Below, piece after piece: positions 1 to 64,000 of a DNA stretch of 64,000 bases. The notes under the pieces were generated by a model. That model searched no databases, was not told the DNA's origin, and worked only from the letters and a program-made list of their open reading frames with translations. Source of the DNA: Geothrix sp. (GTDB taxonomy: Bacteria; Acidobacteriota; Holophagae; Holophagales; Holophagaceae). Every line of letters starts with the position of its first letter. The stretch's first letter is position 1. The DNA lies in assembly GCF_020622065.1 (NCBI RefSeq), contig NZ_JAHRYQ010000001.1, positions 1,922,001 to 1,986,000 on the forward strand, written 5' to 3'. Position numbers and translations under genes: made by a program.

Positions 1-2
1 TC

Positions 3-1046
3 CGTCTCCTGGCCATCGCCATGGAGCAGCTGGGCGATTGGACCGGCGCCGAGGCCCAGCTGGTGGCGGCCCTCCAGGCCGAGGACGCCTACTACTGGGG
101 CTGGCATGCCCTGGGTGAACTGCTCCTCAAGCGCGGCGATCTCGCCGAAGGTCTCCGCTGCATCCAGCGGGCCCGCAGCCTGCATGTCTGCGATCCCGCC
201 AGCTACTTCATCCTCGCGGAGATCTTCAGCGAGCAGGGGCACCTGGAGCTGGCCCAGGGCCAGCTGCACACCCTCATGCTCCTGGCGCCGCCGGCCCCGG
301 TGATGGCCGAGGCCCAGGCGCTGCTCGGCGAGCTGAAGCGCGACATGGGCGACCGCGATGGCGCGCTGTCCTACTTCTCCCTCGCCACGGAGACCGACCC
401 CGACGCCTCGAATCCCTGGGCCGCCCTGGGCGACATGGCCCGCGAGGACGCGCGCTGGGAGGATGCCCTCCGCTGCTACCGCGAGGCCCTCATGCGCGAG
501 CCCGACGCCGCGGACCTCCAGGTCCAGCTCGGCTACGCCCTCCTGGAGACGCGGCAGGGCCCGGCCGCCGAGCAGGCCTTCCTCCAGGCCCTCGAGCTCG
601 ACCCCAGCGAGTACAGCGCCTACCTCGGCCTCTCCGAGGTCTACCGCTTCGCCAACCGCCGCGAGGATCAGGTGAAGATGGTGGATCAGGCCATGGCCCT
701 GGCCCCCGAGGATTCCGATGTCTGGAACGCCCGGGGCGTGGCCCTGGAAGTCACGGATCGCTGGAAGGAGGCCACCGAGGCCTACGAGAAGGCTCTCTCG
801 CTTGAGCCCCAGCACCGCAAGGCCGCCAACAACCTGGGCTTCGTCCTCGAGAAGCGCATGGACAACGGCGAACCGGAGCTGCGCAGCCGGGCCATCGAGG
901 CCTGGAAGCAGCGCCTGCTCATCTGCAGCGACGAAGGCCAGAGCCTGAAGATGGCCACCGAGCACCTCGCCAGCCTCGGCGTCGGAGAAGAGACGCTGCG
1001 GGAATGGCTGAGGCCGGAATTCCTCGCAGCCGGCATGGAAGGCTGA
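3..1046 (+). CDS. TPR-repeat protein, 5' end outside the window
   Basis: The frame is open from the first bases of the window, and the first ATG (21) has no ribosome-binding site, so the gene very probably starts upstream. The visible ~347 residues are almost entirely tetratricopeptide repeats, with recurring A-L-x-x-x-P-x-x-x-x-A-(W/Y)-x-x-L-G patterns such as ALELDPSEYSAYLGLSEVY and ALSLEPQHRKAANNLGFVLE. TPR arrays are protein-interaction scaffolds; no catalytic domain is seen, so the specific role is unknown. It points toward the AT-rich gap before smc, which is transcribed convergently. Confidence 0.8.
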   Translation, partial: RLLAIAMEQLGDWTGAEAQLVAALQAEDAYYWGWHALGELLLKRGDLAEGLRCIQRARSLHVCDPASYFILAEIFSEQGHLELAQGQLHTLMLLAPPAPVMAEAQALLGELKRDMGDRDGALSYFSLATETDPDASNPWAALGDMAREDARWEDALRCYREALMREPDAADLQVQLGYALLETRQGPAAEQAFLQALELDPSEYSAYLGLSEVYRFANRREDQVKMVDQAMALAPEDSDVWNARGVALEVTDRWKEATEAYEKALSLEPQHRKAANNLGFVLEKRMDNGEPELRSRAIEAWKQRLLICSDEGQSLKMATEHLASLGVGEETLREWLRPEFLAAGMEG

Positions 1047-1368
1047 TCCAGTTTCGTCACGCTGCTGTCACACGAGCTTTTCCAGCTAGTTACGAAGCTG
1101 TCTCGAGGGCCTGTGGAAAAGCCTGTGGATTGGGGCCTTCCGGAGGGTCTAAATCCAGTCGAAAGACGGATTTCCCTAGCCCGGAAAGCGAAAATACAAT
1201 CTATTCATCTTGTTTATATTCAATACTTATATTGACGACATTAGCAGAATCTGCCGAGCGAACCGGAACCGGGGTTTTCCACATTTTCGCTTTCTTTCGC
1301 ATTGACAGCCAAAAAGCCCTTGAGCGGCGTGGAAAGAGGGGCGAAAGCGCCCCAGCACAAGCGTTTCG
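1047..1368. other. AT-rich intergenic region with DnaA-box-like sites
   Basis: This 322-base gap holds no credible gene. It has a strict match to TTWTNCACA on the minus strand at 1112-1120, a second strict match on the plus strand at 1275-1283, and a degenerate copy (two mismatches) at 1124-1132 in tandem with the first. Between them lies an AT-rich stretch (about 1188-1250) that stands out sharply from the high-GC surroundings. A 10-base sequence, gtttcgtcac, occurs at both edges (1051 and 1363). This layout resembles a replication origin, but no dnaA or dnaN gene is nearby, so the role is only a suggestion. Confidence 0.4.
1338..1353 (-). terminator. candidate terminator downstream of smc
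   Basis: GGGGCG (1338-1343) pairs with CGCCCC (1348-1353) across a 4-base loop. Read on the minus strand, just past the smc stop codon, it is followed by TCTTTCC. The T-run is weak, so this is a plausible rather than certain intrinsic terminator. Confidence 0.4.
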
Positions 1369-4300
1369 TCACACCAGCGCCTCGGCCTCCCGCAGCTGCA
1401 CGCTCACCAGCCGGGAGCAGCCGGCTTCTTCCATGGTGACGCCATAGAGGGTGTCCGCGGCGACCATCGTGGGCTTCTGGTGCGTGATGACGATGAACTG
1501 GGTGTCGGCTTTCATCTTCTGCACCATGGCGGCGAAGCGGCCCACATTGGCCTCATCCAGGGGCGCGTCCACCTCGTCCAGCACACAGAAGGGGCTGGGC
1601 TTGAAGTGGAAGATGGCGAAGAGCAGCGAGATGGCCGTGAGGGCCTTCTCGCCGCCGCTCAGCAGGGTGAGCGCCTTGGCGGTCTTGCCGGGGGGCTGGG
1701 CCGTGATCTCGATGCCGCACTCCAGCAGGTTCTTCGGATCCTCCAGGCTGAGATGGGCGTTGCCGCCGCCGAAGGCCTCCCGGAACACTTCCTGGAAGCG
1801 GCTGTTCACGAAGTCGAAGGCCTCGCGGAAACGGTCCTCGCTGGTGGCATTGATCTCCTGGATGGTGGATTCCAGGTTCCCGATGGCGGCGGTGACATCC
1901 GCCCGCTGCTCATTCATGAAGGTCAGGCGGGTCTCCGCCTCTTCCAGTTCCTGGATGGCCAGGGGGTTCACGCCGCCCAGGTCCATGCGCCGGCCGTGCA
2001 GCTCATTGAGGCGGGTCTGGTGCACCAGCTCGCCCTCGTCCCAGGCCTCGCGCTCGGCCTCGCTGATGCCGGCGAGGAAGGCGGGGATCTCCAGCCCCAG
2101 AGCCAGTTCCACTTCCTTGGCCAGCGCCTCCTGGCTGCCCTGCACCTGGGCCCCATGGATCAGCACTTCCTGGTGCTGGGCCCGGGCGTTCTCCAGGGCC
2201 TCCTGGAACTCGCGGGCGCCCCGCTCCTGCACACGCAGGGCCTCCTGATCCAGTTCCAGCTTCGGCTGGGCCTCCTGCGCCTGCGCCTGAACGGTTTCCC
2301 GCTCCCGCAGCAGCTCCTGGGACTCGGATTCCAGCTCCGCCAGGCGCTTTACACAGGCCTCCACCCGCGAGGCCTGGTCGGCGGATTCCGCTTCCAGGCG
2401 CTGGCGCTCGGCCTCCAGGTCGAACCGACCCCGCTGGGCCAGCTGGAGGTGGCGTTCGTGACCGTCGCGCTCCGCCCAAGCCGCATCGCGGCTCCGGGCC
2501 ACCTCCAGGCGCTCATCGCGGCGCCCGTCCAGTCGCTGACGGGCCTCGCGGACGAGGGTCTCGGCCTGATGGATGGCCTCATCCAGGGCAGCGTCGCCCG
2601 CTTCCTCGGGATGCGCCTCCAGGTCGCGCAGCAGGCCCTGCAGACGCTTGATCTCGCCTTCGATTTGTTCCCACAGGGCGTCGGCCCGCTCGCTGGCGGC
2701 GTTGATCTCCGAGAGCTGGGCCTGGAGCCCCGTCCTCTGGGCCTTCAGCGAGTCCGCACGACGGCGCAGGACCCGCAGATCCTCGTCGATCTCCACGGAC
2801 CGCTCCCGGGCCGCCCGGGTCTCGTCGCCTCCGCTGGCGCGCCGGGCCTCCAGGTCCTCCAGGCGGTCCAGCAGGGCCTCGCGGGTGGCTTTGGCCTCCT
2901 CCTGCTCCACGCGCAGCTTGAGCGGCGAGGCTGCCGGCGCGGACACGCCCAACTGGACGGGGCCGAAGGGCAGGCGGATGGCGCCCGGCGACACGAAGGC
3001 CAGGTCCGGATGGGCCAGGGCCAGGGCCGGAAGGGCCTGGTCCGAACAACGGAAGGCGCGATCCAGCAGCCGGCCGAGGGGCCGCTCGGAGCCGGCCCAG
3101 TGGAGATGGGCGCTCAGGGGCTCGCAGCCTTCGGGCAGCGCGGGAACCGCCTGCACCCCGTCGAGGGCCAGCAGGAGATGGCCCGGAGCCTCGGCGGTGC
3201 GCTGAACCAGCGAAGCCTCCACCGCGAGGGTCTGGAGCCAGCTCCCCAGGAGGCGCTCCAGGTCCGGCCGGACGGCCTCATCGACGGTGAGAAGCTCCAC
3301 CAGGGCCCGCGGCCGGGCCCCCTGCTCGCGGAGCCAGGTGAGTCCCTTCTGCATGGCCTCATCGCCGAAGCTCTTGGCCAACAGGTCCGAGAGCTGACGC
3401 AGGCGCCGTTCCGCGGCGTCCAGTTCGGCCTCGGCCCGGTGGTGATCCTGGGCCAGGGCCCGCTGGACTTCCTCCAGCTGATCCGCCCGGCGGCGCTGGT
3501 CCAGCGCAGCCTCCTCCGCCTGTTCCAGCTGGGCGACCAGGCCCTCCAGCGTCCGCTCCACCTGGCCGGCCTCGGTCTGGAGCGCCTCCAGGCGCGGGGC
3601 ACGCACCGACTCTTCATGGTTGAGGCCATCCAGCCGGCCTTCGAGCTGGGCGATCTGACTCTGGAATCCGAGGCGCTGCTTCTGGCGGGCCAGCGCCTCC
3701 TTCTGGGATTCGGCCTTGCGCTCCCGCAGGGCCTGAAGCTCCGCTTCCTCGTGGCGCAACGAACCCTGGGCCAGGGCCAGGAGTTCCTCGGCCTTGGCCA
3801 GGTCAGCCTCCCGCTGACCGAGGCGGTCCGCAGCCTCCTTCAACTGGGCTTCGAGCGCCGTGAAGGAATCCCCGGATTCCGCCAGCCGCGCCGCCAGGGC
3901 CTGGATGTGCTCGCTCAACCGGCTCCGGTGCCCCTGGGCCTCGCTCCGGCGATCCTCCTGGAAGCTGCGCTCCTGGTCCGCCAGCTGCAGACGCTGATCC
4001 AGCCCGAGGATGGCGCTGGTGCGCTTGGCCTGCGCCTGCTGCTGCTCGTCCAAGGAGAGGCGCAGGGCCTCCACTTCCGAAGCCTTTTCCGAAACCTGGG
4101 CCGTGAGTTCCGCCACCCGGCGCTCAGTCTGATCCAGCTGGTCGAGGAGGCGCCGCTTGGCCGCCTCCAGCTCCACCACCTTGCCGGCCAGCAGGATGCG
4201 CTGGGTGACCTTGATCTCCTCGTCCAGTTCCTTGGCCTTCCGGGCCCGGGCCGCCTGGCGGCGGAGCGAGTCCATCTGCTTGTTCAGTTCATAGAGGATG

Positions 4301-4878
4301 TCGTCGAGGCGCTGCAGGTTCGCCCGGGTCTCGTCCAGGCGCTTCTCGGCGTCGGCGCGGCGCAGTTTGTACCGTGTGATGCCGGCGGCCTCCTCCAGCA
4401 GCAGGCGCCGGTCCTTGGGCTTGCTGCTGAGGATGAGGTCGATCTGCCCCTGCTGGATGAAGCTGTAGGCCCGGGTACCCATGCCCGTGTCCAGCAGCAG
4501 GTCCTGGACATCCTTCAGCCGGGCCTCGCGGCCGTTGATGCGGTACTCGCTGCCGGTGTCGCGGTAGAGCCTGCGGGAGATGGTCACCTCCCGGGTCGAG
4601 CCCGGCAGGGCCGGATCGGGCATCTCCAGGACCAGCTTCACCTCGGCCAGGCCCGTGGCCCGCCGCTGGGCGGTGCCCGCGAAGATGACATCGGCCATCT
4701 CAGCCCCGCGCAGCATGGAGGCCCGCTGCTCGCCCAGCACCCAGGCCAGGCTGTCGGAGATGTTCGACTTGCCGCAGCCGTTCGGCCCCACGACGGCCGT
4801 CATGCCGCCGGGGAAACTGAGCTTCTGGGCATCAGCGAAGGACTTGAATCCGTGGAGTTCGAGGGAGATCAGGCGCAC
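1369..4878 (-). CDS. smc: chromosome segregation/condensin ATPase SMC
   Basis: SMC dimers with ScpA/ScpB compact and segregate the chromosome. This 1169-residue protein has the full architecture: an N-terminal motif LHGFKSFADA followed by Walker A GPNGCGKSN (about residues 31-39), a long Glu/Gln/Arg-rich coiled coil, a non-coiled hinge near the middle, a second coiled coil, and a C-terminal head with signature LLSGGEKAL and Walker B CVLDEVDAPLD. The open frame extends further upstream, but homology begins at VRLISLELHG, so the GTG at 4878 is the likely start, giving the usual family length. The gene is divergent from the pilus-type cluster and convergent with the TPR gene. No scpA or scpB is in the window. 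Confidence 0.96.
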   Translation of the reverse strand: MRLISLELHGFKSFADAQKLSFPGGMTAVVGPNGCGKSNISDSLAWVLGEQRASMLRGAEMADVIFAGTAQRRATGLAEVKLVLEMPDPALPGSTREVTISRRLYRDTGSEYRINGREARLKDVQDLLLDTGMGTRAYSFIQQGQIDLILSSKPKDRRLLLEEAAGITRYKLRRADAEKRLDETRANLQRLDDILYELNKQMDSLRRQAARARKAKELDEEIKVTQRILLAGKVVELEAAKRRLLDQLDQTERRVAELTAQVSEKASEVEALRLSLDEQQQAQAKRTSAILGLDQRLQLADQERSFQEDRRSEAQGHRSRLSEHIQALAARLAESGDSFTALEAQLKEAADRLGQREADLAKAEELLALAQGSLRHEEAELQALRERKAESQKEALARQKQRLGFQSQIAQLEGRLDGLNHEESVRAPRLEALQTEAGQVERTLEGLVAQLEQAEEAALDQRRRADQLEEVQRALAQDHHRAEAELDAAERRLRQLSDLLAKSFGDEAMQKGLTWLREQGARPRALVELLTVDEAVRPDLERLLGSWLQTLAVEASLVQRTAEAPGHLLLALDGVQAVPALPEGCEPLSAHLHWAGSERPLGRLLDRAFRCSDQALPALALAHPDLAFVSPGAIRLPFGPVQLGVSAPAASPLKLRVEQEEAKATREALLDRLEDLEARRASGGDETRAARERSVEIDEDLRVLRRRADSLKAQRTGLQAQLSEINAASERADALWEQIEGEIKRLQGLLRDLEAHPEEAGDAALDEAIHQAETLVREARQRLDGRRDERLEVARSRDAAWAERDGHERHLQLAQRGRFDLEAERQRLEAESADQASRVEACVKRLAELESESQELLRERETVQAQAQEAQPKLELDQEALRVQERGAREFQEALENARAQHQEVLIHGAQVQGSQEALAKEVELALGLEIPAFLAGISEAEREAWDEGELVHQTRLNELHGRRMDLGGVNPLAIQELEEAETRLTFMNEQRADVTAAIGNLESTIQEINATSEDRFREAFDFVNSRFQEVFREAFGGGNAHLSLEDPKNLLECGIEITAQPPGKTAKALTLLSGGEKALTAISLLFAIFHFKPSPFCVLDEVDAPLDEANVGRFAAMVQKMKADTQFIVITHQKPTMVAADTLYGVTMEEAGCSRLVSVQLREAEALV

Positions 4879-4955
4879 GCGGTCAGCGCTCCGGGGGTGA
4901 CAGTGGGGAACATCTCCCCCCATCATTCCATACCATTCGTGTTTGTCTGGCCCCC

Positions 4956-4984
4956 TTGGGAAACCGGGGCAGGCCCGGTAGACT
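4956..4984 (+). promoter_or_regulatory. candidate sigma-70-type promoter for the PilM-P cluster
   Basis: TTGGGA (4956-4961) and TAGACT (4979-4984) are separated by exactly 17 bases in the 238-base gap between divergent smc and the pilus-type cluster. The same TTGnnn/TAnnCT style with 17-base spacing is seen before tRNA-Leu. Confidence 0.45.
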
Positions 4985-5116
4985 CGATCTCTCCCTCTGC
5001 CCCAGTCAGGAGTCACTTGTGGAGCCCCTCCAAGACCCCGTGCCCGACCCGACGACGGATGTCGGGCCGGAGGCTTGCCAGCCCGCCACCATGCCCGTGA
5101 GCCTGGGAGCAAGGTC

Positions 5117-5848
5117 GTGAGACTGCCCTTCCTGCAAGCCCCGGAGACTTCCCTCCTCTGGCTGGAGGCCCATCGCCTCGCCGCGGGAACGCATCGGCGG
5201 CCCCTGGCCGGCCTCCCCACGGAGGACCAGCTGGCCCAGGCCCTGGCCGCCCTGCCCCTGGGGCCCACGCGCTGGGTGGTCGACGACCTCTGGACGCCCT
5301 CCGTGCTGTTGAGGGACCAGGCGGAGCTGCCGCGGGGCGCCGAGGCCCAGGAGGCCTTCTTCCGCTGGAGATTCAGCCAGTCCCTGGCCCTGGAGGAGCC
5401 CCACTTCGTCCAGGCCATCGAGATCGAGCCCGGAACCTGGCTGGCCTCGGGCATCCGCGAAGACCTCCGGGACTCCCTCCTCCAGCTGGGCCTGCGCCTG
5501 GACCGGAACCTCCACGCCATCACCCCCCGCTGGCTGCACCTCTACAACCTGCTGGCCCCCACCCTCGACCTGCCCGGCATGCTCCTCTCCCTGAGCCCCG
5601 CGGGCGGGAACCGCTATGCCGGCAGCCTGGTCGCCTGGGGCCGGACGCTCTGCCTGCTCCGCCAGTGGAGCGAACCCCTGGATCCCCAGGGCTGGAACGA
5701 GGAACGCATCGCCCCCAGCGCGGCCTTCCTCCAGCGGGAATCCCGGACGCCACAGAGCCTCCATGTCTGGGGCGCGCCCAGCTGGCCGGACGCGGGGATC
5801 CCCACCCGCATCCTGGATGACCGCTTCGCCATGGCAGAGGCGCCCTGA
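5117..5848 (+). CDS. PilM/GspL-like protein (divergent), first gene of pilus/secretion cluster
   Basis: A 243-residue protein in the position PilM occupies in pilMNOP clusters. PilM is an actin-like cytoplasmic protein that binds the PilN N-terminus. This one is shorter than normal PilM (about 350 residues), and I see no clear phosphate-binding actin-like motif, so the assignment rests on position and a general fit. I chose GTG 5117 because GGGAG (5105-5109) sits 7 bases upstream; a longer TTG start at 5075 has its AGG directly against the codon. Its stop overlaps the next start by one base, indicating translational coupling. It could instead be a degenerate GspL cytoplasmic domain. Confidence 0.6.
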   Translation: MRLPFLQAPETSLLWLEAHRLAAGTHRRPLAGLPTEDQLAQALAALPLGPTRWVVDDLWTPSVLLRDQAELPRGAEAQEAFFRWRFSQSLALEEPHFVQAIEIEPGTWLASGIREDLRDSLLQLGLRLDRNLHAITPRWLHLYNLLAPTLDLPGMLLSLSPAGGNRYAGSLVAWGRTLCLLRQWSEPLDPQGWNEERIAPSAAFLQRESRTPQSLHVWGAPSWPDAGIPTRILDDRFAMAEAP

Positions 5849-6693
5849 TGGCCGTTCCCGTCCTTCACCTCAATCTGGCCCCCCGGCCCAGCCGGTGGCG
5901 GCAGCATCATCAGACCCTGGGCTGGGCGGCCCTGGGGCTGGGCACGGTGGCCCTGCTGGGCTCCCTCGGCCTCACCTGGCGGGCCTACCATCAGGCGGGC
6001 CGCGCGGGCCGGGACGCCGTGAGCTTCGCCGAAGAGACGCGCCGCGCGGCCCAGCAGGAACAGCAGCTCCAGACCTCCCTCCAGGACATGGATGCCGCCC
6101 GCGAACAGTCCCGCTGGAAGGTCGCCGAGCGCATCCTCCTGGAACGGAGCCTGCCCTGGTCACGGGTCACCGCCGAGCTGGAGCAGTGCATGGTTCCCGA
6201 CATGCGCCTGAAGGGCCTCCAACGGGCCCGCAGCAGCGGCCAGCAGGTGGTGATGAAGCTGAAGGCCGAGGCCCGCACCCAGCAGGCCGAAGTCGCCTTC
6301 GTGGATGCGCTGCGCGCAGCGCCCGTCTTCGCCCAGGTGATCCTCGAGCGGGAATCGGAGCGGCAGGGTGGAGGCTGGGATTTCGAGCTGAGCCTTCCGG
6401 CCGCCACCGTGCCCCCGCCCTTCCAGTTCAAACCCGTGAAGACCGCCACCAAGCCCGCCGCTCCGGCCGCCATCCCCACCGGGCTCAGGCCCGCCACTGC
6501 GGCGCCTCCCGCCGCGAAGCCCGGTCCCCAGGGCCCCGTTCAGGGGCGCCCTTCGCCTGCGTTGAGTCAGGGCGCGGCCGCCCAGGGTGCGGCTGAAAAG
6601 CTTCAGGTCCGCCCCGCCCCGCCCACCGACGAGGAGGAAGAGACCCGCCGGCCCCGGCGGCAACCCCGCATCCCGAAGAGGCCCCTCCCATGA
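5848..6693 (+). CDS. pilN: PilN-like inner-membrane pilus/secretion assembly protein
   Basis: The 281-residue protein has a short cytoplasmic start with the PilN-type motif LHLNLAPRP, one transmembrane helix (about residues 25-45), then a coiled coil and a ferredoxin-like periplasmic domain to about residue 190. PilN pairs with PilO in the alignment complex of type IV pili. The last ~90 residues are Pro/Ala-rich, then charged (EEEETRRPRRQP), and are an unusual C-terminal extension. It overlaps the PilM-like gene by one base and the PilO-like gene by four (ATGA). Confidence 0.75.
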   Translation: MAVPVLHLNLAPRPSRWRQHHQTLGWAALGLGTVALLGSLGLTWRAYHQAGRAGRDAVSFAEETRRAAQQEQQLQTSLQDMDAAREQSRWKVAERILLERSLPWSRVTAELEQCMVPDMRLKGLQRARSSGQQVVMKLKAEARTQQAEVAFVDALRAAPVFAQVILERESERQGGGWDFELSLPAATVPPPFQFKPVKTATKPAAPAAIPTGLRPATAAPPAAKPGPQGPVQGRPSPALSQGAAAQGAAEKLQVRPAPPTDEEEETRRPRRQPRIPKRPLP

Positions 6694-7268
6694 GCAGCCC
6701 CCTCCGCATGAGCCGCCTGCGCCTCGCCATCGGTGGCCTGGGGCTGGCCCTGGGCCTGGGCGTGGCCTTCTTTCTGCTGCCCGACGCCTCCCAGCAGCTG
6801 GCTCAGAAGCTGAGGGCCAAGCGCGAAGCGGAGCTGAACCGGAATCAGCAGGTGCAGCGGCTCAAGGAGCTCCAGCAGCTGGCCGACCGGATCCGCCGGG
6901 GCCGGGAAACCCTCGCCGACCTCGAGAGCCGCCTGCCCCGGGGCTCCGCCGGCGAACTCCAGTGGACCCTCAGCAAGCAGCTGCATGAGCTTGCCCAGAA
7001 ACACGGCCTGCGCCTGCAGACCATCAAGTACGGCCTGCCCAGCCGCGAAGGTTCCCGCGGCACGGACCTGGAAGCCATCGATGTGGAGTTCGTCGCCATC
7101 GGCGTCTACGCCAGCCACAAGGCCTTCATGCTTGAACTGGAAGGCTCCGGCCTGCCCTTCGCCGTGCGCGACGGCCGCCTGGAGGAGAGCCCTGAAGGGG
7201 CCCGGCTCGACATCGTGCTCCGCGCCTTCCGCAAGGCCGGAACGCCGGATCGGGAGGAAGAGGCATGA
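6690..7268 (+). CDS. pilO: PilO-like alignment-complex protein
   Basis: A 192-residue protein with one N-terminal membrane helix (about residues 9-28), a Lys/Glu/Gln-rich coiled coil, then a periplasmic alpha/beta domain that includes LHELAQKHGLRLQTIKYG. This is the PilO/GspM arrangement; PilO heterodimerises with PilN. It starts within an ATGA overlap with the PilN-like gene and ends in an ATGA overlap with the PilP-like gene. Confidence 0.75.
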   Translation: MSSPLRMSRLRLAIGGLGLALGLGVAFFLLPDASQQLAQKLRAKREAELNRNQQVQRLKELQQLADRIRRGRETLADLESRLPRGSAGELQWTLSKQLHELAQKHGLRLQTIKYGLPSREGSRGTDLEAIDVEFVAIGVYASHKAFMLELEGSGLPFAVRDGRLEESPEGARLDIVLRAFRKAGTPDREEEA

Positions 7269-7918
7269 GCGCCCCCGCGCCCACCGGCGCTTTCGACTTC
7301 CGGGCCATGGCCCAGGAGTTGCGCAGCAACCGCCGGACGCAGGCGGCCCTCGCCGGCTTCGTGCTGGTCATCGGCTACGCCCTTTATTCCTTCTTCGCGC
7401 CGGACGCCCCGCGTGCGCGGCGGACGGCCGCCGCCAGGACCACCGTCGCGCTGGATCCCCGCCAGATGCAGGGGCTGCGCCGCCTGCCGGATCTCGCCGC
7501 CTTGGACAAGGCGGGAGAGCTTCCTCCCGGCGCCAAGGTGCAGCGCGACCTCTTCCTCTTCGAGGCGCCCCCACCCCCGCCCGTCAAGGTAAAGCCGCCC
7601 CCGCCCCCGCCGCCCCCCACGCCAGAAGAGATCGAGCGCCAGCGGCTGGCGCAGGAGAAGGCCGCGGAATATTCCGCGCGGCCCCAGGACCTCCGCTATC
7701 TGGGGTTCTTCAAGGGCAGCCCCTCGGGCCTCGTCGGAGCCTTCATGAAGGGCGAAGAGCCCGTGACCCTGCTCCAGGGGACCATCCTCAAGGAACGCTG
7801 GAAGCTGGTGTCCATCCTCGATACCCGCGCTGAGTTCCAGAACACCAAGTACCCGGACCTGCGGCTGGTCCTGGAGGCCCGCGAGGCCTCCGGCGGCGCC
7901 CCCGTCAATCAATTCTGA
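7265..7918 (+). CDS. pilP: PilP-like protein with poly-proline linker
   Basis: This 217-residue protein has a membrane helix at about residues 25-45, a long proline-rich linker (around residues 98-118), and a C-terminal beta domain (about residues 140-205) containing LRYLGFFKG and VTLLQGTILKERWKLVSI, as in PilP/GspC HR-type domains that contact the secretin. PilP is normally a lipoprotein; here anchoring is by a transmembrane helix with no lipobox, closer to GspC. It directly precedes the secretin gene. Confidence 0.7.
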   Translation: MSAPAPTGAFDFRAMAQELRSNRRTQAALAGFVLVIGYALYSFFAPDAPRARRTAAARTTVALDPRQMQGLRRLPDLAALDKAGELPPGAKVQRDLFLFEAPPPPPVKVKPPPPPPPPTPEEIERQRLAQEKAAEYSARPQDLRYLGFFKGSPSGLVGAFMKGEEPVTLLQGTILKERWKLVSILDTRAEFQNTKYPDLRLVLEAREASGGAPVNQF

Positions 7919-7935
7919 TCCGAAGGATGCCCCCG

Positions 7936-10248
7936 ATGCCGATTCCCTCCTTCGCCCCCTTCCGGAACGCCCTGATCCTCGCGGGAGCCCTCCTGCTGAC
8001 CCTCGGGTGCAGTCTGCACAAGGCCAACCGGGCCTTCGACGAGGGCCGCTACGACGAGGCCGTGGTCGCCTACCGCGATGTGCTGCGGAGCGACCCCTCG
8101 AACACCAAGGCCCGCATCGGCATCAAGCGGGCCTCCCAGCGCGCCGCCGAGACCCACCTCGCCCAGGCCCGCCAGGCCGAAGGGCGGGGCATGAACGACA
8201 CGGTGCTGATGGAGGTTCGCAAGGCCCTGGTGCTGGACCCCGACAACCAGATCGCCCAGGACTGGCTCATCAAGCTGGAGCAGAAGGCCGCCCGGGAGCG
8301 GGCCGAGGCGGATGCCCTGGAAGACCTCGAGCTGATGAAGGCCAAGGCCGACGCCGCCAACGCCGTGCAGCTCAATCCCCGGTCCATCGAAGGCATCGAC
8401 CTGAATTTCAGCCGCCGCACCAGCCTGAAGGAGATCTTCGCGACCCTGAGCCGCGCCTCGGGCGTGAACATCATCCCCCACAAGTCCTTCGTGGATCAGA
8501 CCATCTCCATCGACCTGCGGGGCCTGGCCTTCCAGCGGGTGCTCGACACGCTGATGCTGCAGAACGACCTGTTCTACAAGGTGATCGACAAGAACACCAT
8601 CATGGTCTTCCAATCCACGCCGCAGAACCGCGAGGCCTACGAGAACCAGATCCTCAAGACCATCTACCTGGCGAACGCCGACCCCAACGATGTTCGCCAG
8701 GTCCTCAACACCATCAATCCACAGCTGCGGGTGATCATCGACAAGCGCCTCAACGCCATCATCGTGAAGGCCAAGCCCCTGGAACTGACCATCGTCGACC
8801 AGGTGATCCGCAGCCTCGACAAGGCCAAGGCCGAAGTCATGGTCTACCTTGAGCTGATGGAAGTCACCGAGAACAGCCTCGAGCAGATCGGCCTTCTGCC
8901 CGTCATCAACGCCTCTGACAGTTCCGGCACCTACCGCATGGGCGCCACCACGGTGAACAACACCTCCGGCATGAACACCAACTCCGGGTTCACCAAGATC
9001 CACACCGCCGACATCCGCGTGCTGTTCCCCAACCTCGCCCTCGATTTCCTCAAGGGCAACGGCGACGCGCGCCTGGTCGCCAGCCCCAATGTGCGGGTGC
9101 TGTCCGGTGAGACCGGCGAAGTCAACATCGGCGAGAAGATCTCCACCACGCAGAGCCAGCTCTCCCTGCCCACCACCGGAACGACCGGCACCGCCAACGC
9201 CTCGTCCCTGCTCGGCGGCGTGGGTCAGACCTCGTTCTCCTACGAGGATGTGGGCGTGAAGATCAAGGTGGAGCCGCGCGTCCACCACAACGGCGAGATC
9301 ACCCTCAAGATCGAGAGCCTGGTCACGACCCTCAAGTCCGGTTCCACCCCCGGCCGCCCCGACCTCGGCAAGCGCGAGATCAAGACCTCCGCCCGTCTGC
9401 GCGACGGCGAGACGGCCATCTTCGGCGGCCTGCTGAAGGACGAGGAACAGAAGAGCCTCCAGGGCATCTGGGGCCTCGCCGACATTCCGTTCATCGGGCG
9501 GCTGACCGGCAACACGCGCAACAGCAAGGCCAAGACCGATGTGATCCTCACCATCCGGGCCGTACTGGTGCGGAAGCCCGTGATCAGCGACCAGGACATG
9601 TCGGCTTTCAACCCCGAGGATGCGACCGCCCAGGCAGGTCCCTTCACGCCCAAGGCCGTCAAGAAGGCCCCCGCCACCGATCCCGCCGCGGCGAACCCCG
9701 CCACTGCGGCGCCGGCCGCGGGTCCCGCCGGCGGAACGACTGCCCCGGCCACCAACCCGGTCACCAATCCGGCCGCACCTTCCAATCCCACGGCCCCTCC
9801 GGTGGACGCCATCCAGGACAAGAAGCCCATCGAGGAACCGCGCCCTCCCACGGCCTCGGACCTGGTGATCTTCATGTCTCCCGTGGCCTCGGAGATCAAG
9901 GCCGGTGAGCGGGTGCAGATCAGCCTCACCGTCAGCGGCGGCAAGGGCCTCAGCTCCGGCTCCATGGACCTGCGCCTGCCGGCCGGTCTCCGTCTGAATG
10001 CAGTCACCCCCGGCGACTTCATCACCGGCGAAGGCGGAAGCCTGGAGCAGTTCCCGGGCAAGGACGGCGCCCTGAAGATCACCTTCAAGCGCAATGGCGC
10101 CGGCGTCGACAGCGGGCTCCTGGCCACCCTCGTGCTGGAGGGCCTCACCGCCGGAAACGCGCCGGTCCTCATCCAGAGCGGTCAGTTCCTGGTGGGCAAC
10201 CTCCCCATCTCCGGGCGCTGGTCCAACGCCCTCGTGACGGTGCAGTGA
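7936..10248 (+). CDS. secretin (GspD/PilQ family) with N-terminal TPR and C-terminal cohesin-like domain
   Basis: The outer-membrane channel of the cluster, about 770 residues. It has a lipoprotein signal with lipobox LLLTLGC near the N-terminus, TPR-like repeats (about residues 30-130), an STN/N0-like domain (from ~LNFSRRTSLKEIFATL), secretin N domains, then the secretin core around residues 330-560 with VASPNVRVLSGETGEV and ETAIFGGLLKDEE. A Pro/Ala/Thr-rich linker leads to a C-terminal beta domain (last ~130 residues) typical of cohesin-like modules (AGERVQISLTVSGGKGL). AAGG at 7923-7926 abuts the first ATG (7927) but is 9 bases from ATG 7936, so the latter is the likely start. It is coupled to the pseudopilin gene by a 4-base overlap. 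Confidence 0.85.
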   Translation: MPIPSFAPFRNALILAGALLLTLGCSLHKANRAFDEGRYDEAVVAYRDVLRSDPSNTKARIGIKRASQRAAETHLAQARQAEGRGMNDTVLMEVRKALVLDPDNQIAQDWLIKLEQKAARERAEADALEDLELMKAKADAANAVQLNPRSIEGIDLNFSRRTSLKEIFATLSRASGVNIIPHKSFVDQTISIDLRGLAFQRVLDTLMLQNDLFYKVIDKNTIMVFQSTPQNREAYENQILKTIYLANADPNDVRQVLNTINPQLRVIIDKRLNAIIVKAKPLELTIVDQVIRSLDKAKAEVMVYLELMEVTENSLEQIGLLPVINASDSSGTYRMGATTVNNTSGMNTNSGFTKIHTADIRVLFPNLALDFLKGNGDARLVASPNVRVLSGETGEVNIGEKISTTQSQLSLPTTGTTGTANASSLLGGVGQTSFSYEDVGVKIKVEPRVHHNGEITLKIESLVTTLKSGSTPGRPDLGKREIKTSARLRDGETAIFGGLLKDEEQKSLQGIWGLADIPFIGRLTGNTRNSKAKTDVILTIRAVLVRKPVISDQDMSAFNPEDATAQAGPFTPKAVKKAPATDPAAANPATAAPAAGPAGGTTAPATNPVTNPAAPSNPTAPPVDAIQDKKPIEEPRPPTASDLVIFMSPVASEIKAGERVQISLTVSGGKGLSSGSMDLRLPAGLRLNAVTPGDFITGEGGSLEQFPGKDGALKITFKRNGAGVDSGLLATLVLEGLTAGNAPVLIQSGQFLVGNLPISGRWSNALVTVQ

Positions 10249-10703
10249 GCCGCCAGCGCGGGTTCACCCTCCTCGAGCTGGTCATCACGGCCACGGTGCT
10301 GCTGATCCTCGCTTCTGTGACGGTGCCTCTGGCCCGCAACGGCCTCAAGCGCCAGCATGAATTGGAGCTGCGCCGCGCCCTGCGCGAGATGCGCCTGGCC
10401 ATCGACGACTACAAGAAGCAGGCCGAGCAGCAGAAGATCAAGGCGCCGCCCGCGGAGGCGAACTTCTATCCCGAAAGCCTGGAGATCCTGGTGGAAGGCG
10501 TCCCGGCCGCCGGGTCCATCAGCCGCAAGGTGCGCTTCCTGCGCCGCATCCCCGTCGACCCCTTCACCGGCAAGGCCGAGTGGGGCCTCCGGAACACCAA
10601 TGACGACGCCAACAGCACCAGCTGGGGTGGCGGGCATGTCTACGATGTCTTCAGCCTCTCGCAGGGAACCGGCATGAACGGCATCCCCTACCGGGAGTGG
10701 TGA
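10245..10703 (+). CDS. type II secretion/type IV pilin-like pseudopilin (GspG family)
   Basis: A 152-residue protein with a prepilin cleavage/methylation motif, RGFTLLELVI, almost at the N-terminus, then a hydrophobic helix (about residues 8-25) that continues into an amphipathic alpha-1 helix. The C-terminal part has the GspG-like RIPVDPFTGKAEWGL segment. The start is a GTG overlapping the secretin stop (GTGA). The prepilin peptidase and the assembly ATPase are not in this window, so the machine is completed elsewhere. Confidence 0.85.
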   Translation: MSRQRGFTLLELVITATVLLILASVTVPLARNGLKRQHELELRRALREMRLAIDDYKKQAEQQKIKAPPAEANFYPESLEILVEGVPAAGSISRKVRFLRRIPVDPFTGKAEWGLRNTNDDANSTSWGGGHVYDVFSLSQGTGMNGIPYREW

Positions 10704-10712
10704 GAATGCCTG

Positions 10713-10741
10713 TTGCCTCCGCCGGTGAACCGCGCTAGGCT
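10713..10741 (+). promoter_or_regulatory. candidate promoter for tRNA-Leu
   Basis: TTGCCT (10713-10718) and TAGGCT (10736-10741) with 17-base spacing, 48 bases before the mature tRNA 5' end. Confidence 0.5.
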
Positions 10742-10789
10742 TGCAGTTCGGCACATCCGGATCCCTCGGGCCCCGGGTTGTTCTTTCAA

Positions 10790-10875
10790 GCGGATATGGC
10801 GGAATTGGTAGACGCGCTAGTTTCAGGTACTAGTGTTCACAAGACGTGGGGGTTCGAGTCCCTCTATCCGCACCA
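10790..10875 (+). tRNA. tRNA-Leu (anticodon CAG)
   Basis: A class II tRNA: acceptor GCGGATA pairs with TATCCGC, the D-arm is GGCGGAATTGGTAGACGC, the anticodon stem is CTAGT/ACTAG with loop TTCAGGT (anticodon CAG), then a variable arm and T-arm GGGGGTTCGAGTCCCTC. The CCA end is encoded (10873-10875). It decodes CTG, heavily used in this high-GC genome. Confidence 0.97.
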
Positions 10876-10974
10876 TTTTTTCGTCGGCGTCGTCGGCAAA
10901 AAGAATGGTCGTTGAAAAGCAATAGGCATCTGGCCTCCTCCAGATTCGACCCACCTTCGGTACGGGACTGAGGG

Positions 10975-10999
10975 TTCGGGTGACGGGCGATCCCCCGAA
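10975..10999 (+). promoter_or_regulatory. possible rpsO leader hairpin next to the RBS
   Basis: TTCGGG (10975-10980) can pair with CCCGAA (10994-10999), placing a hairpin directly against the AAAAGGAG ribosome-binding site of rpsO. Many bacteria autoregulate rpsO through a 5' leader bound by S15; whether this is such an element is inference. Confidence 0.3.
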
Positions 11000-11010
11000 A
11001 AGGAGCCACC

Positions 11011-11280
11011 ATGGCCCTGAATGTGGAACAGAAGAAGATCATCATCGACGACTACAAGCAGCATGAGTCGGATACGGGTTCGCCCGAGGTCCAGGTCGCG
11101 ATCCTGACCAAGCGCATCAATGACCTGACCGAGCACTTCAAGACGCACACCAAGGACTACCACAGCCGCCGCGGCCTCATGATCATGGTCGGCCAGCGCC
11201 GACGCCTGCTCGACTACCTCAAGAAGAAGAGCAAGGAGCGCTACGCCACCCTGATCGAGCGCCTCGGCCTTCGTCGGTAG
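11011..11280 (+). CDS. rpsO: 30S ribosomal protein S15
   Basis: The 89-residue protein has the usual S15 length and conserved segments: [22 protein letters not shown] and [22 protein letters not shown]15 binds 16S rRNA early in assembly of the small subunit's central domain. A strong AAAAGGAG sits 6 bases before ATG. It is followed at once by an intrinsic terminator. pnp, often next to rpsO, is not here. Confidence 0.98.
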
Positions 11281-11294
11281 GCCTTCACCACTTC

Positions 11295-11324
11295 GCAAAA
11301 CGCCCGCGCAAGCGGGCGTTTTGC
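11295..11324 (+). terminator. rho-independent terminator of rpsO
   Basis: A perfect 13-bp stem (GCAAAACGCCCGC / GCGGGCGTTTTGC) with loop GCAA. The stem's own A/T ends provide A and T tracts, so it may work in both directions. Confidence 0.85.
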
Positions 11325-11336
11325 TATGTTCAGAAG

Positions 11337-12011
11337 ATGGACCTGAAACCCCTGCCCCGGCCCGAACATCCGGACCCCTACACCGTCCTCGAGCGCCGGT
11401 TCGTGTACGATTCGCCCTGGATCCGCGTCCGCGAGGACCGCTTCCGGCACCGCAAGGGCGCCGAGGGCCGCTACGCCGTCTGCGGATTCCGTCGCACCGC
11501 CTGCGGCGTCCTGGCCCTGGATGAAACGGATCGCGTGGTGCTGGTGGGTCAGTGGCGTTATCCCCTGGAGGCCTATTCCTGGGAGATTCCCGAAGGGGGC
11601 GGCGACACGGCCGAGAGCCCCTTCGAAGCCATCCGCCGCGAGTTGGCCGAGGAGGCCGGGCTCGCCGCCCAGGTGTGGGAACCCCTCTGCTTCTTCCACA
11701 CGAGCAACTCCTCGACCGAAGAGGAGGCCTTCCTCTTCCTCGCCACGGGCCTCACGCCCACGGCGGGCCATCACGCGGAGGACGACGAGGAGCTGATGCT
11801 CCACCGCGAACCCTTCGCGGACTGCGTGCGGCGCGTGCTCTCGGGGGAGATCACCGACAGCCTGACGGTCCTGGCCCTCCTGGCCCTCCAGGCCAAGCGC
11901 AGCGGCCTTGGCGCGGACCTGGACGCGACCCTGGCCGAACGGTTCTTCCAGCGGCCCCAGGACCATCCCTCCGCAGGCCGGGCCCGGTGGGACCAGTTGG
12001 GGGCGCCATGA
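11337..12011 (+). CDS. Nudix hydrolase, ADP-ribose pyrophosphatase-like
   Basis: The 224-residue protein carries an exact Nudix box, G-x5-E-x7-R-E-L-x-E-E-x-G-L (about residues 87-109: GGGDTAESPFEAIRRELAEE and on). The preceding WRYPLEAYSWEIPEG is typical of ADP-ribose/nucleotide-sugar pyrophosphatases. It would hydrolyse a nucleoside diphosphate linked to X, with Mg2+. The start lies 12 bases after the rpsO terminator stem with little RBS. It overlaps the next gene by ATGA. Confidence 0.88.
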   Translation: MDLKPLPRPEHPDPYTVLERRFVYDSPWIRVREDRFRHRKGAEGRYAVCGFRRTACGVLALDETDRVVLVGQWRYPLEAYSWEIPEGGGDTAESPFEAIRRELAEEAGLAAQVWEPLCFFHTSNSSTEEEAFLFLATGLTPTAGHHAEDDEELMLHREPFADCVRRVLSGEITDSLTVLALLALQAKRSGLGADLDATLAERFFQRPQDHPSAGRARWDQLGAP

Positions 12012-12610
12012 TCCTCACCCTGCACCCCGAGACCCCCCAGGTGCGCCACCTCGAACGGATCGTCGAGCTGCTGCAGCGCGACGGCGTCATCGCCTACCCC
12101 ACGGACACCCTCTTCGGCCTGGGTTGCCTCGTGTCGCGCAAGAAGGCCGTGGACCGCATCCAGTTGCTCAAGGGGCGCGATCCCAAGAAGCCCATGTCCA
12201 TCCTCTGCTCCGACATGGAGATGTTCTGCCGCTACACGCGCCACCTCGAGACGCCCACTTTCCGAATCCTGAAACAGATGCTGCCAGGCCCCTACACGGT
12301 GCTCCTGCCGGCCAGCCGTGAGGTGCCGCGGTACCTCCAGAACAAGCAGGTGGTGGGCCTCCGTATCCCCGACCACCCGTTCTGCCGGGCCCTGGCGGCG
12401 ATGCTCGGCGAACCCATCATCACCACGAGCGCGGCGCTGCCCGATCAGCCCGTGCTGAACACCGCCTGGGAACTCGAGGAGGAACTTGGCCACGCCCTCG
12501 ACCTGGTGGTGGATTGTGGACAGCCGCTGGGAGTCCCCAGCACCATCGTGGACCTCTGCGGAGAGGAGCCCATCCTGGTGCGGCAGGGCGCAGGCGCCTG
12601 GCCGGTGTGA
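12008..12610 (+). CDS. yciO: YciO/TsaC-family protein (threonylcarbamoyl-AMP synthase fold)
   Basis: The 200-residue protein matches the Sua5/YciO/YrdC fold: VIAYPTDTLFGLGC, KGRDPKKPMSILC, PGPYTVLLP, VGLRIPDHP and a C-terminal PSTIVDL. The beginning, LTLHPETPQ, and the RH..R pattern favour the YciO branch over TsaC, so a role in tRNA t6A formation is possible but not certain. The start ATG overlaps the Nudix stop (ATGA). It converges with the SHOCT-like gene. Confidence 0.85.
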   Translation: MILTLHPETPQVRHLERIVELLQRDGVIAYPTDTLFGLGCLVSRKKAVDRIQLLKGRDPKKPMSILCSDMEMFCRYTRHLETPTFRILKQMLPGPYTVLLPASREVPRYLQNKQVVGLRIPDHPFCRALAAMLGEPIITTSAALPDQPVLNTAWELEEELGHALDLVVDCGQPLGVPSTIVDLCGEEPILVRQGAGAWPV

Positions 12611-13359
12611 TCACTTCGCCCGGTCGGCCGCCTTCTTCTTCAGGGCCTGGTATTCCTCCTCACTGAGCAGGCCGTCGCGCTTGAGCCCTTCGATGCGGCG
12701 CAGGGCACCTTCCAGGTCAAAGGCGGGCGGCGGCGGAGCCGCCTGGACCGGCTTCGGAGCCTCCAGACGGATCGCCGAGGGAACCGCCGGGGGAGCCGCA
12801 AACCCGCCGAGCATGCGCCCCAGGTCCTCACACCAGCGCCCGAACCGGACGGGAATGGCCTCGGGGTTCGTCCCCTCGAGGGTGTCGTGGAAGGCACCGA
12901 GCAGCTCTCCCGTGTCCCCATCCACGAGCTTGAGGTCGAAGGAGAGGACGACCGCCCCCATGGACATGTAGTCATCGGTCTGACCGACGGCATCTGCCAC
13001 CCGGGCGATGAGGTGGAGATCCCCGCCGGCCGGGGACACGGGAAGGCTCCCCTTCAGGCCGCGCCGGAGCCCCTTCTCCAGATGTCCGGGAAGGGCATCC
13101 TCCACCCGCTGCAGGAAGGCCTGGTCTTTCAGGGCCCGCCTGCCCAGCACCCAGGCGGCCGGCTCCCAGGCCTTGAGCCGGAGGGTCCGCTGGCGGAGGT
13201 CGAGCCCGGGCTTGAGCCATTGGAACCCGAGCGCTTTCGAGGACTGGAAGGTCACGCCCGAGCCGAACCAAGTGGGCTCCAGCCGGCCCCCGTCCAGGGC
13301 CGCGGGCTGCCCCGAGAGCAGGGCGGGAACGGTGAGCAGCAGGGCAGCGGATCGGCGCA

Positions 13360-13360
<1 letters not shown>
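12611..13360 (-). CDS. exported protein of unknown function with C-terminal SHOCT-like motif
   Basis: A 249-residue protein with a signal peptide-like N-terminus (MRRSAALLLTVPALLSGQP). Its last ~35 residues (LEGALRRIEGLKRDGLLSEEEYQALK) match the SHOCT short C-terminal domain. The middle (VADAVGQTDDYMSMGAVVLSFDLKLVDGDTGELL) resembles periplasmic proteins that report on a shared lipid/surface property, but I do not recognise the family. ATG 13360 has GGAG six bases upstream; the GTG six bases earlier does not. It overlaps the sdaA stop by one base. Confidence 0.65.
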
Positions 13361-14760
<1,400 letters not shown>

Positions 14761-14811
14761 GCCCTCATTGTCCCCGATTCCGCAATCAATTGGCCCGGCC
14801 CATCCACAGGG

Positions 14812-16386
14812 TCAATCCACCCGGTAGTGGCAGCCCCGGCTTTCAGGGTTCTGCAGGGCCGCGTTGAGGATGAGACGGGCGCAGAGGATGCCGCTCCGCA
14901 GCTCCAACAATTCCCGGCTGAGGCTGGACTCGTGGTAGAAGCGCTCCATCCGGTGGGCCAGATAGTGCAGATCCGCCTTGGCCCGCTCCAGCCGAGCCTT
15001 GGTGCGGACGATGCCCGCGTAGTTCCAGAGGGTGCTGCGGATCAGGCCCCAGTCCTGGTCGATGAGCAGCGGATCCATTTTCTGCGAGGTCTCCGGTGTG
15101 CGCCAGGAGGCGAGGTCCCCGGGGTCCGGCTCCGAAGCACCGGCCAGCTCCCGGGCGGCCGCCTCGGCGCCCCGGAAACCCCAAACCAGACCTTCGAGCA
15201 GGCTGGTCGAGGCCAGGCGGTTGGCGCCGTGAAGCCCCGTACAGGCCACCTCTCCGGCCGCGAAGAGGCCCGGTAGGCTGGTGCGGCCATCCAGGTCCAC
15301 CAGCACCCCTCCGCAGAAGTAGTGCGCCGCCGGCACCACGGGAATGGGCTGGCGGTGGGGATCGATCCCTTCGGCGCGGCAGGCCGCCATCACCGTGGGG
15401 AAGTGCTCGTCGAGATCCAGCCTCGCCGCCAGGGGGGCCAGGTCCAGGAAGGCACAGGGCTCCCCGCTGGCCGCCATCTCCTGGAAGATGGCCCGGCTCA
15501 CCACATCGCGGGGCGCCAGCTCCAGCTGCTCGGGGGCGTACTTCGTCATGAACCGCTCGCCCTTGCGGTTCACCAGCCGCGCGCCTTCGCCGCGCAGAGC
15601 CTCGGTCAGCAGGGTGCGGGGCTTGCCGGGCACATAGAGGGTGGTGGGGTGGAACTGGAGGTATTCGCAGTTCACGATGCGGGCACTGGCCCGGTAGGCC
15701 GCGGCGAGCCCGTCGCCCGTGGCGCCCGGAGGATTGGTGGTGTGCAGGTAGAGGTATCCGAGGCCGCCGGTGGCGAGCAGGGTCCGCCGGGCCAGGGCCC
15801 CTTCCACTTCCCCCGTGACCGCATCGAACAGGTAGGCGCCGTGGACGCGGATGGGCTCGTACACCCGCACGGGGCTGACGCAGTGGTGGGGGCTGGTGAT
15901 GAGATCCACCAGGCAGAGATGCTCCCGCACCTGGATGTTCGGATGCTTCCGGACGGCCTCGCTGAGGGCGGTCTGGATCGCCAGCCCGGTGGCGTCCTTG
16001 GCGTGGTAGATGCGCCGCGCGCTGTGGGCGGCCTCGGCGGTGGGGTCGGGGGTCCCGTTCGTCCCCAGGTCGAAAGGCACGCCCAGCCGTTCCCACAGGA
16101 AGGCACGGCAGAGCCTCGGACCCTCTTCCGCGAGCAGCCGCACCGCCTCAGGCCGGCACAGACCCGCCCCGGCGGCTTCGATGTCGGCGGCCAGCAGGTC
16201 TGCGGAGTCCCCCTCCTCGGGCGGCGCCAACCCGATGATGCCGCCCTGGGCCCAGGCGGTGTTGCTCCCGCCCAGCTCATCCTTGGCCACCAGCACCACG
16301 GAGATGCCCAGATCCGCCGCGCGCAGGGCGGCCGAACAGCCGGCGATGCCTGCACCCAGGACCAGCAGATCGGCCGCTTTGCTCAT
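14812..16386 (-). CDS. nadB: L-aspartate oxidase
   Basis: FAD enzyme that oxidises L-aspartate to iminoaspartate, the first step of de novo NAD synthesis. 524 residues. N-terminal dinucleotide motif VLGAGIAGCSAAL (about residues 9-21), GGSNTAWAQGGI, the substrate-site segment LQFHPTTLY, LRGEGARLVN and ELAPRDVVSRAI are all present. Start ATG 16386 overlaps the stop of the DUF309 gene (ATGA); the frame is open further upstream but homology begins here. nadA and nadC are not in the window, which is notable since they often adjoin nadB. Confidence 0.96.
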   Translation of the reverse strand: MSKAADLLVLGAGIAGCSAALRAADLGISVVLVAKDELGGSNTAWAQGGIIGLAPPEEGDSADLLAADIEAAGAGLCRPEAVRLLAEEGPRLCRAFLWERLGVPFDLGTNGTPDPTAEAAHSARRIYHAKDATGLAIQTALSEAVRKHPNIQVREHLCLVDLITSPHHCVSPVRVYEPIRVHGAYLFDAVTGEVEGALARRTLLATGGLGYLYLHTTNPPGATGDGLAAAYRASARIVNCEYLQFHPTTLYVPGKPRTLLTEALRGEGARLVNRKGERFMTKYAPEQLELAPRDVVSRAIFQEMAASGEPCAFLDLAPLAARLDLDEHFPTVMAACRAEGIDPHRQPIPVVPAAHYFCGGVLVDLDGRTSLPGLFAAGEVACTGLHGANRLASTSLLEGLVWGFRGAEAAARELAGASEPDPGDLASWRTPETSQKMDPLLIDQDWGLIRSTLWNYAGIVRTKARLERAKADLHYLAHRMERFYHESSLSRELLELRSGILCARLILNAALQNPESRGCHYRVD

Positions 16387-17171
16387 GCCAGCTCCCAGGT
16401 GGGGCGGTCCAGGGCCCACAGGAGCCCGAAGAGCGCATCCTCGTCCGCATCGTCCATCATGCGCTTTCCATGGTCCAGCCGTCGGGCCGTCAGGTCCAGC
16501 GCCGCCTCGGCCCGCACATCGCCCCAGGGCGTGACCACACGGCCCCCGCACGCCTCCAGCCGGCCCAGGGCCTCCTCCCACAGGGCCACCAGACCGCTGG
16601 GATTCTGGAGTTGGAGATGGTGGTAGCCCCCCGCCAGGAGGATGAGCCCCTGGAGCTGGTCCTTCAGGTCGCCCTCCGCCGCGGCCCACAGGGGTTCCAG
16701 GGCGTCATGGCACTCATGGTAGAGCCCATGGTTGAAGAGAGAGACACCACAGGCCAACGGATAGCGCTCGCCCAGGGGCAGCGGCGTGAGCGCCGCCAGC
16801 TGCCAGCCGCAGCGCAGGCTCACCAGGGGCCCCCAGGCCCCCCAGGTCGCGGCCGGGCGCCACCCCTCGGGGCCGCCCTCCGCCGTGTCCGGCCAGGTCA
16901 CACGATGGGTCTCCCAGGCCGCCAGCGGATCGTGGTGGCCCAGGGCGCCAAGCATCCGGGCGGCATGGACCAGCAGCTCTCCTTCCGGAACGCCCGCCGG
17001 ATGGAGCTTCCGCAGTCCTGGGGCCCCGAGGATGACCGGCCAGACGAGCGCCTGGCGGGCTTCCGGATCGTGCAGCGCCGCCTCCAGGCGGTCCTGGAGG
17101 AACCGGTGGATCTCCAGGGGCAGCCGCGGCTGGCGCTGCCAGAAAGGGGTCTGGTTGCAGGCATCGCTCAT
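16383..17171 (-). CDS. DUF309-family protein
   Basis: In its C-terminal half this 262-residue protein carries the DUF309 signature: FNHGLYHECHDALEPLWAAA, then LKDQLQGLILLAGGYHHLQ, a helical pair with conserved His/Glu. The function of DUF309 is not established. The N-terminal ~120 residues are unrecognised. It sits inside a tightly overlapping operon, with ATGA overlaps with yaaA upstream and nadB downstream. Confidence 0.75.
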   Translation of the reverse strand: MSDACNQTPFWQRQPRLPLEIHRFLQDRLEAALHDPEARQALVWPVILGAPGLRKLHPAGVPEGELLVHAARMLGALGHHDPLAAWETHRVTWPDTAEGGPEGWRPAATWGAWGPLVSLRCGWQLAALTPLPLGERYPLACGVSLFNHGLYHECHDALEPLWAAAEGDLKDQLQGLILLAGGYHHLQLQNPSGLVALWEEALGRLEACGGRVVTPWGDVRAEAALDLTARRLDHGKRMMDDADEDALFGLLWALDRPTWELA

Positions 17172-17890
17172 GATTCCACCACCAGCCGGAGGGCCAGGCC
17201 GCCCCGGTCGTTCTCATCCATCCCGGTCCACTGGCAGCCGGGAATCCGCCCCTTCAGCACCTTGCGCGGGTCCCCCTGCCGGTGCGTGAGGATCCATCGC
17301 GCCACCAGGCCCCGGTATTTCTTCGAGAAGTGGCTGATGGCCTTGCCGCGGGCATCGAAGATCTCCACGGTGTGCCGGGGCCGTGCCCAGCCCTTGAGGA
17401 GGTCGGCCACCTCGCCGGGCAGCAATTCCCACAGCGGCCCGGCGGGGATCGTCGCCACCTGGGCCGGCAGGGCCTTCCGCCAGTGGGCCCTGAGGCCGGG
17501 AATGGCACCGGCCTTGAGCTTGTAGGGCGGCAGAAGCTCGTCGCCGCGCACCAGACCCCGCAGGTTGGACAGGATGAACACCTGGGCCCAGGTCTCCGCG
17601 GGCAGGGTGGCCGCATCGAGCGCCTGGAAGGCGACGCCCGTGTAGCGCGCCAGCGCCGGCAGCACGGGAACGGCGCCCGCCAGGGCCAGGGCCTCCGTCC
17701 GGGCCTTGGCCAGGGCAAGCTCTTTGACATCGAAGGCCTTCCACAGGGCCTCGGGATCATTCTTTTTCGCCAGCGCCACCAGCCGTTCCCGCACCCATCG
17801 CTGGGCGGCAGTCTCCGCAAGATGTCCCTGGGCTCCACCGGGGGCCTTCTCTTCAGAGGGCGCGAGGAGGATGATCGGCGCGTCCGTCAT
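17168..17890 (-). CDS. yaaA: peroxide stress protein YaaA (DUF328/UPF0246)
   Basis: YaaA lowers intracellular iron and DNA damage under peroxide stress. The 240-residue protein has the family marks LLAPSEEKA at the N-terminus, RYTGVAFQALD, ILSNLRGLVRGDELLPPYKL in the middle and SHFSKKYRGLVARW near the C-terminus. Start ATG 17890 has GGAGG upstream and overlaps the deacetylase stop (ATGA). Confidence 0.88.
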   Translation of the reverse strand: MTDAPIILLAPSEEKAPGGAQGHLAETAAQRWVRERLVALAKKNDPEALWKAFDVKELALAKARTEALALAGAVPVLPALARYTGVAFQALDAATLPAETWAQVFILSNLRGLVRGDELLPPYKLKAGAIPGLRAHWRKALPAQVATIPAGPLWELLPGEVADLLKGWARPRHTVEIFDARGKAISHFSKKYRGLVARWILTHRQGDPRKVLKGRIPGCQWTGMDENDRGGLALRLVVES

Positions 17891-18701
17891 CGGACCTCCA
17901 CCCAGGCTTCGAGGGTCGTGAGGCGGAATCCCGCGAAGAGGTCCCGCAGGTGGCCCGCGTGGCCCCGCAGTCCGGCACTGTGCGCGAACCGGTGGCCAAA
18001 CGAGGCGCCGGGCAGGTCGGGTTGGCCCTCGTCCAGTTCCCAGGGATGCAGCACGAGGGGCGTACCCGCATCTTCGGCGGCCAGGGCTTCCAGGGCCCGG
18101 CGGACCAGGCTGAAGGGCAGCACCCGGGGGCCCCAGCCCCAGAGCGGCGACCGGGGCGGCCCCGACCAGAGCACCGGGGGTGGAAGCTCCCACACCCCGT
18201 TGGGAAGGCGATGGGGACGGCGGGGCCAGTGCGGATTCCCGATGACCGAGAGCGGCACGCGGCTGGAGTCGTACCGAAAGCCGAGCTCCGGCAGGTCCTG
18301 CCACCAGTCCGCAGCCGGACCCCGCAGGCTCCACTCAGGGGCGCGGTAGCCCACCACCGGCTGACCCGACAGGTCTTCCAGCAGGGCCCTGCCGTCGCGC
18401 ACCGAGGCCCGCCACTCGGCGCGGCTCATCTCGAAGGCCCGCCGATGGGTGAGCCCGTGCAGGCCGATGGCATGGCCTTCCGCCACGATGCGCCGCAGCA
18501 GGGCTGGATGGCGCGCAGCCTGGTCCCCCAGACAGAACCAGGTGGCCGAAGCACCCAGCTCCGCACAGAAGGCCAGCGACCGTTCCGTGGCCAGCGGCAG
18601 CCGGCACTCGAAGCGGTCCAGGGCCTCGGGCTGGTCATAGGGCGGGCAGCAGAGCTGGAACCAGTCCTCCCAATCCAGGGAGAGCGGAAGCCGGTGGTCT
18701 C

Positions 18702-18705
<4 letters not shown>
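17887..18705 (-). CDS. polysaccharide deacetylase (NodB family), probable CTG start
   Basis: From 18486 downstream the frame shows the NodB motif 2 (GHAIGLHGLTH, the two metal-binding His) and later YRAPEWSLRG. The open frame continues upstream of that GTG and encodes the essential motif 1, LPLSLDWEDWFQ, plus ~60 more family-like residues, but contains no ATG, GTG or TTG before the in-frame stop at 18736. The only sensible start is CTG 18705, whose CTGA overlaps the preceding gene's stop exactly as ATGA does for the other genes of this operon. The SLDWEDWFQ form resembles the deacetylases of exopolysaccharide systems. A 199-residue call from GTG 18486 would lack the catalytic Asp. Confidence 0.75.
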
Positions 18706-19397
<692 letters not shown>

Positions 19398-19454
19398 GCT
19401 GTCTCCTCCCCCAAATGATAACAAGCTACACTGGATGCTTTGCGCGAGGACATC

Positions 19455-20810
19455 ATGCAGGTACTGGTCATCGGGTCGGGATATGTGGGGCTGGTGGCGG
19501 CGGCCTGCTTCGCCGAAGCGGGGCACCGCATTCTCGGCGTGGATGTGGACGCGGCCAAGGTGGCCACCCTCTCCCGGGGTGAATCGCCCATCTTCGAGCC
19601 GGGCCTGGACGAGCTCCTCTCCAAGCACCTGGCCTCCGGCGCCCTGCGCTTCACCACGGACCTCAAGGCCGGCATCGCGGACGCGGACGCGGCCTTCATC
19701 TGCGTGGGCACCCCCCAAAGCGAAGACGGCAGCGCCGACATGAAGTATGTGCTGGCCGTGGCGGGCCAGATCGGCGATGCCATGGCCCTCCGCGCCAAGG
19801 ACGCCAAGCCGCTGATCGTGGTCGACAAGAGCACGGTCCCCGTGGGCACCGCCGCCCGCGTCCATGCCGAGATCGCCGCCCACACCGACCGCGCCTTCGA
19901 GGTGGTGAGCAACCCCGAGTTCCTGCGGGAAGGCTCGGCCATCGGCGACTTCCTGGAGCCTGACCGTGTGGTGGTGGGTTGCCGCTCGGATCATGCCGAG
20001 ACCATCATGAAGGGGCTCTATCAGTCCTTCCTGGACCGCAGCGGCGGCAAGTGGTTCCGCATGGATCCCCCCAGCGCCGAACTCACCAAGTACGCCGCCA
20101 ACGCCATGCTGGCCCTGCGCATCAGCTTCATCAACGAGATCGCCAACCTGGCGGAATGTGTGGGCGCGGATGTGGACCATGTGAAGACGGCCATCGGCGC
20201 GGACCACCGCATCGGCCCCGCCTTCCTCAACCCCGGCCCCGGCTTCGGCGGGTCCTGCTTCCCCAAGGATCTGCAGGCGCTGCTCAAGGTGGGCCGCGAG
20301 CAGGGCCACCCCCTCATGACCCTGGCCGCCACTGTAGAAGCCAACCGCCATCAGAAGCAGGTGCTCCTGAAGAAGGTGAAGGCGCACTTCGGCGTGCAGG
20401 CCGGCGTCCCCGCCCCGCTGAAGGGCCGACGCTTCGCCCTCTGGGGACTGGCCTTCAAAGCCAACACCGACGACATCCGCGAAAGCATGGCCCTGGAGCT
20501 CATCGATGGCTTGGTGAACCTGGGCGCCGAGGTGGTGGTGCACGATTTCGCCGCCATGGAGGCCGTGAAGGCCAAGATCGGCGACAAGGTGCGCTACGCG
20601 GAATCGCCGCTGGCCGCCTGCGAAGGCGCCGACGCCCTGCTCATCGCCACGGAATGGTCCGAGTACCGCGAGGCCGACCTGGAGGCGGTGGCCCAGGCCC
20701 TGAAGGCCCGCCGCATCTTCGATGGCCGCAACCTGTTCCGACCCGAAGCCATGCAGACCAAGGGCTGGACCTACCACTCCCTGGGCCGCCGGGCCGTGGA
20801 GGGGAAATGA
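19455..20810 (+). CDS. ugd: UDP-glucose/GDP-mannose dehydrogenase family protein (UDP-glucose 6-dehydrogenase)
   Basis: Makes UDP-glucuronate from UDP-glucose with two NAD+. 451 residues: N-terminal NAD motif VIGSGYVGLVAA, VDKSTVPVGTA, EFLREGSAIGDFL and the catalytic-Cys motif GPGFGGSCFPKDL (about residues 254-266), then ALWGLAFKANTDDIRESMAL. ATG 19455 has GCGAGGA 4-5 bases upstream; a TTG 15 bases earlier has none. Specificity for UDP-glucose rather than GDP-mannose is assumed. It overlaps the next gene by ATGA. Confidence 0.9.
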   Translation: MQVLVIGSGYVGLVAAACFAEAGHRILGVDVDAAKVATLSRGESPIFEPGLDELLSKHLASGALRFTTDLKAGIADADAAFICVGTPQSEDGSADMKYVLAVAGQIGDAMALRAKDAKPLIVVDKSTVPVGTAARVHAEIAAHTDRAFEVVSNPEFLREGSAIGDFLEPDRVVVGCRSDHAETIMKGLYQSFLDRSGGKWFRMDPPSAELTKYAANAMLALRISFINEIANLAECVGADVDHVKTAIGADHRIGPAFLNPGPGFGGSCFPKDLQALLKVGREQGHPLMTLAATVEANRHQKQVLLKKVKAHFGVQAGVPAPLKGRRFALWGLAFKANTDDIRESMALELIDGLVNLGAEVVVHDFAAMEAVKAKIGDKVRYAESPLAACEGADALLIATEWSEYREADLEAVAQALKARRIFDGRNLFRPEAMQTKGWTYHSLGRRAVEGK

Positions 20811-21154
20811 CCCGCATCCGGCTCGAAGACATCGCCCATGCCCGCAGCGGCGACAAGGGGGACGGCTCCAATGTGGGCGTCATCGCCTACACGGAGGCTG
20901 GCTACCGGCTCCTCCAAAGGGAGCTCACGGCGGAGCGCGTCAAGCATCACTTTTCAATCATATGCAAAGGCAGCATTGAACGCTTCGAGGTGCCTAACCT
21001 CAAGGCCATCAACTTCATCCTGCATGACTCGCTCGGCGGCGGCGGCAGCGAAAGCGTGAAAACCGATGCCCAGGGCAAGACCCACGGGCAGGCTCTGCTT
21101 AGAATGGAACTCGATCTTCCCGGCGATGTATCCCTGGCCGATCTGAAACCCTGA
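20807..21154 (+). CDS. AtuA C-terminal-domain-like protein
   Basis: This 115-residue protein matches the ferredoxin-fold domain found at the C-terminus of acyclic terpene utilisation protein AtuA: ARSGDKGDGSNVGVIAY near the start and LGGGGSESVKTDAQGKTHGQALL near the end. Here it stands alone, with no AtuA N-terminal or carboxylase genes. It overlaps the dehydrogenase stop (ATGA). Function unknown. Confidence 0.7.
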   Translation: MTRIRLEDIAHARSGDKGDGSNVGVIAYTEAGYRLLQRELTAERVKHHFSIICKGSIERFEVPNLKAINFILHDSLGGGGSESVKTDAQGKTHGQALLRMELDLPGDVSLADLKP

Positions 21155-21183
21155 CACCGCACCACCCGACTCGGAGCGCACCC

Positions 21184-21369
21184 ATGGGCAACCTCGGAAT
21201 GATGGAAATCCTGCTGATCGGCATCGCCCTGCTGATCTTCTTCGGGCCCTCCCGCCTGCCGGAACTGGGCAAGAGCCTCGGCAAGGGCATCCAGGAGTTC
21301 AAGAAGGCCAGCAAGGAGCTGACGGATTCCGTGAAGGAAGATGTCACCTCCGACAAGGACAAGAAGTAG
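21184..21369 (+). CDS. tatA: Sec-independent (Tat) translocase subunit TatA
   Basis: A 61-residue protein with one short membrane helix (about residues 7-21), then the hallmark FFGPSRLPELGKSLGKGIQEFKK amphipathic helix and a charged tail. It forms the size-adaptable pore element of the twin-arginine translocase with TatC. A hairpin terminator separates it from tatC, so the stoichiometry may be set at transcription. No separate tatB is seen. Confidence 0.95.
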   Translation: MGNLGMMEILLIGIALLIFFGPSRLPELGKSLGKGIQEFKKASKELTDSVKEDVTSDKDKK

Positions 21370-21387
21370 GCCTGAAGGCCCTTCATT

Positions 21388-21413
21388 GACCGGCCTCCCC
21401 AGGGAGGCCGGTC
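21388..21413 (+). terminator. terminator/attenuator between tatA and tatC
   Basis: GACCGGCCTCCC pairs with GGGAGGCCGGTC across a tiny loop (11-12 bp stem), followed by CCTTTTCCCCC. It probably ends much of the tatA transcript while letting some reach tatC. Confidence 0.65.
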
Positions 21414-21443
21414 CCTTTTCCCCCTCATCCCACCCAGAGGACC

Positions 21444-22214
21444 ATGCCGCTTCCGGCCGCGCCGCCCGACAAGATGAGCTTCTGGGAGCACCTGCAGGAG
21501 CTGCGGGTGCGCATCGTGCGCTCGCTCCTCATCGTGGCCGTGTGTTTCGCGGCGACCTACGCCTTCCGATTCAAGCTCTGGACCTGGGCCCAGAAGCCCT
21601 TCCTCGACGCCATGGCCCGCCAGACCGGCAAGGCCGCCGCCGAGCTCCAGCCCTTCGCCTTCACGGATCTCACCGAGCCCTTCTTCAGCATGATGCGGCT
21701 CTCCCTCTGGGCCGCCGCCTTCCTCGCCGCGCCGCTCCTCTTCTACCAGCTCTGGGCCTTCATCCGGCCCGGCCTGCTGCCCAAGGAGCGCCGCCTCGTC
21801 ATCCCCTTCGTGGTGGTCACCTCGGGCTGCTTCCTGGCCGGGTCGGCCTTCGCCTACTTCCAGGCCTTCAAGTTCCTGGGCGACATCCTCTTCCAGGAGG
21901 CCGCCGCCGCGGGACTGCGCGCCAACCTCCATGTCTCGGACTACCTCGACCTCTTCATCTCCACCACGCTCATCACCGGCGTGATGTTCGAGCTGCCCGT
22001 CCTGTTCTTCTTCCTGGCGAAATTCCGCATCGTGACCGCCCGCCTGATGCTGAAGTACTGGCGCCACGCCACCATGGCCATCCTGATCTTCAGCGCCTTC
22101 TTCACCCCCGGCGATGTCGTCGTCACCACCATCTTCTTCAGCGTGGTCCTCCTCGGCCTCTACTTCATCTCCGTCGCCGTCGCCTGGGCCGCTGAACCGC
22201 GTCAGCCCAGGTAG
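21444..22214 (+). CDS. tatC: Sec-independent (Tat) translocase subunit TatC
   Basis: The 256-residue protein has six predicted membrane helices and the TatC motifs MSFWEHLQELRVRI at the N-terminus (about residue 11 on), a cytoplasmic F-x-x-L-x-E-P pattern (LTEPFFSMMRLSLW), and FTPGDVVVTTIFF. TatC is the twin-arginine signal-peptide receptor. AGAGGA lies upstream of ATG. The last 13 bases overlap the convergent murG. Confidence 0.95.
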   Translation: MPLPAAPPDKMSFWEHLQELRVRIVRSLLIVAVCFAATYAFRFKLWTWAQKPFLDAMARQTGKAAAELQPFAFTDLTEPFFSMMRLSLWAAAFLAAPLLFYQLWAFIRPGLLPKERRLVIPFVVVTSGCFLAGSAFAYFQAFKFLGDILFQEAAAAGLRANLHVSDYLDLFISTTLITGVMFELPVLFFFLAKFRIVTARLMLKYWRHATMAILIFSAFFTPGDVVVTTIFFSVVLLGLYFISVAVAWAAEPRQPR

Positions 22215-23290
22215 GACGCCAGGTCGTCCAGGCAAAGGTCCACGGCCCGGTTGGGCTCGGGCGCCTTGGACAGAGCGTGTCGCATCGCCGCATCCCCCAT
22301 CCGTAGCAAGATGGCCGCCTCCAGCCGCGCGGCGAGGTCTGCCGCCTGCTCGACGACGGTGGCCCGGCCTTCTTGCGCCAGGGCCAGGGCGTTCATGCGC
22401 TGGTGGTCGTTGGCGCTGGTGGGCAGGGGCACCAGGATGGCCCCCCGGCCTGCGGCTTTCAGCTCTGCGCAGGTGCTGGCCCCGGAGCGGCTCACGATGA
22501 GACTGGCCGACTCCATGGCCTCGTCCACGCGGGCGATGAAGGGGACCATGACATGCCGGGCATGGCGGGTGCGATCCTTCAGCCGCCCGGCCTCCGCGGC
22601 CCCCACTTGGTGCAGGATCTCCCACTCCGGATGGGCCTCCAGCAGCGACGGGGCGATGGCGAGCATCGCCTCGTTGATGGCTCGCGCACCGCCGCTCCCG
22701 CCCAGCACCAGCAGCCGGAAAGGCGCGGTCAATTCCTGAGCCCGCCGGAAGTCCCGGAGGAAGGCCCCGCGCACCGGCGTGCCCACCAGCCGGCAGTCCG
22801 CTCCGGGCAGCATCGGCCGCACGGCCTCGAGGCCGCACCACACGCGCCGCGCCTTCGGCGCCACGAGCTTCACCAGAGCGCCCGGCGCCGCATTGCTTTC
22901 GTGCAGGAAGAAGGGAATGCCCAGGGCCCGCGCCGCCAGCAGGGCCGGGGCCGCGCCGTAGCCGCCTGTGCCGATCACCGCCCAGGGCCGCTCGCGGCGC
23001 CACAAAGACTTCAGCTGCGCCATGGCGCGCCACAGCTTCCAGGCGGACTTCGCCGCCCTCAGGGGCGAGCGCCCCAGGAATCCCTCCACATCCAACAGTA
23101 GATGGGGCCAGGGGCCCGCGGGGAGTTCCCGGGCCTCGATGCCGCGGCGCGCACCGACGAAGGCGATCGGACGGTCAGACCACCGGCCGCGGGCTCCCTC
23201 CGCCAGCGCCAGCGCCGGAAAGAAGTGACCGCCGGTTCCGCCTCCCGTGAGGACCAGGGCTCCATCGAAGATCGGCGTGAGGTCGCGCAT
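22202..23290 (-). CDS. murG: UDP-GlcNAc:lipid-I GlcNAc transferase MurG
   Basis: Converts lipid I to lipid II at the inner face of the membrane. 362 residues: N-terminal LVLTGGGTGGHFFPALALAE, GTGGYGAAPALLAARALG, LHESNAAPG, LVLGGSGGARAINEA and the donor-site motif SRSGASTCAELKAAGRGAILVPLP. ATG 23290 was chosen; a GTG 24 bases upstream is possible. It stands apart from the mur/fts cluster and is divergent from etfB, 212 bases away. Confidence 0.95.
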   Translation of the reverse strand: MRDLTPIFDGALVLTGGGTGGHFFPALALAEGARGRWSDRPIAFVGARRGIEARELPAGPWPHLLLDVEGFLGRSPLRAAKSAWKLWRAMAQLKSLWRRERPWAVIGTGGYGAAPALLAARALGIPFFLHESNAAPGALVKLVAPKARRVWCGLEAVRPMLPGADCRLVGTPVRGAFLRDFRRAQELTAPFRLLVLGGSGGARAINEAMLAIAPSLLEAHPEWEILHQVGAAEAGRLKDRTRHARHVMVPFIARVDEAMESASLIVSRSGASTCAELKAAGRGAILVPLPTSANDHQRMNALALAQEGRATVVEQAADLAARLEAAILLRMGDAAMRHALSKAPEPNRAVDLCLDDLASYLG

Positions 23291-23502
23291 GATCTGACCA
23301 CCATACCGGAACACCGGCGGATGCTACCTCGGGACAATGCCCGGGACCAGGCTCGAAGCGTGACTGTGCCTACCCGGAGACAAGGGTGATTCCTGGCACA
23401 AAGAAACGATAAAGCCCACCGGGGTGGAGCCTTTCCTCGCGCTAGAATGCCCTTTTGCGCCGGCCCACTGCCGGCTCGTCCAAGACGCATCAGGGAGCGC
23501 CC

Positions 23503-24252
23503 ATGAAGATCCTCGTCGCCCTCAAACAGGTCCCCGATACCGAGACCAAGATCAAGGTCGCCGCCGATGGGCGCTCGCTCGATCCTGCCGATGTCAAGTG
23601 GATCACCAGCCCTTACGACGAGTACGCCCTCGAAGAGGCCATCCGCATCAAGGAAGGCAAGGGCGCGGAAGTGGTCGCCCTCTCCGTGGGCGGTGATTCC
23701 GTGAAGGAAGTCCTCAAGAATGCGCTGGCCCTGGGTGCGGATACCGCCGTACTGCTGAAGGGCGACGGCCAGGGCGATGCCTTCGCCGTGGCGCAGATGA
23801 TCGCCGCCTACGCGAAGGACAAGGGCTTCGATCTGATCCTCTGCGGCAACAAGGGCCTCGGTGGCGACAACGCCGCGATGGGCCCCATGCTGGCGGAGCT
23901 GATGGGCATCGGCCAGGCGAATGTGGTCGTGAAGCTGGAACTCGGCGAGGGCACCTTCAAGGCCGAGCGCGAGATCGAGGGCGGCACTGAGATCGTCGAG
24001 GGCGCACTGCCCGCGGTCATCACCGCGCAGAAGGGGCTCAACGAACCCCGCTACGCGAGCCTGAAGGGCATCATGGCCGCCAAGAAGAAGACCATCGAGG
24101 AAGTGGATGCCGCCCCGGCGACCACGGGCGCCCAGATCAGCGCCCTGGCCCTTCCCCCCGAGCGGCCCGCGGGTCGGAGGCTGGAAGGCGATGCCGCCGC
24201 CCAGGCCCAGGCCCTGCTCCAGGCCCTCAAGGACGAAGCCAAGGTCTTCTAG
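23503..24252 (+). CDS. etfB: electron transfer flavoprotein beta subunit
   Basis: Binds AMP (or a second FAD) and pairs with EtfA to carry electrons between acyl-CoA dehydrogenases and the quinone pool. 249 residues with the family features KILVALKQVPDTETKI, NPYDE-like ITSPYDEYALEEA, and GADTAVLL. GGAGCG precedes ATG 23503. A TAGAAT box at 23443-23448 may be the -10; no good -35 was seen. Followed by etfA after 46 bases. Confidence 0.95.
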   Translation: MKILVALKQVPDTETKIKVAADGRSLDPADVKWITSPYDEYALEEAIRIKEGKGAEVVALSVGGDSVKEVLKNALALGADTAVLLKGDGQGDAFAVAQMIAAYAKDKGFDLILCGNKGLGGDNAAMGPMLAELMGIGQANVVVKLELGEGTFKAEREIEGGTEIVEGALPAVITAQKGLNEPRYASLKGIMAAKKKTIEEVDAAPATTGAQISALALPPERPAGRRLEGDAAAQAQALLQALKDEAKVF

Positions 24253-24298
24253 CCGCCCACCCCTCTGCCGACTGATCCGATTCGAAAGGATGACATCC

Positions 24299-25270
24299 AT
24301 GATTCTCGTGTTCTGTGAACTGAAGGACGGCCAGATCCGCAAACCCAGCCTCGAGGTCCTCAGCGAGGGCCGCCGCCTGGCGGATGCCGCCGGCAAGCAG
24401 CTCGGCGCCCTCTTCGCCGGCGCCTCCTGCGCGGGTTCCGCAGAGGCCGCCAAGTACGGCGCCGATGTGATCCTCACCGCCGAAGGCCCGGCCCTGACCT
24501 CCTATTCCAGCGATGTCTTCGCCGCCGTCCTCGCCGAGGCCGTGAAGAGCAAGGGCGCCACCGTGCTCCTCGCCGCCGCCACCGCCGTGGGCAAGGATGT
24601 CGCTCCCCGCGCCGCCGCCCGCCTGGGCGCCGGCTACGCTTCGGATGTCACCGGCCTGTCCATGGTCGATGGCAAGCTCCAGGCCGTCCGTCCGGTGTAC
24701 GCCGGCAAGGCTTTCGCCACCACCTCCTTCGCCAGCGCCGTCCAGGTGGCCACCACCCGCCCCAATGTGTTCCCCGCCGCCGAAAAGGCCGCTGCCGGAA
24801 CCACCGAAGCCCTGGCTGTGCCGGCCAGCGACTTCAAGTCCGTGGTGAAGGAGATCCTCGCCAAGGCCAGCGGCAAGGTGGACCTCAGCGAAGCCAATGT
24901 CATCGTCAGCGGAGGCCGCGGCATGAAGGACGGTGCCAATTTCAAGATCCTCGAGGATCTGGCGGACGCCCTGGGGGGCGTCGTCGGCGCCTCCCGGGCG
25001 GCCGTGGACGCAGGCTGGGGGTTGCCCCACAGCATGCAGGTGGGCCAGACCGGCAAGGTCGTGAGCCCCACCCTCTACATCGCCTGCGGCATCAGCGGCG
25101 CCATCCAGCACATCGCCGGCATGAGCGGCTCGAAGTTCATCGTCGCCATCAACAAGGATCCCGAGGCCCCCATCTTCAAGCTGGCGGATTATGGGATCGT
25201 CGGCGACCTCTTCGAAGTCGTCCCCGAGCTCACCAAGGCCGCGAAGGCCATGGGGATCGGCTCCAATTAA
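24299..25270 (+). CDS. etfA: electron transfer flavoprotein alpha subunit
   Basis: The 323-residue subunit holds FAD in its C-terminal domain: [61 protein letters not shown] and [26 protein letters not shown]. These are nearly textbook. AAGGA lies 8 bases before ATG 24299; an in-frame ATG nine bases upstream abuts the RBS. A strong terminator follows. Confidence 0.96.
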
Positions 25271-25278
25271 GCCCCGTT

Positions 25279-25326
25279 CCCATCCGCAAAATCGCCCGGC
25301 TTCCGCCGGGCGATTTTGCGGATGGG
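25279..25326. terminator. strong bidirectional terminator after etfA
   Basis: A 22-bp perfect stem (25279-25300 with 25305-25326) with loop TTCC and internal A/T tracts (CAAAATC / GATTTTG). It can stop etfA transcripts and those from the convergent DUF1569 side. Confidence 0.85.
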
Positions 25327-25427
25327 AAAAGATCCGGACGCCGAGGCCGGGCTATGCCCGGTCGAGGTAAGAGGGCTCCGGGGAGGACAGCGCGAGCACC
25401 GCGAGCAGCCGGTCCCCCCGGACACCA

Positions 25428-25877
25428 TCAGGCCCCGAACTGCCTCAAATGATGGTCGAAGTGCTTGTAGATCAGCTGGCCCCACTGGGGGCCGCTGAGC
25501 CGCCCGAAGAAGGGGTGGACCATGCCCTCGGTCTTCGCGGCGCCAAGCTGGACCACGCGGTCGATCAGGGTGGCCAACCGGGCCCGCTCGGCCTCGAAGT
25601 CGCGGGCATCGGCCACCACATAGATCGGGTCGGTGGGGGAGTTGCGGCGGAAGGGCTTGTCCCCGAAGATCTGGCCACGAATCAGGGGCGTGATCAACTT
25701 GCCGAGGAAGACCTGTTTCACCGGACGCTCACCCAGGAGATCGCCCAGGGCGATGGCGCAGTGCCTCAGCATCTGGGCGGGATCCATCTTCCCCCATTGG
25801 CGCGGGGCATCCGGCCCCAGCTCCGCAATCCGGCGAGCCAGGGCGTCCCGGTCCGTCGGGTTGAACAACGAATGCAT
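25428..25877 (-). CDS. DUF1569/DinB-like protein
   Basis: The 149-residue protein has conserved His residues in the pattern of DUF1569: WGKMDPAQMLRHCAIALGD and a C-terminal HPFFGRLSGPQWGQLIYKHFDHHLRQFG. These proteins share the DinB-like four-helix fold that often binds a metal through three His; substrate unknown. AGGAGGT 5 bases before ATG 25877. Confidence 0.8.
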   Translation of the reverse strand: MHSLFNPTDRDALARRIAELGPDAPRQWGKMDPAQMLRHCAIALGDLLGERPVKQVFLGKLITPLIRGQIFGDKPFRRNSPTDPIYVVADARDFEAERARLATLIDRVVQLGAAKTEGMVHPFFGRLSGPQWGQLIYKHFDHHLRQFGA

Positions 25878-25901
25878 CGATCACCTCCTGCCCATCCACG
25901 A

Positions 25902-26129
25902 TTACACAGGCTCGAAGCCCTCGTCCCGCAGGAAGTCCCGGGCATCTTCCGGATCGCCGAAGCGGGCGACGACGGTGTCGCCCTCGTTGACATCCCCGTC
26001 CAGGGCATCGAGGCTGTTCCGCTCGCGGATGACGCAAGCGCCGCCGATTTCATCCAGCCCGAACTGCACCAACTCCCGGATGCCCCCATGCTCATCCCGC
26101 CAAAGTTCCACATGCAGGTCCGTACCCAT
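25902..26129 (-). CDS. small acidic protein of unknown function
   Basis: A 75-residue protein, rich in Asp/Glu, starting MGTDLHVELWRDEHGG, with a C-terminal ARFGDPEDARDFLRDEGFEPV. AAGGAGGAG is well placed before ATG 26129. I do not recognise a family. It lies between the CNB-FHA and DUF1569 genes on the same strand. Confidence 0.6.
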   Translation of the reverse strand: MGTDLHVELWRDEHGGIRELVQFGLDEIGGACVIRERNSLDALDGDVNEGDTVVARFGDPEDARDFLRDEGFEPV

Positions 26130-26164
26130 CGGCTCCTCCTTCCCTTTTCCGCTGCGCGGAAAAG

Positions 26165-26887
26165 TTAGGTCTTTTCGAAGAACAGCACCACCATGCCGAA
26201 ACCCACCCGGTCGCCGTGCTTCAGTTCCCGGGGCTCGCCCGGCAGGATCCGCTCACCGCGCACGAAGGTGCCGTTGGCCACGCCGGGCTCCTCCAGCAGG
26301 AAGTAGCGGCCGTGCTCGCAGAGAATGCGCGCATGGCGCCGGGAGACACTCAGGTTGTGGTCCTCCTCCGAGAGGTCGATGTCGGGGTGGACGCCGGTGG
26401 TGGGGTCGAACCGGCCGATGAGCGACCCATGGGACAGGATCGGGTGGGGCTTGCCGCCCAGCACGGAGATGAGGTTCGCCACCGGGCCACCAGGGGCCTT
26501 CTGTGGCCGCTGGGCGTCCAGGGCCTCCAGGCGCTCGCCCACTTCCCGGTGCCGCTGGGCCAGCCGCTGCATCATCTTCACGGAGACTTCCGGGTTCTGG
26601 CGGATCATGCGCAGGAAGGTGCCGCGGTTGATGGCGATGAGGTCCGAGTCCTCCAGGGCCAGGGCCGTGTGCTGACGGGGAAGGGCCTCCAGCAGGCTGC
26701 CCTCACCGAAGAAGTCCCCCTTGGACAGCTCTTCCGCCCAATCGCCCTTGGGCTCCTCTGAGACATAGAGCCGGACCTTGCCCGCCAGGATGATGTACAT
26801 CTGCTGGGACATCTCCCCCTTGCGGAAGACGATCTCGCCCTCGCGGAAGCGCAGCTTGCTTTGATCGATGAAGCTGGGTTCAGCCAT
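26165..26887 (-). CDS. cyclic nucleotide-binding/FHA domain fusion protein
   Basis: The 240-residue protein joins an N-terminal cyclic nucleotide-binding domain (about residues 10-125, with EIVFRKGE, ILAGKVRLY, LSKGDFFGEGSLLEALPRQHTA) to a C-terminal forkhead-associated domain (about 155-238, with IGRFDP, VSRRHARI, NGTFVRGERI and LKHGDRVGFG). FHA domains bind phosphothreonine. There is no HTH, so it is a signalling adaptor, not a CRP-type regulator. The ligand is unknown; the EG-E-L segment lacks an obvious cAMP-type R pair beyond PRQHTA. Confidence 0.88.
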   Translation of the reverse strand: MAEPSFIDQSKLRFREGEIVFRKGEMSQQMYIILAGKVRLYVSEEPKGDWAEELSKGDFFGEGSLLEALPRQHTALALEDSDLIAINRGTFLRMIRQNPEVSVKMMQRLAQRHREVGERLEALDAQRPQKAPGGPVANLISVLGGKPHPILSHGSLIGRFDPTTGVHPDIDLSEEDHNLSVSRRHARILCEHGRYFLLEEPGVANGTFVRGERILPGEPRELKHGDRVGFGMVVLFFEKT

Positions 26888-26939
26888 GAAGGTCCCGGGG
26901 AGTGTCCTAGGTTACCCCATGCCCCCGGGCGGGTGAACC

Positions 26940-27461
26940 TCAGCCCTTCATCGCACCGGTAAAGGTCCGGGCCAGCAGGCCTTCCAGAAGCCGGGCCTCG
27001 GCCCCGGAAAAACCCTCAGGATGGGGGGAATCCAGGTCCAGCACCGCCTCCAGGCGCCCCCCGATCATGACTGGGATCACGAGTTCGCTGCGGGTGGCGT
27101 CGTCGCAGGCGATGTGGCCTGGGAAGGCGTGGACATCCGGAACCAGCTGGGTGGTGGCGGTGCGCGCGCAGGCCCCGCAGACGCCCCTCTCGAAGGCGAT
27201 GCGCAGGCAGCCCATGCCCCCCTGGTAAGGACCCACGGCCAGCATCCCCTCGGCGACTCGCCGATAGAAACCGCACCAGTTGGTCTGGGGAAGGGCCTCC
27301 CACAGGAGGCAGGCCAGGGTGGCCTCCAGCGCGACCTCGCCGGTCTCCCCCGCCACCGCGGCCAGGATTTGGGGAAGGGCTGCTTCGAGGCGGGCCACCC
27401 GCTCTGTCTGGGGCAGCAGAACGCCCCGCGCCACCTTCTCCAGCAGGATGCCCTCGCTCAT
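26940..27461 (-). CDS. msrC: free methionine-(R)-sulfoxide reductase (GAF domain)
   Basis: The 173-residue GAF protein matches fRMsr: NWCGFYRR, VGPYQGGMGCLRI, GVCGACARTATT, VPDVHAFPGHIACDDATRSELVIPV. The three cysteines expected for catalysis and resolution are at about residues 85, 95 and 119. It reduces free Met-R-sulfoxide using thioredoxin. ATG 27461 has GGAGG 7 bases upstream; a longer open frame exists but runs into the lpxK region. It is divergent from lpxK with only 26 bases between. Confidence 0.9.
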   Translation of the reverse strand: MSEGILLEKVARGVLLPQTERVARLEAALPQILAAVAGETGEVALEATLACLLWEALPQTNWCGFYRRVAEGMLAVGPYQGGMGCLRIAFERGVCGACARTATTQLVPDVHAFPGHIACDDATRSELVIPVMIGGRLEAVLDLDSPHPEGFSGAEARLLEGLLARTFTGAMKG

Positions 27462-27487
27462 GCCTGTCCCTCCGCTAACCTGGATCC

Positions 27488-28534
27488 ATGTCCATTCTGC
27501 GCCATCTGGCAGCTCCGCTCGCCCCTTTGTACGGGAGGGTGGTGCGCGCACGGAACCGCAGCTTCGATGCCCACCCCGAGCGGGCCGGGCGGGCGGGGGT
27601 GCCCGTGGTGTCCGTGGGCAACCTCAGCGCCGGCGGCACCGGCAAGACCCCCCTGACCTTGTTTCTGGCCGAGGGCCTGGAGGCGGCGGGGTGGGCCAAT
27701 GCCGTGCTCTCCCGGGGCTACGGCGGGCGTCGGGACATCGATCCCATGAGCGTCGAGGCGGATTCCGATCCCCGGCAGACCGGGGACGAACCCCTGCTCA
27801 TGGCCCGGCGCCTGGATCCGGGTCGCGTGGTCGTGGGGCGCAAGCGTCATGCGGCCGCCCTCCGGGCCCTGGCTCAGAGGCCGGGGCTGCGCTGCCTCCT
27901 GCTGGACGATGGCTTCCAGCACCGGGCCCTCCATCGCGACCTGGATCTGCTGGTGCTGGACGGTGTGCGTCTCTGGGGTGATGGCCGCATGCTGCCCCTG
28001 GGCGACCTCCGCGAGCCCATGGACAGTGCCCGCCGGGCCCATGCGCTGGTGGTCACACGGGCGGGCCGCGTGAAGGATCGAGCTGCGGTGGAGGCCTGGT
28101 GGTCCCGCTACGGTGGCGGTCCCATCTTCTGGGTGGATTTCACCCTCGGCGCCCTCCGTGCGTGGGGGACGGAAACCCGGTTCCCCCTGCCCGGCCCCGC
28201 CCCGGTGGCCGGTCCCGCCTATGCCTGGTGCGGCCTCGGCCATCCCGAGGCCTTTTATGCCGACCTGCTGGTGGCCGGGGTGGCCTGGGTGGGCTCCCGC
28301 AGCTTTCCCGACCACCGAGGTCCCTCGCCCGCCGAACTGGCGCGGCTTCAGGATCAGGCGCGAACGGAAGGTGCCGCCTGGCTCGTGTGCACCGAGAAGG
28401 ACGCGGTCAAGCTCGGCCAGGCCCACGCCCGGGCCCTCGGGATGCCGCTGTTCATCGCCGAGCAGCGCGTGGCGGGCGGCGAGGATCTGCTGGCCTGGGT
28501 GCGCACCAGACTCGAGACCCTCCAGCCCAGGTAG
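27488..28534 (+). CDS. lpxK: tetraacyldisaccharide 4'-kinase
   Basis: Phosphorylates the 4' position of the lipid A precursor, so the host makes LPS-type outer membrane. 348 residues: Walker A segment SVGNLSAGGTGKTPL (about residues 42-56), LSRGYGGRR, GDEPLLMARR, LLDDGFQHRALHRDLDLLVLD and a C-terminal VCTEKDAVKL. These are diagnostic. RBS is weak before ATG 27488. Confidence 0.95.
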   Translation: MSILRHLAAPLAPLYGRVVRARNRSFDAHPERAGRAGVPVVSVGNLSAGGTGKTPLTLFLAEGLEAAGWANAVLSRGYGGRRDIDPMSVEADSDPRQTGDEPLLMARRLDPGRVVVGRKRHAAALRALAQRPGLRCLLLDDGFQHRALHRDLDLLVLDGVRLWGDGRMLPLGDLREPMDSARRAHALVVTRAGRVKDRAAVEAWWSRYGGGPIFWVDFTLGALRAWGTETRFPLPGPAPVAGPAYAWCGLGHPEAFYADLLVAGVAWVGSRSFPDHRGPSPAELARLQDQARTEGAAWLVCTEKDAVKLGQAHARALGMPLFIAEQRVAGGEDLLAWVRTRLETLQPR

Positions 28535-28576
28535 GTGGTCGCGCCTTGCCACGGGCGTGGAAGGAACCGGCGCGCC

Positions 28577-28605
28577 TTCCCAGGGCGGGCGGGGGCCGCT
28601 ATGCT
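28577..28605 (+). promoter_or_regulatory. candidate promoter of the branched-chain amino-acid ABC operon
   Basis: TTCCCA (28577-28582) and TATGCT (28600-28605) separated by 17 bases, about 47 bases before the binding-protein start. Confidence 0.45.
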
Positions 28606-28651
28606 TGCGGCCACCAAGCCACTCCAACCTGATCTCCCCCCGGGAGGACCC

Positions 28652-29917
28652 ATGCTGAAGAAGACCTTCTTCGTCTCACTTTTGACCGCCGCCTTCGGCC
28701 TGCAGGCTGCGGGTGGAGACACCGTCAAGATCGCCCTCACCGGCCCCTTCAGCGGGGGCTCGGCGCCCATGGGCACCTCTGCGCGGGACGGCTCCAAGCT
28801 CGCCATCGCCGAGATCAATGCCGCCGGAGGCATCCAGGTGGGCGGCAAGAAGATGAAGATCGAGATCATCGAGCGCGACGACGAGGCCAAGAACGAGCGG
28901 GGCGCCCTCATCGCCCAGGAACTGGCCGCCATGAGCGACCTGACGGGCGTCATCGGCACCGTGAACACCGGCGTCTGCATGGCGGGTGACAAGCACCTCC
29001 AGGAGAAGGGCATCACCAAGATCATCTGCCCCGCAGCCGGATCGGCCTCCATGACCCAGTGGAGCAAGGCCGGCGTGAAGGACTGCTCCATCTTCCGCTT
29101 CGCCGCCCACGACGGCATCCAGGCGGCCATGGTCGTGGAGGAGGCCATCAACCGCAAGTTCACCAAGGTGGCCGTGGTCTACGACTCCACCAACTACGGC
29201 GTGTCCGGCCGCGACGACATGCTGGACCAGATCAAGAAGCAGGGCAACAAGCTCACCGTGGTGGCCCAGGAGAAGTTCAACATCGGCGACAAGGACATGA
29301 CCGCCCAGCTGCTGCGGGCGAAGTCCGCGGGCGCCCAGGCCATTCTCATCTGGGGCATCGGACCTGAGCTGGCGGCCATTTCCAACGGCCAGGCCAAGAT
29401 CGGCATGAAGGCCCCCCTCATCGGCGGCTGGACGCTCTCCATGTCCAACTACATCGACAACGCCGGCAAGAACGGCAACGGCACGCTGATGCCGCAGACC
29501 TTCATCGAGGAGCCCATCACCCCCAAGGCGAAGAGCTTCATCGACGGCTACCACAAGACCTTCAAGGTGGGCCGCATCCCCTCGCCCGTGGCCGCCGCCC
29601 AGGGCTATGACGCCGTCTACCTCATGGCCGCCGCCGTCAAGCAGGCCGGCTCCACCGACACCCGCAAGGTCAAGGAGGCCCTGGAGGATCTGAAGGAGCC
29701 CGTGGTGGGCGTCATCGCCACCTGGAACCACCCCTACACCAAGTGGGATCCTGCGGATGTGACCACCCACGAGGCCTTCCGCCGTGAACAGACCGTCATG
29801 GGCATGGTGAAGGATGGCCGCGTGGTCTTCGGCAACGAGGCCGACCGCGAGCGCCTTCGCAAGTCCGCCATGACGGCCACGCCCGCCAAGGTCAAAGGCA
29901 AGGCCAAGACCAAGTAG
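28652..29917 (+). CDS. branched-chain amino-acid-type ABC transporter substrate-binding protein
   Basis: The 421-residue protein has a signal peptide (MLKKTFFVSLLTAAFGLQAAG) and a two-lobed Leu/Ile/Val-binding fold: VKIALTGPFSGGSAPMG, GSKLAIAEINAAGG, ERDDEAKNERG, FRFAAHDGIQAAMVV and AVVYDSTNYGVSG. Ligand could be a branched-chain amino acid or an aromatic/short-chain acid; this cannot be settled from sequence. GGGAGGA sits 5 bases before ATG. A Lys-rich tail (KVKGKAKTK) ends it. First gene of the operon, followed by an attenuator-like hairpin. Confidence 0.92.
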   Translation: MLKKTFFVSLLTAAFGLQAAGGDTVKIALTGPFSGGSAPMGTSARDGSKLAIAEINAAGGIQVGGKKMKIEIIERDDEAKNERGALIAQELAAMSDLTGVIGTVNTGVCMAGDKHLQEKGITKIICPAAGSASMTQWSKAGVKDCSIFRFAAHDGIQAAMVVEEAINRKFTKVAVVYDSTNYGVSGRDDMLDQIKKQGNKLTVVAQEKFNIGDKDMTAQLLRAKSAGAQAILIWGIGPELAAISNGQAKIGMKAPLIGGWTLSMSNYIDNAGKNGNGTLMPQTFIEEPITPKAKSFIDGYHKTFKVGRIPSPVAAAQGYDAVYLMAAAVKQAGSTDTRKVKEALEDLKEPVVGVIATWNHPYTKWDPADVTTHEAFRREQTVMGMVKDGRVVFGNEADRERLRKSAMTATPAKVKGKAKTK

Positions 29918-29935
29918 CTTCCGCACCCGCGAACC

Positions 29936-29960
29936 GGGGGGCTTCGGCCCCCCGCTTTTT
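29936..29960 (+). terminator. terminator/attenuator between binding protein and permease genes
   Basis: GGGGGGC and GCCCCCC around a TTCG tetraloop, followed by GCTTTTT. Such hairpins after ABC binding-protein genes usually let the binding protein be made in excess over the permease. Confidence 0.75.
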
Positions 29961-29988
29961 CCCTCCTCTCCTTTCGAGGCAGGCCCGC

Positions 29989-30867
29989 ATGAATGCCCAG
30001 ATCATCGGACAGATGGCCGTGAGCGGCGCCCTGATGGGCCTGGTCTACGCGCTCATCGCCTACGGCTTCCAGCTCACCTACGCCACCAGCAAGAGCATCA
30101 ACTTCGGCCAGGGCGAGCTGGTGATGGTGTCGGCCTTCTTCAGCCTCACCCTCACGAACCTCGGTCTGCCCTACTGGCTGATGATCCCCGGCGGCCTGCT
30201 CTTCGGCGCCGTGCTCGGCCTGGTGGTCGAGCGGGCCGGCGTGCGGCTCGCGCTCGAGCAGAAGAGCGAAGGCTGGATCCTACTCAGCATCATCATCGGC
30301 CTCTTCTTCTTCTCGGCGGCCGAGAACATCTGGGGCCGCGATGACCGGCCCTTCCCCACCCCCATCTCGGCGGATCCCATCCATGTGCTAGGCGTGGATG
30401 TCACGCGGCTGGAGCTGTCCGTGGCCGTGGGTGTGCTGGCCATCATGGGCGCCATCGAGCTCTTCAAGCGCCGCACCCTCCTGGGCAAGGCCTTCGAGGC
30501 CGTGTCCGCGGACCGCGACGCCGCCGAGCTGATGGGCATCTCCGCCACCCGAACGGTGATGCTCTCCTACGGACTGTCCGGCGCCGTGGCGGCCCTGGCG
30601 GGCATCCTCGTCTCCCCCATCACCACGGTGGGGCCGACCATGGCCTCGGCGCTGATCCTCAAGGCCTTCTCTGTGGCCGTGGTGGCCGGCCTGGATTCGG
30701 GCTTCGGCGTGGTCCTCATCGGCATGTTCCTGGGTGCGCTGGAAAGCCTGGCCAGCTTCTACCTGGGCAGCGGCTGGCGCGAGGCGCCCGGTCTCGTCCT
30801 GCTGATCCTCGCCCTGGCGGTGCGGCCCACGGGCGTGTTCGGCAAAGCCACCATCCGGAAGGTGTGA
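29989..30867 (+). CDS. livH: branched-chain amino-acid ABC transporter permease LivH
   Basis: The 292-residue membrane protein starts with the LivH pattern GALMGLVYALIAYGFQLTYATSKSINFGQGELVMV and has about eight hydrophobic helices; the C-terminal half includes GISATRTVMLSYGLSGAVAALAGIL and VAGLDSGFGVVLIGMFLGALES. It forms half of the channel with the LivM part of the next gene. Its stop lies two bases before the ATG of that gene. Confidence 0.94.
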   Translation: MNAQIIGQMAVSGALMGLVYALIAYGFQLTYATSKSINFGQGELVMVSAFFSLTLTNLGLPYWLMIPGGLLFGAVLGLVVERAGVRLALEQKSEGWILLSIIIGLFFFSAAENIWGRDDRPFPTPISADPIHVLGVDVTRLELSVAVGVLAIMGAIELFKRRTLLGKAFEAVSADRDAAELMGISATRTVMLSYGLSGAVAALAGILVSPITTVGPTMASALILKAFSVAVVAGLDSGFGVVLIGMFLGALESLASFYLGSGWREAPGLVLLILALAVRPTGVFGKATIRKV

Positions 30868-30869
30868 CG

Positions 30870-32837
30870 ATGAAGCGCATCCTCCTCCTCCGCGGCGCCG
30901 AGCTCATCGTCTTCGCCCTGCTGGCCACCATCCCCCTGCTGGTGGTGAACCCCTACGCCCTGGGCCTCCTCACCCTGCTGGCCATCTACGGCATCCTGCT
31001 CATCGGCCTCGATGTGACCGTGGGCTACCTCGGCCAGGTGAACCTCGCCCATGTGGCCTTTCTGGGCCTGGGCGCCTACACCGCCGGGCTCGTCGTCACC
31101 AAGCTGGGCCTCGGCATGGCGCCGGCGCTGCTGGCCGCCATGGCCGTGGGGCTGCTCCTGGGCGGCCTGCTGGCCCTGCCGGCCCTGCGCCTGGAAGGCC
31201 CCCAGTTCGCCCTGGCCACCCTCAGCTTCGCGGCCCTCAGCACCACGGCGCTCAACGAGCTGGAAAGCCTTACGGGCGGCGCCCAGGGCCTGAGCCTGAC
31301 TCGCCCTCCCGTTTTGGGCCACGCCCTCACGCCCCCCCTCTTCTACTGGCTCTGCATGGCCCTGCTGGCCGTGGTGTGGATGCTCATGCGCAACCTGCTG
31401 GCTTCGCAGTGGGGCCGGGCCTTCGAGGCCCTGCGTGACAGCCCCATCGCCACCGATGCCATGGGGGTGGGCACCTACCGCCACAAGGTGGCGGCCTTTG
31501 CCCTGGGGTCGGGCCTGGGCGGCCTGGCGGGCGGGCTCTACGCCTTCAACTTCCAGTACCTCCAGCCCCAGAGCTTCGTCTACGACCTGATGATCATCCT
31601 GCTGCTGGGCGTGGTCTTGGGTGGCCGCAAGAGCCTCTGGGGCGCCTTCGTGGGCGCCTCCGTCATCGTCCTGCTGCCCAACCTGCTCTCCAACCGCCTG
31701 CTCTTCCAGGTGTTCTCGGGCCTGGGCTTTGCCATGGCCCTGGCGGCGGGCCTGCGGGGCCTCATCAAGAAGACCACGCGTCCCTTCCAGGCCCTGGCCC
31801 CCGTGGCGGCCATGGGGTTGCTTGTGGTGGGCGGGTTCTTCGTGGAGAACACCGAGGACTGGCGCAAGGCCATCTTCGCGCTGATGCTCTTCTCCGTGGT
31901 GGTGGGCCTGCCCGAAGGTCTCATGGGCTTTCTCGCCATCTTCCTGGCGAAGCTCTTCCGGGTTCCCCACGCCCCCCTGCCCGAGCCTTCGGACATCGAG
32001 GCCATCCTGCCGCCCCGCCCGGCCGATGGCGCACCCTTGCTGGTGCTGGAAGACCTCCGGCGCCACTTCGGCGGCGTGAAGGCCGTGGATGGCCTCTCCA
32101 TGGCCATCAAGTCCGGCAGCATCCACGGCCTCATCGGACCCAACGGCTCCGGCAAGAGCACCGTGGTCAATGTCATCTCCGGGCTCTACACGCCCAGTGC
32201 AGGTCGCATCCTGCTTCGCGGGACGGCGCTGCCCTCGGGCAGCCTCTTCCGGGTATCGAAGTCCGGCGTCGCCCGGACCTTCCAGAATCTCCAGCTCTTC
32301 GCGGAGCTGACCGCCCTCGAAAATGTCATGGTGGCGCTCCGGGGGGTGTACCGCAGCCCCCTGCCCCTGGTGCTGCTGGGGCTCGCCCGGGGCGAGGAGC
32401 GGCAAGCCCAGGCCGATGCCCTCTGCCTCCTGGACCGGGTCGGCCTGAAAGATCAAGCCCTCACCCGGGCCAAGGACCTGACCTACGGCGCCCAGCGTTT
32501 CCTGGAGGTGGCCCGGGCCCTGGCGCGCAAGCCGGACCTGCTCATCCTGGACGAACCCGCCGCGGGCCTGGCCCATCCCGATGTGGTCCAGCTGATCGAG
32601 ATCATCAAGCGGATCCACAAGCGCGGCATCAGCATCCTCCTCATCGAGCACCACATGGATGTCGTGAGCGAGCTCTGCGACACCGTGACCGTGCTCGACG
32701 GCGGCCGGGTCATCGCCGAGGGCACGCCCGACGAGGTGAAGCGCCACCCGAAGGTGGTGGAGGCCTACCTGGGCCAGCCCCCGCAACCCGAGACCGACAC
32801 TGACACTGCGGCCGGCGCCGAGCCGCTGCCCGCCTGA
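30870..32837 (+). CDS. LivM-LivG fusion: ABC permease joined to ATP-binding domain
   Basis: A 655-residue single chain. Residues ~1-350 are LivM permease (GLDVTVGYLGQVNLAHVAFLGLGAY; EALRDSPIATDAMGVGTYRHKVAAF). Residues ~385-640 are LivG ATPase with Walker A GPNGSGKSTVVN, Q-loop ARTFQNLQLF, degenerate signature LTYGAQRFLEVARAL (normal for LivG) and Walker B LLILDEPAAGL, then H-loop LIEHHMDVV. ATG 30870 has GGAAGG seven bases upstream; a GTG six bases earlier does not. Such a fused permease/ATPase fixes their ratio at one to one. No frameshift is needed to explain it. Confidence 0.93.
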   Translation: MKRILLLRGAELIVFALLATIPLLVVNPYALGLLTLLAIYGILLIGLDVTVGYLGQVNLAHVAFLGLGAYTAGLVVTKLGLGMAPALLAAMAVGLLLGGLLALPALRLEGPQFALATLSFAALSTTALNELESLTGGAQGLSLTRPPVLGHALTPPLFYWLCMALLAVVWMLMRNLLASQWGRAFEALRDSPIATDAMGVGTYRHKVAAFALGSGLGGLAGGLYAFNFQYLQPQSFVYDLMIILLLGVVLGGRKSLWGAFVGASVIVLLPNLLSNRLLFQVFSGLGFAMALAAGLRGLIKKTTRPFQALAPVAAMGLLVVGGFFVENTEDWRKAIFALMLFSVVVGLPEGLMGFLAIFLAKLFRVPHAPLPEPSDIEAILPPRPADGAPLLVLEDLRRHFGGVKAVDGLSMAIKSGSIHGLIGPNGSGKSTVVNVISGLYTPSAGRILLRGTALPSGSLFRVSKSGVARTFQNLQLFAELTALENVMVALRGVYRSPLPLVLLGLARGEERQAQADALCLLDRVGLKDQALTRAKDLTYGAQRFLEVARALARKPDLLILDEPAAGLAHPDVVQLIEIIKRIHKRGISILLIEHHMDVVSELCDTVTVLDGGRVIAEGTPDEVKRHPKVVEAYLGQPPQPETDTDTAAGAEPLPA

Positions 32838-32848
32838 AGGAGCGATCC

Positions 32849-33565
32849 ATGCTGCAAGTGGAAGATCTCCATGCGGGCTACGGCGCCAGCGAAGTGCTGA
32901 CGGGGGCCACGCTCTCGGTGAAAAAGGGCACCCTCGTGGCGCTCATCGGCGCCAACGGCGCGGGCAAGACCACCACCATGCGCACCATCTCCGGGGGCCT
33001 CAAGCCGGGCCGGGGCCGCGTGGTGCTCGACGGCCAGGAGGTGCAGGGCCTGGATGCCTCCCGCATCGCCCGCCTGGGCCTCGCCCACGCCCCCGAGGGC
33101 CGGAAGGTCTTCGGCCCGCTCTCCGTGGAGGACAACCTCCTCCTGGGCGCCTACAGCCGCCTGCCGCGGTTCTTCGGCTACCGGGCCAGGGCCCGAGGCG
33201 ATCTGGATCGCGTCTACGACCTGTTCCCCCGGCTGCGGGACCGGACGCGGCAGGCCGCCGGCACCCTCTCCGGTGGGGAACAGCAGATGCTGGCCATCGG
33301 CCGCGCCCTCATGGCCCGTCCCAAGGTGATGCTGCTGGATGAGCCCTCCATGGGCCTCGCACCGGTCATCGTTCAGGAAGTCTTCCGCACCATCCGCCGC
33401 CTCAAGGAAGAGGGCATCACCCTCCTCCTCGTGGAGCAGTTCGCCAAGAGCGCCCTCGAGGTCGCCGACTACGCCTATGTCATGGAACGCGGGCGCATCG
33501 TCGTCGAGGGCACCCCGGATGAGCTGAGCCGGAACGAGCGCGTGATCGCGGCCTACCTCGGCTGA
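32849..33565 (+). CDS. livF: branched-chain amino-acid ABC transporter ATP-binding protein LivF
   Basis: The 238-residue ATPase has Walker A GANGAGKTTTMR (about residues 36-47), LAHAPEGRKVFGPLSVEDNLLLGAY, signature LSGGEQQMLAIGRALM, Walker B VMLLDEPSMGLAP and H-loop LVEQF. These are LivF-type. It pairs with the LivG half of the fusion. AAGGAG 7 bases before ATG. Last gene of the operon; GGCCCC-ACCC-GGGGCC (33575-33590) followed by TTTGCGG may end the transcript. Confidence 0.94.
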   Translation: MLQVEDLHAGYGASEVLTGATLSVKKGTLVALIGANGAGKTTTMRTISGGLKPGRGRVVLDGQEVQGLDASRIARLGLAHAPEGRKVFGPLSVEDNLLLGAYSRLPRFFGYRARARGDLDRVYDLFPRLRDRTRQAAGTLSGGEQQMLAIGRALMARPKVMLLDEPSMGLAPVIVQEVFRTIRRLKEEGITLLLVEQFAKSALEVADYAYVMERGRIVVEGTPDELSRNERVIAAYLG

Positions 33566-33574
33566 GCCTGGACT

Positions 33575-33590
33575 GGCCCCACCCGGGGCC
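33575..33590 (+). terminator. candidate terminator of the ABC transporter operon
   Basis: GGCCCC pairs with GGGGCC over loop ACCC, followed by TTTGCGG. The T-run is short. Confidence 0.45.
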
Positions 33591-33614
33591 TTTGCGGTAG
33601 GATGATGGCCTGCC

Positions 33615-33689
33615 GCGGGCGTAGTTCAGTGGTAGAACGCAAGCTTCCCAAGCTTGATGTCGTGGGTTCAATCCCCATCGCCCGCTCCA
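33615..33689 (+). tRNA. tRNA-Gly (anticodon CCC), integration target
   Basis: Acceptor GCGGGCG pairs with CGCCCGC, the D-arm is GTTCAGTGGTAGAAC, the anticodon stem is CAAGC/GCTTG with loop TTCCCAA (anticodon CCC), and the T-arm is GTGGGTTCAATCCCCAT; CCA is encoded (33687-33689). The last 47 bases belong to the 48-bp attachment repeat, so its 3' half came in with the integrated element and the tRNA stays functional. Confidence 0.96.
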
Positions 33690-33690
33690 A
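33643..33690 (+). repeat. attL, 48-bp direct repeat
   Basis: Starts GCTTCCCAAGCTTGATGTCG and ends CGCTCCAA; identical to 47651-47698. It covers the anticodon stem-loop, T-arm, acceptor and CCA of tRNA-Gly plus one base. Confidence 0.95.
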
Positions 33691-33693
33691 TAG

Positions 33694-33719
33694 AATCAGC
33701 CACTTACTAGTGGCTGATT
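33694..33719. terminator. hairpin after tRNA-Gly, supplied by the element
   Basis: AATCAGCCACT pairs with AGTGGCTGATT (11 bp, loop TACT), followed by TTGCGTC. It replaces the host hairpin that the insertion moved to 47697-47732. Confidence 0.6.
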
Positions 33720-33737
33720 TGCGTCAAGGGGTGACTG

Positions 33738-33756
33738 TTCTACTCATCGTCTACTC
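33738..33756 (+). repeat. putative integrase arm sites, left end
   Basis: Two direct TCTACTC copies (within TTCTACTC 33738-33745 and GTCTACTC 33749-33756, followed by CGAAG). The same pair with similar spacing and a CCCCGAAG tail occurs at 47518-47535 near attR, with a third copy at 47561. Confidence 0.5.
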
Positions 33757-33830
33757 CGAAGGGGTGTTTGCCCCCCGGCGGGTGGCCCTACTTTCCTCTT
33801 CTTTCTTCCTTCACTTTTGAAATGTAGGAG

Positions 33831-33936
33831 AACCGTCCAGACCGTCCGCAATGTCCAGAATGTAGCGTTGGTGCGGTTCTAGGCCTGGACGCTTGTGTTT
33901 TGAGAGTGTCCAGAACCGTCCAGAAGAGTGTCCAGC
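33831..33936 (+). repeat. CCGTCC/GTCCAG motif cluster, left end
   Basis: AACCGTCCAG (33831), ACCGTCCG (33841), TGTCCAGAA (33852), TGTCCAGAA (33907), AACCGTCCAGAA (33914) and TGTCCAG (33929). Related AACCGTCC copies occur at 47377-47405 and, on the other strand, at 47431-47460 inside the 5' part of the integrase gene. Confidence 0.5.
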
Positions 33937-34033
33937 GCTCATTCCTTAGATGGCGCAGATTCAGTATTGGCGCGGTTCTTCGATGCGCCTATACTTTCAA
34001 AAGGCGGACAAACCCCATGTTCCGCCCCTCTCG

Positions 34034-34058
34034 AACCCCGCTCCCCGGCGGGGTTTTT
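34034..34058 (+). terminator. rho-independent terminator in the left end
   Basis: AACCCCGC pairs with GCGGGGTT over a 6-base loop, followed by TTTCG. It would stop plus-strand transcripts entering from the tRNA side; no protein gene precedes it within the element. Confidence 0.7.
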
Positions 34059-34129
34059 CGTTTGGGCGTAGCGGGGATGCCATGGTCTAGGCAATCGGCG
34101 GTAGGATTCCCCCATCACACGGGATTCAG

Positions 34130-34510
34130 ATGGGAATGTTTGGGGCCCTCTTCAAAGCGTTGACTAAGCCCAATCGGAGGCCCGCAGTCAAAAATAATTC
34201 TGCGCGACTCCTCCTATCCGAGCGCGATATTGAGATCGTGAGGATGACAGCCCAGCGCATGGTGGATGTTGTAAACGAATCACTCCGAATCGCTGCTACA
34301 TCAAAGAACAAGGCCACTCGACTCTCCCGTATTGGGGTCGCACGAAAAACACTGGCTCGGCTTCGTGCACAGCAGGCGAAATTCCCGGTGATTCAAATTT
34401 TCTCAAGCCTCCAGGTTGAAACGGACCTAATGCGCTTGGAGTCAGAGGCACTGGCGATGCCCGACCCTCCGCCAAAGAAGACAAGAGCCAAGAGAAAGCC
34501 TCTCGGATAA
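34130..34510 (+). CDS. unknown 126-residue basic protein of the element
   Basis: The only sizeable plus-strand gene at the left end. It is rich in Lys/Arg with a helical middle (RDIEIVRMTAQRMVDVVNESLRIA) and ends in KKTRAKRKPLG. No family recognised. Codon use is much less GC-biased than the host genes. Its position next to attL and opposite orientation to the rest suggest an accessory (cargo) gene. Confidence 0.55.
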   Translation: MGMFGALFKALTKPNRRPAVKNNSARLLLSERDIEIVRMTAQRMVDVVNESLRIAATSKNKATRLSRIGVARKTLARLRAQQAKFPVIQIFSSLQVETDLMRLESEALAMPDPPPKKTRAKRKPLG

Positions 34511-34618
34511 TCCCAAAACTATTGGCATCGCGGGCCCATGTCCCCCGTGGAAAACCCCCGCTTCGGGGTGAGCCCTGAGCCCTTCAATGGGTGCTGCGTT
34601 CTGTGGGCAGCTAGGTGG

Positions 34619-35245
34619 CTAACGATGTGTTTGCCAGGAAGTCACCCGGTCCCCGTTGAAATAAATGTATTCGCCCAACCCATAGATCCACTGTTGGGTG
34701 AACCCCTGGGCGCTAACAGTCGTGACCACAGAATTGGGATGTCCCCAGGAGAGTAGGACCTGCTCTTTCGTGAGCCCCAGCTTGATCTTCCGATCCAACA
34801 GCAGCTTTTGAATGCCCCTTGGCTGTTTTTTGATGAGGGTTTGCCGTTCGGCTTCTGCCCTCTTTGCCTCGAGGGCGGCCTTCCTTGACTCAATCGCTTC
34901 GGGCTTAATCTTGGTGCCGACAATACGAATCTTTGCTGCGCCAGTCCACTTCGCTACATCAGCCTCTTCGCCCCTGACCCACCAGCTCCCTTTCTCCAAC
35001 GGAAGGTCAATCTCCACCTTGGGAAGATCTACCCAAGAATCTGCCCCAGTAGCGATGGAAGCTACTACGGTGATTGATTTGTATTCGTGAAGGGTGGGGC
35101 CGAATATAACCGAATAAAACTCACACGCTTTGGTGCTTAGTTTGTCCGTTTTTGAAATTTCAATCCGGATTCCATCCTTTTCATCAAACGCCATGGGCTG
35201 TTGAGTTTGTGTGATGAGTAGCGCTATCGCAATTAAGTTCCTCAT
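34619..35245 (-). CDS. exported protein with C-terminal BamE/SmpA-like segment
   Basis: 208 residues. A short signal-peptide-like start (MRNLIAIALLITQTQQPMA), a beta-rich middle, a Lys/Glu/Ala-rich helix (about residues 120-145), then LGLTKEQVLLSWGHPNSVV and IYGLGEYIYFNGDRV, the pattern of BamE/SmpA-type small domains. No lipobox Cys. Base composition is lower in GC than the host. Likely accessory gene of the element; role unknown. Confidence 0.6.
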   Translation of the reverse strand: MRNLIAIALLITQTQQPMAFDEKDGIRIEISKTDKLSTKACEFYSVIFGPTLHEYKSITVVASIATGADSWVDLPKVEIDLPLEKGSWWVRGEEADVAKWTGAAKIRIVGTKIKPEAIESRKAALEAKRAEAERQTLIKKQPRGIQKLLLDRKIKLGLTKEQVLLSWGHPNSVVTTVSAQGFTQQWIYGLGEYIYFNGDRVTSWQTHR

Positions 35246-35337
35246 GCCACCCCCTCATGCGCCCGGAGACGAGTGCTTTTGATTTGTATCTTCAGTCTAC
35301 GCTCACCGATTGGTCATGAATTGACCAATTCGAACCT

Positions 35338-35631
35338 CTAGGCGGATGTGACGGCCTTCCGGATGTAGATCATTACCGCTCCGCGATCCTTGAACCTTGG
35401 CTCCACGGTGACAGGCTCCCCGTCCTTCCGCTGATAGGTAGCGCCGAATCGCCCTCGGATCCGGCTCACCTTGACCCGGTAGGACACGCCACCACCCTCC
35501 AGGTCCACCACGGGGTAGTCCTCATCCACAAGGGCATCCCGAACCTTCCAGACGGCTACTAGCAACGCTATTGCCCAGGCGATGGTCAACGCCGAAGCGA
35601 TGAAGGCCACAAAAATGAGATTGTCCGACAT
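35338..35631 (-). CDS. small membrane protein of unknown function
   Basis: A 97-residue protein with one N-terminal transmembrane helix (about residues 5-28) and a soluble C-terminal part (GGGVSYRVKVSRIRGRFGATYQ). GGAGGT precedes ATG 35631. It lies just downstream of the terminase genes on the same strand. Not recognised; position could suit a lysis or membrane function, but nothing shows it. Confidence 0.55.
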   Translation of the reverse strand: MSDNLIFVAFIASALTIAWAIALLVAVWKVRDALVDEDYPVVDLEGGGVSYRVKVSRIRGRFGATYQRKDGEPVTVEPRFKDRGAVMIYIRKAVTSA

Positions 35632-35659
35632 GTCTACCTCCAGATTGCATTCATCATGC

Positions 35660-36946
35660 CTAGAAATTCAGGGGGTGGAATGCGGCCACCCGGCGAATCA
35701 GGGGCAATTGATCCCAGGTTGCGTAGCCCAGCGCGTCCACCAAATGGTCAAGCCCAAGGCCCTTGTCAGGAACATTCGTTCCCTCTTTGTAGGTCAGGCC
35801 TTCAAGGCATCGAATCAGTGAACGACAGCGGGGGTGGATGAACAACTTTGAGTCCCCCGCGGCGTTCTTGAATGCTGCATTCACACAGTTCACCCGATCC
35901 ACCACCATGGGGGCCTTGTCAGGTGCGATCACCTGAAATCCCGCGGCCCTAAGTAGGCTGAAGTCGGTCTGACCTACCGGAGCACTCGTCTTCCGCGCGT
36001 TCCCGCTTGGGTCGGGGTAGGCATGGATTCGTCGCTTGGGGTAGCGCCTCAGCAGTTCGTCGGCCATTAGCTGAGTGTTGCCGTTGTTGATCTCCAGTTC
36101 GTCCAGGATGTGGAATTGATCCCCTGCCCTCACGCCGATCACGGCAGACATTGGGGCGATGTTGAAGTCGCAGCCCACTAGAAGCGTCCCGTTTGTGTCC
36201 GCCAGGTCCGCCCTCACATTGACCTTGCGGTCGAAGTTCTGATAGACGAGCCCACCAAGGCACTCAAACGAGGCTAGGAACTCTTGCTTGAAGGTCCGCT
36301 CATCCATCTCCGCCCGAGCCGCTTCCAGCTCTTCTAGGGGCACCCTGCCCCCGTCCGCGGTGGTGAACTGCCAGGCCTCCCAATTGTCCCGGGCCTGCGC
36401 TGCGTTCCAGAGGTCGTAGAGGCAGTTGAAACCCTTGGGTGTGCCCATGAACAAGGCGGAACCTTGGCGGTCCGCTAGAGCGGGTCTGATGACCTCGTTC
36501 CAAGCCTCCATGCCCGTGTCCTGAAACTCGTCTAGGACCACGGCATCCAACCCCACGCCGCGGAGGGAGTCTGGATTGTCGGCACCCCGCAAAGCAATGA
36601 CACAGCCGTTCTGCAACTCAATGGACAGGTCGGTTTCATCGGTGCGGAGTTCCCACCCCACAGGCAAAAGGTTCTTCAAGAGCCGCCACGCGATCTGTTT
36701 TGACTGGCGATAGGTGGGCGAAACATACCAGAGCACAAGGCCCTTGGATGCTGGATCGCAGGCCATCTTGAGGAGGTAGGTCAGAGCGACATGAGTCTTC
36801 CCAAACCGCCTCCCCGCCACCACCACCCTGAATCGAGCCGAAGACTGGAAGATTTTCGCTTGAGCCGGGGTTAGTGTGATTCCCGCTTGTAATCCGTTCT
36901 GACCCTTTTGCGGATTCTTACTAGTCTTGTTGGATCTCAGTCGCAT
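35660..36946 (-). CDS. phage terminase large subunit (TerL)
   Basis: Motor and nuclease that packages DNA into a capsid. 428 residues. N-terminal ATPase: VVVAGRRFGKTHVALT (Walker A about residues 44-51), VSPTYRQSKQIAW, and Walker B AVVLDEFQD (D139-E140). C-terminal RNase H-like nuclease: VGCDFNIAPMSAVIG (D260), AYPDPSGNA (D312) and LDHLVDALGYATW (D404), so the acidic residues are all present and the protein looks intact. Upstream is the small subunit, 18 bases away. Confidence 0.9.
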   Translation of the reverse strand: MRLRSNKTSKNPQKGQNGLQAGITLTPAQAKIFQSSARFRVVVAGRRFGKTHVALTYLLKMACDPASKGLVLWYVSPTYRQSKQIAWRLLKNLLPVGWELRTDETDLSIELQNGCVIALRGADNPDSLRGVGLDAVVLDEFQDTGMEAWNEVIRPALADRQGSALFMGTPKGFNCLYDLWNAAQARDNWEAWQFTTADGGRVPLEELEAARAEMDERTFKQEFLASFECLGGLVYQNFDRKVNVRADLADTNGTLLVGCDFNIAPMSAVIGVRAGDQFHILDELEINNGNTQLMADELLRRYPKRRIHAYPDPSGNARKTSAPVGQTDFSLLRAAGFQVIAPDKAPMVVDRVNCVNAAFKNAAGDSKLFIHPRCRSLIRCLEGLTYKEGTNVPDKGLGLDHLVDALGYATWDQLPLIRRVAAFHPLNF

Positions 36947-36964
36947 TATGAAACCGCCGTGTCT

Positions 36965-37447
36965 CTAAACCTTGACATTCAACTGTTTAGGAAAATTTTT
37001 CGAGGTGACAGAATTGCCGTTATCGAAAGCTGAGGGGGTAATATCCCTGGGTTCCGTCTCAATTGGAACGGAGATTATCAACGGCGCGGGCAATACAAAC
37101 TCATTTTCGACCTCTACCCGATCACGCCATCCCGCACGGTTTTTCAGGTAGAAGATCGCCGCGGAGGTGTTGCCTTTGATGGCCTGCTGATACAGCGCAT
37201 TCGTGATGACAGCGATGCCGCGAGCCTGCCCCGCCTTTATCGCATCGTCCAATTCGGCTGATTCTTTCCGGCGCCGTGTGAGGGTGGCGACATTGATCCC
37301 AATCGCATCACAGATCTGCTGATGTGATAACCCTTTTGCGGCTAAGGCTTGAACGACCTTTGCGTTGATCACCATTTTCGCAGGCCCCGGCTTCCCTGGA
37401 GGTCGAACCTCGCGGGTCACAGGCGGCTGGGATTTGGGTTTGGTCAT
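36965..37447 (-). CDS. phage terminase small subunit-like protein (TerS)
   Basis: A 160-residue protein with an N-terminal helix-turn-helix (about residues 37-60: KGLSHQQICDAIGINVATLTRRRK) and a helical central part ending AIFYLKNRAGWRD, a common ending in TerS proteins. TerS recognises the packaging (pac/cos) site. It lies immediately upstream of TerL, which strengthens the call. In phage satellites TerS redirects packaging to satellite DNA. Confidence 0.8.
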   Translation of the reverse strand: MTKPKSQPPVTREVRPPGKPGPAKMVINAKVVQALAAKGLSHQQICDAIGINVATLTRRRKESAELDDAIKAGQARGIAVITNALYQQAIKGNTSAAIFYLKNRAGWRDRVEVENEFVLPAPLIISVPIETEPRDITPSAFDNGNSVTSKNFPKQLNVKV

Positions 37448-37702
37448 CCCTTAGTTCCTCGCCAATCGCTCCCTGTAGCGGGATTCCCGGGTGGCCCATT
37501 TATCGGAAGAGTCGGTTTCAGAGTGCGTGTGTCGTTACTTTGAAGCGTTGCTAGGTCCATCGTGTTTGCCCTTGTGCAAGGATTGAGTCTCTTCTCATCT
37601 GGACCTTTTCCGTTCGTCGCCCTTTTTGCACCGTTCGGGAGGTATTGCCGGTGTTCCTCAGTGATTCGGCGTAGGGTGCCCCTGGACTTCCAGGAGGCGA
37701 GA

Positions 37703-37930
37703 ATGAATTTGGAACAGAAGCTTCAGGTAATGCAGGCTGCGTCAGTGGTGTTTGCCTCGCGGATTGCGGCGCGTGCGGCCATGGCGGCCACTGGAAAGGC
37801 TTTGGGAATTCAGCCACCCTCAGACGATGAGATCCTGAAACAAAGCGTTGAATTGGTGCTTCGCGGACTCGGGAATAGAGACCTGTGGCCGAAGTCGGAC
37901 AGCCCTGCGTTTCATTCGATGAACTTCTGA
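37703..37930 (+). CDS. small unknown protein, opposite strand within the element
   Basis: A 75-residue protein (MNLEQKLQVMQAASVVFASR start) with AGGAGG five bases before ATG 37703. It is helical with an Ala-rich segment (IAARAAMAATGKALGI). A longer open frame upstream has no RBS. Not recognised. It separates the tail-type gene from the terminase genes. Confidence 0.5.
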   Translation: MNLEQKLQVMQAASVVFASRIAARAAMAATGKALGIQPPSDDEILKQSVELVLRGLGNRDLWPKSDSPAFHSMNF

Positions 37931-38055
37931 TTTCCCGGTTCGTCATAGACATTCGGTAAGGACGAATAGCTTCCATGTCACCAGAGGCCAGTTTCCGGGC
38001 TTCTAGCAGGGCATGGTGGGCATGGGTTCTAGGCATGGTCATCGCGGCATCAATC

Positions 38056-38796
38056 CTATTCAGCCTTCGCCCACATCCACGGGATCGAATCCCCGTTGCC
38101 ATGCTGGGCTCCGTCATCGGCGGTGCCGCAAACCTCCATGTCGAATCCGCCAACCTGCCAGGTGTGGCGGGCAATGCCTCCCGGTTCACCGCCTGCGGCG
38201 TCAATGCCTAAGCTGATTACATGCCCACCAATCCGCATGGTCCCGTAGAGCACTGGCACGGCACCACCCTGGCCTGTGGTCAAGGTTGGGCCAGAGAATG
38301 AGAAGGTTTCCTCGTTTTTCGATCCGTCCAGCCCTGCGTTGGCAACATGGGGCGTGGTAGCAAGCAATCCCGCCACACCACCCAGCACCATTGCTATTCC
38401 CATGTTGGACAGGGCGGATAGCCCCCAGGCACCTGCGGAGCCAATAGCGGCCCAGCCCATGGGGTTCCAAATGGCAAGGCCGATCATGGCCGCGCCAAGT
38501 AGGATCTTTCCGAAGTCGTCACTACCGGCACCCGCAACGACTGGAACGATCTTGATCACATCAGTCCTGCCGACAGGGGCGAGGCAACCTTTCTCATCTA
38601 GCGCTTCCTCGCTTCGCAGGACACGGAATGGATGGTCAAGGCGCGCCCGAAGGTAGGCGTCAAATCCGGGCCTAGTGATGCACAGGGCACGGATGGCCTC
38701 GGCAGGTGAGTTCACGGCGAGGTCGTGCCGCTTGCCGAATTTCTTACGCATATCCCCGTAGAGAATGACCGGGATTGTTCGTTGGGCCTCACTCAT
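38056..38796 (-). CDS. lambda gpI-like tail tip assembly protein
   Basis: The 246-residue protein has the tail assembly I pattern: TIPVILYGDMRKKFGKRHDLAVNSPAEAIRAL followed by RPGFDAYL, a Gly/Ala-rich hydrophobic middle (about residues 95-150), and a C-terminal ATTPHV...TGQGGAVPVLYGTMRIGGHVISLGI. In lambda, gpI works with gpJ, gpK and gpL at the tail tip. None of those is found here, nor any other tail gene. ATG 38796 has GGAG seven bases upstream and overlaps the previous gene's end. Confidence 0.78.
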   Translation of the reverse strand: MSEAQRTIPVILYGDMRKKFGKRHDLAVNSPAEAIRALCITRPGFDAYLRARLDHPFRVLRSEEALDEKGCLAPVGRTDVIKIVPVVAGAGSDDFGKILLGAAMIGLAIWNPMGWAAIGSAGAWGLSALSNMGIAMVLGGVAGLLATTPHVANAGLDGSKNEETFSFSGPTLTTGQGGAVPVLYGTMRIGGHVISLGIDAAGGEPGGIARHTWQVGGFDMEVCGTADDGAQHGNGDSIPWMWAKAE

Positions 38797-39088
38797 AAAC
38801 AAACTCCGCGTATCCGGGTTTCTTGTCCGCAGCGGCTTCAAGTTCCCGCCAGTTCACAGGGCGCTGGTATCCCGGCTCCGCTTCGATGGGCCATTGGATG
38901 GGCTGATCATCGGGCCTCCAGTGGCGCACGATGACAAACTCCACATCCCCAGGGTGGCGCGTGTATTCAGGGCTCACGCGCTCTCCCTCGAACACGACTA
39001 GGCACCGCCCACCCGCAGGAAGGTTCCGGATAGCCTTCTGGAGCTTTTGATCCTGGGAGAGTGGGCGTTTCTGGAATGGGAACTTCAT
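38789..39088 (-). CDS. unknown protein upstream of the tail gene
   Basis: A 99-residue protein (MKFPFQKRPLSQDQKLQKAI start). Contains CLVVFEGERVSPEYTRHPGDVEFVIVRHW. Its start lies in an ATGA overlap with the 31-residue membrane protein, and its end overlaps the gpI-like start by eight bases, so it is coupled on both sides. A TTG 30 bases upstream is a weaker start. Not recognised. Confidence 0.6.
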   Translation of the reverse strand: MKFPFQKRPLSQDQKLQKAIRNLPAGGRCLVVFEGERVSPEYTRHPGDVEFVIVRHWRPDDQPIQWPIEAEPGYQRPVNWRELEAAADKKPGYAEFVYE

Positions 39089-39180
39089 CGGATCACCAGC
39101 AGGCAGGCCAGCATCCAAACGGCTAGTGCAGCGGTGCCGAGGATCAGTCGCCAGGGGTTATCGGTTCGGACATGGCGCAT
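39085..39180 (-). CDS. 31-residue single-pass membrane microprotein
   Basis: Sequence begins MRHVRTDNPWRLILG and continues with a hydrophobic helix to ...LVIR. Start ATG overlaps the previous stop as TAATG, and its stop overlaps the next start as ATGA. These exact joins and the single membrane helix argue that it is a real gene though very short. Function unknown; small phage membrane proteins can act in lysis or exclusion. Confidence 0.55.
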   Translation of the reverse strand: MRHVRTDNPWRLILGTAALAVWMLACLLVIR

Positions 39181-40055
39181 TAGCGGGCCTGGGTGGGGTC
39201 GTTAAGCTGGGCAAGGTAGGCAGGGCCTTCCTCGATGCCAACGAATCGGGCCGATCCAGTCAGGGTGTCGAAGATGCCGTAGCTTCCGGGCTGGGCTTCG
39301 ATCCGCTGGAACCGGGCGCTAGGTTCGGTCCGTTCAGCTTCCGCAGCGGCAAGGGCAGCGGCAGGCGTTCTCAGCAATCGCTCGCGACGATCAAACTTGG
39401 CTCGCTCATAGTCACCAGCGGCCCGGATCAGCAACATTTCGTTGGTGTAGTTTCGAGCCTCGCCTTTCGCATCACTGAAGGCCAAATCCGCCTCCAGATA
39501 AGCCACCTTGGCGCGATAGAAGGATTCCATCGTGGATTCCTGGCCCGTAAGATCCAGCGCATCAAACCGGATGCCTCGGATCTTGTCAGTCCACGCGGGA
39601 AGCGGCGAACCGTTGGCATCGAGGCGGCCCAGCGAGAGGGCGTAAAGGCGCTCCCAATCCTTCCCGACTGCGGCATCTTCCAGAGCAGCCTGGAGGGCGG
39701 AGGGGTCAGCCTCCAGGGCCTCAGCCTCTTCGCGGAGCAGGCTCAGCACGGCGGCTCGCTCCTGGGTCGCACCATCGGGCATCGCAGCGAGGCGGAGCAC
39801 CTGACCAAGATTCGACCAGGCTTCCTCTTCCAGCTTCAGGTCGGACTGAAGGATTTCAACCTGGGCGTGAAGGGCCTGGATCGCCGGGAATCCGCCCACC
39901 TTGGCGAGTTCGTCGGTAATCCAATCCATGGTCCGGCCTTCTGCATTCTTGATTGCGGCGATCTTGTCTACACGGGCCTGCACTTCACTGACGAGGCGGC
40001 TAGAAGTGCTTACGAGGCGGGTGGAAAGATCCTGAATTTGTCCTGCGGTGCGCAT
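39180..40055 (-). CDS. coiled-coil protein of unknown function
   Basis: 291 residues, Ala/Glu/Arg-rich and mostly helical, with heptad-like stretches (LSTRLVSTSSRLVSEVQARVDKIAAI; ALHAQVEILQSDLKLEEEAW). AGGAGGT eight bases before ATG 40055 is a strong start; the frame is open a little further. No family recognised. It sits between replication and tail-type genes, where phages keep structural or scaffold proteins, but nothing identifies it as one. Confidence 0.6.
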   Translation of the reverse strand: MRTAGQIQDLSTRLVSTSSRLVSEVQARVDKIAAIKNAEGRTMDWITDELAKVGGFPAIQALHAQVEILQSDLKLEEEAWSNLGQVLRLAAMPDGATQERAAVLSLLREEAEALEADPSALQAALEDAAVGKDWERLYALSLGRLDANGSPLPAWTDKIRGIRFDALDLTGQESTMESFYRAKVAYLEADLAFSDAKGEARNYTNEMLLIRAAGDYERAKFDRRERLLRTPAAALAAAEAERTEPSARFQRIEAQPGSYGIFDTLTGSARFVGIEEGPAYLAQLNDPTQAR

Positions 40056-40127
40056 AGTGTGCGACCTCCTATTCATCAAGCCTCGGTCGCGCTTGTCGCC
40101 GTAGCGGTTCACTGCGCGACAGAATTT

Positions 40128-40415
40128 TTAAGCGGCCTGTTTAGATCGCAGTTTGTAAACCGTTCCCCGGTGGCACCCCACCCGGCGGGCGACCATGGCT
40201 GGGCGAACCCCTTGTTTCAGCAGCTCCAGAATCCGTGCCCGGTTGTTCGGGCGGATCTTCTGATCCATAGGCGGGACACGATGCCCGGCCAGCGTTTCAC
40301 GGGACACGGTAAAGGCCAGAATCGCAAGAATGGGTGCCCGATCCTCTTCACCGGGCATTGCCGCCACGAATTCGGCCCGCATGCGTTCCATCAGGTGATC
40401 GAGAATCGCACTCAT
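40128..40415 (-). CDS. small helix-turn-helix protein
   Basis: A 95-residue protein with a C-terminal HTH of the resolvase/Hin type (about residues 60-92: RARILELLKQGVRPAMVARR then VGCHRGTVYKL). The N-terminal part is helical and unrecognised. It could regulate late genes of the element. It starts within an ATGA overlap with the VRR-NUC gene. Confidence 0.65.
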   Translation of the reverse strand: MSAILDHLMERMRAEFVAAMPGEEDRAPILAILAFTVSRETLAGHRVPPMDQKIRPNNRARILELLKQGVRPAMVARRVGCHRGTVYKLRSKQAA

Positions 40416-40789
40416 GCGGCACCCCGCAGGCTGGGCATGGGCACCTTGAACCCGGCGTCAGTAAGGCCTTGATACACATCCTGCACACTGAAGGCCACGA
40501 TGCAGACATTCCCGCGCCTGCGCTGGTCCTCCAGCCAAGCCACCTGTTTGTCTGAGAGCTTCCCGCCCTGCGCCTTGCATTCGACATGGACGGCCCGTGG
40601 ATCGCCGTGGAGTTCGACTGTTATGTCTGCCTGCCCTGGGGTGCCAAATCGAACAGGGCGGCGATGCCCCGCCATGACCATGCCCACAGAGTTCCGGATG
40701 ACAGTCCCGAGGTTGCAGGCCATCAGATAGGCCATCACTTCCTTGAGCACCACTGATTCCGGGGTCTGCCTCTTGGAGGGCGGGGTCAT
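40412..40789 (-). CDS. VRR-NUC domain nuclease
   Basis: The 125-residue protein fits the stand-alone VRR-NUC family (PD-(D/E)xK fold): FGTPGQADITVEL (catalytic Asp), VHVECKAQGGKLSDKQVAWLED (the E-x-K and following Gln/Trp). These are often next to phage helicases and primases and may cut branched DNA. The ATGA overlap with the ATPase gene supports a shared role in replication. Confidence 0.82.
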   Translation of the reverse strand: MTPPSKRQTPESVVLKEVMAYLMACNLGTVIRNSVGMVMAGHRRPVRFGTPGQADITVELHGDPRAVHVECKAQGGKLSDKQVAWLEDQRRRGNVCIVAFSVQDVYQGLTDAGFKVPMPSLRGAA

Positions 40790-42363
40790 GACGCAAGCCC
40801 AAAGAATGTTTCCATGGCCCTAGCTTCGGCATCATGGCGGGCATACCCGCGGTCAAAGTGCAGGGTGTCGGCCTGGGGCTGGATCTCATCCAATGGCGCT
40901 ATGCCGATGTAGCGAGTCCTAGAAGGCGTGTTATCCCGAAGGCCAAGGTGAACGATCCACCGATCTTCCCTGAGCGCTGGGGCAAGCCGTCGAAGCTTGC
41001 CCACAAGCCCTGTCGGGGTGGCAGGCCAAGTCGAATCTGGAGCACCCGCTGGGCGTAGCTTGTTCATCGCCTTTAGAAGGTCTGAAGCGCTACCCTTCCA
41101 TCGCTTCGTGGGCTCAAGAACGAGGAGGAGCACCTGGGCCACGGGGTCAGATTCCAGAACATTGTGGACGGCCTCGGCACGGGCCTCGTCAAAGTAAGCC
41201 TTGAAGGTCCCTGGAGCCCACGGCATATCGGGCTCAGCAGCGAGGGCAAGGCGATAAAAGTCCGCCATGCGAGGGCGTTCCTCAATCTTCACCGAATCCC
41301 AGCGCCGCAGCGCCCCCACCAATACATCCAGGAGCGCTCCTAGAATCCCCGGGCGGGCCTTCTCGTAGGCTGCGAGGAACTCTGCCTCCTCACGGCGTTC
41401 CGAGGGATCAATGCGCAACAAGTGAACAGGGACGGCACGGTCTTGTAGGTCCGCGCGGTTCACAACATCCACAATGGAATTGAGAATCACGGGGCGCCGG
41501 GCGGAAAAGATAGCCTCTTCGCGGTTGGCGTAGAGTTGGCGCGTGGCGAAACTGGCACCCGTTGAGAGTCGGCACAACCCGTCCGCCAGGTCCGCGGAGA
41601 TTTTGGAAAGGTTATCGAAACTCATGATCCAGGTGTTATCCGCGGCCACCGCCAAGTCCCGGTCCGTCTTCGGGGCAGAGCGCAGAGAACCGCTACGCGG
41701 ATCCACAAGGCCCTGGGTTGCCCGGGTCATGCTCGATTTAGCTGATCCGTGCTCCCCCCCCACCACTAATACGGGCTGGGGTCCCCTGTCTGTCATGGCG
41801 CTCACAATCCAGGTAACGGTCATGACATGCCCGGGTTCGTCGGTGTGGATGAACTCCCTAAGGTCCGACAGGGATCCACCACGAACAGGAACGGGAAGTG
41901 CTCCGGTCCCGGAAGGGCGGCGAAACCGGACAGGTGCTTGTTCACCAGGGATCACCCTCCAACCCTTCCCGGTGATCTCCAGCACTCGCCATTCATCGTC
42001 TGCGAGGTCCAGATAGATCCGGTCCCCTAAGTCCGCCACTCGAATATGGACAGGGATCCTGGGGCCATCGTGGATCGCGTGTGCCTCCAGGCTGTCCAGA
42101 GCCCCGTCTAGGTCCTGCTTCGATAGAGCCTCACCCGCCATTCGGTATACGAGGCCACTAAGCCACATCCGGCCCGCAGTGGTCCGCAGCTCCACATGTT
42201 CTGTATGCCCATTCCGCTTGTAGCTAACGAACCCCTGGGGGGGGCCATCGCCCTGGGTATGCCAGAACTCTCCGGAAGTGCGGGCCAGGGTTACCGCCTT
42301 CTGACGCGCGGATTCTTTGGCCCGGGCTTCCCCCTGCGGAACTTCGATTTTCTTTTTCCTCAC
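40786..42363 (-). CDS. SF3-helicase/VapE-like replication ATPase
   Basis: 525 residues. The middle holds a P-loop VVGGEHGSAKSSM (about residues 202-211), a Walker B-like WIMSFDNLSKIS (D250), and a sensor/Arg segment FSARRPVILNSIVDVV; the C-terminal ~150 residues resemble DNA-binding regions of phage/plasmid primase-helicases. I chose GTG 42363 because it overlaps the primase stop as GTGA with GGGGGAAG upstream; an ATG at 42429 would overlap the primase by 70 bases. Probably the replicative helicase of the element. Confidence 0.75.
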   Translation of the reverse strand: MRKKKIEVPQGEARAKESARQKAVTLARTSGEFWHTQGDGPPQGFVSYKRNGHTEHVELRTTAGRMWLSGLVYRMAGEALSKQDLDGALDSLEAHAIHDGPRIPVHIRVADLGDRIYLDLADDEWRVLEITGKGWRVIPGEQAPVRFRRPSGTGALPVPVRGGSLSDLREFIHTDEPGHVMTVTWIVSAMTDRGPQPVLVVGGEHGSAKSSMTRATQGLVDPRSGSLRSAPKTDRDLAVAADNTWIMSFDNLSKISADLADGLCRLSTGASFATRQLYANREEAIFSARRPVILNSIVDVVNRADLQDRAVPVHLLRIDPSERREEAEFLAAYEKARPGILGALLDVLVGALRRWDSVKIEERPRMADFYRLALAAEPDMPWAPGTFKAYFDEARAEAVHNVLESDPVAQVLLLVLEPTKRWKGSASDLLKAMNKLRPAGAPDSTWPATPTGLVGKLRRLAPALREDRWIVHLGLRDNTPSRTRYIGIAPLDEIQPQADTLHFDRGYARHDAEARAMETFFGLAS

Positions 42364-43400
42364 GGCTTCCCCCAAGCCCATTCGATCAAATCCCGAAGCC
42401 CCATATGCTGATGCCCACTGTGTTTGCACTTGAAGGTGGGCCAGGTGCCCGGCGTGTGGATTAACACGGCGCTGTCATCGTCCACACCTCCTGAGTGCTC
42501 GCTGGCCCATGGGCACCGCGCGCGGCGCTTGGTCCCGTCTTTGAATGGTCGGGGCGGGCCGACCTTCACCCCGCGGGCCTCCAGAATCGGAACGAGATCT
42601 AGGTGCATGAAATCCACCGGGCGCCCGTCCACGCGGTAGGCCTGGAACCAGCGCTCCCCGCGGCTCCATTCGGCCACCCGAGATTCCATTACCTCCGCCT
42701 GCCACGGGGCCAGGGCGGGCGCCCAGGATGCGGGCAGCTCGTCGGGAGAAATGTATAGGTGGGTTCCGGAAGTTCGGGACCTACGGATCGCCTCCGGTGT
42801 GGGACTTCCAGGCAAGAAGGCCAGGGCAGCGGGGTTATGCAACACCGGGAGGTCAAGCCCCCGGCGGAACACAGCCAAGCCACAGGCCCCCAATGCGAAA
42901 TCCGCGGCCCGTTCCCAAAGATCGATGGGCACGGGCTCAGTCAGAGGCACTACAACGCGGAACTTCTCATGCTCGGGTGTACATGACCAGGTGGTCCAGG
43001 TAACGGAGGCCACCCCGGCGCGTTCAAGGGCGGCCGTGACTTCCTCCATGGTGACGGGATCGTCTATGCAGACCTTCCGGACCTTGGGGCGCCCTGTGGG
43101 CTGGCCCGAATTAGAGTCGGCGTAGAACTCTCCGGTGGGCTCTTCTCGTGAGTTATCGAAATCCAGGATCAGCAGGGAAACCCCAAGCGCATTGTCTCTG
43201 CCCCGCGGCTTTCCTTGTGGGTAGAAGGCCCCGGAAATGGCCGGCATGGACCGCTTGGGGTCCCCGCCAGGGTTTCCGGGTTGAGGTGCGAAAGTCCGCT
43301 CCAGCGCAGCCTGGAGAGTGGGCCAGGAACCGACCCAAGGCGAGCCGATGGGGTCCCGGGCATGTTTGAAGAATGAAGCGCGAAGAGGCGCCGGGTTCAT
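42360..43400 (-). CDS. replication primase-like protein (AEP-type core with C-terminal zinc-ribbon-like region)
   Basis: 346 residues. The primase-type signs are SLLILDFDN (D80, D82, the metal-binding D-x-D) and TPEHEKFRVVVPL (H144, R148). The C-terminal ~60 residues have paired Cys/His (CPWASEHSGG... FKCKHSGHQH) like a CHC2/zinc-ribbon, common in plasmid and phage primases. Its start overlaps the coiled-coil gene by ATGA. Together with the ATPase it would replicate excised element DNA. Confidence 0.72.
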   Translation of the reverse strand: MNPAPLRASFFKHARDPIGSPWVGSWPTLQAALERTFAPQPGNPGGDPKRSMPAISGAFYPQGKPRGRDNALGVSLLILDFDNSREEPTGEFYADSNSGQPTGRPKVRKVCIDDPVTMEEVTAALERAGVASVTWTTWSCTPEHEKFRVVVPLTEPVPIDLWERAADFALGACGLAVFRRGLDLPVLHNPAALAFLPGSPTPEAIRRSRTSGTHLYISPDELPASWAPALAPWQAEVMESRVAEWSRGERWFQAYRVDGRPVDFMHLDLVPILEARGVKVGPPRPFKDGTKRRARCPWASEHSGGVDDDSAVLIHTPGTWPTFKCKHSGHQHMGLRDLIEWAWGKP

Positions 43401-43708
43401 CGGGACACCTCGCCTTTCTTCTCAAGCCGTTTGACCTTGTTCATCCAGTGCTTCGCCGTTTTCATCAGCTCGGCGGCCTCAGTCATCTTCCCGTTCAATC
43501 TGACCTGGAGGACCCGGTTGAGTTCCGCGAACCGCTTGACCTCGGCGTGAGCCTGGGCCAGCCGATCATCAGCCTCAATGATTCGGAGCATGGACTGGTA
43601 TTCGTCGTTGCTGGCCCGCGCCTCACTTTTCAGTTCGCGGCATTCGTCTTCCCGGTCTGAGAGAAGGGCCTGGAGCCTGCAAACCTCCTGCTCTAGCGTG
43701 GTGGTCAT
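43397..43708 (-). CDS. small coiled-coil protein
   Basis: A 103-residue protein, almost wholly helical (LEQEVCRLQALLSDREDECR; AELMKTAKHWMNKVKRLEKK). Coupled by ATGA to neighbours on both sides. No family recognised. Confidence 0.6.
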   Translation of the reverse strand: MTTTLEQEVCRLQALLSDREDECRELKSEARASNDEYQSMLRIIEADDRLAQAHAEVKRFAELNRVLQVRLNGKMTEAAELMKTAKHWMNKVKRLEKKGEVSR

Positions 43709-43866
43709 TGGCCCACCTCAACGGCGTCTAGCAATTCCAGGAGGAGGCGGGCTGCGGAGTCCGGATCCCCCCCAGGCTCGGCAAGCTGACCCATGGATCT
43801 GAGGCCATACGCTTGCTCCAGACCGTGGGGCAGAATCATGGCGAAACTAGCGGCTGAGGGCGTCAC
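43705..43866 (-). CDS. 53-residue protein of unknown function
   Basis: A short gene (GTG start, reading VTPSAASFAMILPHGLEQAY) whose start overlaps the preceding stop (GTGA) and whose stop overlaps the next start (ATGA). It fills exactly the space between two coupled genes, which supports it despite its length. Contains an acidic, Leu-rich tail. Confidence 0.5.
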   Translation of the reverse strand: MTPSAASFAMILPHGLEQAYGLRSMGQLAEPGGDPDSAARLLLELLDAVEVGQ

Positions 43867-44198
43867 TGGAGCGCCTTTCCCGCGATTTCGGGGGCGGTTT
43901 CATAGGCGATGACCACGGCCCGGAGGATGAGGTCTGCGGAAGGGGACAGCCCCTCATCCGCTAGGTGCGCCGTGATCGTATTGACCACCCGTTCAAGGCG
44001 CTCGCGGTGGGCTAAAAACCTCTGCTCATAGGAGATCCCCTGGTGGTCCTCTCCCGTCGCGTCATTAGCGAAAGGCATGATGCTAAGGGCCTTCACGAGA
44101 TCGAGGGCCAGTGCGCGGGGCATCATCACCAGATCCTCATCGGGCATTTCACCCCAGGATCTCCAGGCGTATCGAGGGGCAGTGTGTGGGCGAGTCAT
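43863..44198 (-). CDS. unknown protein of the element
   Basis: A 111-residue protein starting MTRPHTAPRYAWRSWGEMP with DLVKALSIMPFAN and a helical C-terminus. ATGA overlap with the upstream gene, GTGA with the downstream one. Not recognised. Confidence 0.55.
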   Translation of the reverse strand: MTRPHTAPRYAWRSWGEMPDEDLVMMPRALALDLVKALSIMPFANDATGEDHQGISYEQRFLAHRERLERVVNTITAHLADEGLSPSADLILRAVVIAYETAPEIAGKALQ

Positions 44199-44431
44199 TC
44201 CATCACCTTCCCCAGGAAGGACACGCGCTTAGGAGTCACGCTGAATGCGCCAAGGAACCCGTTCGCATTGCGAAGTTCGACGCGCAGTTGACCGGATTCG
44301 TGCCGGTAGGCACGGGAAAGGCTCGCTGAGGGCTGGCAGGCGGGATCCCCGTTGCCGTCCCAGGAACGGCACCAGGCGGTGATACAGCGGGCCAGATCCT
44401 TGGGGTCGGGATCGAAGTAGATGCGGCTCAT
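44195..44431 (-). CDS. unknown small protein of the element
   Basis: A 78-residue protein starting MSRIYFDPDPKDLARCITAW, with two Cys and a C-terminal beta-type segment (LRVELRNANGFLGAFSVTPK). Coupled at both ends by ATGA. Not recognised. Confidence 0.55.
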   Translation of the reverse strand: MSRIYFDPDPKDLARCITAWCRSWDGNGDPACQPSASLSRAYRHESGQLRVELRNANGFLGAFSVTPKRVSFLGKVME

Positions 44432-44838
44432 ACATCCACCTCGAGGTCGAAATTAAAACCGTGGATCATCTGGAGGGTGTCCATGCCTGCCCGGAGTTCG
44501 GCGGAAGCGTGGAGGAGTAGCTCGCAGAGGCCAGGATTCCCTTCGGCCAACCTTGCAGCGATGGCGAAAAGGCGGTTGGCACGGTCGAGGTAGTTCAATG
44601 CCCCATTGGTGTTGTTGTGAACATCTTCGGGCGTCCAGCCGAGGCTGATAGCGCTCGGGAAATAGCAGGCCCAACGCTGATCGTTAGCGGCAGCTTCCTG
44701 GGTTCCCGTTTGACTTCGGCCCTGCTTCACTACCTCCACCATTTGGTCGGCAAGGTGGCGGGCTGATTCAGGAATGGGCAAACTGCCGAATTTGTAGGCC
44801 GAGGGCTTACCGGCGGGGGCGGCTTTCTTAATTCCCAT
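44428..44838 (-). CDS. unknown protein of the element
   Basis: A 136-residue protein with PAGKPSAYKFGSLPIPESAR at its start, then helices (ADQMVEVVKQGRSQ; LLLHASAELRAGMDTL). Not recognised. It follows the AlpA-like gene by 12 bases and starts the run of overlapping small genes. Confidence 0.55.
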   Translation of the reverse strand: MGIKKAAPAGKPSAYKFGSLPIPESARHLADQMVEVVKQGRSQTGTQEAAANDQRWACYFPSAISLGWTPEDVHNNTNGALNYLDRANRLFAIAARLAEGNPGLCELLLHASAELRAGMDTLQMIHGFNFDLEVDV

Positions 44839-44850
44839 GTCTGTCCCCTC

Positions 44851-45075
44851 TCAGTTCGCGTTCTTGCGGGCTTCCGCCCATGCTTGGAGATCCGCCAGGC
44901 AGTAAGACCGGCGGCGAGCGCTCAACATGACGCAGGGGGGGCCAATCTTGAGCTTGTGGAGGCGCTGGAGGGCTCCCTTGCTCTTCAGGCCCAGGAAGAT
45001 GACCGCTTCATCGTCGGTCAGGTGACGCTGGGCCTTGGGCAGCTCCAGCGCGGGGGTGGTGGATTCGTCGGCCAT
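44851..45075 (-). CDS. AlpA/excisionase-like small DNA-binding protein
   Basis: The 74-residue protein has the layout of AlpA/Xis-type winged HTH proteins: LTDDEAVIFLGLKSKGALQRLHK and a C-terminal RRSYCLADLQAWAEARK. AGGAGG six bases before ATG 45075. The position (first gene of the leftward replication operon, near int) fits a regulator that turns on excision and downstream genes, as AlpA does in satellites and P4-like elements. The 163-base gap before it probably holds its promoter. Confidence 0.65.
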   Translation of the reverse strand: MADESTTPALELPKAQRHLTDDEAVIFLGLKSKGALQRLHKLKIGPPCVMLSARRRSYCLADLQAWAEARKNAN

Positions 45076-45238
45076 GATTGGCCTCCTTTTTGAGGTGGAG
45101 GCCCTATAATTCGGGTGCCTCCTGTTAGGGGATGGTGTGGACGGGTTCGATACTTGGCGGTGTTGGCCCGTCCGCTTTGTTGCTGGTAGAAGTGATTCAA
45201 ACCTCATGAAGTGAGTTTCAGCCCTTGGCGTGATTCAG

Positions 45239-46120
45239 TCACGGCGGCGAAGTCGCACTTTGTTTAAGGACTTCAGCTTGACGCTTTTTGATGATGTAAG
45301 ACTCGCCCCAATCAACTCCAAAATATGGTGAGGTCCCAAATAGCGGATAGGGTTGAGGATCTCCATTTTTGATAATTCGAATAGCATCTCTAACGGCATC
45401 AGTCGTTGGAATTTTTTTATCTGTAGGAAGTGCAAACCTAGTAATGGTCGATACAAATTGGAAAATTGGCCCTTCGGTTGTTCTCGAGTCCATCGCCTTT
45501 CGTCCATCCGGGTGGCTATTCCATAGATTTACAAGGTCAACTGCCAAGCGGAGAGACAAAGGCCCATGCATAAACACATAGGGATTCCCCTGGCCCGTCT
45601 CGGTTTCAGCCTCCATGTACTCGGCAACCTTTACAACCCAACTGAGTTGCTGAACAAAGGAATCAAGTCCCTTTTTTGAGCTCGGGAATGGAGGCATTAT
45701 CGCTCCCATGGCGAGGGTCGTTTTCTCCCAATCCTGAAGACGGCCCAATGCCCCTATAAGGTCTGTGGCGGAAGACCTCACCTGACCACATCTGTCCGCG
45801 TGAAGCCGCCAGCCCCCCCTTCTTCTCTTTTTGCTCCACGGGCCAACTTGATTTTCTACGGTGATGGCCTCATTGAATCTTTGAGCGATTGTCCAAAGGC
45901 GCCCTCTCATGCCTTGCTTAGTCCACATAAGAGGATTGACCCAGTTTCCCAAACGAGAGGGGGGTCCGGACTTGAGGTCATGGAGAGGGCCAAGCATTTC
46001 TAAGGCTCTACTGAGGTGATCCAAATCCCCAAAAGGCCCAAATTTGGGATGTTGGAGAAGAGGCTTCCCCATAAGAGACGCTATTAAGTTCTCGTGACTA
46101 TCAATTTCCGCTGAACTCAT
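45239..46120 (-). CDS. unknown 293-residue protein coupled to the integrase, probable cargo
   Basis: Starts MSSAEIDSHENLIASLMGKP in an ATGA overlap with the int stop. Helical, with RRRGGWRLHADRCGQVRSSA and a C-terminal VRDAIRIIKNGDPQPYPLF and YFGVDWGESYIIKKRQAEV. Base composition is the lowest in GC of any gene in the element, suggesting a separate origin. No family recognised. Such AT-rich genes beside satellite integrases often encode anti-phage or accessory functions, but that is inference. Confidence 0.6.
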   Translation of the reverse strand: MSSAEIDSHENLIASLMGKPLLQHPKFGPFGDLDHLSRALEMLGPLHDLKSGPPSRLGNWVNPLMWTKQGMRGRLWTIAQRFNEAITVENQVGPWSKKRRRGGWRLHADRCGQVRSSATDLIGALGRLQDWEKTTLAMGAIMPPFPSSKKGLDSFVQQLSWVVKVAEYMEAETETGQGNPYVFMHGPLSLRLAVDLVNLWNSHPDGRKAMDSRTTEGPIFQFVSTITRFALPTDKKIPTTDAVRDAIRIIKNGDPQPYPLFGTSPYFGVDWGESYIIKKRQAEVLKQSATSPP

Positions 46121-47496
46121 CGCTTCCCCCGCAGCTTCCCCTTTAGGTCCCCGGCAACCGTGTTTGAAGCTTCTAGGCGCTTATCAGTCCGGGGCTTGGA
46201 GTAGCGGTCCGTTGTGCTCGTTTGACTGTGGCCTAGAAGCGCTGCAATGGCGGATTGGCTCATATTCAGCCCCGCGGCGGTGTCCCCGTGAGCATGGCGG
46301 AGATCATGGCGATACGGGCGGCGTTCAATCCCGTTGCGATCCGTGACGGTCGTGATGCCAGCCTCTTTCAAGAGCCGGTTCCAGAACTTGGTGATGTCCT
46401 GAATGGGCGCCGGTTTCCTCGGCTGGCCCTTGGGTGCCTTCCGGCCTTCACCTGGCAGCAAGTAGGGGTTCCCCTCGATCCGGTCAAGGGACTTGATCAC
46501 CTCCCAGGCTGCGTCATTTAGCGGGGCGGAGGCGGCCCCCGTCTTTGTGTCCTTCCAGCGAATCGTCCGCGTCTTCAAGTCGATTTGAGTCCACTCCAGA
46601 TCCAGAACTTCCCTCTTCCTCCTTCCCAGGAAAAAGAGCAGGCGCACCGCGGCGATGGGATACGGGCTCTCTTTCCCGCTGGCCTCCATCCTCTCGAGCG
46701 CTCCCCCGAGCTTTTCCAAATAGTCGTCACTCAGCTCCACCTCCCGGCGGTCCTCCGGGTAGGGCTTCCATTTCGCGCGGCGGAGGTCATCGAGGGGATT
46801 GGTGCCCCGGTCCCGGAGGCCCCACAACTCACATCGGTCGAAGATCATGCCTGAAAGCCGTATGCAGACATTCGCCTGGCGGGGGTTCTCCTCCATGCTC
46901 CGATGGAACTTCCAGAGATCCTGATACCCAATGCCGCGGGGAAACCTATCCCGGAAGGCCTCTCGAATGTGTTTCAGCGCGGACCGATAGGTGCTTGCCG
47001 TTGTGGACTTCACCGTTTGGAGGTGTTCCGTCTCGAAATCATCCACCACATCCTGCCAAAGCTTGTCCGCGCGATGTTCCGGAGCTAGGACTTCCTTTCC
47101 GTAGTCGGCCAGCTTGAGGTGGTATTCCTTCACGGCTTCCAGGAATGTCTTCGCCTTGAGCGTGATCCATTTCGAGCGGCGGCCGGGAAGGTTGACCTTC
47201 AAAACGAAAGCCACCAACCCCGTGACTCCGATCCGCACCCCAAGGCCGCTGTTCTTCAGGTCCCAAACATAGTATTTACGCGGCTCTGGCCTCAATCCTG
47301 CGATCACCTCATCAGACAGTTTGGCCTTACGGGCTGCGCCTTGGGTTCGCGTGGGGCCATGGACACTCGCGGGCAGACCGTCCACAACCGTCCAGGAACC
47401 GTCCGCGTCGAAAGGTGCGTCATTGCTAGATTCCGGACGCTCCGGACGGTTTGGACGGTTCGGATCCAATGATCTACCTGTGTGCGGTTTCCCCAC
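46117..47496 (-). CDS. int: tyrosine recombinase/integrase of the element
   Basis: 459 residues. N-terminal ~65 residues are Pro/Arg/Asn-rich (NRPNRPERPE repeats), then an arm-binding domain (VWDLKNSGLGVRIG, typical of DUF4102-like integrases), a core-binding domain (about 145-245), and a catalytic domain with R293 (GRRKREVL), K318, H397-x-x-R400 (HDLRHAHG), H423 (LLGHSQTS) and Y432 (DRYSK). All catalytic residues are present. It would recombine the tRNA-Gly site. The gene lies 155 bases from attR, at the end away from the tRNA. Confidence 0.93.
   Translation of the reverse strand: MGKPHTGRSLDPNRPNRPERPESSNDAPFDADGSWTVVDGLPASVHGPTRTQGAARKAKLSDEVIAGLRPEPRKYYVWDLKNSGLGVRIGVTGLVAFVLKVNLPGRRSKWITLKAKTFLEAVKEYHLKLADYGKEVLAPEHRADKLWQDVVDDFETEHLQTVKSTTASTYRSALKHIREAFRDRFPRGIGYQDLWKFHRSMEENPRQANVCIRLSGMIFDRCELWGLRDRGTNPLDDLRRAKWKPYPEDRREVELSDDYLEKLGGALERMEASGKESPYPIAAVRLLFFLGRRKREVLDLEWTQIDLKTRTIRWKDTKTGAASAPLNDAAWEVIKSLDRIEGNPYLLPGEGRKAPKGQPRKPAPIQDITKFWNRLLKEAGITTVTDRNGIERRPYRHDLRHAHGDTAAGLNMSQSAIAALLGHSQTSTTDRYSKPRTDKRLEASNTVAGDLKGKLRGKR
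47377..47460. repeat. CCGTCC motif cluster near attR, within the integrase 5' region
   Basis: ACCGTCCA (47377), AACCGTCCAG (47386), AACCGTCCG (47397) on the plus strand, then CCGGACG, CCGGACGGT and TGGACGGTT (47433-47460), the same motif on the minus strand. Those last copies encode the NRPNRPERPE run of the integrase. Confidence 0.5.
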
Positions 47497-47517
47497 TGTG
47501 CCCCCCGGCCCCTCTCG

Positions 47518-47568
47518 TTCTACTCCAGTCTACTCCCCGAAGCACCCAAGGCAACCCCTAGTCTACTC
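47518..47568 (+). repeat. putative integrase arm sites, right end
   Basis: TTCTACTC (47518), GTCTACTC (47528, followed by CCCGAAG) and GTCTACTC (47561), direct copies of the motif pair at 33738-33756. Confidence 0.5.
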
Positions 47569-47650
47569 AAAATGCTTATACTAACAGTTAAATCCTTTAT
47601 TTACAGCGTATTTTTCGATCTAACCTTCTGCTTACCCGATGCGACTCTTT

Positions 47651-47698
47651 GCTTCCCAAGCTTGATGTCGTGGGTTCAATCCCCATCGCCCGCTCCAA
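47651..47698 (+). repeat. attR, 48-bp direct repeat (tRNA-Gly 3' half remnant)
   Basis: Identical to 33643-33690. The bases before it do not complete a tRNA (CTCTTT instead of GAACGCAA), so this is an attachment-site remnant, not a gene. Confidence 0.95.
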
Positions 47699-47732
47699 AT
47701 CAGAAGGCCCCCGGTTGGGGGCCTTCTGATTT
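47697..47732. terminator. host terminator next to attR
   Basis: A 16-bp stem (AAATCAGAAGGCCCCC / GGGGGCCTTCTGATTT) with loop GGTT and A/T-rich ends. It is probably the original tRNA-Gly terminator, displaced 14 kb by the insertion, and it also faces the end of the minus-strand gene that stops at 47763. Confidence 0.85.
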
Positions 47733-47762
47733 CGGAGCCGACGAGGGATCCTCCCCCGCGCC

Positions 47763-48872
47763 CTACCCTTTCCCGTGGGCCTTCATCTCCACCAGGCGCT
47801 TGGCCTCGCGCCGGATCAGCTCGGGCACATTGCGGTCCTTCATCAGCAGCTTCATGTCGCTGTCGATCAGGCGCTTGAAGTGCGTCATCGCCACGGGCAG
47901 GGGCGTGCGGGGATTCATGACCAGGGCCTTGGTGATGGGGTATTTCTTCATCCACTCACGGCTGTTGGAGATGATGCGCAGCACCTCCTCGTTCACGGTG
48001 CGCATCTGGGCGATGTAGGCGATCTCGGATTCGGTGATGCGGCCGTTGCGGATGACATTGACCTGGATGAGGCGGTTGGCTTCGCGGATGAGGATGGCGC
48101 GCTCCTCCTTGCCCCCCTTGATGGCCAGCATGATCTTCTGGTTGGTGCTGAGCTTGGTGATGCGCTGGGTGACCGTAAGGTTGATCTCCTGGCCATCCTC
48201 GTGCACCAGGGGCTTCTGCGCGAGGAGGCGGCGTTCGGCGGCCTGTTCCTCGGATTCGATCTCCGCGTCCGCCTCCTCCTGCGACTTGGTCTTGGGCAGG
48301 GGCAGCTCGGACCAGGCCCGGTCCAGCTTTCCCGCCTCGACCTCGTTGATGATCTCCAGGCGGTCCTTCTTGACCTCCTCGGGGATGAGGCGCAGCACTT
48401 CGTAGCGGTATTCATTCACCCGCCGCTTGATGACATATTCGCCCTCCGGGTGCTCCTCCAGCAGGTCGAGGATGTGCGGGCGTTCGATCCACATCACCTG
48501 GTTGTTCAGCACGATCTCGAGCACGGAGCCTGGCAGGCTCGGCACCGAGGCCTCGACGATCTCCGAGGTGAGCGAGGGGTTGAGGAGGGCCGCCTCGAGC
48601 AGGGCCGGCTCCTTGCGGTGGCAGAGCACCAGCTGCAGGGGCCGCGGCGGCTCCACGGGCTCCAGCAGCAGGCCGGCGAGCATGGACTCGGGCATGGTGG
48701 CGAAAAAGCCGAGGGCCCGGGCCGCGTGGGGCGTCTCCTCCAGGCCCACATGGGCCAGGGCCTGGAGCAGGTCCTTGGCGGGGACCGGCAGGCTCCCGCC
48801 GACCAGGGCCACCACCATGGGCTCGGGGAGGGTGCCCTGGAGGAACCGTTCGACGATGGGGTGCATGCTCAT
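47763..48872 (-). CDS. conserved-looking protein of unknown function
   Basis: 369 residues. N-terminal half is made of short helices suggestive of HEAT-like repeats (LLQALAHVGLEETPHAARAL; ALLNPSLTSEIVEASVPSL); the middle is acidic and Glu-rich (SQEEADAEIESEEQAAERR); the C-terminal part has paired helices (ILIREANRLIQVNVIRNGRI; AMTHFKRLIDSDMKLLMKD). I do not recognise a named family. It is the last gene of an operon with ATGA overlap to the RodZ-like gene. Confidence 0.7.
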   Translation of the reverse strand: MSMHPIVERFLQGTLPEPMVVALVGGSLPVPAKDLLQALAHVGLEETPHAARALGFFATMPESMLAGLLLEPVEPPRPLQLVLCHRKEPALLEAALLNPSLTSEIVEASVPSLPGSVLEIVLNNQVMWIERPHILDLLEEHPEGEYVIKRRVNEYRYEVLRLIPEEVKKDRLEIINEVEAGKLDRAWSELPLPKTKSQEEADAEIESEEQAAERRLLAQKPLVHEDGQEINLTVTQRITKLSTNQKIMLAIKGGKEERAILIREANRLIQVNVIRNGRITESEIAYIAQMRTVNEEVLRIISNSREWMKKYPITKALVMNPRTPLPVAMTHFKRLIDSDMKLLMKDRNVPELIRREAKRLVEMKAHGKG

Positions 48873-49684
48873 GGCCGGGGTCCGTCCTCGTCATCATCGG
48901 GGGTCGCGGGTTCGGGTGGCTCGGTCGGCGGCGGCGACGGCCGGAGCCAGCGGCCCTCGGCGTCGAAGCGGCCAGTCCAGGCCTCGCCCACATTCTGGCC
49001 GTGGGGAATCCGCAGACCCGCCACCTCCACATTCACCACCCCGGCGTTGTCGAGCACCAGCGCGAAGGGCCCCTTCACCCGGAGCCGCCAGGGTTCGGAC
49101 ACGCGAAGGGTGTGGGTCTGAGCCTGCTCGCCGGATTCGGGGAGGGGTTCGAGCCGCACCTCGCAGGTGTCCATGGACCGGAGGCTGATCAGCACGCCCT
49201 GTTCGTTCAGGGGGGCCTCGGGCAGCAGCTCGCCCAGCACCGGATAGGCCGCGGTGGAAGGCGGAGGAGGGGGCGGCAGCGCAGCCCTGGGCAGGGCGGA
49301 CAGGTAGCTGGGCAAGGGCTTCCGCCCCAGGCTCGGGCCAGGGACCACCAGCCACAGCACCACCAGGACCGAGGCCGCGGTCAAAAGGCCCATGACGACG
49401 CGCTCCAGGCGCTCCTGCCGTGGATCCGGCGGAGCCCATTCCTGAGCGCCGGGCACCGTCTGGAAGGCGTCGGTGTGGAATTCCAGGTCCACGCCGAGGC
49501 GCTCCGCCAGCTGGCGGGCCAGGGGGCGGGAGCGGCCCGGCGGCAGGGCCGCCCAATCGTCGGCCTCGATGGCCTCGATGTGGCGGATGGGCAGCTTCAG
49601 CTCCAGGGCCAGGATCTCGCGCGACAACCCCTTGGCCATGCGCGCGTCATGGAGGAGCTGGCCGACCGTGTCATCCCCTCTCAT
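48869..49684 (-). CDS. RodZ-like membrane protein with N-terminal HTH
   Basis: The 271-residue protein starts with a helix-turn-helix of the RodZ type (about residues 8-65: VGQLLHDARMAKGLSREILA, LPIRHIEAIEADDWAALPPG), then one transmembrane helix (about 93-113), a Pro-rich linker, and a beta-rich C-terminal domain (ISLRSMDTCEVRLEPL; WRLRVKGPFALVLDNAGVV) like DUF4115 of RodZ. RodZ links MreB to the cell wall machinery. Start ATG overlaps the MoxR stop (ATGA). It could also be a membrane transcription factor with the same layout. Confidence 0.78.
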   Translation of the reverse strand: MRGDDTVGQLLHDARMAKGLSREILALELKLPIRHIEAIEADDWAALPPGRSRPLARQLAERLGVDLEFHTDAFQTVPGAQEWAPPDPRQERLERVVMGLLTAASVLVVLWLVVPGPSLGRKPLPSYLSALPRAALPPPPPPSTAAYPVLGELLPEAPLNEQGVLISLRSMDTCEVRLEPLPESGEQAQTHTLRVSEPWRLRVKGPFALVLDNAGVVNVEVAGLRIPHGQNVGEAWTGRFDAEGRWLRPSPPPTEPPEPATPDDDEDGPRP

Positions 49685-50664
49685 CCCGCCCACCCCACAG
49701 GCAGCTCCTTGAGCAGCCGGGCCAACTGCTCGCGCCGGTCGTTGCGGCTCAGGCGCCGCTCGTCCAGGCTGCCGCGGTGGGCCATGGTGTCGGCCAGGGT
49801 GCTCTGCAGGTCGTCCGGCGTGATGAAGTCGCGACCCTCCAACCAAGCCTCGGCCTGGGCCAGCCCCAGCCAGTGCTTGGCCGCGCGAGTGGAGCAGAAA
49901 CCCCCTCCGGTGCGGATGCGGTCCACCATGCGCTCAGCATAATCCAGCACCGCATCCGACACCCGGACGGCCCGGACCGCCGCGCGGGCCTGCTTCCAGC
50001 CCTCGAGATCCAGGGCGGGGTGCAGAGTGTCCAGGCGTTCCGAGCCGGCTTCCCCCTTGAGGATGCGCCGCTCCGCCTCCCGGTCCGGATAACCGAGATG
50101 GAGGGCGCAGGAGAACCGGTCGAGCTGGCTCTCGGGCAGGGGGAAGGTGCCCGCATGATCCAGCGGGTTCTGGGTGGCGATGACGAAGAAGGGGTCGGGG
50201 AGGCGATGGGTGCTGCGATCCAGGGTCACCTGCCCTTCCACCATGGCCTCGAGCATGGCGCTCTGGGTCTTGGGGCCGATGCGGTTCAGCTCATCCAGCA
50301 GCAGCACATGGCAGAACACGGGCCCCGGCTGGAAACGGAAGGACTGCTCCTTGGCGTCCCAGAGGTGCACCCCCAGCAGGTCCGAGGGCAGCAGGTCGTT
50401 GGTTCCCTGCACCCGCTGAAAGCTGCCGCCGAGGATGCGCGAGAGCCCCTTGGCCAGGGTGGTCTTGCCCACGCCCGGCAGGTCCTCCAGCAGCACATGG
50501 CCCCCGGCGAGGAGGGCCGCGAAGGCCCGTCGGACCTGGGATTCCTTGCCCACGACCACGGCCTGCAGCGCGGCGAGCCCCGCCCGGGCCGCCGGACGGA
50601 TGCCTTCGGGTGAACGCACCGGGGGGGCGAGGACGGGGGGAGGCTGGGGCGGATCCTGGATCAT
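49681..50664 (-). CDS. MoxR-family AAA ATPase
   Basis: The 327-residue protein has Walker A LPGVGKTTLAKGL (about residues 63-75), QGTNDLLPSDLLG, Walker B VLLLDELNRIGPKTQSAMLEAM, and sensor ATQNPLDHAGTFPLPESQLDRF, all typical for MoxR. These act as chaperones for metal or protein assembly, usually beside DUF58 and VWA genes; those partners are absent here. ATGA overlaps on both sides. Confidence 0.92.
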   Translation of the reverse strand: MIQDPPQPPPVLAPPVRSPEGIRPAARAGLAALQAVVVGKESQVRRAFAALLAGGHVLLEDLPGVGKTTLAKGLSRILGGSFQRVQGTNDLLPSDLLGVHLWDAKEQSFRFQPGPVFCHVLLLDELNRIGPKTQSAMLEAMVEGQVTLDRSTHRLPDPFFVIATQNPLDHAGTFPLPESQLDRFSCALHLGYPDREAERRILKGEAGSERLDTLHPALDLEGWKQARAAVRAVRVSDAVLDYAERMVDRIRTGGGFCSTRAAKHWLGLAQAEAWLEGRDFITPDDLQSTLADTMAHRGSLDERRLSRNDRREQLARLLKELPVGWAG

Positions 50665-51917
50665 GGGGCCTTCCGGGGCACGGAGTCGGGATCTCCATCT
50701 TCCAGAGGGATGCCATGTTCCCGCAAGCGCTGGGCGAGGCTTCGCACCGTCAGCCCCAGCCCTTCCGCCGCCGGGGGGAGCTCTCCGCCCGCTTCCCGCA
50801 GGGCCTTCCGCAGCAGCTCGCCCTCCGCCGATCGGGCCACGGCCTTCAACATGACCTCCAGGGTTCCGGGCGCCGGCCAGGGCAGGCGCAAGGGCGCCCC
50901 GTCCAGCCCGAGATCCGGGAAGGCGCGGATGACGGGCCCTTCGGAGAAGAGGACCGTCCGCCCCGCCAGCACCTCCAGCTCACGGAGGTTGCCGGGCCAG
51001 GCGTAATCCAGCAATTGGCGCTCGGCGGCGCGCTCCAGCCAGGGCTCCGGCCGGCCTTCGCGCCGCGCGGCCCGCGCGAGGAACAGCCGCGCCAGGACCA
51101 GCAGATCCTCCCGGCGCTCGCGCAACGGGGGAACCTTCAGCTCCAGCGATCCAAGGCGCTGGGCCAGGTCCGGGGGCAACGCGACCTCGGCGTCCACGCC
51201 GGCCATCCAGCACAACCCCGTTCCAAGGGGGCCGTCCAGGGCCCGGACCAGGGGCCCCAGGGCCTCCCGCGACAGGTGGGCCAGGTCCGCCAGGTACAGG
51301 CTGCCGCCCTGGAGCAGCTGCAGGGTGCGTGGATCCGGCCCCTCGGGCCCCAGGGTCCCGGCGGCCAGGCTCAGGAAGGGTGCCACCGGATGACGCAGCG
51401 CATGGAGCCGGCGGGCGCAACGGCTCTTGCCAGCGCCGCGCTCCCCGCGGAAGAGCACGGGCAGGGCCGTGGCGGCCGCCCGCCCCAGGGCGCTCTCCAG
51501 GGCCTGCATGGGCGCGCCGTGGGCGATCCAGGGTTCGGCCGGATCCGGAGGTGGCGCACCCACCAGGGCCCGCAGGCGGTCCAGCAGAGCCAGGAACGCA
51601 TCCAGGTCGAAGGGCTTGGGCAGGAAGTCGTCGGCACCGAGCCGCATGGCCGCCACGATGTCGCGGGGCTCTCCGAAGGCGGACATGAGGACCACGCGCA
51701 GGCCCGGCTGGAGCTGGCGGGCCCGCCGGATCAGCTCCAGGCCGCTCATGCCCGGCAGGCGCAGGTCGGTCACCAGCACATGGGCCGGCGCCGCCTCCAG
51801 GGCTCGCAGGGCCTCCTGCGGATCCGCCACCGCCCGCACCGACCAAGCCGAGCCCTCGAGGGCCTGGGTCAGCAGGCGGCGGAAGCTGTCCTTGTCCTCG
51901 ACGAGCAGCAGATCCAT
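50661..51917 (-). CDS. NtrC-like response regulator with degenerate AAA domain
   Basis: 418 residues. Receiver domain (residues 1-120) with phosphoacceptor VTDLRLPGMSG, VLMSAF and LPKPFD. AAA domain (about 130-335) has Walker A-like GERGAGKS, but the sigma-54-contacting GAFTGA loop is missing and Walker B reads GGSLYLADLAH where GGTLFLDEI is usual. The Arg segment YAWPGNLRELEVLAGR is kept. A Fis-type HTH-like end (LLRKALREAGGELPPAAEGL then GLTVRSLAQRL) follows. It is unlikely to activate sigma-54 polymerase; perhaps it acts with sigma-70. Its RBS is weak. Confidence 0.88.
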   Translation of the reverse strand: MDLLLVEDKDSFRRLLTQALEGSAWSVRAVADPQEALRALEAAPAHVLVTDLRLPGMSGLELIRRARQLQPGLRVVLMSAFGEPRDIVAAMRLGADDFLPKPFDLDAFLALLDRLRALVGAPPPDPAEPWIAHGAPMQALESALGRAAATALPVLFRGERGAGKSRCARRLHALRHPVAPFLSLAAGTLGPEGPDPRTLQLLQGGSLYLADLAHLSREALGPLVRALDGPLGTGLCWMAGVDAEVALPPDLAQRLGSLELKVPPLRERREDLLVLARLFLARAARREGRPEPWLERAAERQLLDYAWPGNLRELEVLAGRTVLFSEGPVIRAFPDLGLDGAPLRLPWPAPGTLEVMLKAVARSAEGELLRKALREAGGELPPAAEGLGLTVRSLAQRLREHGIPLEDGDPDSVPRKAP

Positions 51918-51951
51918 GGGTAGACGCTATCAGGTATCGGCTCCTTGTGAC

Positions 51952-53319
51952 TTAGAGCGCCCCCCCGCAGCCTTCGATGAACCGCCGGCTCTGCGCCTCC
52001 GCCTGGGCCTCGAAGAGAGCGCTCCCCTCCACCAGCGCCAGACCCGCCTCCCGGGCCCAGAGGGCGAAGGCGGTGTCCTCCTTGTAGATCCACTCCACGG
52101 CCCAGCGGGCGGATGGCCGGGCGGCTTCCAGCAGATCGCCGAAGGGCGCCGGATCCTCTGGCGCCATCCCCAGACTCGTGGCCTGTACAAGGCCCACGGG
52201 GCCGAAGGCCGCCACTTCGCGGGTCGTCACGGGCCGCTGACGCGAGACCTGGAGCACGGGCCGACCGGCGGCTTCCAGGCCCGCGCGGCTGGTGCGAGCC
52301 ACTCCGCCAGCGCCGAGGAGCAACACGGGCCCCGGCACGAGGCTGGACAGCGCCTGTCCGAAGGCCTCCGCGTCTGTGTTGGCGCCCTGCCAGGGATCGC
52401 CGGGCGCCCGCCGCCAGAGGGTGTTGAGGGGCCCTTCCAGGCCGAGGGCCTGCGGCAGGTCGAGCTTGAGGGGTGCCGTGATGCTCAGACCCAGGACGCC
52501 GAGGGCCTCCAGGGCTGCCACCGCCTCCCCGGCCTCTCCGCAGGCCAGGGGCAGATAGAGGAGATCCTTGAAGGCCCGCTGGAACCGCGGGTTGTGGAAG
52601 GCCGGGCCCCGGGAGTGGAGCACCGGATCGCCGATGACGCCGCAGAGACCGTGTCCGGGGTGCAGGCGGGCGCAGCGCCAGGCCTGGAGCGTGGCCAGGG
52701 GGAGCTGGCCCGGGGCGGCGGCGGGGCCATCATCCGGCGCGGCATAGGTGAAGGCCCCGCCCCAGGCCCCCTGCAGGGCGCGGCTCGGGATGCCCTTGGG
52801 CCCCATGAGGAAGGCGGACAGGGCCAAGCCGCGGTCCCGGGCCCAGGCCAGGGCGGGCCGCAGGCGGGCGTTGTCTGCCAGACGGTCCGCCCAGCCCACC
52901 CACTTGAAGGCCTCGCCTTCCGGCAGGTGCTGGAGCCGGGTCTCGAGGTCGAAGACACCGGGCGGCACATGGATCGAGCGCAGCAGCCGCACATGGGTCC
53001 GGGCGGCCTGGATCTCCACCGGTACGGGCAGGTCCCACTCCAGGTCCAGCCAGGCCGGGCGTCCCTTCACCGCTTGGGTTAGGTGGGCCAGGCGGCCTTC
53101 CTCGTCCTCATCAGGCCAGCGGCCCCCCTCGGAAACCCGGCGGCAGGTCACCAGACAGCGGCGCCTCAAGGCGTCCACCAGGGCCTCGGGGTCCGCCTCG
53201 GGGAACAGGTCCAGGCGCAGCTCCGGCAGGGCGTCTCCGGGCAGGCGCTTCGCGCAGGCCAAGGCCTCGTCCCAGACCGGGTGGGTGAGGGTGACGACAT
53301 GGAAGGGAAGGGCATTCAC
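51952..53319 (-). CDS. aroDE: AroD-AroE fusion: 3-dehydroquinate dehydratase / shikimate dehydrogenase
   Basis: 455 residues. Residues 1-215 are a type I dehydroquinase (PELRLDLF, catalytic His in RSIHVPPG, Schiff-base Lys in AFKWVGWA). Residues ~225-455 are shikimate dehydrogenase: CGVIGDPVLHSRGPAFHN, GLSITAPLKLDL with the catalytic Lys, GANTDAEAFGQAL with the catalytic Asp, and NADP motif LLLGAGGVARTS. The usual HSxSP is HSRGP here, replacing a substrate-contacting Ser by Gly. Fused AroDE catalyses steps 3 and 4 of chorismate synthesis and is best known from plants and some bacteria. Start is GTG 53319. Confidence 0.88.
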   Translation of the reverse strand: MNALPFHVVTLTHPVWDEALACAKRLPGDALPELRLDLFPEADPEALVDALRRRCLVTCRRVSEGGRWPDEDEEGRLAHLTQAVKGRPAWLDLEWDLPVPVEIQAARTHVRLLRSIHVPPGVFDLETRLQHLPEGEAFKWVGWADRLADNARLRPALAWARDRGLALSAFLMGPKGIPSRALQGAWGGAFTYAAPDDGPAAAPGQLPLATLQAWRCARLHPGHGLCGVIGDPVLHSRGPAFHNPRFQRAFKDLLYLPLACGEAGEAVAALEALGVLGLSITAPLKLDLPQALGLEGPLNTLWRRAPGDPWQGANTDAEAFGQALSSLVPGPVLLLGAGGVARTSRAGLEAAGRPVLQVSRQRPVTTREVAAFGPVGLVQATSLGMAPEDPAPFGDLLEAARPSARWAVEWIYKEDTAFALWAREAGLALVEGSALFEAQAEAQSRRFIEGCGGAL

Positions 53320-53500
53320 GGCAGGCCATCCTGAAGGGTCATCCTAACCTGCCCCGAGGGTCTATTTGGCCGATCTACCTGGCGGGGCGGACCTATAGGA
53401 CCACCTTGATGACACGGTCCGGTCGGGGCCGGAACCGACCCATCTGGGGTTTTTCAACTAAAAAAACCGGCCACTCGCTCCATTCATTACCTACTCGTCT

Positions 53501-53512
53501 GCTACGATTCCA
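53501..53512 (+). promoter_or_regulatory. 12-bp motif shared by two C4-dicarboxylate gene promoters
   Basis: GCTACGATTCCA, found also at 56796-56807 before the tartrate/D-malate dehydrogenase gene. It includes TACGAT, which could be a -10 box. Each lies about 46-55 bases before its start codon. Confidence 0.4.
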
Positions 53513-53557
53513 GCCGTCCCAGGTTTCAGCAGGCCTGGTTCAAAGGAGAACGAGACC

Positions 53558-54892
53558 ATGTCCCCAGCCTTCATGTTCTGGATCCAGTTCGTACTCGTGC
53601 TCACGGCCATCCTCCTGGGCATCCGGAAGGGCGGCGTGGCGTTGGGCCTCATCGGCGGCCTGGGCGTGGCCGTGCTGGTGCTCGGCTTCCGCGTAGCCCC
53701 GGGCACGCCCCCCATCGATGTGATGCTCATCATCCTCGCGGTGGTGACCGCCTCGGCCACCTTGCAGGTCGCGGGCGGCCTCGACTACCTGGTGCAGCTG
53801 ACGGAGCGCCTGCTCCGAGCCCACCCCAAATATGTGACCATCCTGGCGCCCCTCTCCACCTTCTTCCTCACGGTCTGCGTCGGCACAGGGCATGCGGTCT
53901 ACGCGCTGTTGCCGGTCATCTCCGATGTGGCGCTGAAGACCCGGATCCGCCCCGAACGGCCCATGGCCATCTCGAGCGTGGCCTCCCAGATGGGGATCAC
54001 CGCCAGCCCCGTGGCCGCCGCCGTCACCACCTTCCTGGCCATGGCCGCTAAAAACGGCCATCCCGTGGGCCTCTTCGACATCATCCGCATCACCCTGCCC
54101 GCCGGCATCATCGGCGTGCTGGCCGCCGCCGCCTGGAGCTTCAACCGCGGCAAGGAGCTGGACGAGGATCCCGAGTTCCTGGAGCGCATGAAGGACCCCG
54201 AGTTCGCCAAGGCCCTGGACGCCAATGTGACCACCCTGGGCATGGAGATCCCCTTCACCGCGAAACTCTCCGTGGGCCTCTTCTTCGCCGGCGTGCTGAC
54301 CATCATCCTCATCGCCATGAAGCCGAGCCTCCTGCCCCTGGTGAACGGCAAGGTCGTGCCCATGACCACCGTGGTGCAGATCATCATGCTGGCCTTCGGC
54401 TCCTTCATCCTCTTCGCCACCAAGGTGAAGGCACCCGACATTGCCCGCTCCAGCGTCTTCATCGCGGGCATGATCGCCGTCGTTTCCATCTTCGGCATCG
54501 CGTGGATGAGCGAGACCTTCATCAAGGCCAATGAGAGCTACCTGGTGGCCAACATCAAGACCATGGTGCAGGTGGCCCCCTGGACCTTCGCCCTCGCCAT
54601 GTTCGCCGTGTCCGCCTTCGTGAAGAGTCAGGCCGCCACGCTCACCATCATGCTGCCCTTCGGCTACGCCCTGGGCCTGCCCACCCCCTTGCTGCTCAGC
54701 CTCATTCCCGCCAGCTACGCCTACTTCTTCTTCGCCTTCTACCCCAGCGACCTCGCCGCCATCAACATGGACCGCACCGGCACCACGCGGATCGGCAAGT
54801 ACCTGCTCAACCACAGCTTCATGATCCCCGGCCTCATCGGGGTCAGCGTCTCGACCTGCGTCGCCTACGGGCTGTCGAAGATCCTGGGCTGA
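53558..54892 (+). CDS. Dcu-family anaerobic C4-dicarboxylate carrier
   Basis: 444 residues with about 10 to 12 hydrophobic helices. Dcu signature segments: ILLGIRKGGVALGLIGGLGVAVL near the N-terminus, VCVGTGHAVYALLPVISDVAL, RPERPMAISSVASQMGITASPVAAAV, and FFFAFYPSDLAAINMDRTGTTRIGKYLLNHSFMIPG. DcuA/DcuB exchange fumarate, malate or aspartate with succinate in anaerobic growth. AAAGGAG before ATG. Terminated by a strong hairpin. Confidence 0.9.
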   Translation: MSPAFMFWIQFVLVLTAILLGIRKGGVALGLIGGLGVAVLVLGFRVAPGTPPIDVMLIILAVVTASATLQVAGGLDYLVQLTERLLRAHPKYVTILAPLSTFFLTVCVGTGHAVYALLPVISDVALKTRIRPERPMAISSVASQMGITASPVAAAVTTFLAMAAKNGHPVGLFDIIRITLPAGIIGVLAAAAWSFNRGKELDEDPEFLERMKDPEFAKALDANVTTLGMEIPFTAKLSVGLFFAGVLTIILIAMKPSLLPLVNGKVVPMTTVVQIIMLAFGSFILFATKVKAPDIARSSVFIAGMIAVVSIFGIAWMSETFIKANESYLVANIKTMVQVAPWTFALAMFAVSAFVKSQAATLTIMLPFGYALGLPTPLLLSLIPASYAYFFFAFYPSDLAAINMDRTGTTRIGKYLLNHSFMIPGLIGVSVSTCVAYGLSKILG

Positions 54893-54901
54893 GAACTGTT
54901 T

Positions 54902-54943
54902 CCCTACGAAAAAGCCCCGCGGCCGCGGGGCTTTTTCGTAGGG
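54902..54943. terminator. bidirectional terminator between the two dicarboxylate carriers
   Basis: A 21-bp half-palindrome (CCCTACGAAAAAGCCCCGCGG then its complement). The A and T runs flank the GC-rich core, so it works for both convergent genes. Confidence 0.9.
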
Positions 54944-54950
54944 GGAAAAC

Positions 54951-56714
54951 CTACCAGAGCCCCAGCACCTTCCACCAGAGACCGCCGAGCCCCACCCAGA
55001 TGAGGATGTTCACGAGGCTCACGATGAGCCCCGTCCGCCACCAGGTGCCCAGCTCCACATAGCCCGTTCCGAACAGCACCGGCGCCGGCCCCGTCCCGTA
55101 GTGGGTCATGCCCGCGAAGAGGTTGCTGAAGAAGGCCAGCACCAGGGCCGCAAGCACCGGGGGCGCCCCGGCCACGATGGAGACGCCGAGGAAGGCCGCG
55201 TACATGGAGGCCACATGGGCGGTGTTGCTGGCGAAGAAGTAGTGGCTGTAGAAGTAGACCAGCGCCAGCACCAGGAAGGCGGCGATCCAGCCCTTGCCCG
55301 CCACCATGCCGCCCATGGTCTTGCTGAACCAGGGCACCATGCCCAGCTTGTTGAGGAAGCTGGCCATCATCACGAGGGCCGCGAACCACACCAGGGTGTC
55401 CCAGGCGCCGGTCTCGGCCTTGATGTCCTCCCAGTTCAGAACTCCGCTCAGGAGCAGCACCGCGAGACCCGCCAGGGCAGATGTGGTGGGATTGAGATCG
55501 CCCAGCTGCTTCGCGAAGATCCAGAGCACCAGCAGCATCACGAAGACGCCCAGCATCATCCATTCCTGGCGCTTGATGGGCCCGAGGTCGCGCAGGTGGC
55601 CCTTGGCCATCTCCACGGCCTCCGGCGTCTCCGTGATCTCGGGGCGGTGGAGCCGGTAGATCAGGAAGGGCACCAGGAGCAGGGCCACCACGCCGGGCAC
55701 CAGGGCCGCGAGGGCCCACCCGCCCCAGGTGATGTTCACCTTGAGGTCGCCCGCGAGCTTCTGCGCCAGCGGGTTGGCGGCCATGGCGGTGAGGAACATG
55801 GCGCTCGTGATGCAGTTCACCTGGTAGGCCGTCAGCGTGAGGAACGAACCCATCTTCCGGGCGCTGGCGTCACCCGGATTGCTGCCGTAGGCCCGGGCCA
55901 GGGACGCCATGATGGGCATGACGATGCCGCCGCCCCGGGCGGTGTTGCTGGGAATGGCCGGCGCCAGCACCAGGTCCGTAGCGGCCAGGCCGTAGCTGAG
56001 TCCCAGGGTCCGCTTGCCGAGCAGGGCCATGAAGGTATAGGCGATGCGGGCGCCGAGGCCTGTCTTGATGAAACCGCGGGAGATGAAGAAGGCCAGCACG
56101 ATCAGCCAGATGACCACATCCGAGAAGCCACTCATGGAATCCGCGATGCCGAGGGTGCCCGTCAGGGCCGTCACGGCGATGCCGATCATGGCCACCGCCC
56201 CCATGGGCAGCGCCTTGACGATGATGCCGATGATGGTGGTGACGAAGATGGCGAAGAGGTGCAGCCCCTTCACCCAGTCGGCCTTCCGCTTGGTCTCGGC
56301 ATCCCCTTTGGCCTTGGCCTCGGTTTCAGCCTTCACCTTCGCATCGGCCTCCACCTTCGCTTTGGCCTCGGCCTCGGCCCTGGCCTTGGCTTCGGCCTCC
56401 ACCTTCACCTTGGCCTCCAGCTGAGCCTTGGTCAGTGGCTTGGCCGGGGTCGGCATCTGGGCCGATGCCGGAGTCGGCGCAGCCACCGCCGAAACAGGCT
56501 TGGTCGGGGGCTTGACGGACGCTCCCGGAGCGGGCTTAGCCGCCGCGGGCTGGCCCGCGAAGAGTTTGGCATCCGGCACGGACATCAGGCGAGGCAATCC
56601 AAAATACAGGAGCAGACCCAGGAGGGCGGTCGCGAGGGTTGGCACCAGCCTGGCGCCCTGCCAGCCGGACGAACCTCCGGCTGGGGCCGTTCCGGAAACG
56701 GGTTCATGGCTCAT
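54951..56714 (-). CDS. DASS-family dicarboxylate:anion transporter with unusual N-terminal linker
   Basis: 587 residues. The C-terminal ~440 residues match the 2-oxoglutarate/malate translocator type of the divalent anion:Na+ symporter family: [50 protein letters not shown], and [16 protein letters not shown]. Two S-N-T motifs bind the carboxylate and Na+. Before it are one membrane helix (about residues 27-45) and a ~100-residue segment, Pro/Ala-rich then a run of A-E-A-K-A-K-type repeats (about residues 90-135) that is not normal in the family. AGG-rich RBS before ATG 56714. Divergent from the tartrate dehydrogenase. Confidence 0.88.
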
Positions 56715-56795
56715 AAGGAGCCTCCATGGTTAGGATGGGGTGGGATTTCGGTGCGTAGTCTACCCCTGAGTCGCATAGTGTGAAGAGGTATCTGC

Positions 56796-56807
56796 GCTAC
56801 GATTCCA
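56796..56807 (+). promoter_or_regulatory. 12-bp motif shared with the Dcu-carrier promoter
   Basis: GCTACGATTCCA, identical to 53501-53512; see that entry. It lies in the divergent promoter region between the DASS carrier and the dehydrogenase. Confidence 0.4.
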
Positions 56808-56861
56808 CCGCATTCGCACACCAATTAGATACATTTGCAGGTTTCTTCACAGGAGGACGCC

Positions 56862-57917
56862 ATGCGTGATTTCAGGATCGCGGTCATCCCCGGCGACGGC
56901 ATCGGCAAAGAGGTGGTACCCGAAGGCATTCGCGTGCTGGAGGCCGCCGCCGCGAAGCACGGCCTTCGCTTCCGATGGGATGAATTCCCTTGGAGCTGTG
57001 AGCACTTCCTCCAGCACGGCCGCATGATGCCTGAAGACGGCCTCGACCAGATCCGCCGCCACGATGCCATCTTCCTCGGCGCCGTGGGCTTTCCCGGCGT
57101 GCCCGACCACATCTCCCTGTGGGGCCTGCTCATCCCCATCCGTCGGGGCTTCCGCCAGTACGCCAACCTGCGTCCCGTGAAGCTCATGCCCGGCGTGCCC
57201 TGCCCGCTCGCGGGCCGCCAGGTGGGCGACATCGACTTCATGGTGGTGCGGGAGAACAACGAAGGCGAGTACTCCAGCATCGGCGGCCGGCTCTACGAAG
57301 GCACCGATCAGGAGATGGCCGTGCAGCAGAGCGTCTTCACGCGGCAGGGCGTGGATCGCATCCTGAAGGTGGCCTTCGACATCGCCCAGTCGCGACCGAA
57401 GAAACACCTCACTTCAGCCACCAAGTCCAACGGGATCGCCATCACCATGCCCTACTGGGATGAGCGGGTGAAGGCCATGTCCGCGGCCTACCCGGAAGTG
57501 AAGGTCGATCAGTTCCACATCGACATCCTCTGCGCCCAGTTCGTGCGCAACCCGCACTGGTTCGATGTGGTGGTGGGCTCCAACCTCTTCGGCGACATCC
57601 TCTCGGACCTTGGCCCCGGCTGCACGGGCACCATCGCCATCGCGCCCAGCGCGAACCTGAATCCCGAGCGCGAGTTCCCCTCCATGTTCGAACCCGTCCA
57701 CGGCTCGGCGCCCGACATCTACGGTCAGGGCATCGCCAACCCCATCGGTCAGATCTGGGCCGGGGCGATGATGCTCGACCACCTGGGCTGCCCCGAGGCC
57801 GGCGCCTCAGTCATGGCCGCCATCGAGACGGTCCTCGCCAGCGGCCTTCGTACGCCGGACATGGGCGGCCAGGCCCGCACCACGGACATGGGCAAGGCCA
57901 TCGCCGACGCGGTGTGA
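56862..57917 (+). CDS. tartrate/D-malate dehydrogenase (isopropylmalate dehydrogenase family)
   Basis: NAD- and metal-dependent oxidative decarboxylase of the IDH/IMDH superfamily. 351 residues: IAVIPGDGIGKEVVPEG, LRPVKLMPGV, VVRENNEGEYSSIGGR, catalytic TSATKSNGI (Lys), VDQFHIDILCAQFVR, SNLFGDILSDLGP and EPVHGSAPDIYGQGIANP. ENNEGEYS and LIPIRRGFRQYANLRP favour tartrate dehydrogenase/DmlA over LeuB. AGGAGG five bases before ATG 56862. Together with the two carriers it makes a tartrate/malate use module. Confidence 0.88.
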   Translation: MRDFRIAVIPGDGIGKEVVPEGIRVLEAAAAKHGLRFRWDEFPWSCEHFLQHGRMMPEDGLDQIRRHDAIFLGAVGFPGVPDHISLWGLLIPIRRGFRQYANLRPVKLMPGVPCPLAGRQVGDIDFMVVRENNEGEYSSIGGRLYEGTDQEMAVQQSVFTRQGVDRILKVAFDIAQSRPKKHLTSATKSNGIAITMPYWDERVKAMSAAYPEVKVDQFHIDILCAQFVRNPHWFDVVVGSNLFGDILSDLGPGCTGTIAIAPSANLNPEREFPSMFEPVHGSAPDIYGQGIANPIGQIWAGAMMLDHLGCPEAGASVMAAIETVLASGLRTPDMGGQARTTDMGKAIADAV

Positions 57918-57980
57918 CCCTATCGCGACGAGCTCAGTCGCCTATACTGTTCCGGCCTTTCCCCCTGTCCCGGAGCCGCT

Positions 57981-60209
57981 ATGTCCATGGTGACCGTCCT
58001 CTCCTGCTGGACCATCCAGGCTGAAAAGGGCCGCCGGCTTTTCGGGAAACCCCTGGCCCTGATCGCGACGGGCCTTCTATTGGCCGCGGCACTGGCCTGC
58101 GGGAGCCGGAACGGCGGGACCCAGGCCGCCGCCCCCACCCCGACGCCGGCCCCGACCATCAGCTCCTTCCGCGCGCCCTCCTACCTTCTCGGTGGCTCCT
58201 CTTCGGCCCAGCTGGCCTGGCAGGTCACCGGGGCCACCAGCCTGACCCTCGACCAGGGGATCGGAACCGTCACCGGTTCCACCTGCTGGGTTCATCCCAA
58301 CCAGACCACCACCTATACCCTGACGGCCAGCAATGCCGGCGGGAGCGTCAGCGCCACCTGCACGCTGACAGTCTTTCCGGCGACCGCCGGTTCCGCCAGC
58401 CTGCTGGCGAGCATCCCCAATGCACCCGTCGTCGATGGACCCGCGGCCTTCGCCAGGTTCAACTACACCTCGGCCGTGGTGGCGGACCCCTCCGGCAACC
58501 TGCTCATCGCCGACTACGGGAACCGGGCCATCCGCATGCTCTCGCCCCAGGGCCAAGTGTCGACGCCGCTCCCTGCCCTGCCCCAGGGAGGTCCGTCGTA
58601 CATGACCATGGGGCCCTCCGGGAATGTCTATTTCTTCGTGGGATCCTCGCTGTGCCGCTTCAGGCCCGGGGGCGCGCCGGCCACCCTGGCGGGCGTTCCC
58701 GACCAGGTGGGAAGCGCGGATGGCGTGGGGGCCTCGGCCCTCTTCAACGGTCCCAGGGGCCTGGCCGTGGATGCCGCCGAGAACATCTATGTGGCGGACA
58801 CCGGGAACCACACCATCCGGATGGTCACGCCCCAGGGGCAGGTGAGCACCCTCGCCGGATCGCCCGGGATGACGGGACGCATCGATGGGACCGGGGTTTC
58901 GGCCCGGTTCCTCCGGCCGAGCGGGCTCGTGGTGGATGCCTCCGGCAGCCTCCTCGTGGTGGACAGCGGCAACGGGGCCATCCGGTCGATCACCCCAGGA
59001 GGGGTCGTCACCACCCGCGCCCCCTGGCCGACCACCCTGCCCCTCTGGAATCCCAACGCCCTGGCGCTCGGCCCCGACGGTAGCCTGTTTGTGGGCGGAG
59101 AGAACGCCATCGCCAGGATCACCCCGGCGGGCGCGGTCTCGATCTTCGCCGGTGCGGAAGGGAAATTGGGCTGGATCGATGGTCCCGGGGCCACGGCCAG
59201 GTTCTCCACCATCTCCGGGTTGACCGTGGATGCCACGGGGCAAGTGCTGGTCGCCGACTACCAGAACAGTGCGATCCGCGCCATCAAGCCCGATGGCGAG
59301 GTGACCACCCTGGTGGGCCAGCGAAGGCCCGCCCTTTTCGGTCCCGTGAACTTCGGCATGGACGCCGCAGGCAATGCCTTCCTCCCGGCCAGCAACAACA
59401 CGATCCTGAAAATCACCCCCTCTGGTACCGTCAGCACCTACGCCGGAGTTCCCAACCAGAGCGGAGCCCTCGATGGGCCGGCCTCCCAGGCCCTGTTCGG
59501 CGCGGCCGTCAGCACGACTGTCGACGGGGCCGGCAATGTCTTCGTCACGGATGCCCTGAACGCGACCCTTCGGAAGATCACGCCCGCCGGGCAGGTCACG
59601 ACGGTGGCCGGCGCCGCCGGCCTTACGGGGACGCAGGACGGCCTGGGCTCCCAGGCCCGGTTCACCGCCCCCGCGGGACTCGCCGCCGATGCCCAGGGCA
59701 ACCTCTATGTAACGGATGGCAACGCCATCCGGCGCGTGGGCCCCGACGGCCTGGTCACCACCCTCGCCGGAGCCGCCGGGCAGGCCGGACTGACCGACGG
59801 CACCGGCACCTCGGCGAGGTTCGACCGTCCCTACGGCCTCGCCGTGGATCCATCAGGCATCCTTTTCGTGGCGGACTGCGGCAATGCCGCCATTCGCCGA
59901 GTCAGTCCCGAGGGGGGGGTGACCACCCTCCGGTTCACCCTGGGCAGTGCGGGCAGCGCCAGCGCGGCTGATGGGGGCAAGCTCCTCTACGCCCCCTCCG
60001 GCATCGCCGTGGACCGCAACGGCAGCATCCTCGTCCAGGACATCGGCGGGCCGGGGCCCTTGCAGATCTCCTCCAGCGGCGTGGCCTGTCGGGTTCCGGT
60101 CTTCAACACGCCCGACACCCTGAACTTCACCGGCTCGGGTCTCGCCCTCCGCAATGGGGTTCTCTACACCGCCTCCGCCTGGGGTGTCCTGCGGCTGAAC
60201 CTCAACTGA
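57981..60209 (+). CDS. NHL-repeat lipoprotein with Ig-like domain
   Basis: 742 residues. After a basic start, a hydrophobic segment ends in lipobox-like AAALAC (Cys about residue 40), then a Thr/Pro/Ala linker, a bacterial Ig-like domain (SAQLAWQVTGATSLTLDQG ... TTTYTLTASNAGGSVSATCTLTV), and about nine to ten NHL repeats with VDAAENIYVADTGNHTIRMV and similar. NHL repeats fold as a beta-propeller for binding. Likely a surface-exposed lipoprotein. A TATACT box at 57943-57948 is a candidate -10. Function unknown. Confidence 0.85.
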   Translation: MSMVTVLSCWTIQAEKGRRLFGKPLALIATGLLLAAALACGSRNGGTQAAAPTPTPAPTISSFRAPSYLLGGSSSAQLAWQVTGATSLTLDQGIGTVTGSTCWVHPNQTTTYTLTASNAGGSVSATCTLTVFPATAGSASLLASIPNAPVVDGPAAFARFNYTSAVVADPSGNLLIADYGNRAIRMLSPQGQVSTPLPALPQGGPSYMTMGPSGNVYFFVGSSLCRFRPGGAPATLAGVPDQVGSADGVGASALFNGPRGLAVDAAENIYVADTGNHTIRMVTPQGQVSTLAGSPGMTGRIDGTGVSARFLRPSGLVVDASGSLLVVDSGNGAIRSITPGGVVTTRAPWPTTLPLWNPNALALGPDGSLFVGGENAIARITPAGAVSIFAGAEGKLGWIDGPGATARFSTISGLTVDATGQVLVADYQNSAIRAIKPDGEVTTLVGQRRPALFGPVNFGMDAAGNAFLPASNNTILKITPSGTVSTYAGVPNQSGALDGPASQALFGAAVSTTVDGAGNVFVTDALNATLRKITPAGQVTTVAGAAGLTGTQDGLGSQARFTAPAGLAADAQGNLYVTDGNAIRRVGPDGLVTTLAGAAGQAGLTDGTGTSARFDRPYGLAVDPSGILFVADCGNAAIRRVSPEGGVTTLRFTLGSAGSASAADGGKLLYAPSGIAVDRNGSILVQDIGGPGPLQISSSGVACRVPVFNTPDTLNFTGSGLALRNGVLYTASAWGVLRLNLN

Positions 60210-60248
60210 TCGGTCGCTGCGCTCGCGGCGCGACCTTATTCATGGATA

Positions 60249-60746
60249 TCAGCGAGGCCGGATCGGCCCCTCCCCGGGCGGACCGCCTTCCTGACGCCGT
60301 TTCACCAGGTCCTGGAGCCGCCGGGCGGCCCTGCCGCGCAGGCGGATCAGGCGGCCTTCCGGCCCCAGCCGGAACTCGGCGGCGCTCATGAAGGCCCAGG
60401 TGGAGGCGTTCGCCTCCTTCTCGATCCGGATCTGGTCCCAGGGGATGGAGGCCGGCCCCTGCCACCAGGCGGGCTGGAAGGGAAAGGGCTGCTTCAGGTG
60501 CAGGCAGCGCCGCCCCACCTTGAGGGAGATGGGCGAGTGCCCCCGCAGGGCCCCGAATTCGATCTGCTGCCAGCCCAGGTTCCTCTCGATGGGATCCGTG
60601 GGATCAGCCGGGAAGGCCGCGTAGAGGGCCGGAAGGCCCATGAGCCGGTTGGTGAGCCAGGACACCCCCAGGAACACCACCGGAATGAGCAGCAGCACGG
60701 CGGGCGGCGGCGGGGTTCCACCTCGCGGGGCGAGCAGCGCCATCAT
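60249..60746 (-). CDS. membrane protein of unknown function
   Basis: A 165-residue protein with one N-terminal membrane helix (about residues 15-35, AVLLLIPVVFLGVSWLTN) and a soluble C-terminal region with IPWDQIRIEKEANASTWAFM and LGPEGRLIRLRGRAARRLQDL, recalling PH-like domains that present a membrane-facing beta fold. ATGA overlap with mazG. Not recognised. Confidence 0.6.
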   Translation of the reverse strand: MMALLAPRGGTPPPPAVLLLIPVVFLGVSWLTNRLMGLPALYAAFPADPTDPIERNLGWQQIEFGALRGHSPISLKVGRRCLHLKQPFPFQPAWWQGPASIPWDQIRIEKEANASTWAFMSAAEFRLGPEGRLIRLRGRAARRLQDLVKRRQEGGPPGEGPIRPR

Positions 60747-61534
60747 GGCTTCGCCTTCCGCTTCGCCGCCTGCCAGGCTGTTTCCATCTGATCGAGATCG
60801 CGATGGTCCCAGCCGCCGGCGGCCTGGGCGTCATCCTCCACGGACTCGAAGCGCCCCTTGAAGCGGATCATCTGGCGACGCAAGGCGGCGTCGGGATCCA
60901 CCCCCTTCTTCCGGGCCCACTGCATGAGGCTGAAGAGCACATCGCCGAACTCCTCCTCCACGCGCACGGGGTCTGATTCGGCCTGCAGCTCGGCCACCTC
61001 CTCCTTCACCTTGTCGAGGACGCCTTCGAGATCGGGCCATTCAAAGCCCACCTTGGCGCAGCGCCGGCCGATTTCCAGGGCCTCGTCCATGGGGGACATG
61101 GAAGCCGGGATGCCCTCCAGCAGTCGGGGCTCCGATTCGGGCGCCAGCCCCTTCTCCTCGCGCTTGATGGCGGCCCAGTTGCTGAGCACCTCTTCGGCGC
61201 CCGCCACCTCCACCTCGGCGAACACATGGGGGTGCCGGCGCACCAGCTTCTCCACCACCGCCCGCTCCACCTCATGGAGATCCCAGGCGCCGCGATCCGC
61301 CGCCAGCTGAGCGTGGAAGGCGATCTGCAGCCAGAGGTCACCGAGCTCCTCACAGAGGTGGGCCTCCGTGGCGGCATCCCCGGGCCGGTGCGCCGCCAGC
61401 GCGTCGAGCACCTCCGCCGCCTCCTCACGGAGGTAGCGGGCCAGGGTCTGGTGGTCCTGCTTCAGGTCCCAGGGACAACCGGTCTCCGGCTTGCGGAGCG
61501 CGGCCATGACAGCGCGGAGGGTCGAAGGCGTCAT
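60743..61534 (-). CDS. mazG: nucleoside triphosphate pyrophosphohydrolase MazG
   Basis: Hydrolyses (d)NTPs to NMPs, cleaning the pool of damaged nucleotides and affecting ppGpp levels. 263 residues with two MazG domains. N-terminal: GCPWDLKQDHQTLARYLREEAAEVLDAL and EELGDLWLQIAFHAQLA. C-terminal: KVKEEVAELQAES, EEFGDVLFSLMQWARKKGVDPDAALRRQMIRFKGRFESVE. Metal-binding EExxE...ExxD present in both. Confidence 0.94.
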   Translation of the reverse strand: MTPSTLRAVMAALRKPETGCPWDLKQDHQTLARYLREEAAEVLDALAAHRPGDAATEAHLCEELGDLWLQIAFHAQLAADRGAWDLHEVERAVVEKLVRRHPHVFAEVEVAGAEEVLSNWAAIKREEKGLAPESEPRLLEGIPASMSPMDEALEIGRRCAKVGFEWPDLEGVLDKVKEEVAELQAESDPVRVEEEFGDVLFSLMQWARKKGVDPDAALRRQMIRFKGRFESVEDDAQAAGGWDHRDLDQMETAWQAAKRKAKP

Positions 61535-61639
61535 GGTCCCAGTGTAGGCGAGAGCCCCCTTTCGGTGCGGCGGGTCCCGAAAAGCCCTGGCACGAAATAC
61601 CTGTCTCGACTACTTTCTAGCGATCATCCGAGAGGTCGT

Positions 61640-62419
61640 ATGTTCCGTGCGTGGTCCCGCCCCCTGGCGCTGTGCCTTCTCCTGCTGCCTGGGAGTGCCT
61701 TGAGCTCCCAGGGATTCGCAGACGAGATCCAGGTCTACACCAACGACATCCAGAAACCCGGGAAAGTGGGGCTGGAGCTGCACCTCAACCGGATCCTCCA
61801 GGGACCGAAGGAGGCGCCGCCTGGGCTGCCCTTCAACGGGTCCTGGAACCTCACCCCCGAGATCTCGTACGGGCTCCTGCCCTCTCTGGACATCGGCCTC
61901 TACCTGCCCACGGCCCTCGACACGGACCACCACTACCGGTTCTCGGGGCCCAAATTCCGCCTGAAATGGCTGCCCATCCGGGGCGCAGGTGAGGAGGCCG
62001 CGGGGCCCTTCCTCGGCCTGAACCTTGAGGTGGCCCGCACAAACCGCAGCTTCTCCGACCTGCGCTGGGAGACCGAATTGCGCGGCCTCGCGGGCATCCA
62101 GGGCCAGGACTGGCTCCTGGCCGTGAACCCGGTCTTCACCTGGCCGCTGTCCGACGGCCAGGGGCGCGGCACCCCGGATTTCGCCACGGCCTGGAAGGCC
62201 ACCTACACCCGGTGGAAGACCGCCGCTCCGGGGCTGGAGCTCTACCTTGACCACGGCCTGCTGAATCAGGTGGATCTCTCCCGCGAGCAGAGCCAGCGCC
62301 TGTTCCTGACGCTCGATGTGGACCACGCCCCTCTCGTGTTCAATGTGGGTCTCGGCCGCGGGCTCACCGCCGCGTCAGAGCGATGGACCCTCAAGTTCAT
62401 CTTCGAGTTCGCATTCTGA
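61640..62419 (+). CDS. probable outer-membrane beta-barrel protein
   Basis: 259 residues. A signal peptide (FRAWSRPLALCLLLLPGSALS), then alternating polar/aromatic strands (EIQVYTNDIQKPGKVGLELHL, LDIGLYLPTALDTDHHYRF, FNVGLGRGLTAASERWTLKFI), ending in FEFAF with a terminal Phe, the usual outer-membrane beta-signal. AGAGG four bases before ATG 61640. Function unknown; resembles the transporter/porin-like barrels of DUF3187-type proteins only in outline. Confidence 0.7.
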   Translation: MFRAWSRPLALCLLLLPGSALSSQGFADEIQVYTNDIQKPGKVGLELHLNRILQGPKEAPPGLPFNGSWNLTPEISYGLLPSLDIGLYLPTALDTDHHYRFSGPKFRLKWLPIRGAGEEAAGPFLGLNLEVARTNRSFSDLRWETELRGLAGIQGQDWLLAVNPVFTWPLSDGQGRGTPDFATAWKATYTRWKTAAPGLELYLDHGLLNQVDLSREQSQRLFLTLDVDHAPLVFNVGLGRGLTAASERWTLKFIFEFAF

Positions 62420-62453
62420 GTGCCCCAGGAGGAGGGGCGAAGGGCTGGCCTCC

Positions 62454-63305
62454 CTAATCGATGCGGCGGTAGGTGCGAGGTTGAGACGGTGGTTCTGTGG
62501 ATGGGGGCTGATTCCCACGCGGTGTCCCTGTGATACGAAGACTTCCTTCCGCCCCGAGCTCAAACAGTGCGTCCTGTTGTACCTGGCCCAACCCTGTCCG
62601 AAACCACCACCGACCGGAACCCCATGGGACGAACCGACCACCTGTCCAAACGATCTCAGACATCCCAGATGCATCCCCCCAAGGTTGGCGCGGCGTGAAC
62701 CGGATCACCGTCCGGTTGATCGACTCGGCAAACCGTTTCTCCACTTCCAGGAGTTGTCCTGGCCCGTTCGATTCGACGGCTTCCCACTTACCCGCGAGAG
62801 GCTCAGGGGGAAGTGTCTCACCCACGCTGAAATCCCAACCGATCGGACCTGGGCGAGGCAAGATGCGCTTGTAGGTTTCCACCGTTTCTTGGCGATCTGA
62901 ACCCCCGTTCCAATCCGACCGACAGCTCCGGATTTCCAAAGTCACATCATCCAAGAGCTTCATCCGCCCTTCCCGCCAATCAAGCAGCCAGCCCATTTCA
63001 AGGAAGTTCCATTCGCGGCCGGATAGCGTATTGAACCGGAGCCTTCGGCCGTATTCGCTCGGCAAGGGCCACCCAAACGGGGGGTACACATTGTCGTAGG
63101 GCAAGTGAACATAGTGGCTCAAGGTGATGTAGAGATAGGATCTGTACCTTGGAGCGTCTGGTTCAGAAGCAAGCCTCCACGCGCCCTGAATGACTCCCGG
63201 CGTTTCCCTCACTTGATAGGCATTGAGTTTGGCAGCCGCAGCATCGGCACGCTTGGCAGGCTGATCCGCAACCTGCACGCAGACACTCAGTGGAACGAGG
63301 AACAT
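62454..63305 (-). CDS. exported protein of unknown function
   Basis: A 283-residue protein with a short hydrophobic start (MFLVPLSVCVQVADQ). Rich in Trp, Arg and Gly; segments such as RYRSYLYITLSHYVHLPYDN and EWNFLEMGWLLDWREGRMKL. The C-terminal 25 residues are Pro/Ser/Thr-rich. Base composition is somewhat lower in GC than neighbours. I do not recognise it. It lies just below the Mur-ligase-type gene, whose stop is one base above its start, so they may share a transcript. Confidence 0.55.
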   Translation of the reverse strand: MFLVPLSVCVQVADQPAKRADAAAAKLNAYQVRETPGVIQGAWRLASEPDAPRYRSYLYITLSHYVHLPYDNVYPPFGWPLPSEYGRRLRFNTLSGREWNFLEMGWLLDWREGRMKLLDDVTLEIRSCRSDWNGGSDRQETVETYKRILPRPGPIGWDFSVGETLPPEPLAGKWEAVESNGPGQLLEVEKRFAESINRTVIRFTPRQPWGDASGMSEIVWTGGRFVPWGSGRWWFRTGLGQVQQDALFELGAEGSLRITGTPRGNQPPSTEPPSQPRTYRRID

Positions 63306-63306
63306 C

Positions 63307-64000
63307 TTAGTCTCGCCTCAGAGATGGGTCAGATCGTTCAAGATCCTGCAAGATGTTCATCGCTAATGCGGTGAGCGAGGGATCCCGTGCGCCCATGATG
63401 AGGATCAGGTCTCCCGCCCGCGCTCCCTCGGAGAGCTGTGTCGCCAGCCATTCCCGTGAAGGCGCGAACGCCGCAGCTACGCCGCGGGCCGTGAGGTCCG
63501 CCACGACCTCGGCAGAGCTGATGTCCCGGGCGGCGGTGCCCCCCGCGTAGAAGACCTCCAGGAACCAGAGCCGGTCGCCGGGTGCCAGTTCCGCGGCGAA
63601 GGATTCCACGAAATCGGCGCGGAGGAACTTGAGCGGACCGTAGCCGTGCGGCTGGAAGACCGCCAGCACGCGACCACCGGCGGCCCCCACGCGCAGGTGC
63701 GCGGCGCGGATCGAGGCGGCCACCTTGGCCGGGTTGTGGCCGAAGTCATCCACCACGGTGACCCCGCGCCGCGTGCCCAGCACCTGGAACCGCCGGGCCA
63801 CGCCCTGGAACCGGGCCAGCGGTTCCACCATGGCGGCCAGGGGCACGCCCAGGGCGTGACAGGCCGCGAGGGCGGCCAGAGCGTTCTCGGCGTTGTGGCG
63901 GCCCGGCACCGGCAGGCGGAACGGCACGCCCTGCACCCTGAAGCAGGATCCTTCCAGCGCCAGCTGCAGGGCCTCCCCGCGGAGGCCGGCCTCGGACCCG
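63307..64000 (-). CDS. Mur ligase family protein (MurC/Mpl-like), 5' part outside the window
   Basis: About 231 residues of the C-terminal portion of an amide ligase that joins UDP-MurNAc to a peptide. Visible: GRHNAENALAALAACHALGVP, RRFQVLGTRRGVTVVDDFGH, NPAKVAASIRAAH, VLAVFQPHGYGPLKF, EVFYAGGTAARDISS, IMGARDPSL. DDFGHNP and FQPH are the MurC/Mpl C-terminal-domain motifs. The frame is open to the window edge and the N-terminal ATP-binding domain is not visible, so MurC and Mpl cannot be told apart. Confidence 0.85.
   Translation of the reverse strand, partial: GSEAGLRGEALQLALEGSCFRVQGVPFRLPVPGRHNAENALAALAACHALGVPLAAMVEPLARFQGVARRFQVLGTRRGVTVVDDFGHNPAKVAASIRAAHLRVGAAGGRVLAVFQPHGYGPLKFLRADFVESFAAELAPGDRLWFLEVFYAGGTAARDISSAEVVADLTARGVAAAFAPSREWLATQLSEGARAGDLILIMGARDPSLTALAMNILQDLERSDPSLRRD

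Follow-up and report, generated by a model that had tools for sequence, protein, structure and literature searches.

Results

Can a phage satellite bring its own DNA-packaging motor and a single tail gene, with no gene for a head shell? The question is raised by a 14.0-kb island in the window, a 64,000-nucleotide stretch of a Geothrix sp. genome. The direct repeat reported in the preliminary description proved to be exact over 48 bp, and its two copies bound the island, the first forming the 3′ part of a tRNA-Gly(ccc) gene (Table 1). The GC content of the island is ~0.52–0.63, compared with ~0.64–0.74 in the flanks. As is general for phage satellites, the element has its own integrase and att sites. 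Judged by these features, the 14-kb island is a site-specifically integrated element.

Table 1. Features of the island (window coordinates; L numbers are handles of related loci, percentages are amino acid identities)
Feature	Position	Strand	Evidence
tRNA-Gly(ccc), integration target	33615..33689	+	ARAGORN
att repeat copy 1, within tRNA 3′ part	33643..33690	.	exact 48-bp direct repeat
o208, signal-like hydrophobic stretch at N terminus	34619..35245	-	only phrog_11546 (unknown function), 1.6e-7, C-terminal part
o97, small satellite-specific protein	35338..35631	-	79% in L183, 56% in L182
TerL, terminase large subunit	35660..36946	-	phrog_2 9e-46; Terminase_6N/6C above cut-off; 64% to TerL of satellite L192
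TerS, terminase small subunit	36965..37447	-	phrog_309 4e-27; 43% in L192
gpI homologue, tail-tip assembly/plug protein	38056..38841	-	phrog_32 2e-50 over 195/203 positions; PF06805 above cut-off; lambda gpI 8iyk_I E 6e-31
o109, no assignment; directly upstream of gpI	38789..39118	-	54% in L165, 34% in L193, next to gpI there too
o310 (likely start 40055), satellite-specific helical protein	39180..40112	-	homologues in L165, L183, L192, L193
Small HTH protein	40128..40415	-	HTH_23 3e-7
VRR-NUC/Holliday-resolvase-like nuclease	40412..40789	-	phrog_93 1.5e-8, phrog_5702 7e-8
P-loop ATPase, VapE-like by position	40786..42429	-	60% in L064, 58% in IMG/VR circle
Primase-like protein	42360..43400	-	weak phrog_9765 8e-4; 68% in circle
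Five small overlapping genes (103, 53, 111, 78, 136 aa)	43397..44838	-	ORFs
AlpA/excisionase-like small protein, named by motif alone	44851..45207	-	63% in circle, 48–65% in L165 and L166
o293, no family match; overlaps int end	45239..46120	-	ORF
Tyrosine integrase	46117..47496	-	PF00589 2e-15; phrog_1 2.5e-36; 49% in circle and L165
att repeat copy 2	47651..47698	.	exact 48-bp direct repeat

The preliminary description had read an integrase, an AlpA-like protein, a primase and a VapE-like ATPase. The integrase is firm, but the other three names are weaker than that description implied. The primase-like match is short as well as weak (residues 129–162 only), and neither the AlpA-like protein nor the ATPase matches any Pfam, PHROG or NCBIfam model; the first is named for a small DNA-binding-like sequence and its position, the second for its P-loop (GGEHGSAKSS) and its position. 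All three genes are nevertheless conserved in relatives, as is the 53-aa gene of the small-gene run (in the circle, L165 and L166). The ATPase is nearly absent from phages, with a relative in one phage only (two records). At a position like that of o293, the circle and L165 have a gene without detectable similarity to it. A PADLOC search of ten proteins for defence cargo returned no matches.

The terminase genes, described earlier as intact-looking, held up well: both subunits have strong profile matches, and alignment with phage and satellite TerLs revealed intact Walker A (AGRRFGKT), Walker B (VVLDEFQD) and nuclease (DFN, DPSG, GLDHLVDALGY) motifs. The gpI-like assignment of the tail gene is likewise borne out by all three matches in Table 1, of which that to 8iyk_I was obtained with the two-member profile A5. 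As expected of the gpI family, homology to the lambda protein covers most of its length (8iyk_I residues 17–215). TerL, gpI and o310 all evolve under constraint.

Are head genes hidden elsewhere in the island? Models for portal, capsid, connector, major tail, tape-measure and lysin/lysis proteins matched none of the element proteins scanned, in agreement with the absences noted earlier, and in a full-prophage control from the same family head genes were detected where present. All ORFs of at least 150 aa in the element were listed; those left unassigned mostly overlap assigned genes or show a poor codon-position GC pattern. The largest conserved protein without an assignment, o310, was considered as a hidden capsid or portal and rejected: its predicted model is all-helical (pLDDT 80.8), fold searches gave no significant match, and the VIA-align rows, in which Z reaches 11 at most, show nothing beyond generic helical bundles. 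The gene set of a complete virion was not found in the element, and phage satellites in general lack it.

Homologues of gpI are present in four other integrative elements; a search of IMG/VR for close relatives found none. A single satellite origin of gpI was considered and set aside: the tree groups four of the five satellite gpIs with support that is not firm (91/88), leaves that of L192 unplaced and gives no firm split between the gpIs of satellites and those of phages. No homologues of o310 were found in phages, and o97, whose pN/pS is 0.25, matched nothing among 50,697 phages. The HTH-like gene adjoins o310 also in L165, L184 and L192. We consider o310 to be probably a satellite assembly factor.

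How widespread are such elements? Through TerL, 29 IMG/VR loci were reached that have only TerL, or TerL and TerS, in common with the window; since these loci shared only terminase genes, the search for siblings was moved to the ATPase and primase. Related integrative elements were found in other Holophagaceae genomes, together with one IMG/VR circle. Neither a portal nor a major capsid gene was detected in any of them. The circle is closed (14,094 bp) and joined at its attP; the circular form is all that it shows. It shares the integrase, AlpA-like, primase and ATPase genes with the window, and carries another TerS-TerL pair and a tape measure. In another species, an element in the same tRNA-Gly has o310 and gpI and is without terminase. 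In two other genera, elements in other tRNAs, with different integrases and replication genes, carry TerL, o310 and gpI. Siblings carry other tail parts, either a tape measure accompanied by a chaperone-like gene or one accompanied by a neck protein, and in L180, of the same group, an insertion sequence sits in a tail gene. The elements range from 11 to 15 kb and therefore form no clear size class. The pattern across the group is a core of integrase, AlpA-like, primase-like and ATPase genes, a recurring late cassette of HTH, o310 and gpI, and TerS-TerL in some members. By gene content, then, the window element is a member of a Holophagaceae satellite group with isolated siphophage tail genes and no head shell genes. 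The preliminary description had centered on terminase plus gpI. Both are present, but among the satellite parts gpI is better conserved than terminase, which is optional: one sibling has gpI without it.

A resident helper was not seen: gpI in this genome is confined to the element, and three standard portal/capsid families are absent from the genome; in the G087 control, the same families pass over the portal too.

Discussion

We are highly confident that the element is a phage satellite. What would it do with a motor and a tail-tip gene? The explanation that we favor, and judge fairly likely as a whole, is that it is an intact helper-dependent satellite in tRNA-Gly that uses its own motor, borrowed heads and chimeric tails. 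Upon helper infection, the AlpA-like protein would drive excision, and replication would rely on the primase and ATPase that the element encodes. The TerS-TerL of the element would select satellite DNA and dock on the helper portal, filling borrowed heads; that the terminase packages satellite DNA in this way is likely. Satellite gpI would replace or compete with helper gpI in the tail tip, beside gpJ and below the tape measure, and the result would be chimeric tails with a satellite-made plug. Whether gpI is in fact built into such tails we regard as evenly balanced. Siblings might act likewise with their tape measure and chaperone-like gene, or tape measure and neck protein. More tentatively, and at slightly less than even chances, this Acidobacteriota satellite group may edit siphophage tails by swapping one or a few parts, with several members loading borrowed heads by means of a complete motor of their own and no head shell gene. 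Points that weigh against the favored explanation are the failure to see a resident helper, the weakly supported names of the primase, ATPase and AlpA-like proteins, the gpI tree and the lack of a clear size class.

It is also possible, though unlikely, that the element is a satellite whose lone tail protein serves as a weapon: an unusual gpI or tape measure could poison helper tail-tip assembly or protect the host, and would not be part of satellite particles. Interference with helper assembly is common among satellites, PLE11 uses Rta to stop its helper from forming tails, and the tail-tip gene here stands alone, without the neighbours K and J usual in phage order. However, gpI is full length and constrained, the tail parts of the siblings (tape measure, neck protein) are structural in phages, and PLE virions contain the PLE tape measure and hub.

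Could the element instead descend from something that once had a head? By origin, terminase and gpI are common phage genes, and the L180 tail gene carries an insertion sequence, as might be seen in a prophage stripped of its head and of most of its tail, with integrase, replication, terminase and gpI left over by chance. We find such decay hardly credible. The headless gene set recurs in independent elements that differ in tRNA, genus and backbone, one of them a complete circle, and phages have almost no relatives of the core ATPase. The preliminary description had argued against broad decay from overlapping intact genes and complete catalytic residues, and the genes of the window element are indeed intact, mostly abutting and constrained, with the TerL motifs kept; a full prophage at a related locus would have spoken for decay, and the relatives found are small att-bounded or circular elements. 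Descent from a capsid-forming (cf-) PICI lineage that secondarily lost its head module and kept TerS-TerL is less far-fetched but still improbable: in cf-PICIs a head module accompanies TerS, TerL and the integration genes, and some of them have putative tape measures, but a capsid was not found in any relative, and the four capsid-less elements with TerL differ in replication modules and gene orders and have at least two TerL types, which suggests repeated acquisition of terminase rather than one loss.

Classical PICIs and P4-like satellites resemble the element in their tRNA att sites, integrase, size of 10–15 kb and lack of head genes; they also have an AlpA-like regulator and a primase-like replication gene, to which the two weakly named candidates of the element may correspond. 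They use TerS or other packaging redirection and are without TerL, and we know of none that carries tail genes; with TerL and gpI, the window element falls outside the classical PICIs, which have no structural genes and no TerL of their own. Integrase, TerS and TerL are shared with cf-PICIs. These also have genes for portal, protease, major capsid and connectors, none of which was found among the scanned proteins of the element. The Streptomyces satellites MulchRoom and MiniFlayer also have their own TerS and TerL, and MiniFlayer a tail fibre gene (PMC10690885), but they have portal and capsid and no primase, the reverse of the element described here with its putative primase.

A satellite tail gene was noted earlier and is indeed present, but is not without precedent. 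PLEs, integrated satellites of Vibrio cholerae, encode a tape measure, chaperone and baseplate hub and form chimeric tails with parts of their helper ICP1, a contractile-tailed phage; no TerL is reported in PLEs (PMC12987554). Tail manipulation by satellites was established for PLEs in 2026, and the authors suggested that it occurs more broadly (PMC12987554). Both PLEs and the window element encode part of a tail pathway; by description the latter is set apart by its complete terminase and its gpI, while its siblings differ in having lambda-type tape measure or neck genes. The Pseudomonas satellite AH14b (KU708005), whose DNA was found in helper-made particles (PMC4936722), has a similar order of integrase, AlpA, primase, helicase, small genes and tail assembly protein I, and no head genes. 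Its gpI is 33.5% identical to that of the window (E 1e-21), but it lacks terminase and an o310 homologue, and its other proteins show no clear similarity. As AH14b particles are tailless, they say nothing about the role of gpI there (PMC4936722).

Our findings add an independent case of satellite tail genes, in another phylum and with a lambda-type tail. They point to gpI as a repeated target, taken up also by the otherwise unrelated AH14b and paired here with a complete terminase and no capsid, and they provide o310 as a marker for finding further such satellites. Two questions become testable. One is why a satellite would have its own copy of the plug for DNA release, a part played by gpI in the lambda tail tip, when the tail is borrowed; the other is whether the portal of a helper can accept a packaging motor foreign to it. 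The closest precedents are PLEs and AH14b; the combination of a full terminase without a capsid and single tail genes is new.

Results

The element in tRNA-Gly is bounded by a direct repeat, exact over 48 bp, that corresponds to the 3′ part of tRNA-Gly(ccc), and GC content is lower inside the repeats than outside. The minus strand carries all main genes, running from int downwards with neighbors mostly abutting or overlapping, and 19 genes in our ORF listing cover ~86% of the island. Profile searches support an integrase, TerS, TerL, a gpI-type tail protein and a VRR-NUC-like nuclease. Thus, the tRNA repeat, the terminase and the gpI-like protein of the preliminary description hold, as does its statement that portal, capsid, connector, tape measure and lysis genes are missing, since family and profile scans of the element's proteins matched none. 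Of the other genes that it named, the integrase is recovered by profiles, the primase-like name is weakly supported, and the AlpA-like and VapE-like proteins received no support from profile searches; the latter two names derive from motif, position and conservation in relatives. An antisense 448-aa frame (Table) is probably a by-product of codon bias.

Searches with the window ATPase and primase retrieved one IMG/VR contig, IMGVR_UViG_3300009175_000006 (14,217 bp), which resembles the element in its integrase (49% identity), alpA-like gene (63%), 53-aa gene (56%), primase (68%) and ATPase (58%). As 123 bp at its start are identical to 123 bp at its end, it would close into a circle of 14,094 bp, which exceeds the att-to-att distance in the window by 86 bp. 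Along this circle the order is attP (a tRNA 3′ fragment), int, an unknown gene, alpA-like, small genes, primase, ATPase, small genes, TerS (phrog_1206, 2e-21), TerL (phrog_979, 1e-43), a tail-chaperone-like gene (named from position and size), a 762-aa tape measure (phrog_2854, 7e-27), a small gene and attP. Two small proteins match phrog_20787, "virion structural protein" (1e-9 and 2e-4), and PHROG searches gave no portal or major capsid matches.

A sibling at the same tRNA-Gly (L165; G305, same genus) spans 11.0 kb between 47-bp repeats. It shares int (49%), primase (66%), ATPase (51%), the alpA-like and 53-aa genes and, among late genes, the HTH gene, o310 (59–61%), o109 (54%) and gpI (43–46%), but lacks a TerS or TerL match. 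Therefore, gpI is a gene that these satellites retain, and it is the terminase that is optional.

The late genes also occur on other backbones. In another genus (L192, G343), a 15.1-kb element in tRNA-Ser with 66-bp repeats, a distant integrase and a DnaB-like ATPase carries TerS (43%), TerL (64%), HTH (36%), o310 (33%) and gpI (33%); three further genes are possible cargo (Table). A 12.4-kb element of a third genus (L193, G339; tRNA-Arg, 22-bp repeat) has a replication-initiation gene, a TerL of another type, an o310-like protein, o109 (34%) and gpI (41%), with a small gene at the TerS position whose PHROG match is annotated "Rnase E". L183 (G124; 12.2 kb, tRNA-Thr, 45-bp repeats) encodes o310 (47%), o97 (79%), a neck1/tail-completion protein (phrog_169, 2e-45) and a tape-measure-like protein of 563 aa (5e-9 to its best tape-measure profile). 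In L180 (G312, same genus as the window; tRNA-Thr), a complex region, a minor tail protein accompanies gpI (~42%) and a phrog_673 protein labeled head scaffolding protein. A Holophaga MAG contig (L064) has primase, ATPase and a 97-aa protein that is TerS-like by eye (phrog_11043, unnamed), with no TerL match; in L168 (G260), TerS and TerL follow a primase-ATPase fusion, where the contig ends. ORF reading and selected profile scans found a portal or major capsid gene in none of these loci. L182 appears to be what deletion has left of a related satellite. The second island of the window's genome (L194) has no terminase or tail match.

A full prophage of the same family (G087; L058, L204) has the usual order of TerS, TerL, portal (phrog_145, 4e-90), head morphogenesis, major head, neck, tape measure, L, K and I; hence, our scans see head genes where present.

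Neither o310 nor o97 matched any of 50,697 phage records. ATPase relatives occupy 225 genome stretches in GTDB contigs, spread across many bacterial phyla (loci L066–L143), yet only one phage (two records), which may point to a large reservoir of satellites yet to be studied. The o310 protein is predicted to be all-helical (mean pLDDT 80.8), and its gene sits upstream of either gpI or the tape-measure gene; it may have an assembly or redirecting role. Since o97 is 79% identical across different integrases and tRNA sites, far closer than those elements' other genes, its sequence suggests recent exchange. TerL motifs are intact in alignment. The pN/pS values (TerL, 0.36, window versus L192; o310, 0.43; gpI, 0.56–0.60; o97, 0.25) overstate the true ratios because synonymous change is high to saturated.

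Table. Coordinates of features in the window and related loci
Feature	Locus	Coordinates
tRNA-Gly repeat copies	window	33643-33690; 47651-47698
448-aa frame antisense to o310 and HTH gene	window (+)	39126-40472
o97	window	35338-35631
o97	L183	6614-6904
o97	L182	6503-6766
tRNA-Gly and satellite cassette, inverted between two species relative to flanking livF and 369-aa gene	L165; window	1745-14012; 32849-48872
587-aa protein (no PHROG match), DprA-like gene (by eye) and 218-aa gene, between gpI and tRNA-Ser att	L192	12225-15753
IS3-like element inside minor tail gene	L180	15391-17702
Remnant in tRNA-Ser joining integrase, gpI and o97 fragments	L182	5748-7700
6.4-kb island, tRNA-Ala, 46-bp repeats; integrase, weak o310-like protein	L194 (outside window)	7237-13666 (G000:C1 ~1,888,736-1,895,165)
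SOS-response-associated-peptidase-like genes (by eye), in or beside tRNA-linked elements	L183; L184; L164; L192	5835-6518; 7542-8186; 17884-18552; 1-712

Discussion

How would such an element be packaged? The complete genome that contains the window gave no match to three standard portal and capsid families, which also miss the G087 portal, and it carries gpI only in this element; the helper is therefore probably either a phage from outside or a prophage that other strains harbor. The satellites could plausibly have taken their tail genes from phages like the G087 prophage. Identical ends in an assembled contig usually mark a circle, and the IMG/VR sibling is probably closed, an assembly artifact being a less likely origin of its repeat.

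In lambda, three gpI molecules form part of the tail tip, where a plug domain keeps the tube shut beneath the tape measure until the receptor is bound (PMC11101478). The tails of PLEs, Vibrio cholerae satellites, contain their own tape measure and hub, with other parts from the helper (PMC12987554). By analogy, the element's gpI could enter a helper-derived tail tip, and its terminase would give packaging specificity without need of the helper's motor. The main rival to tail-tip incorporation is interference by gpI. AH14b, an otherwise unrelated Pseudomonas satellite, has gpI at the equivalent place. Because its particles are tailless, AH14b is silent on tails; its packaging in helper heads (PMC4936722) supports the reading of the window element as a satellite.
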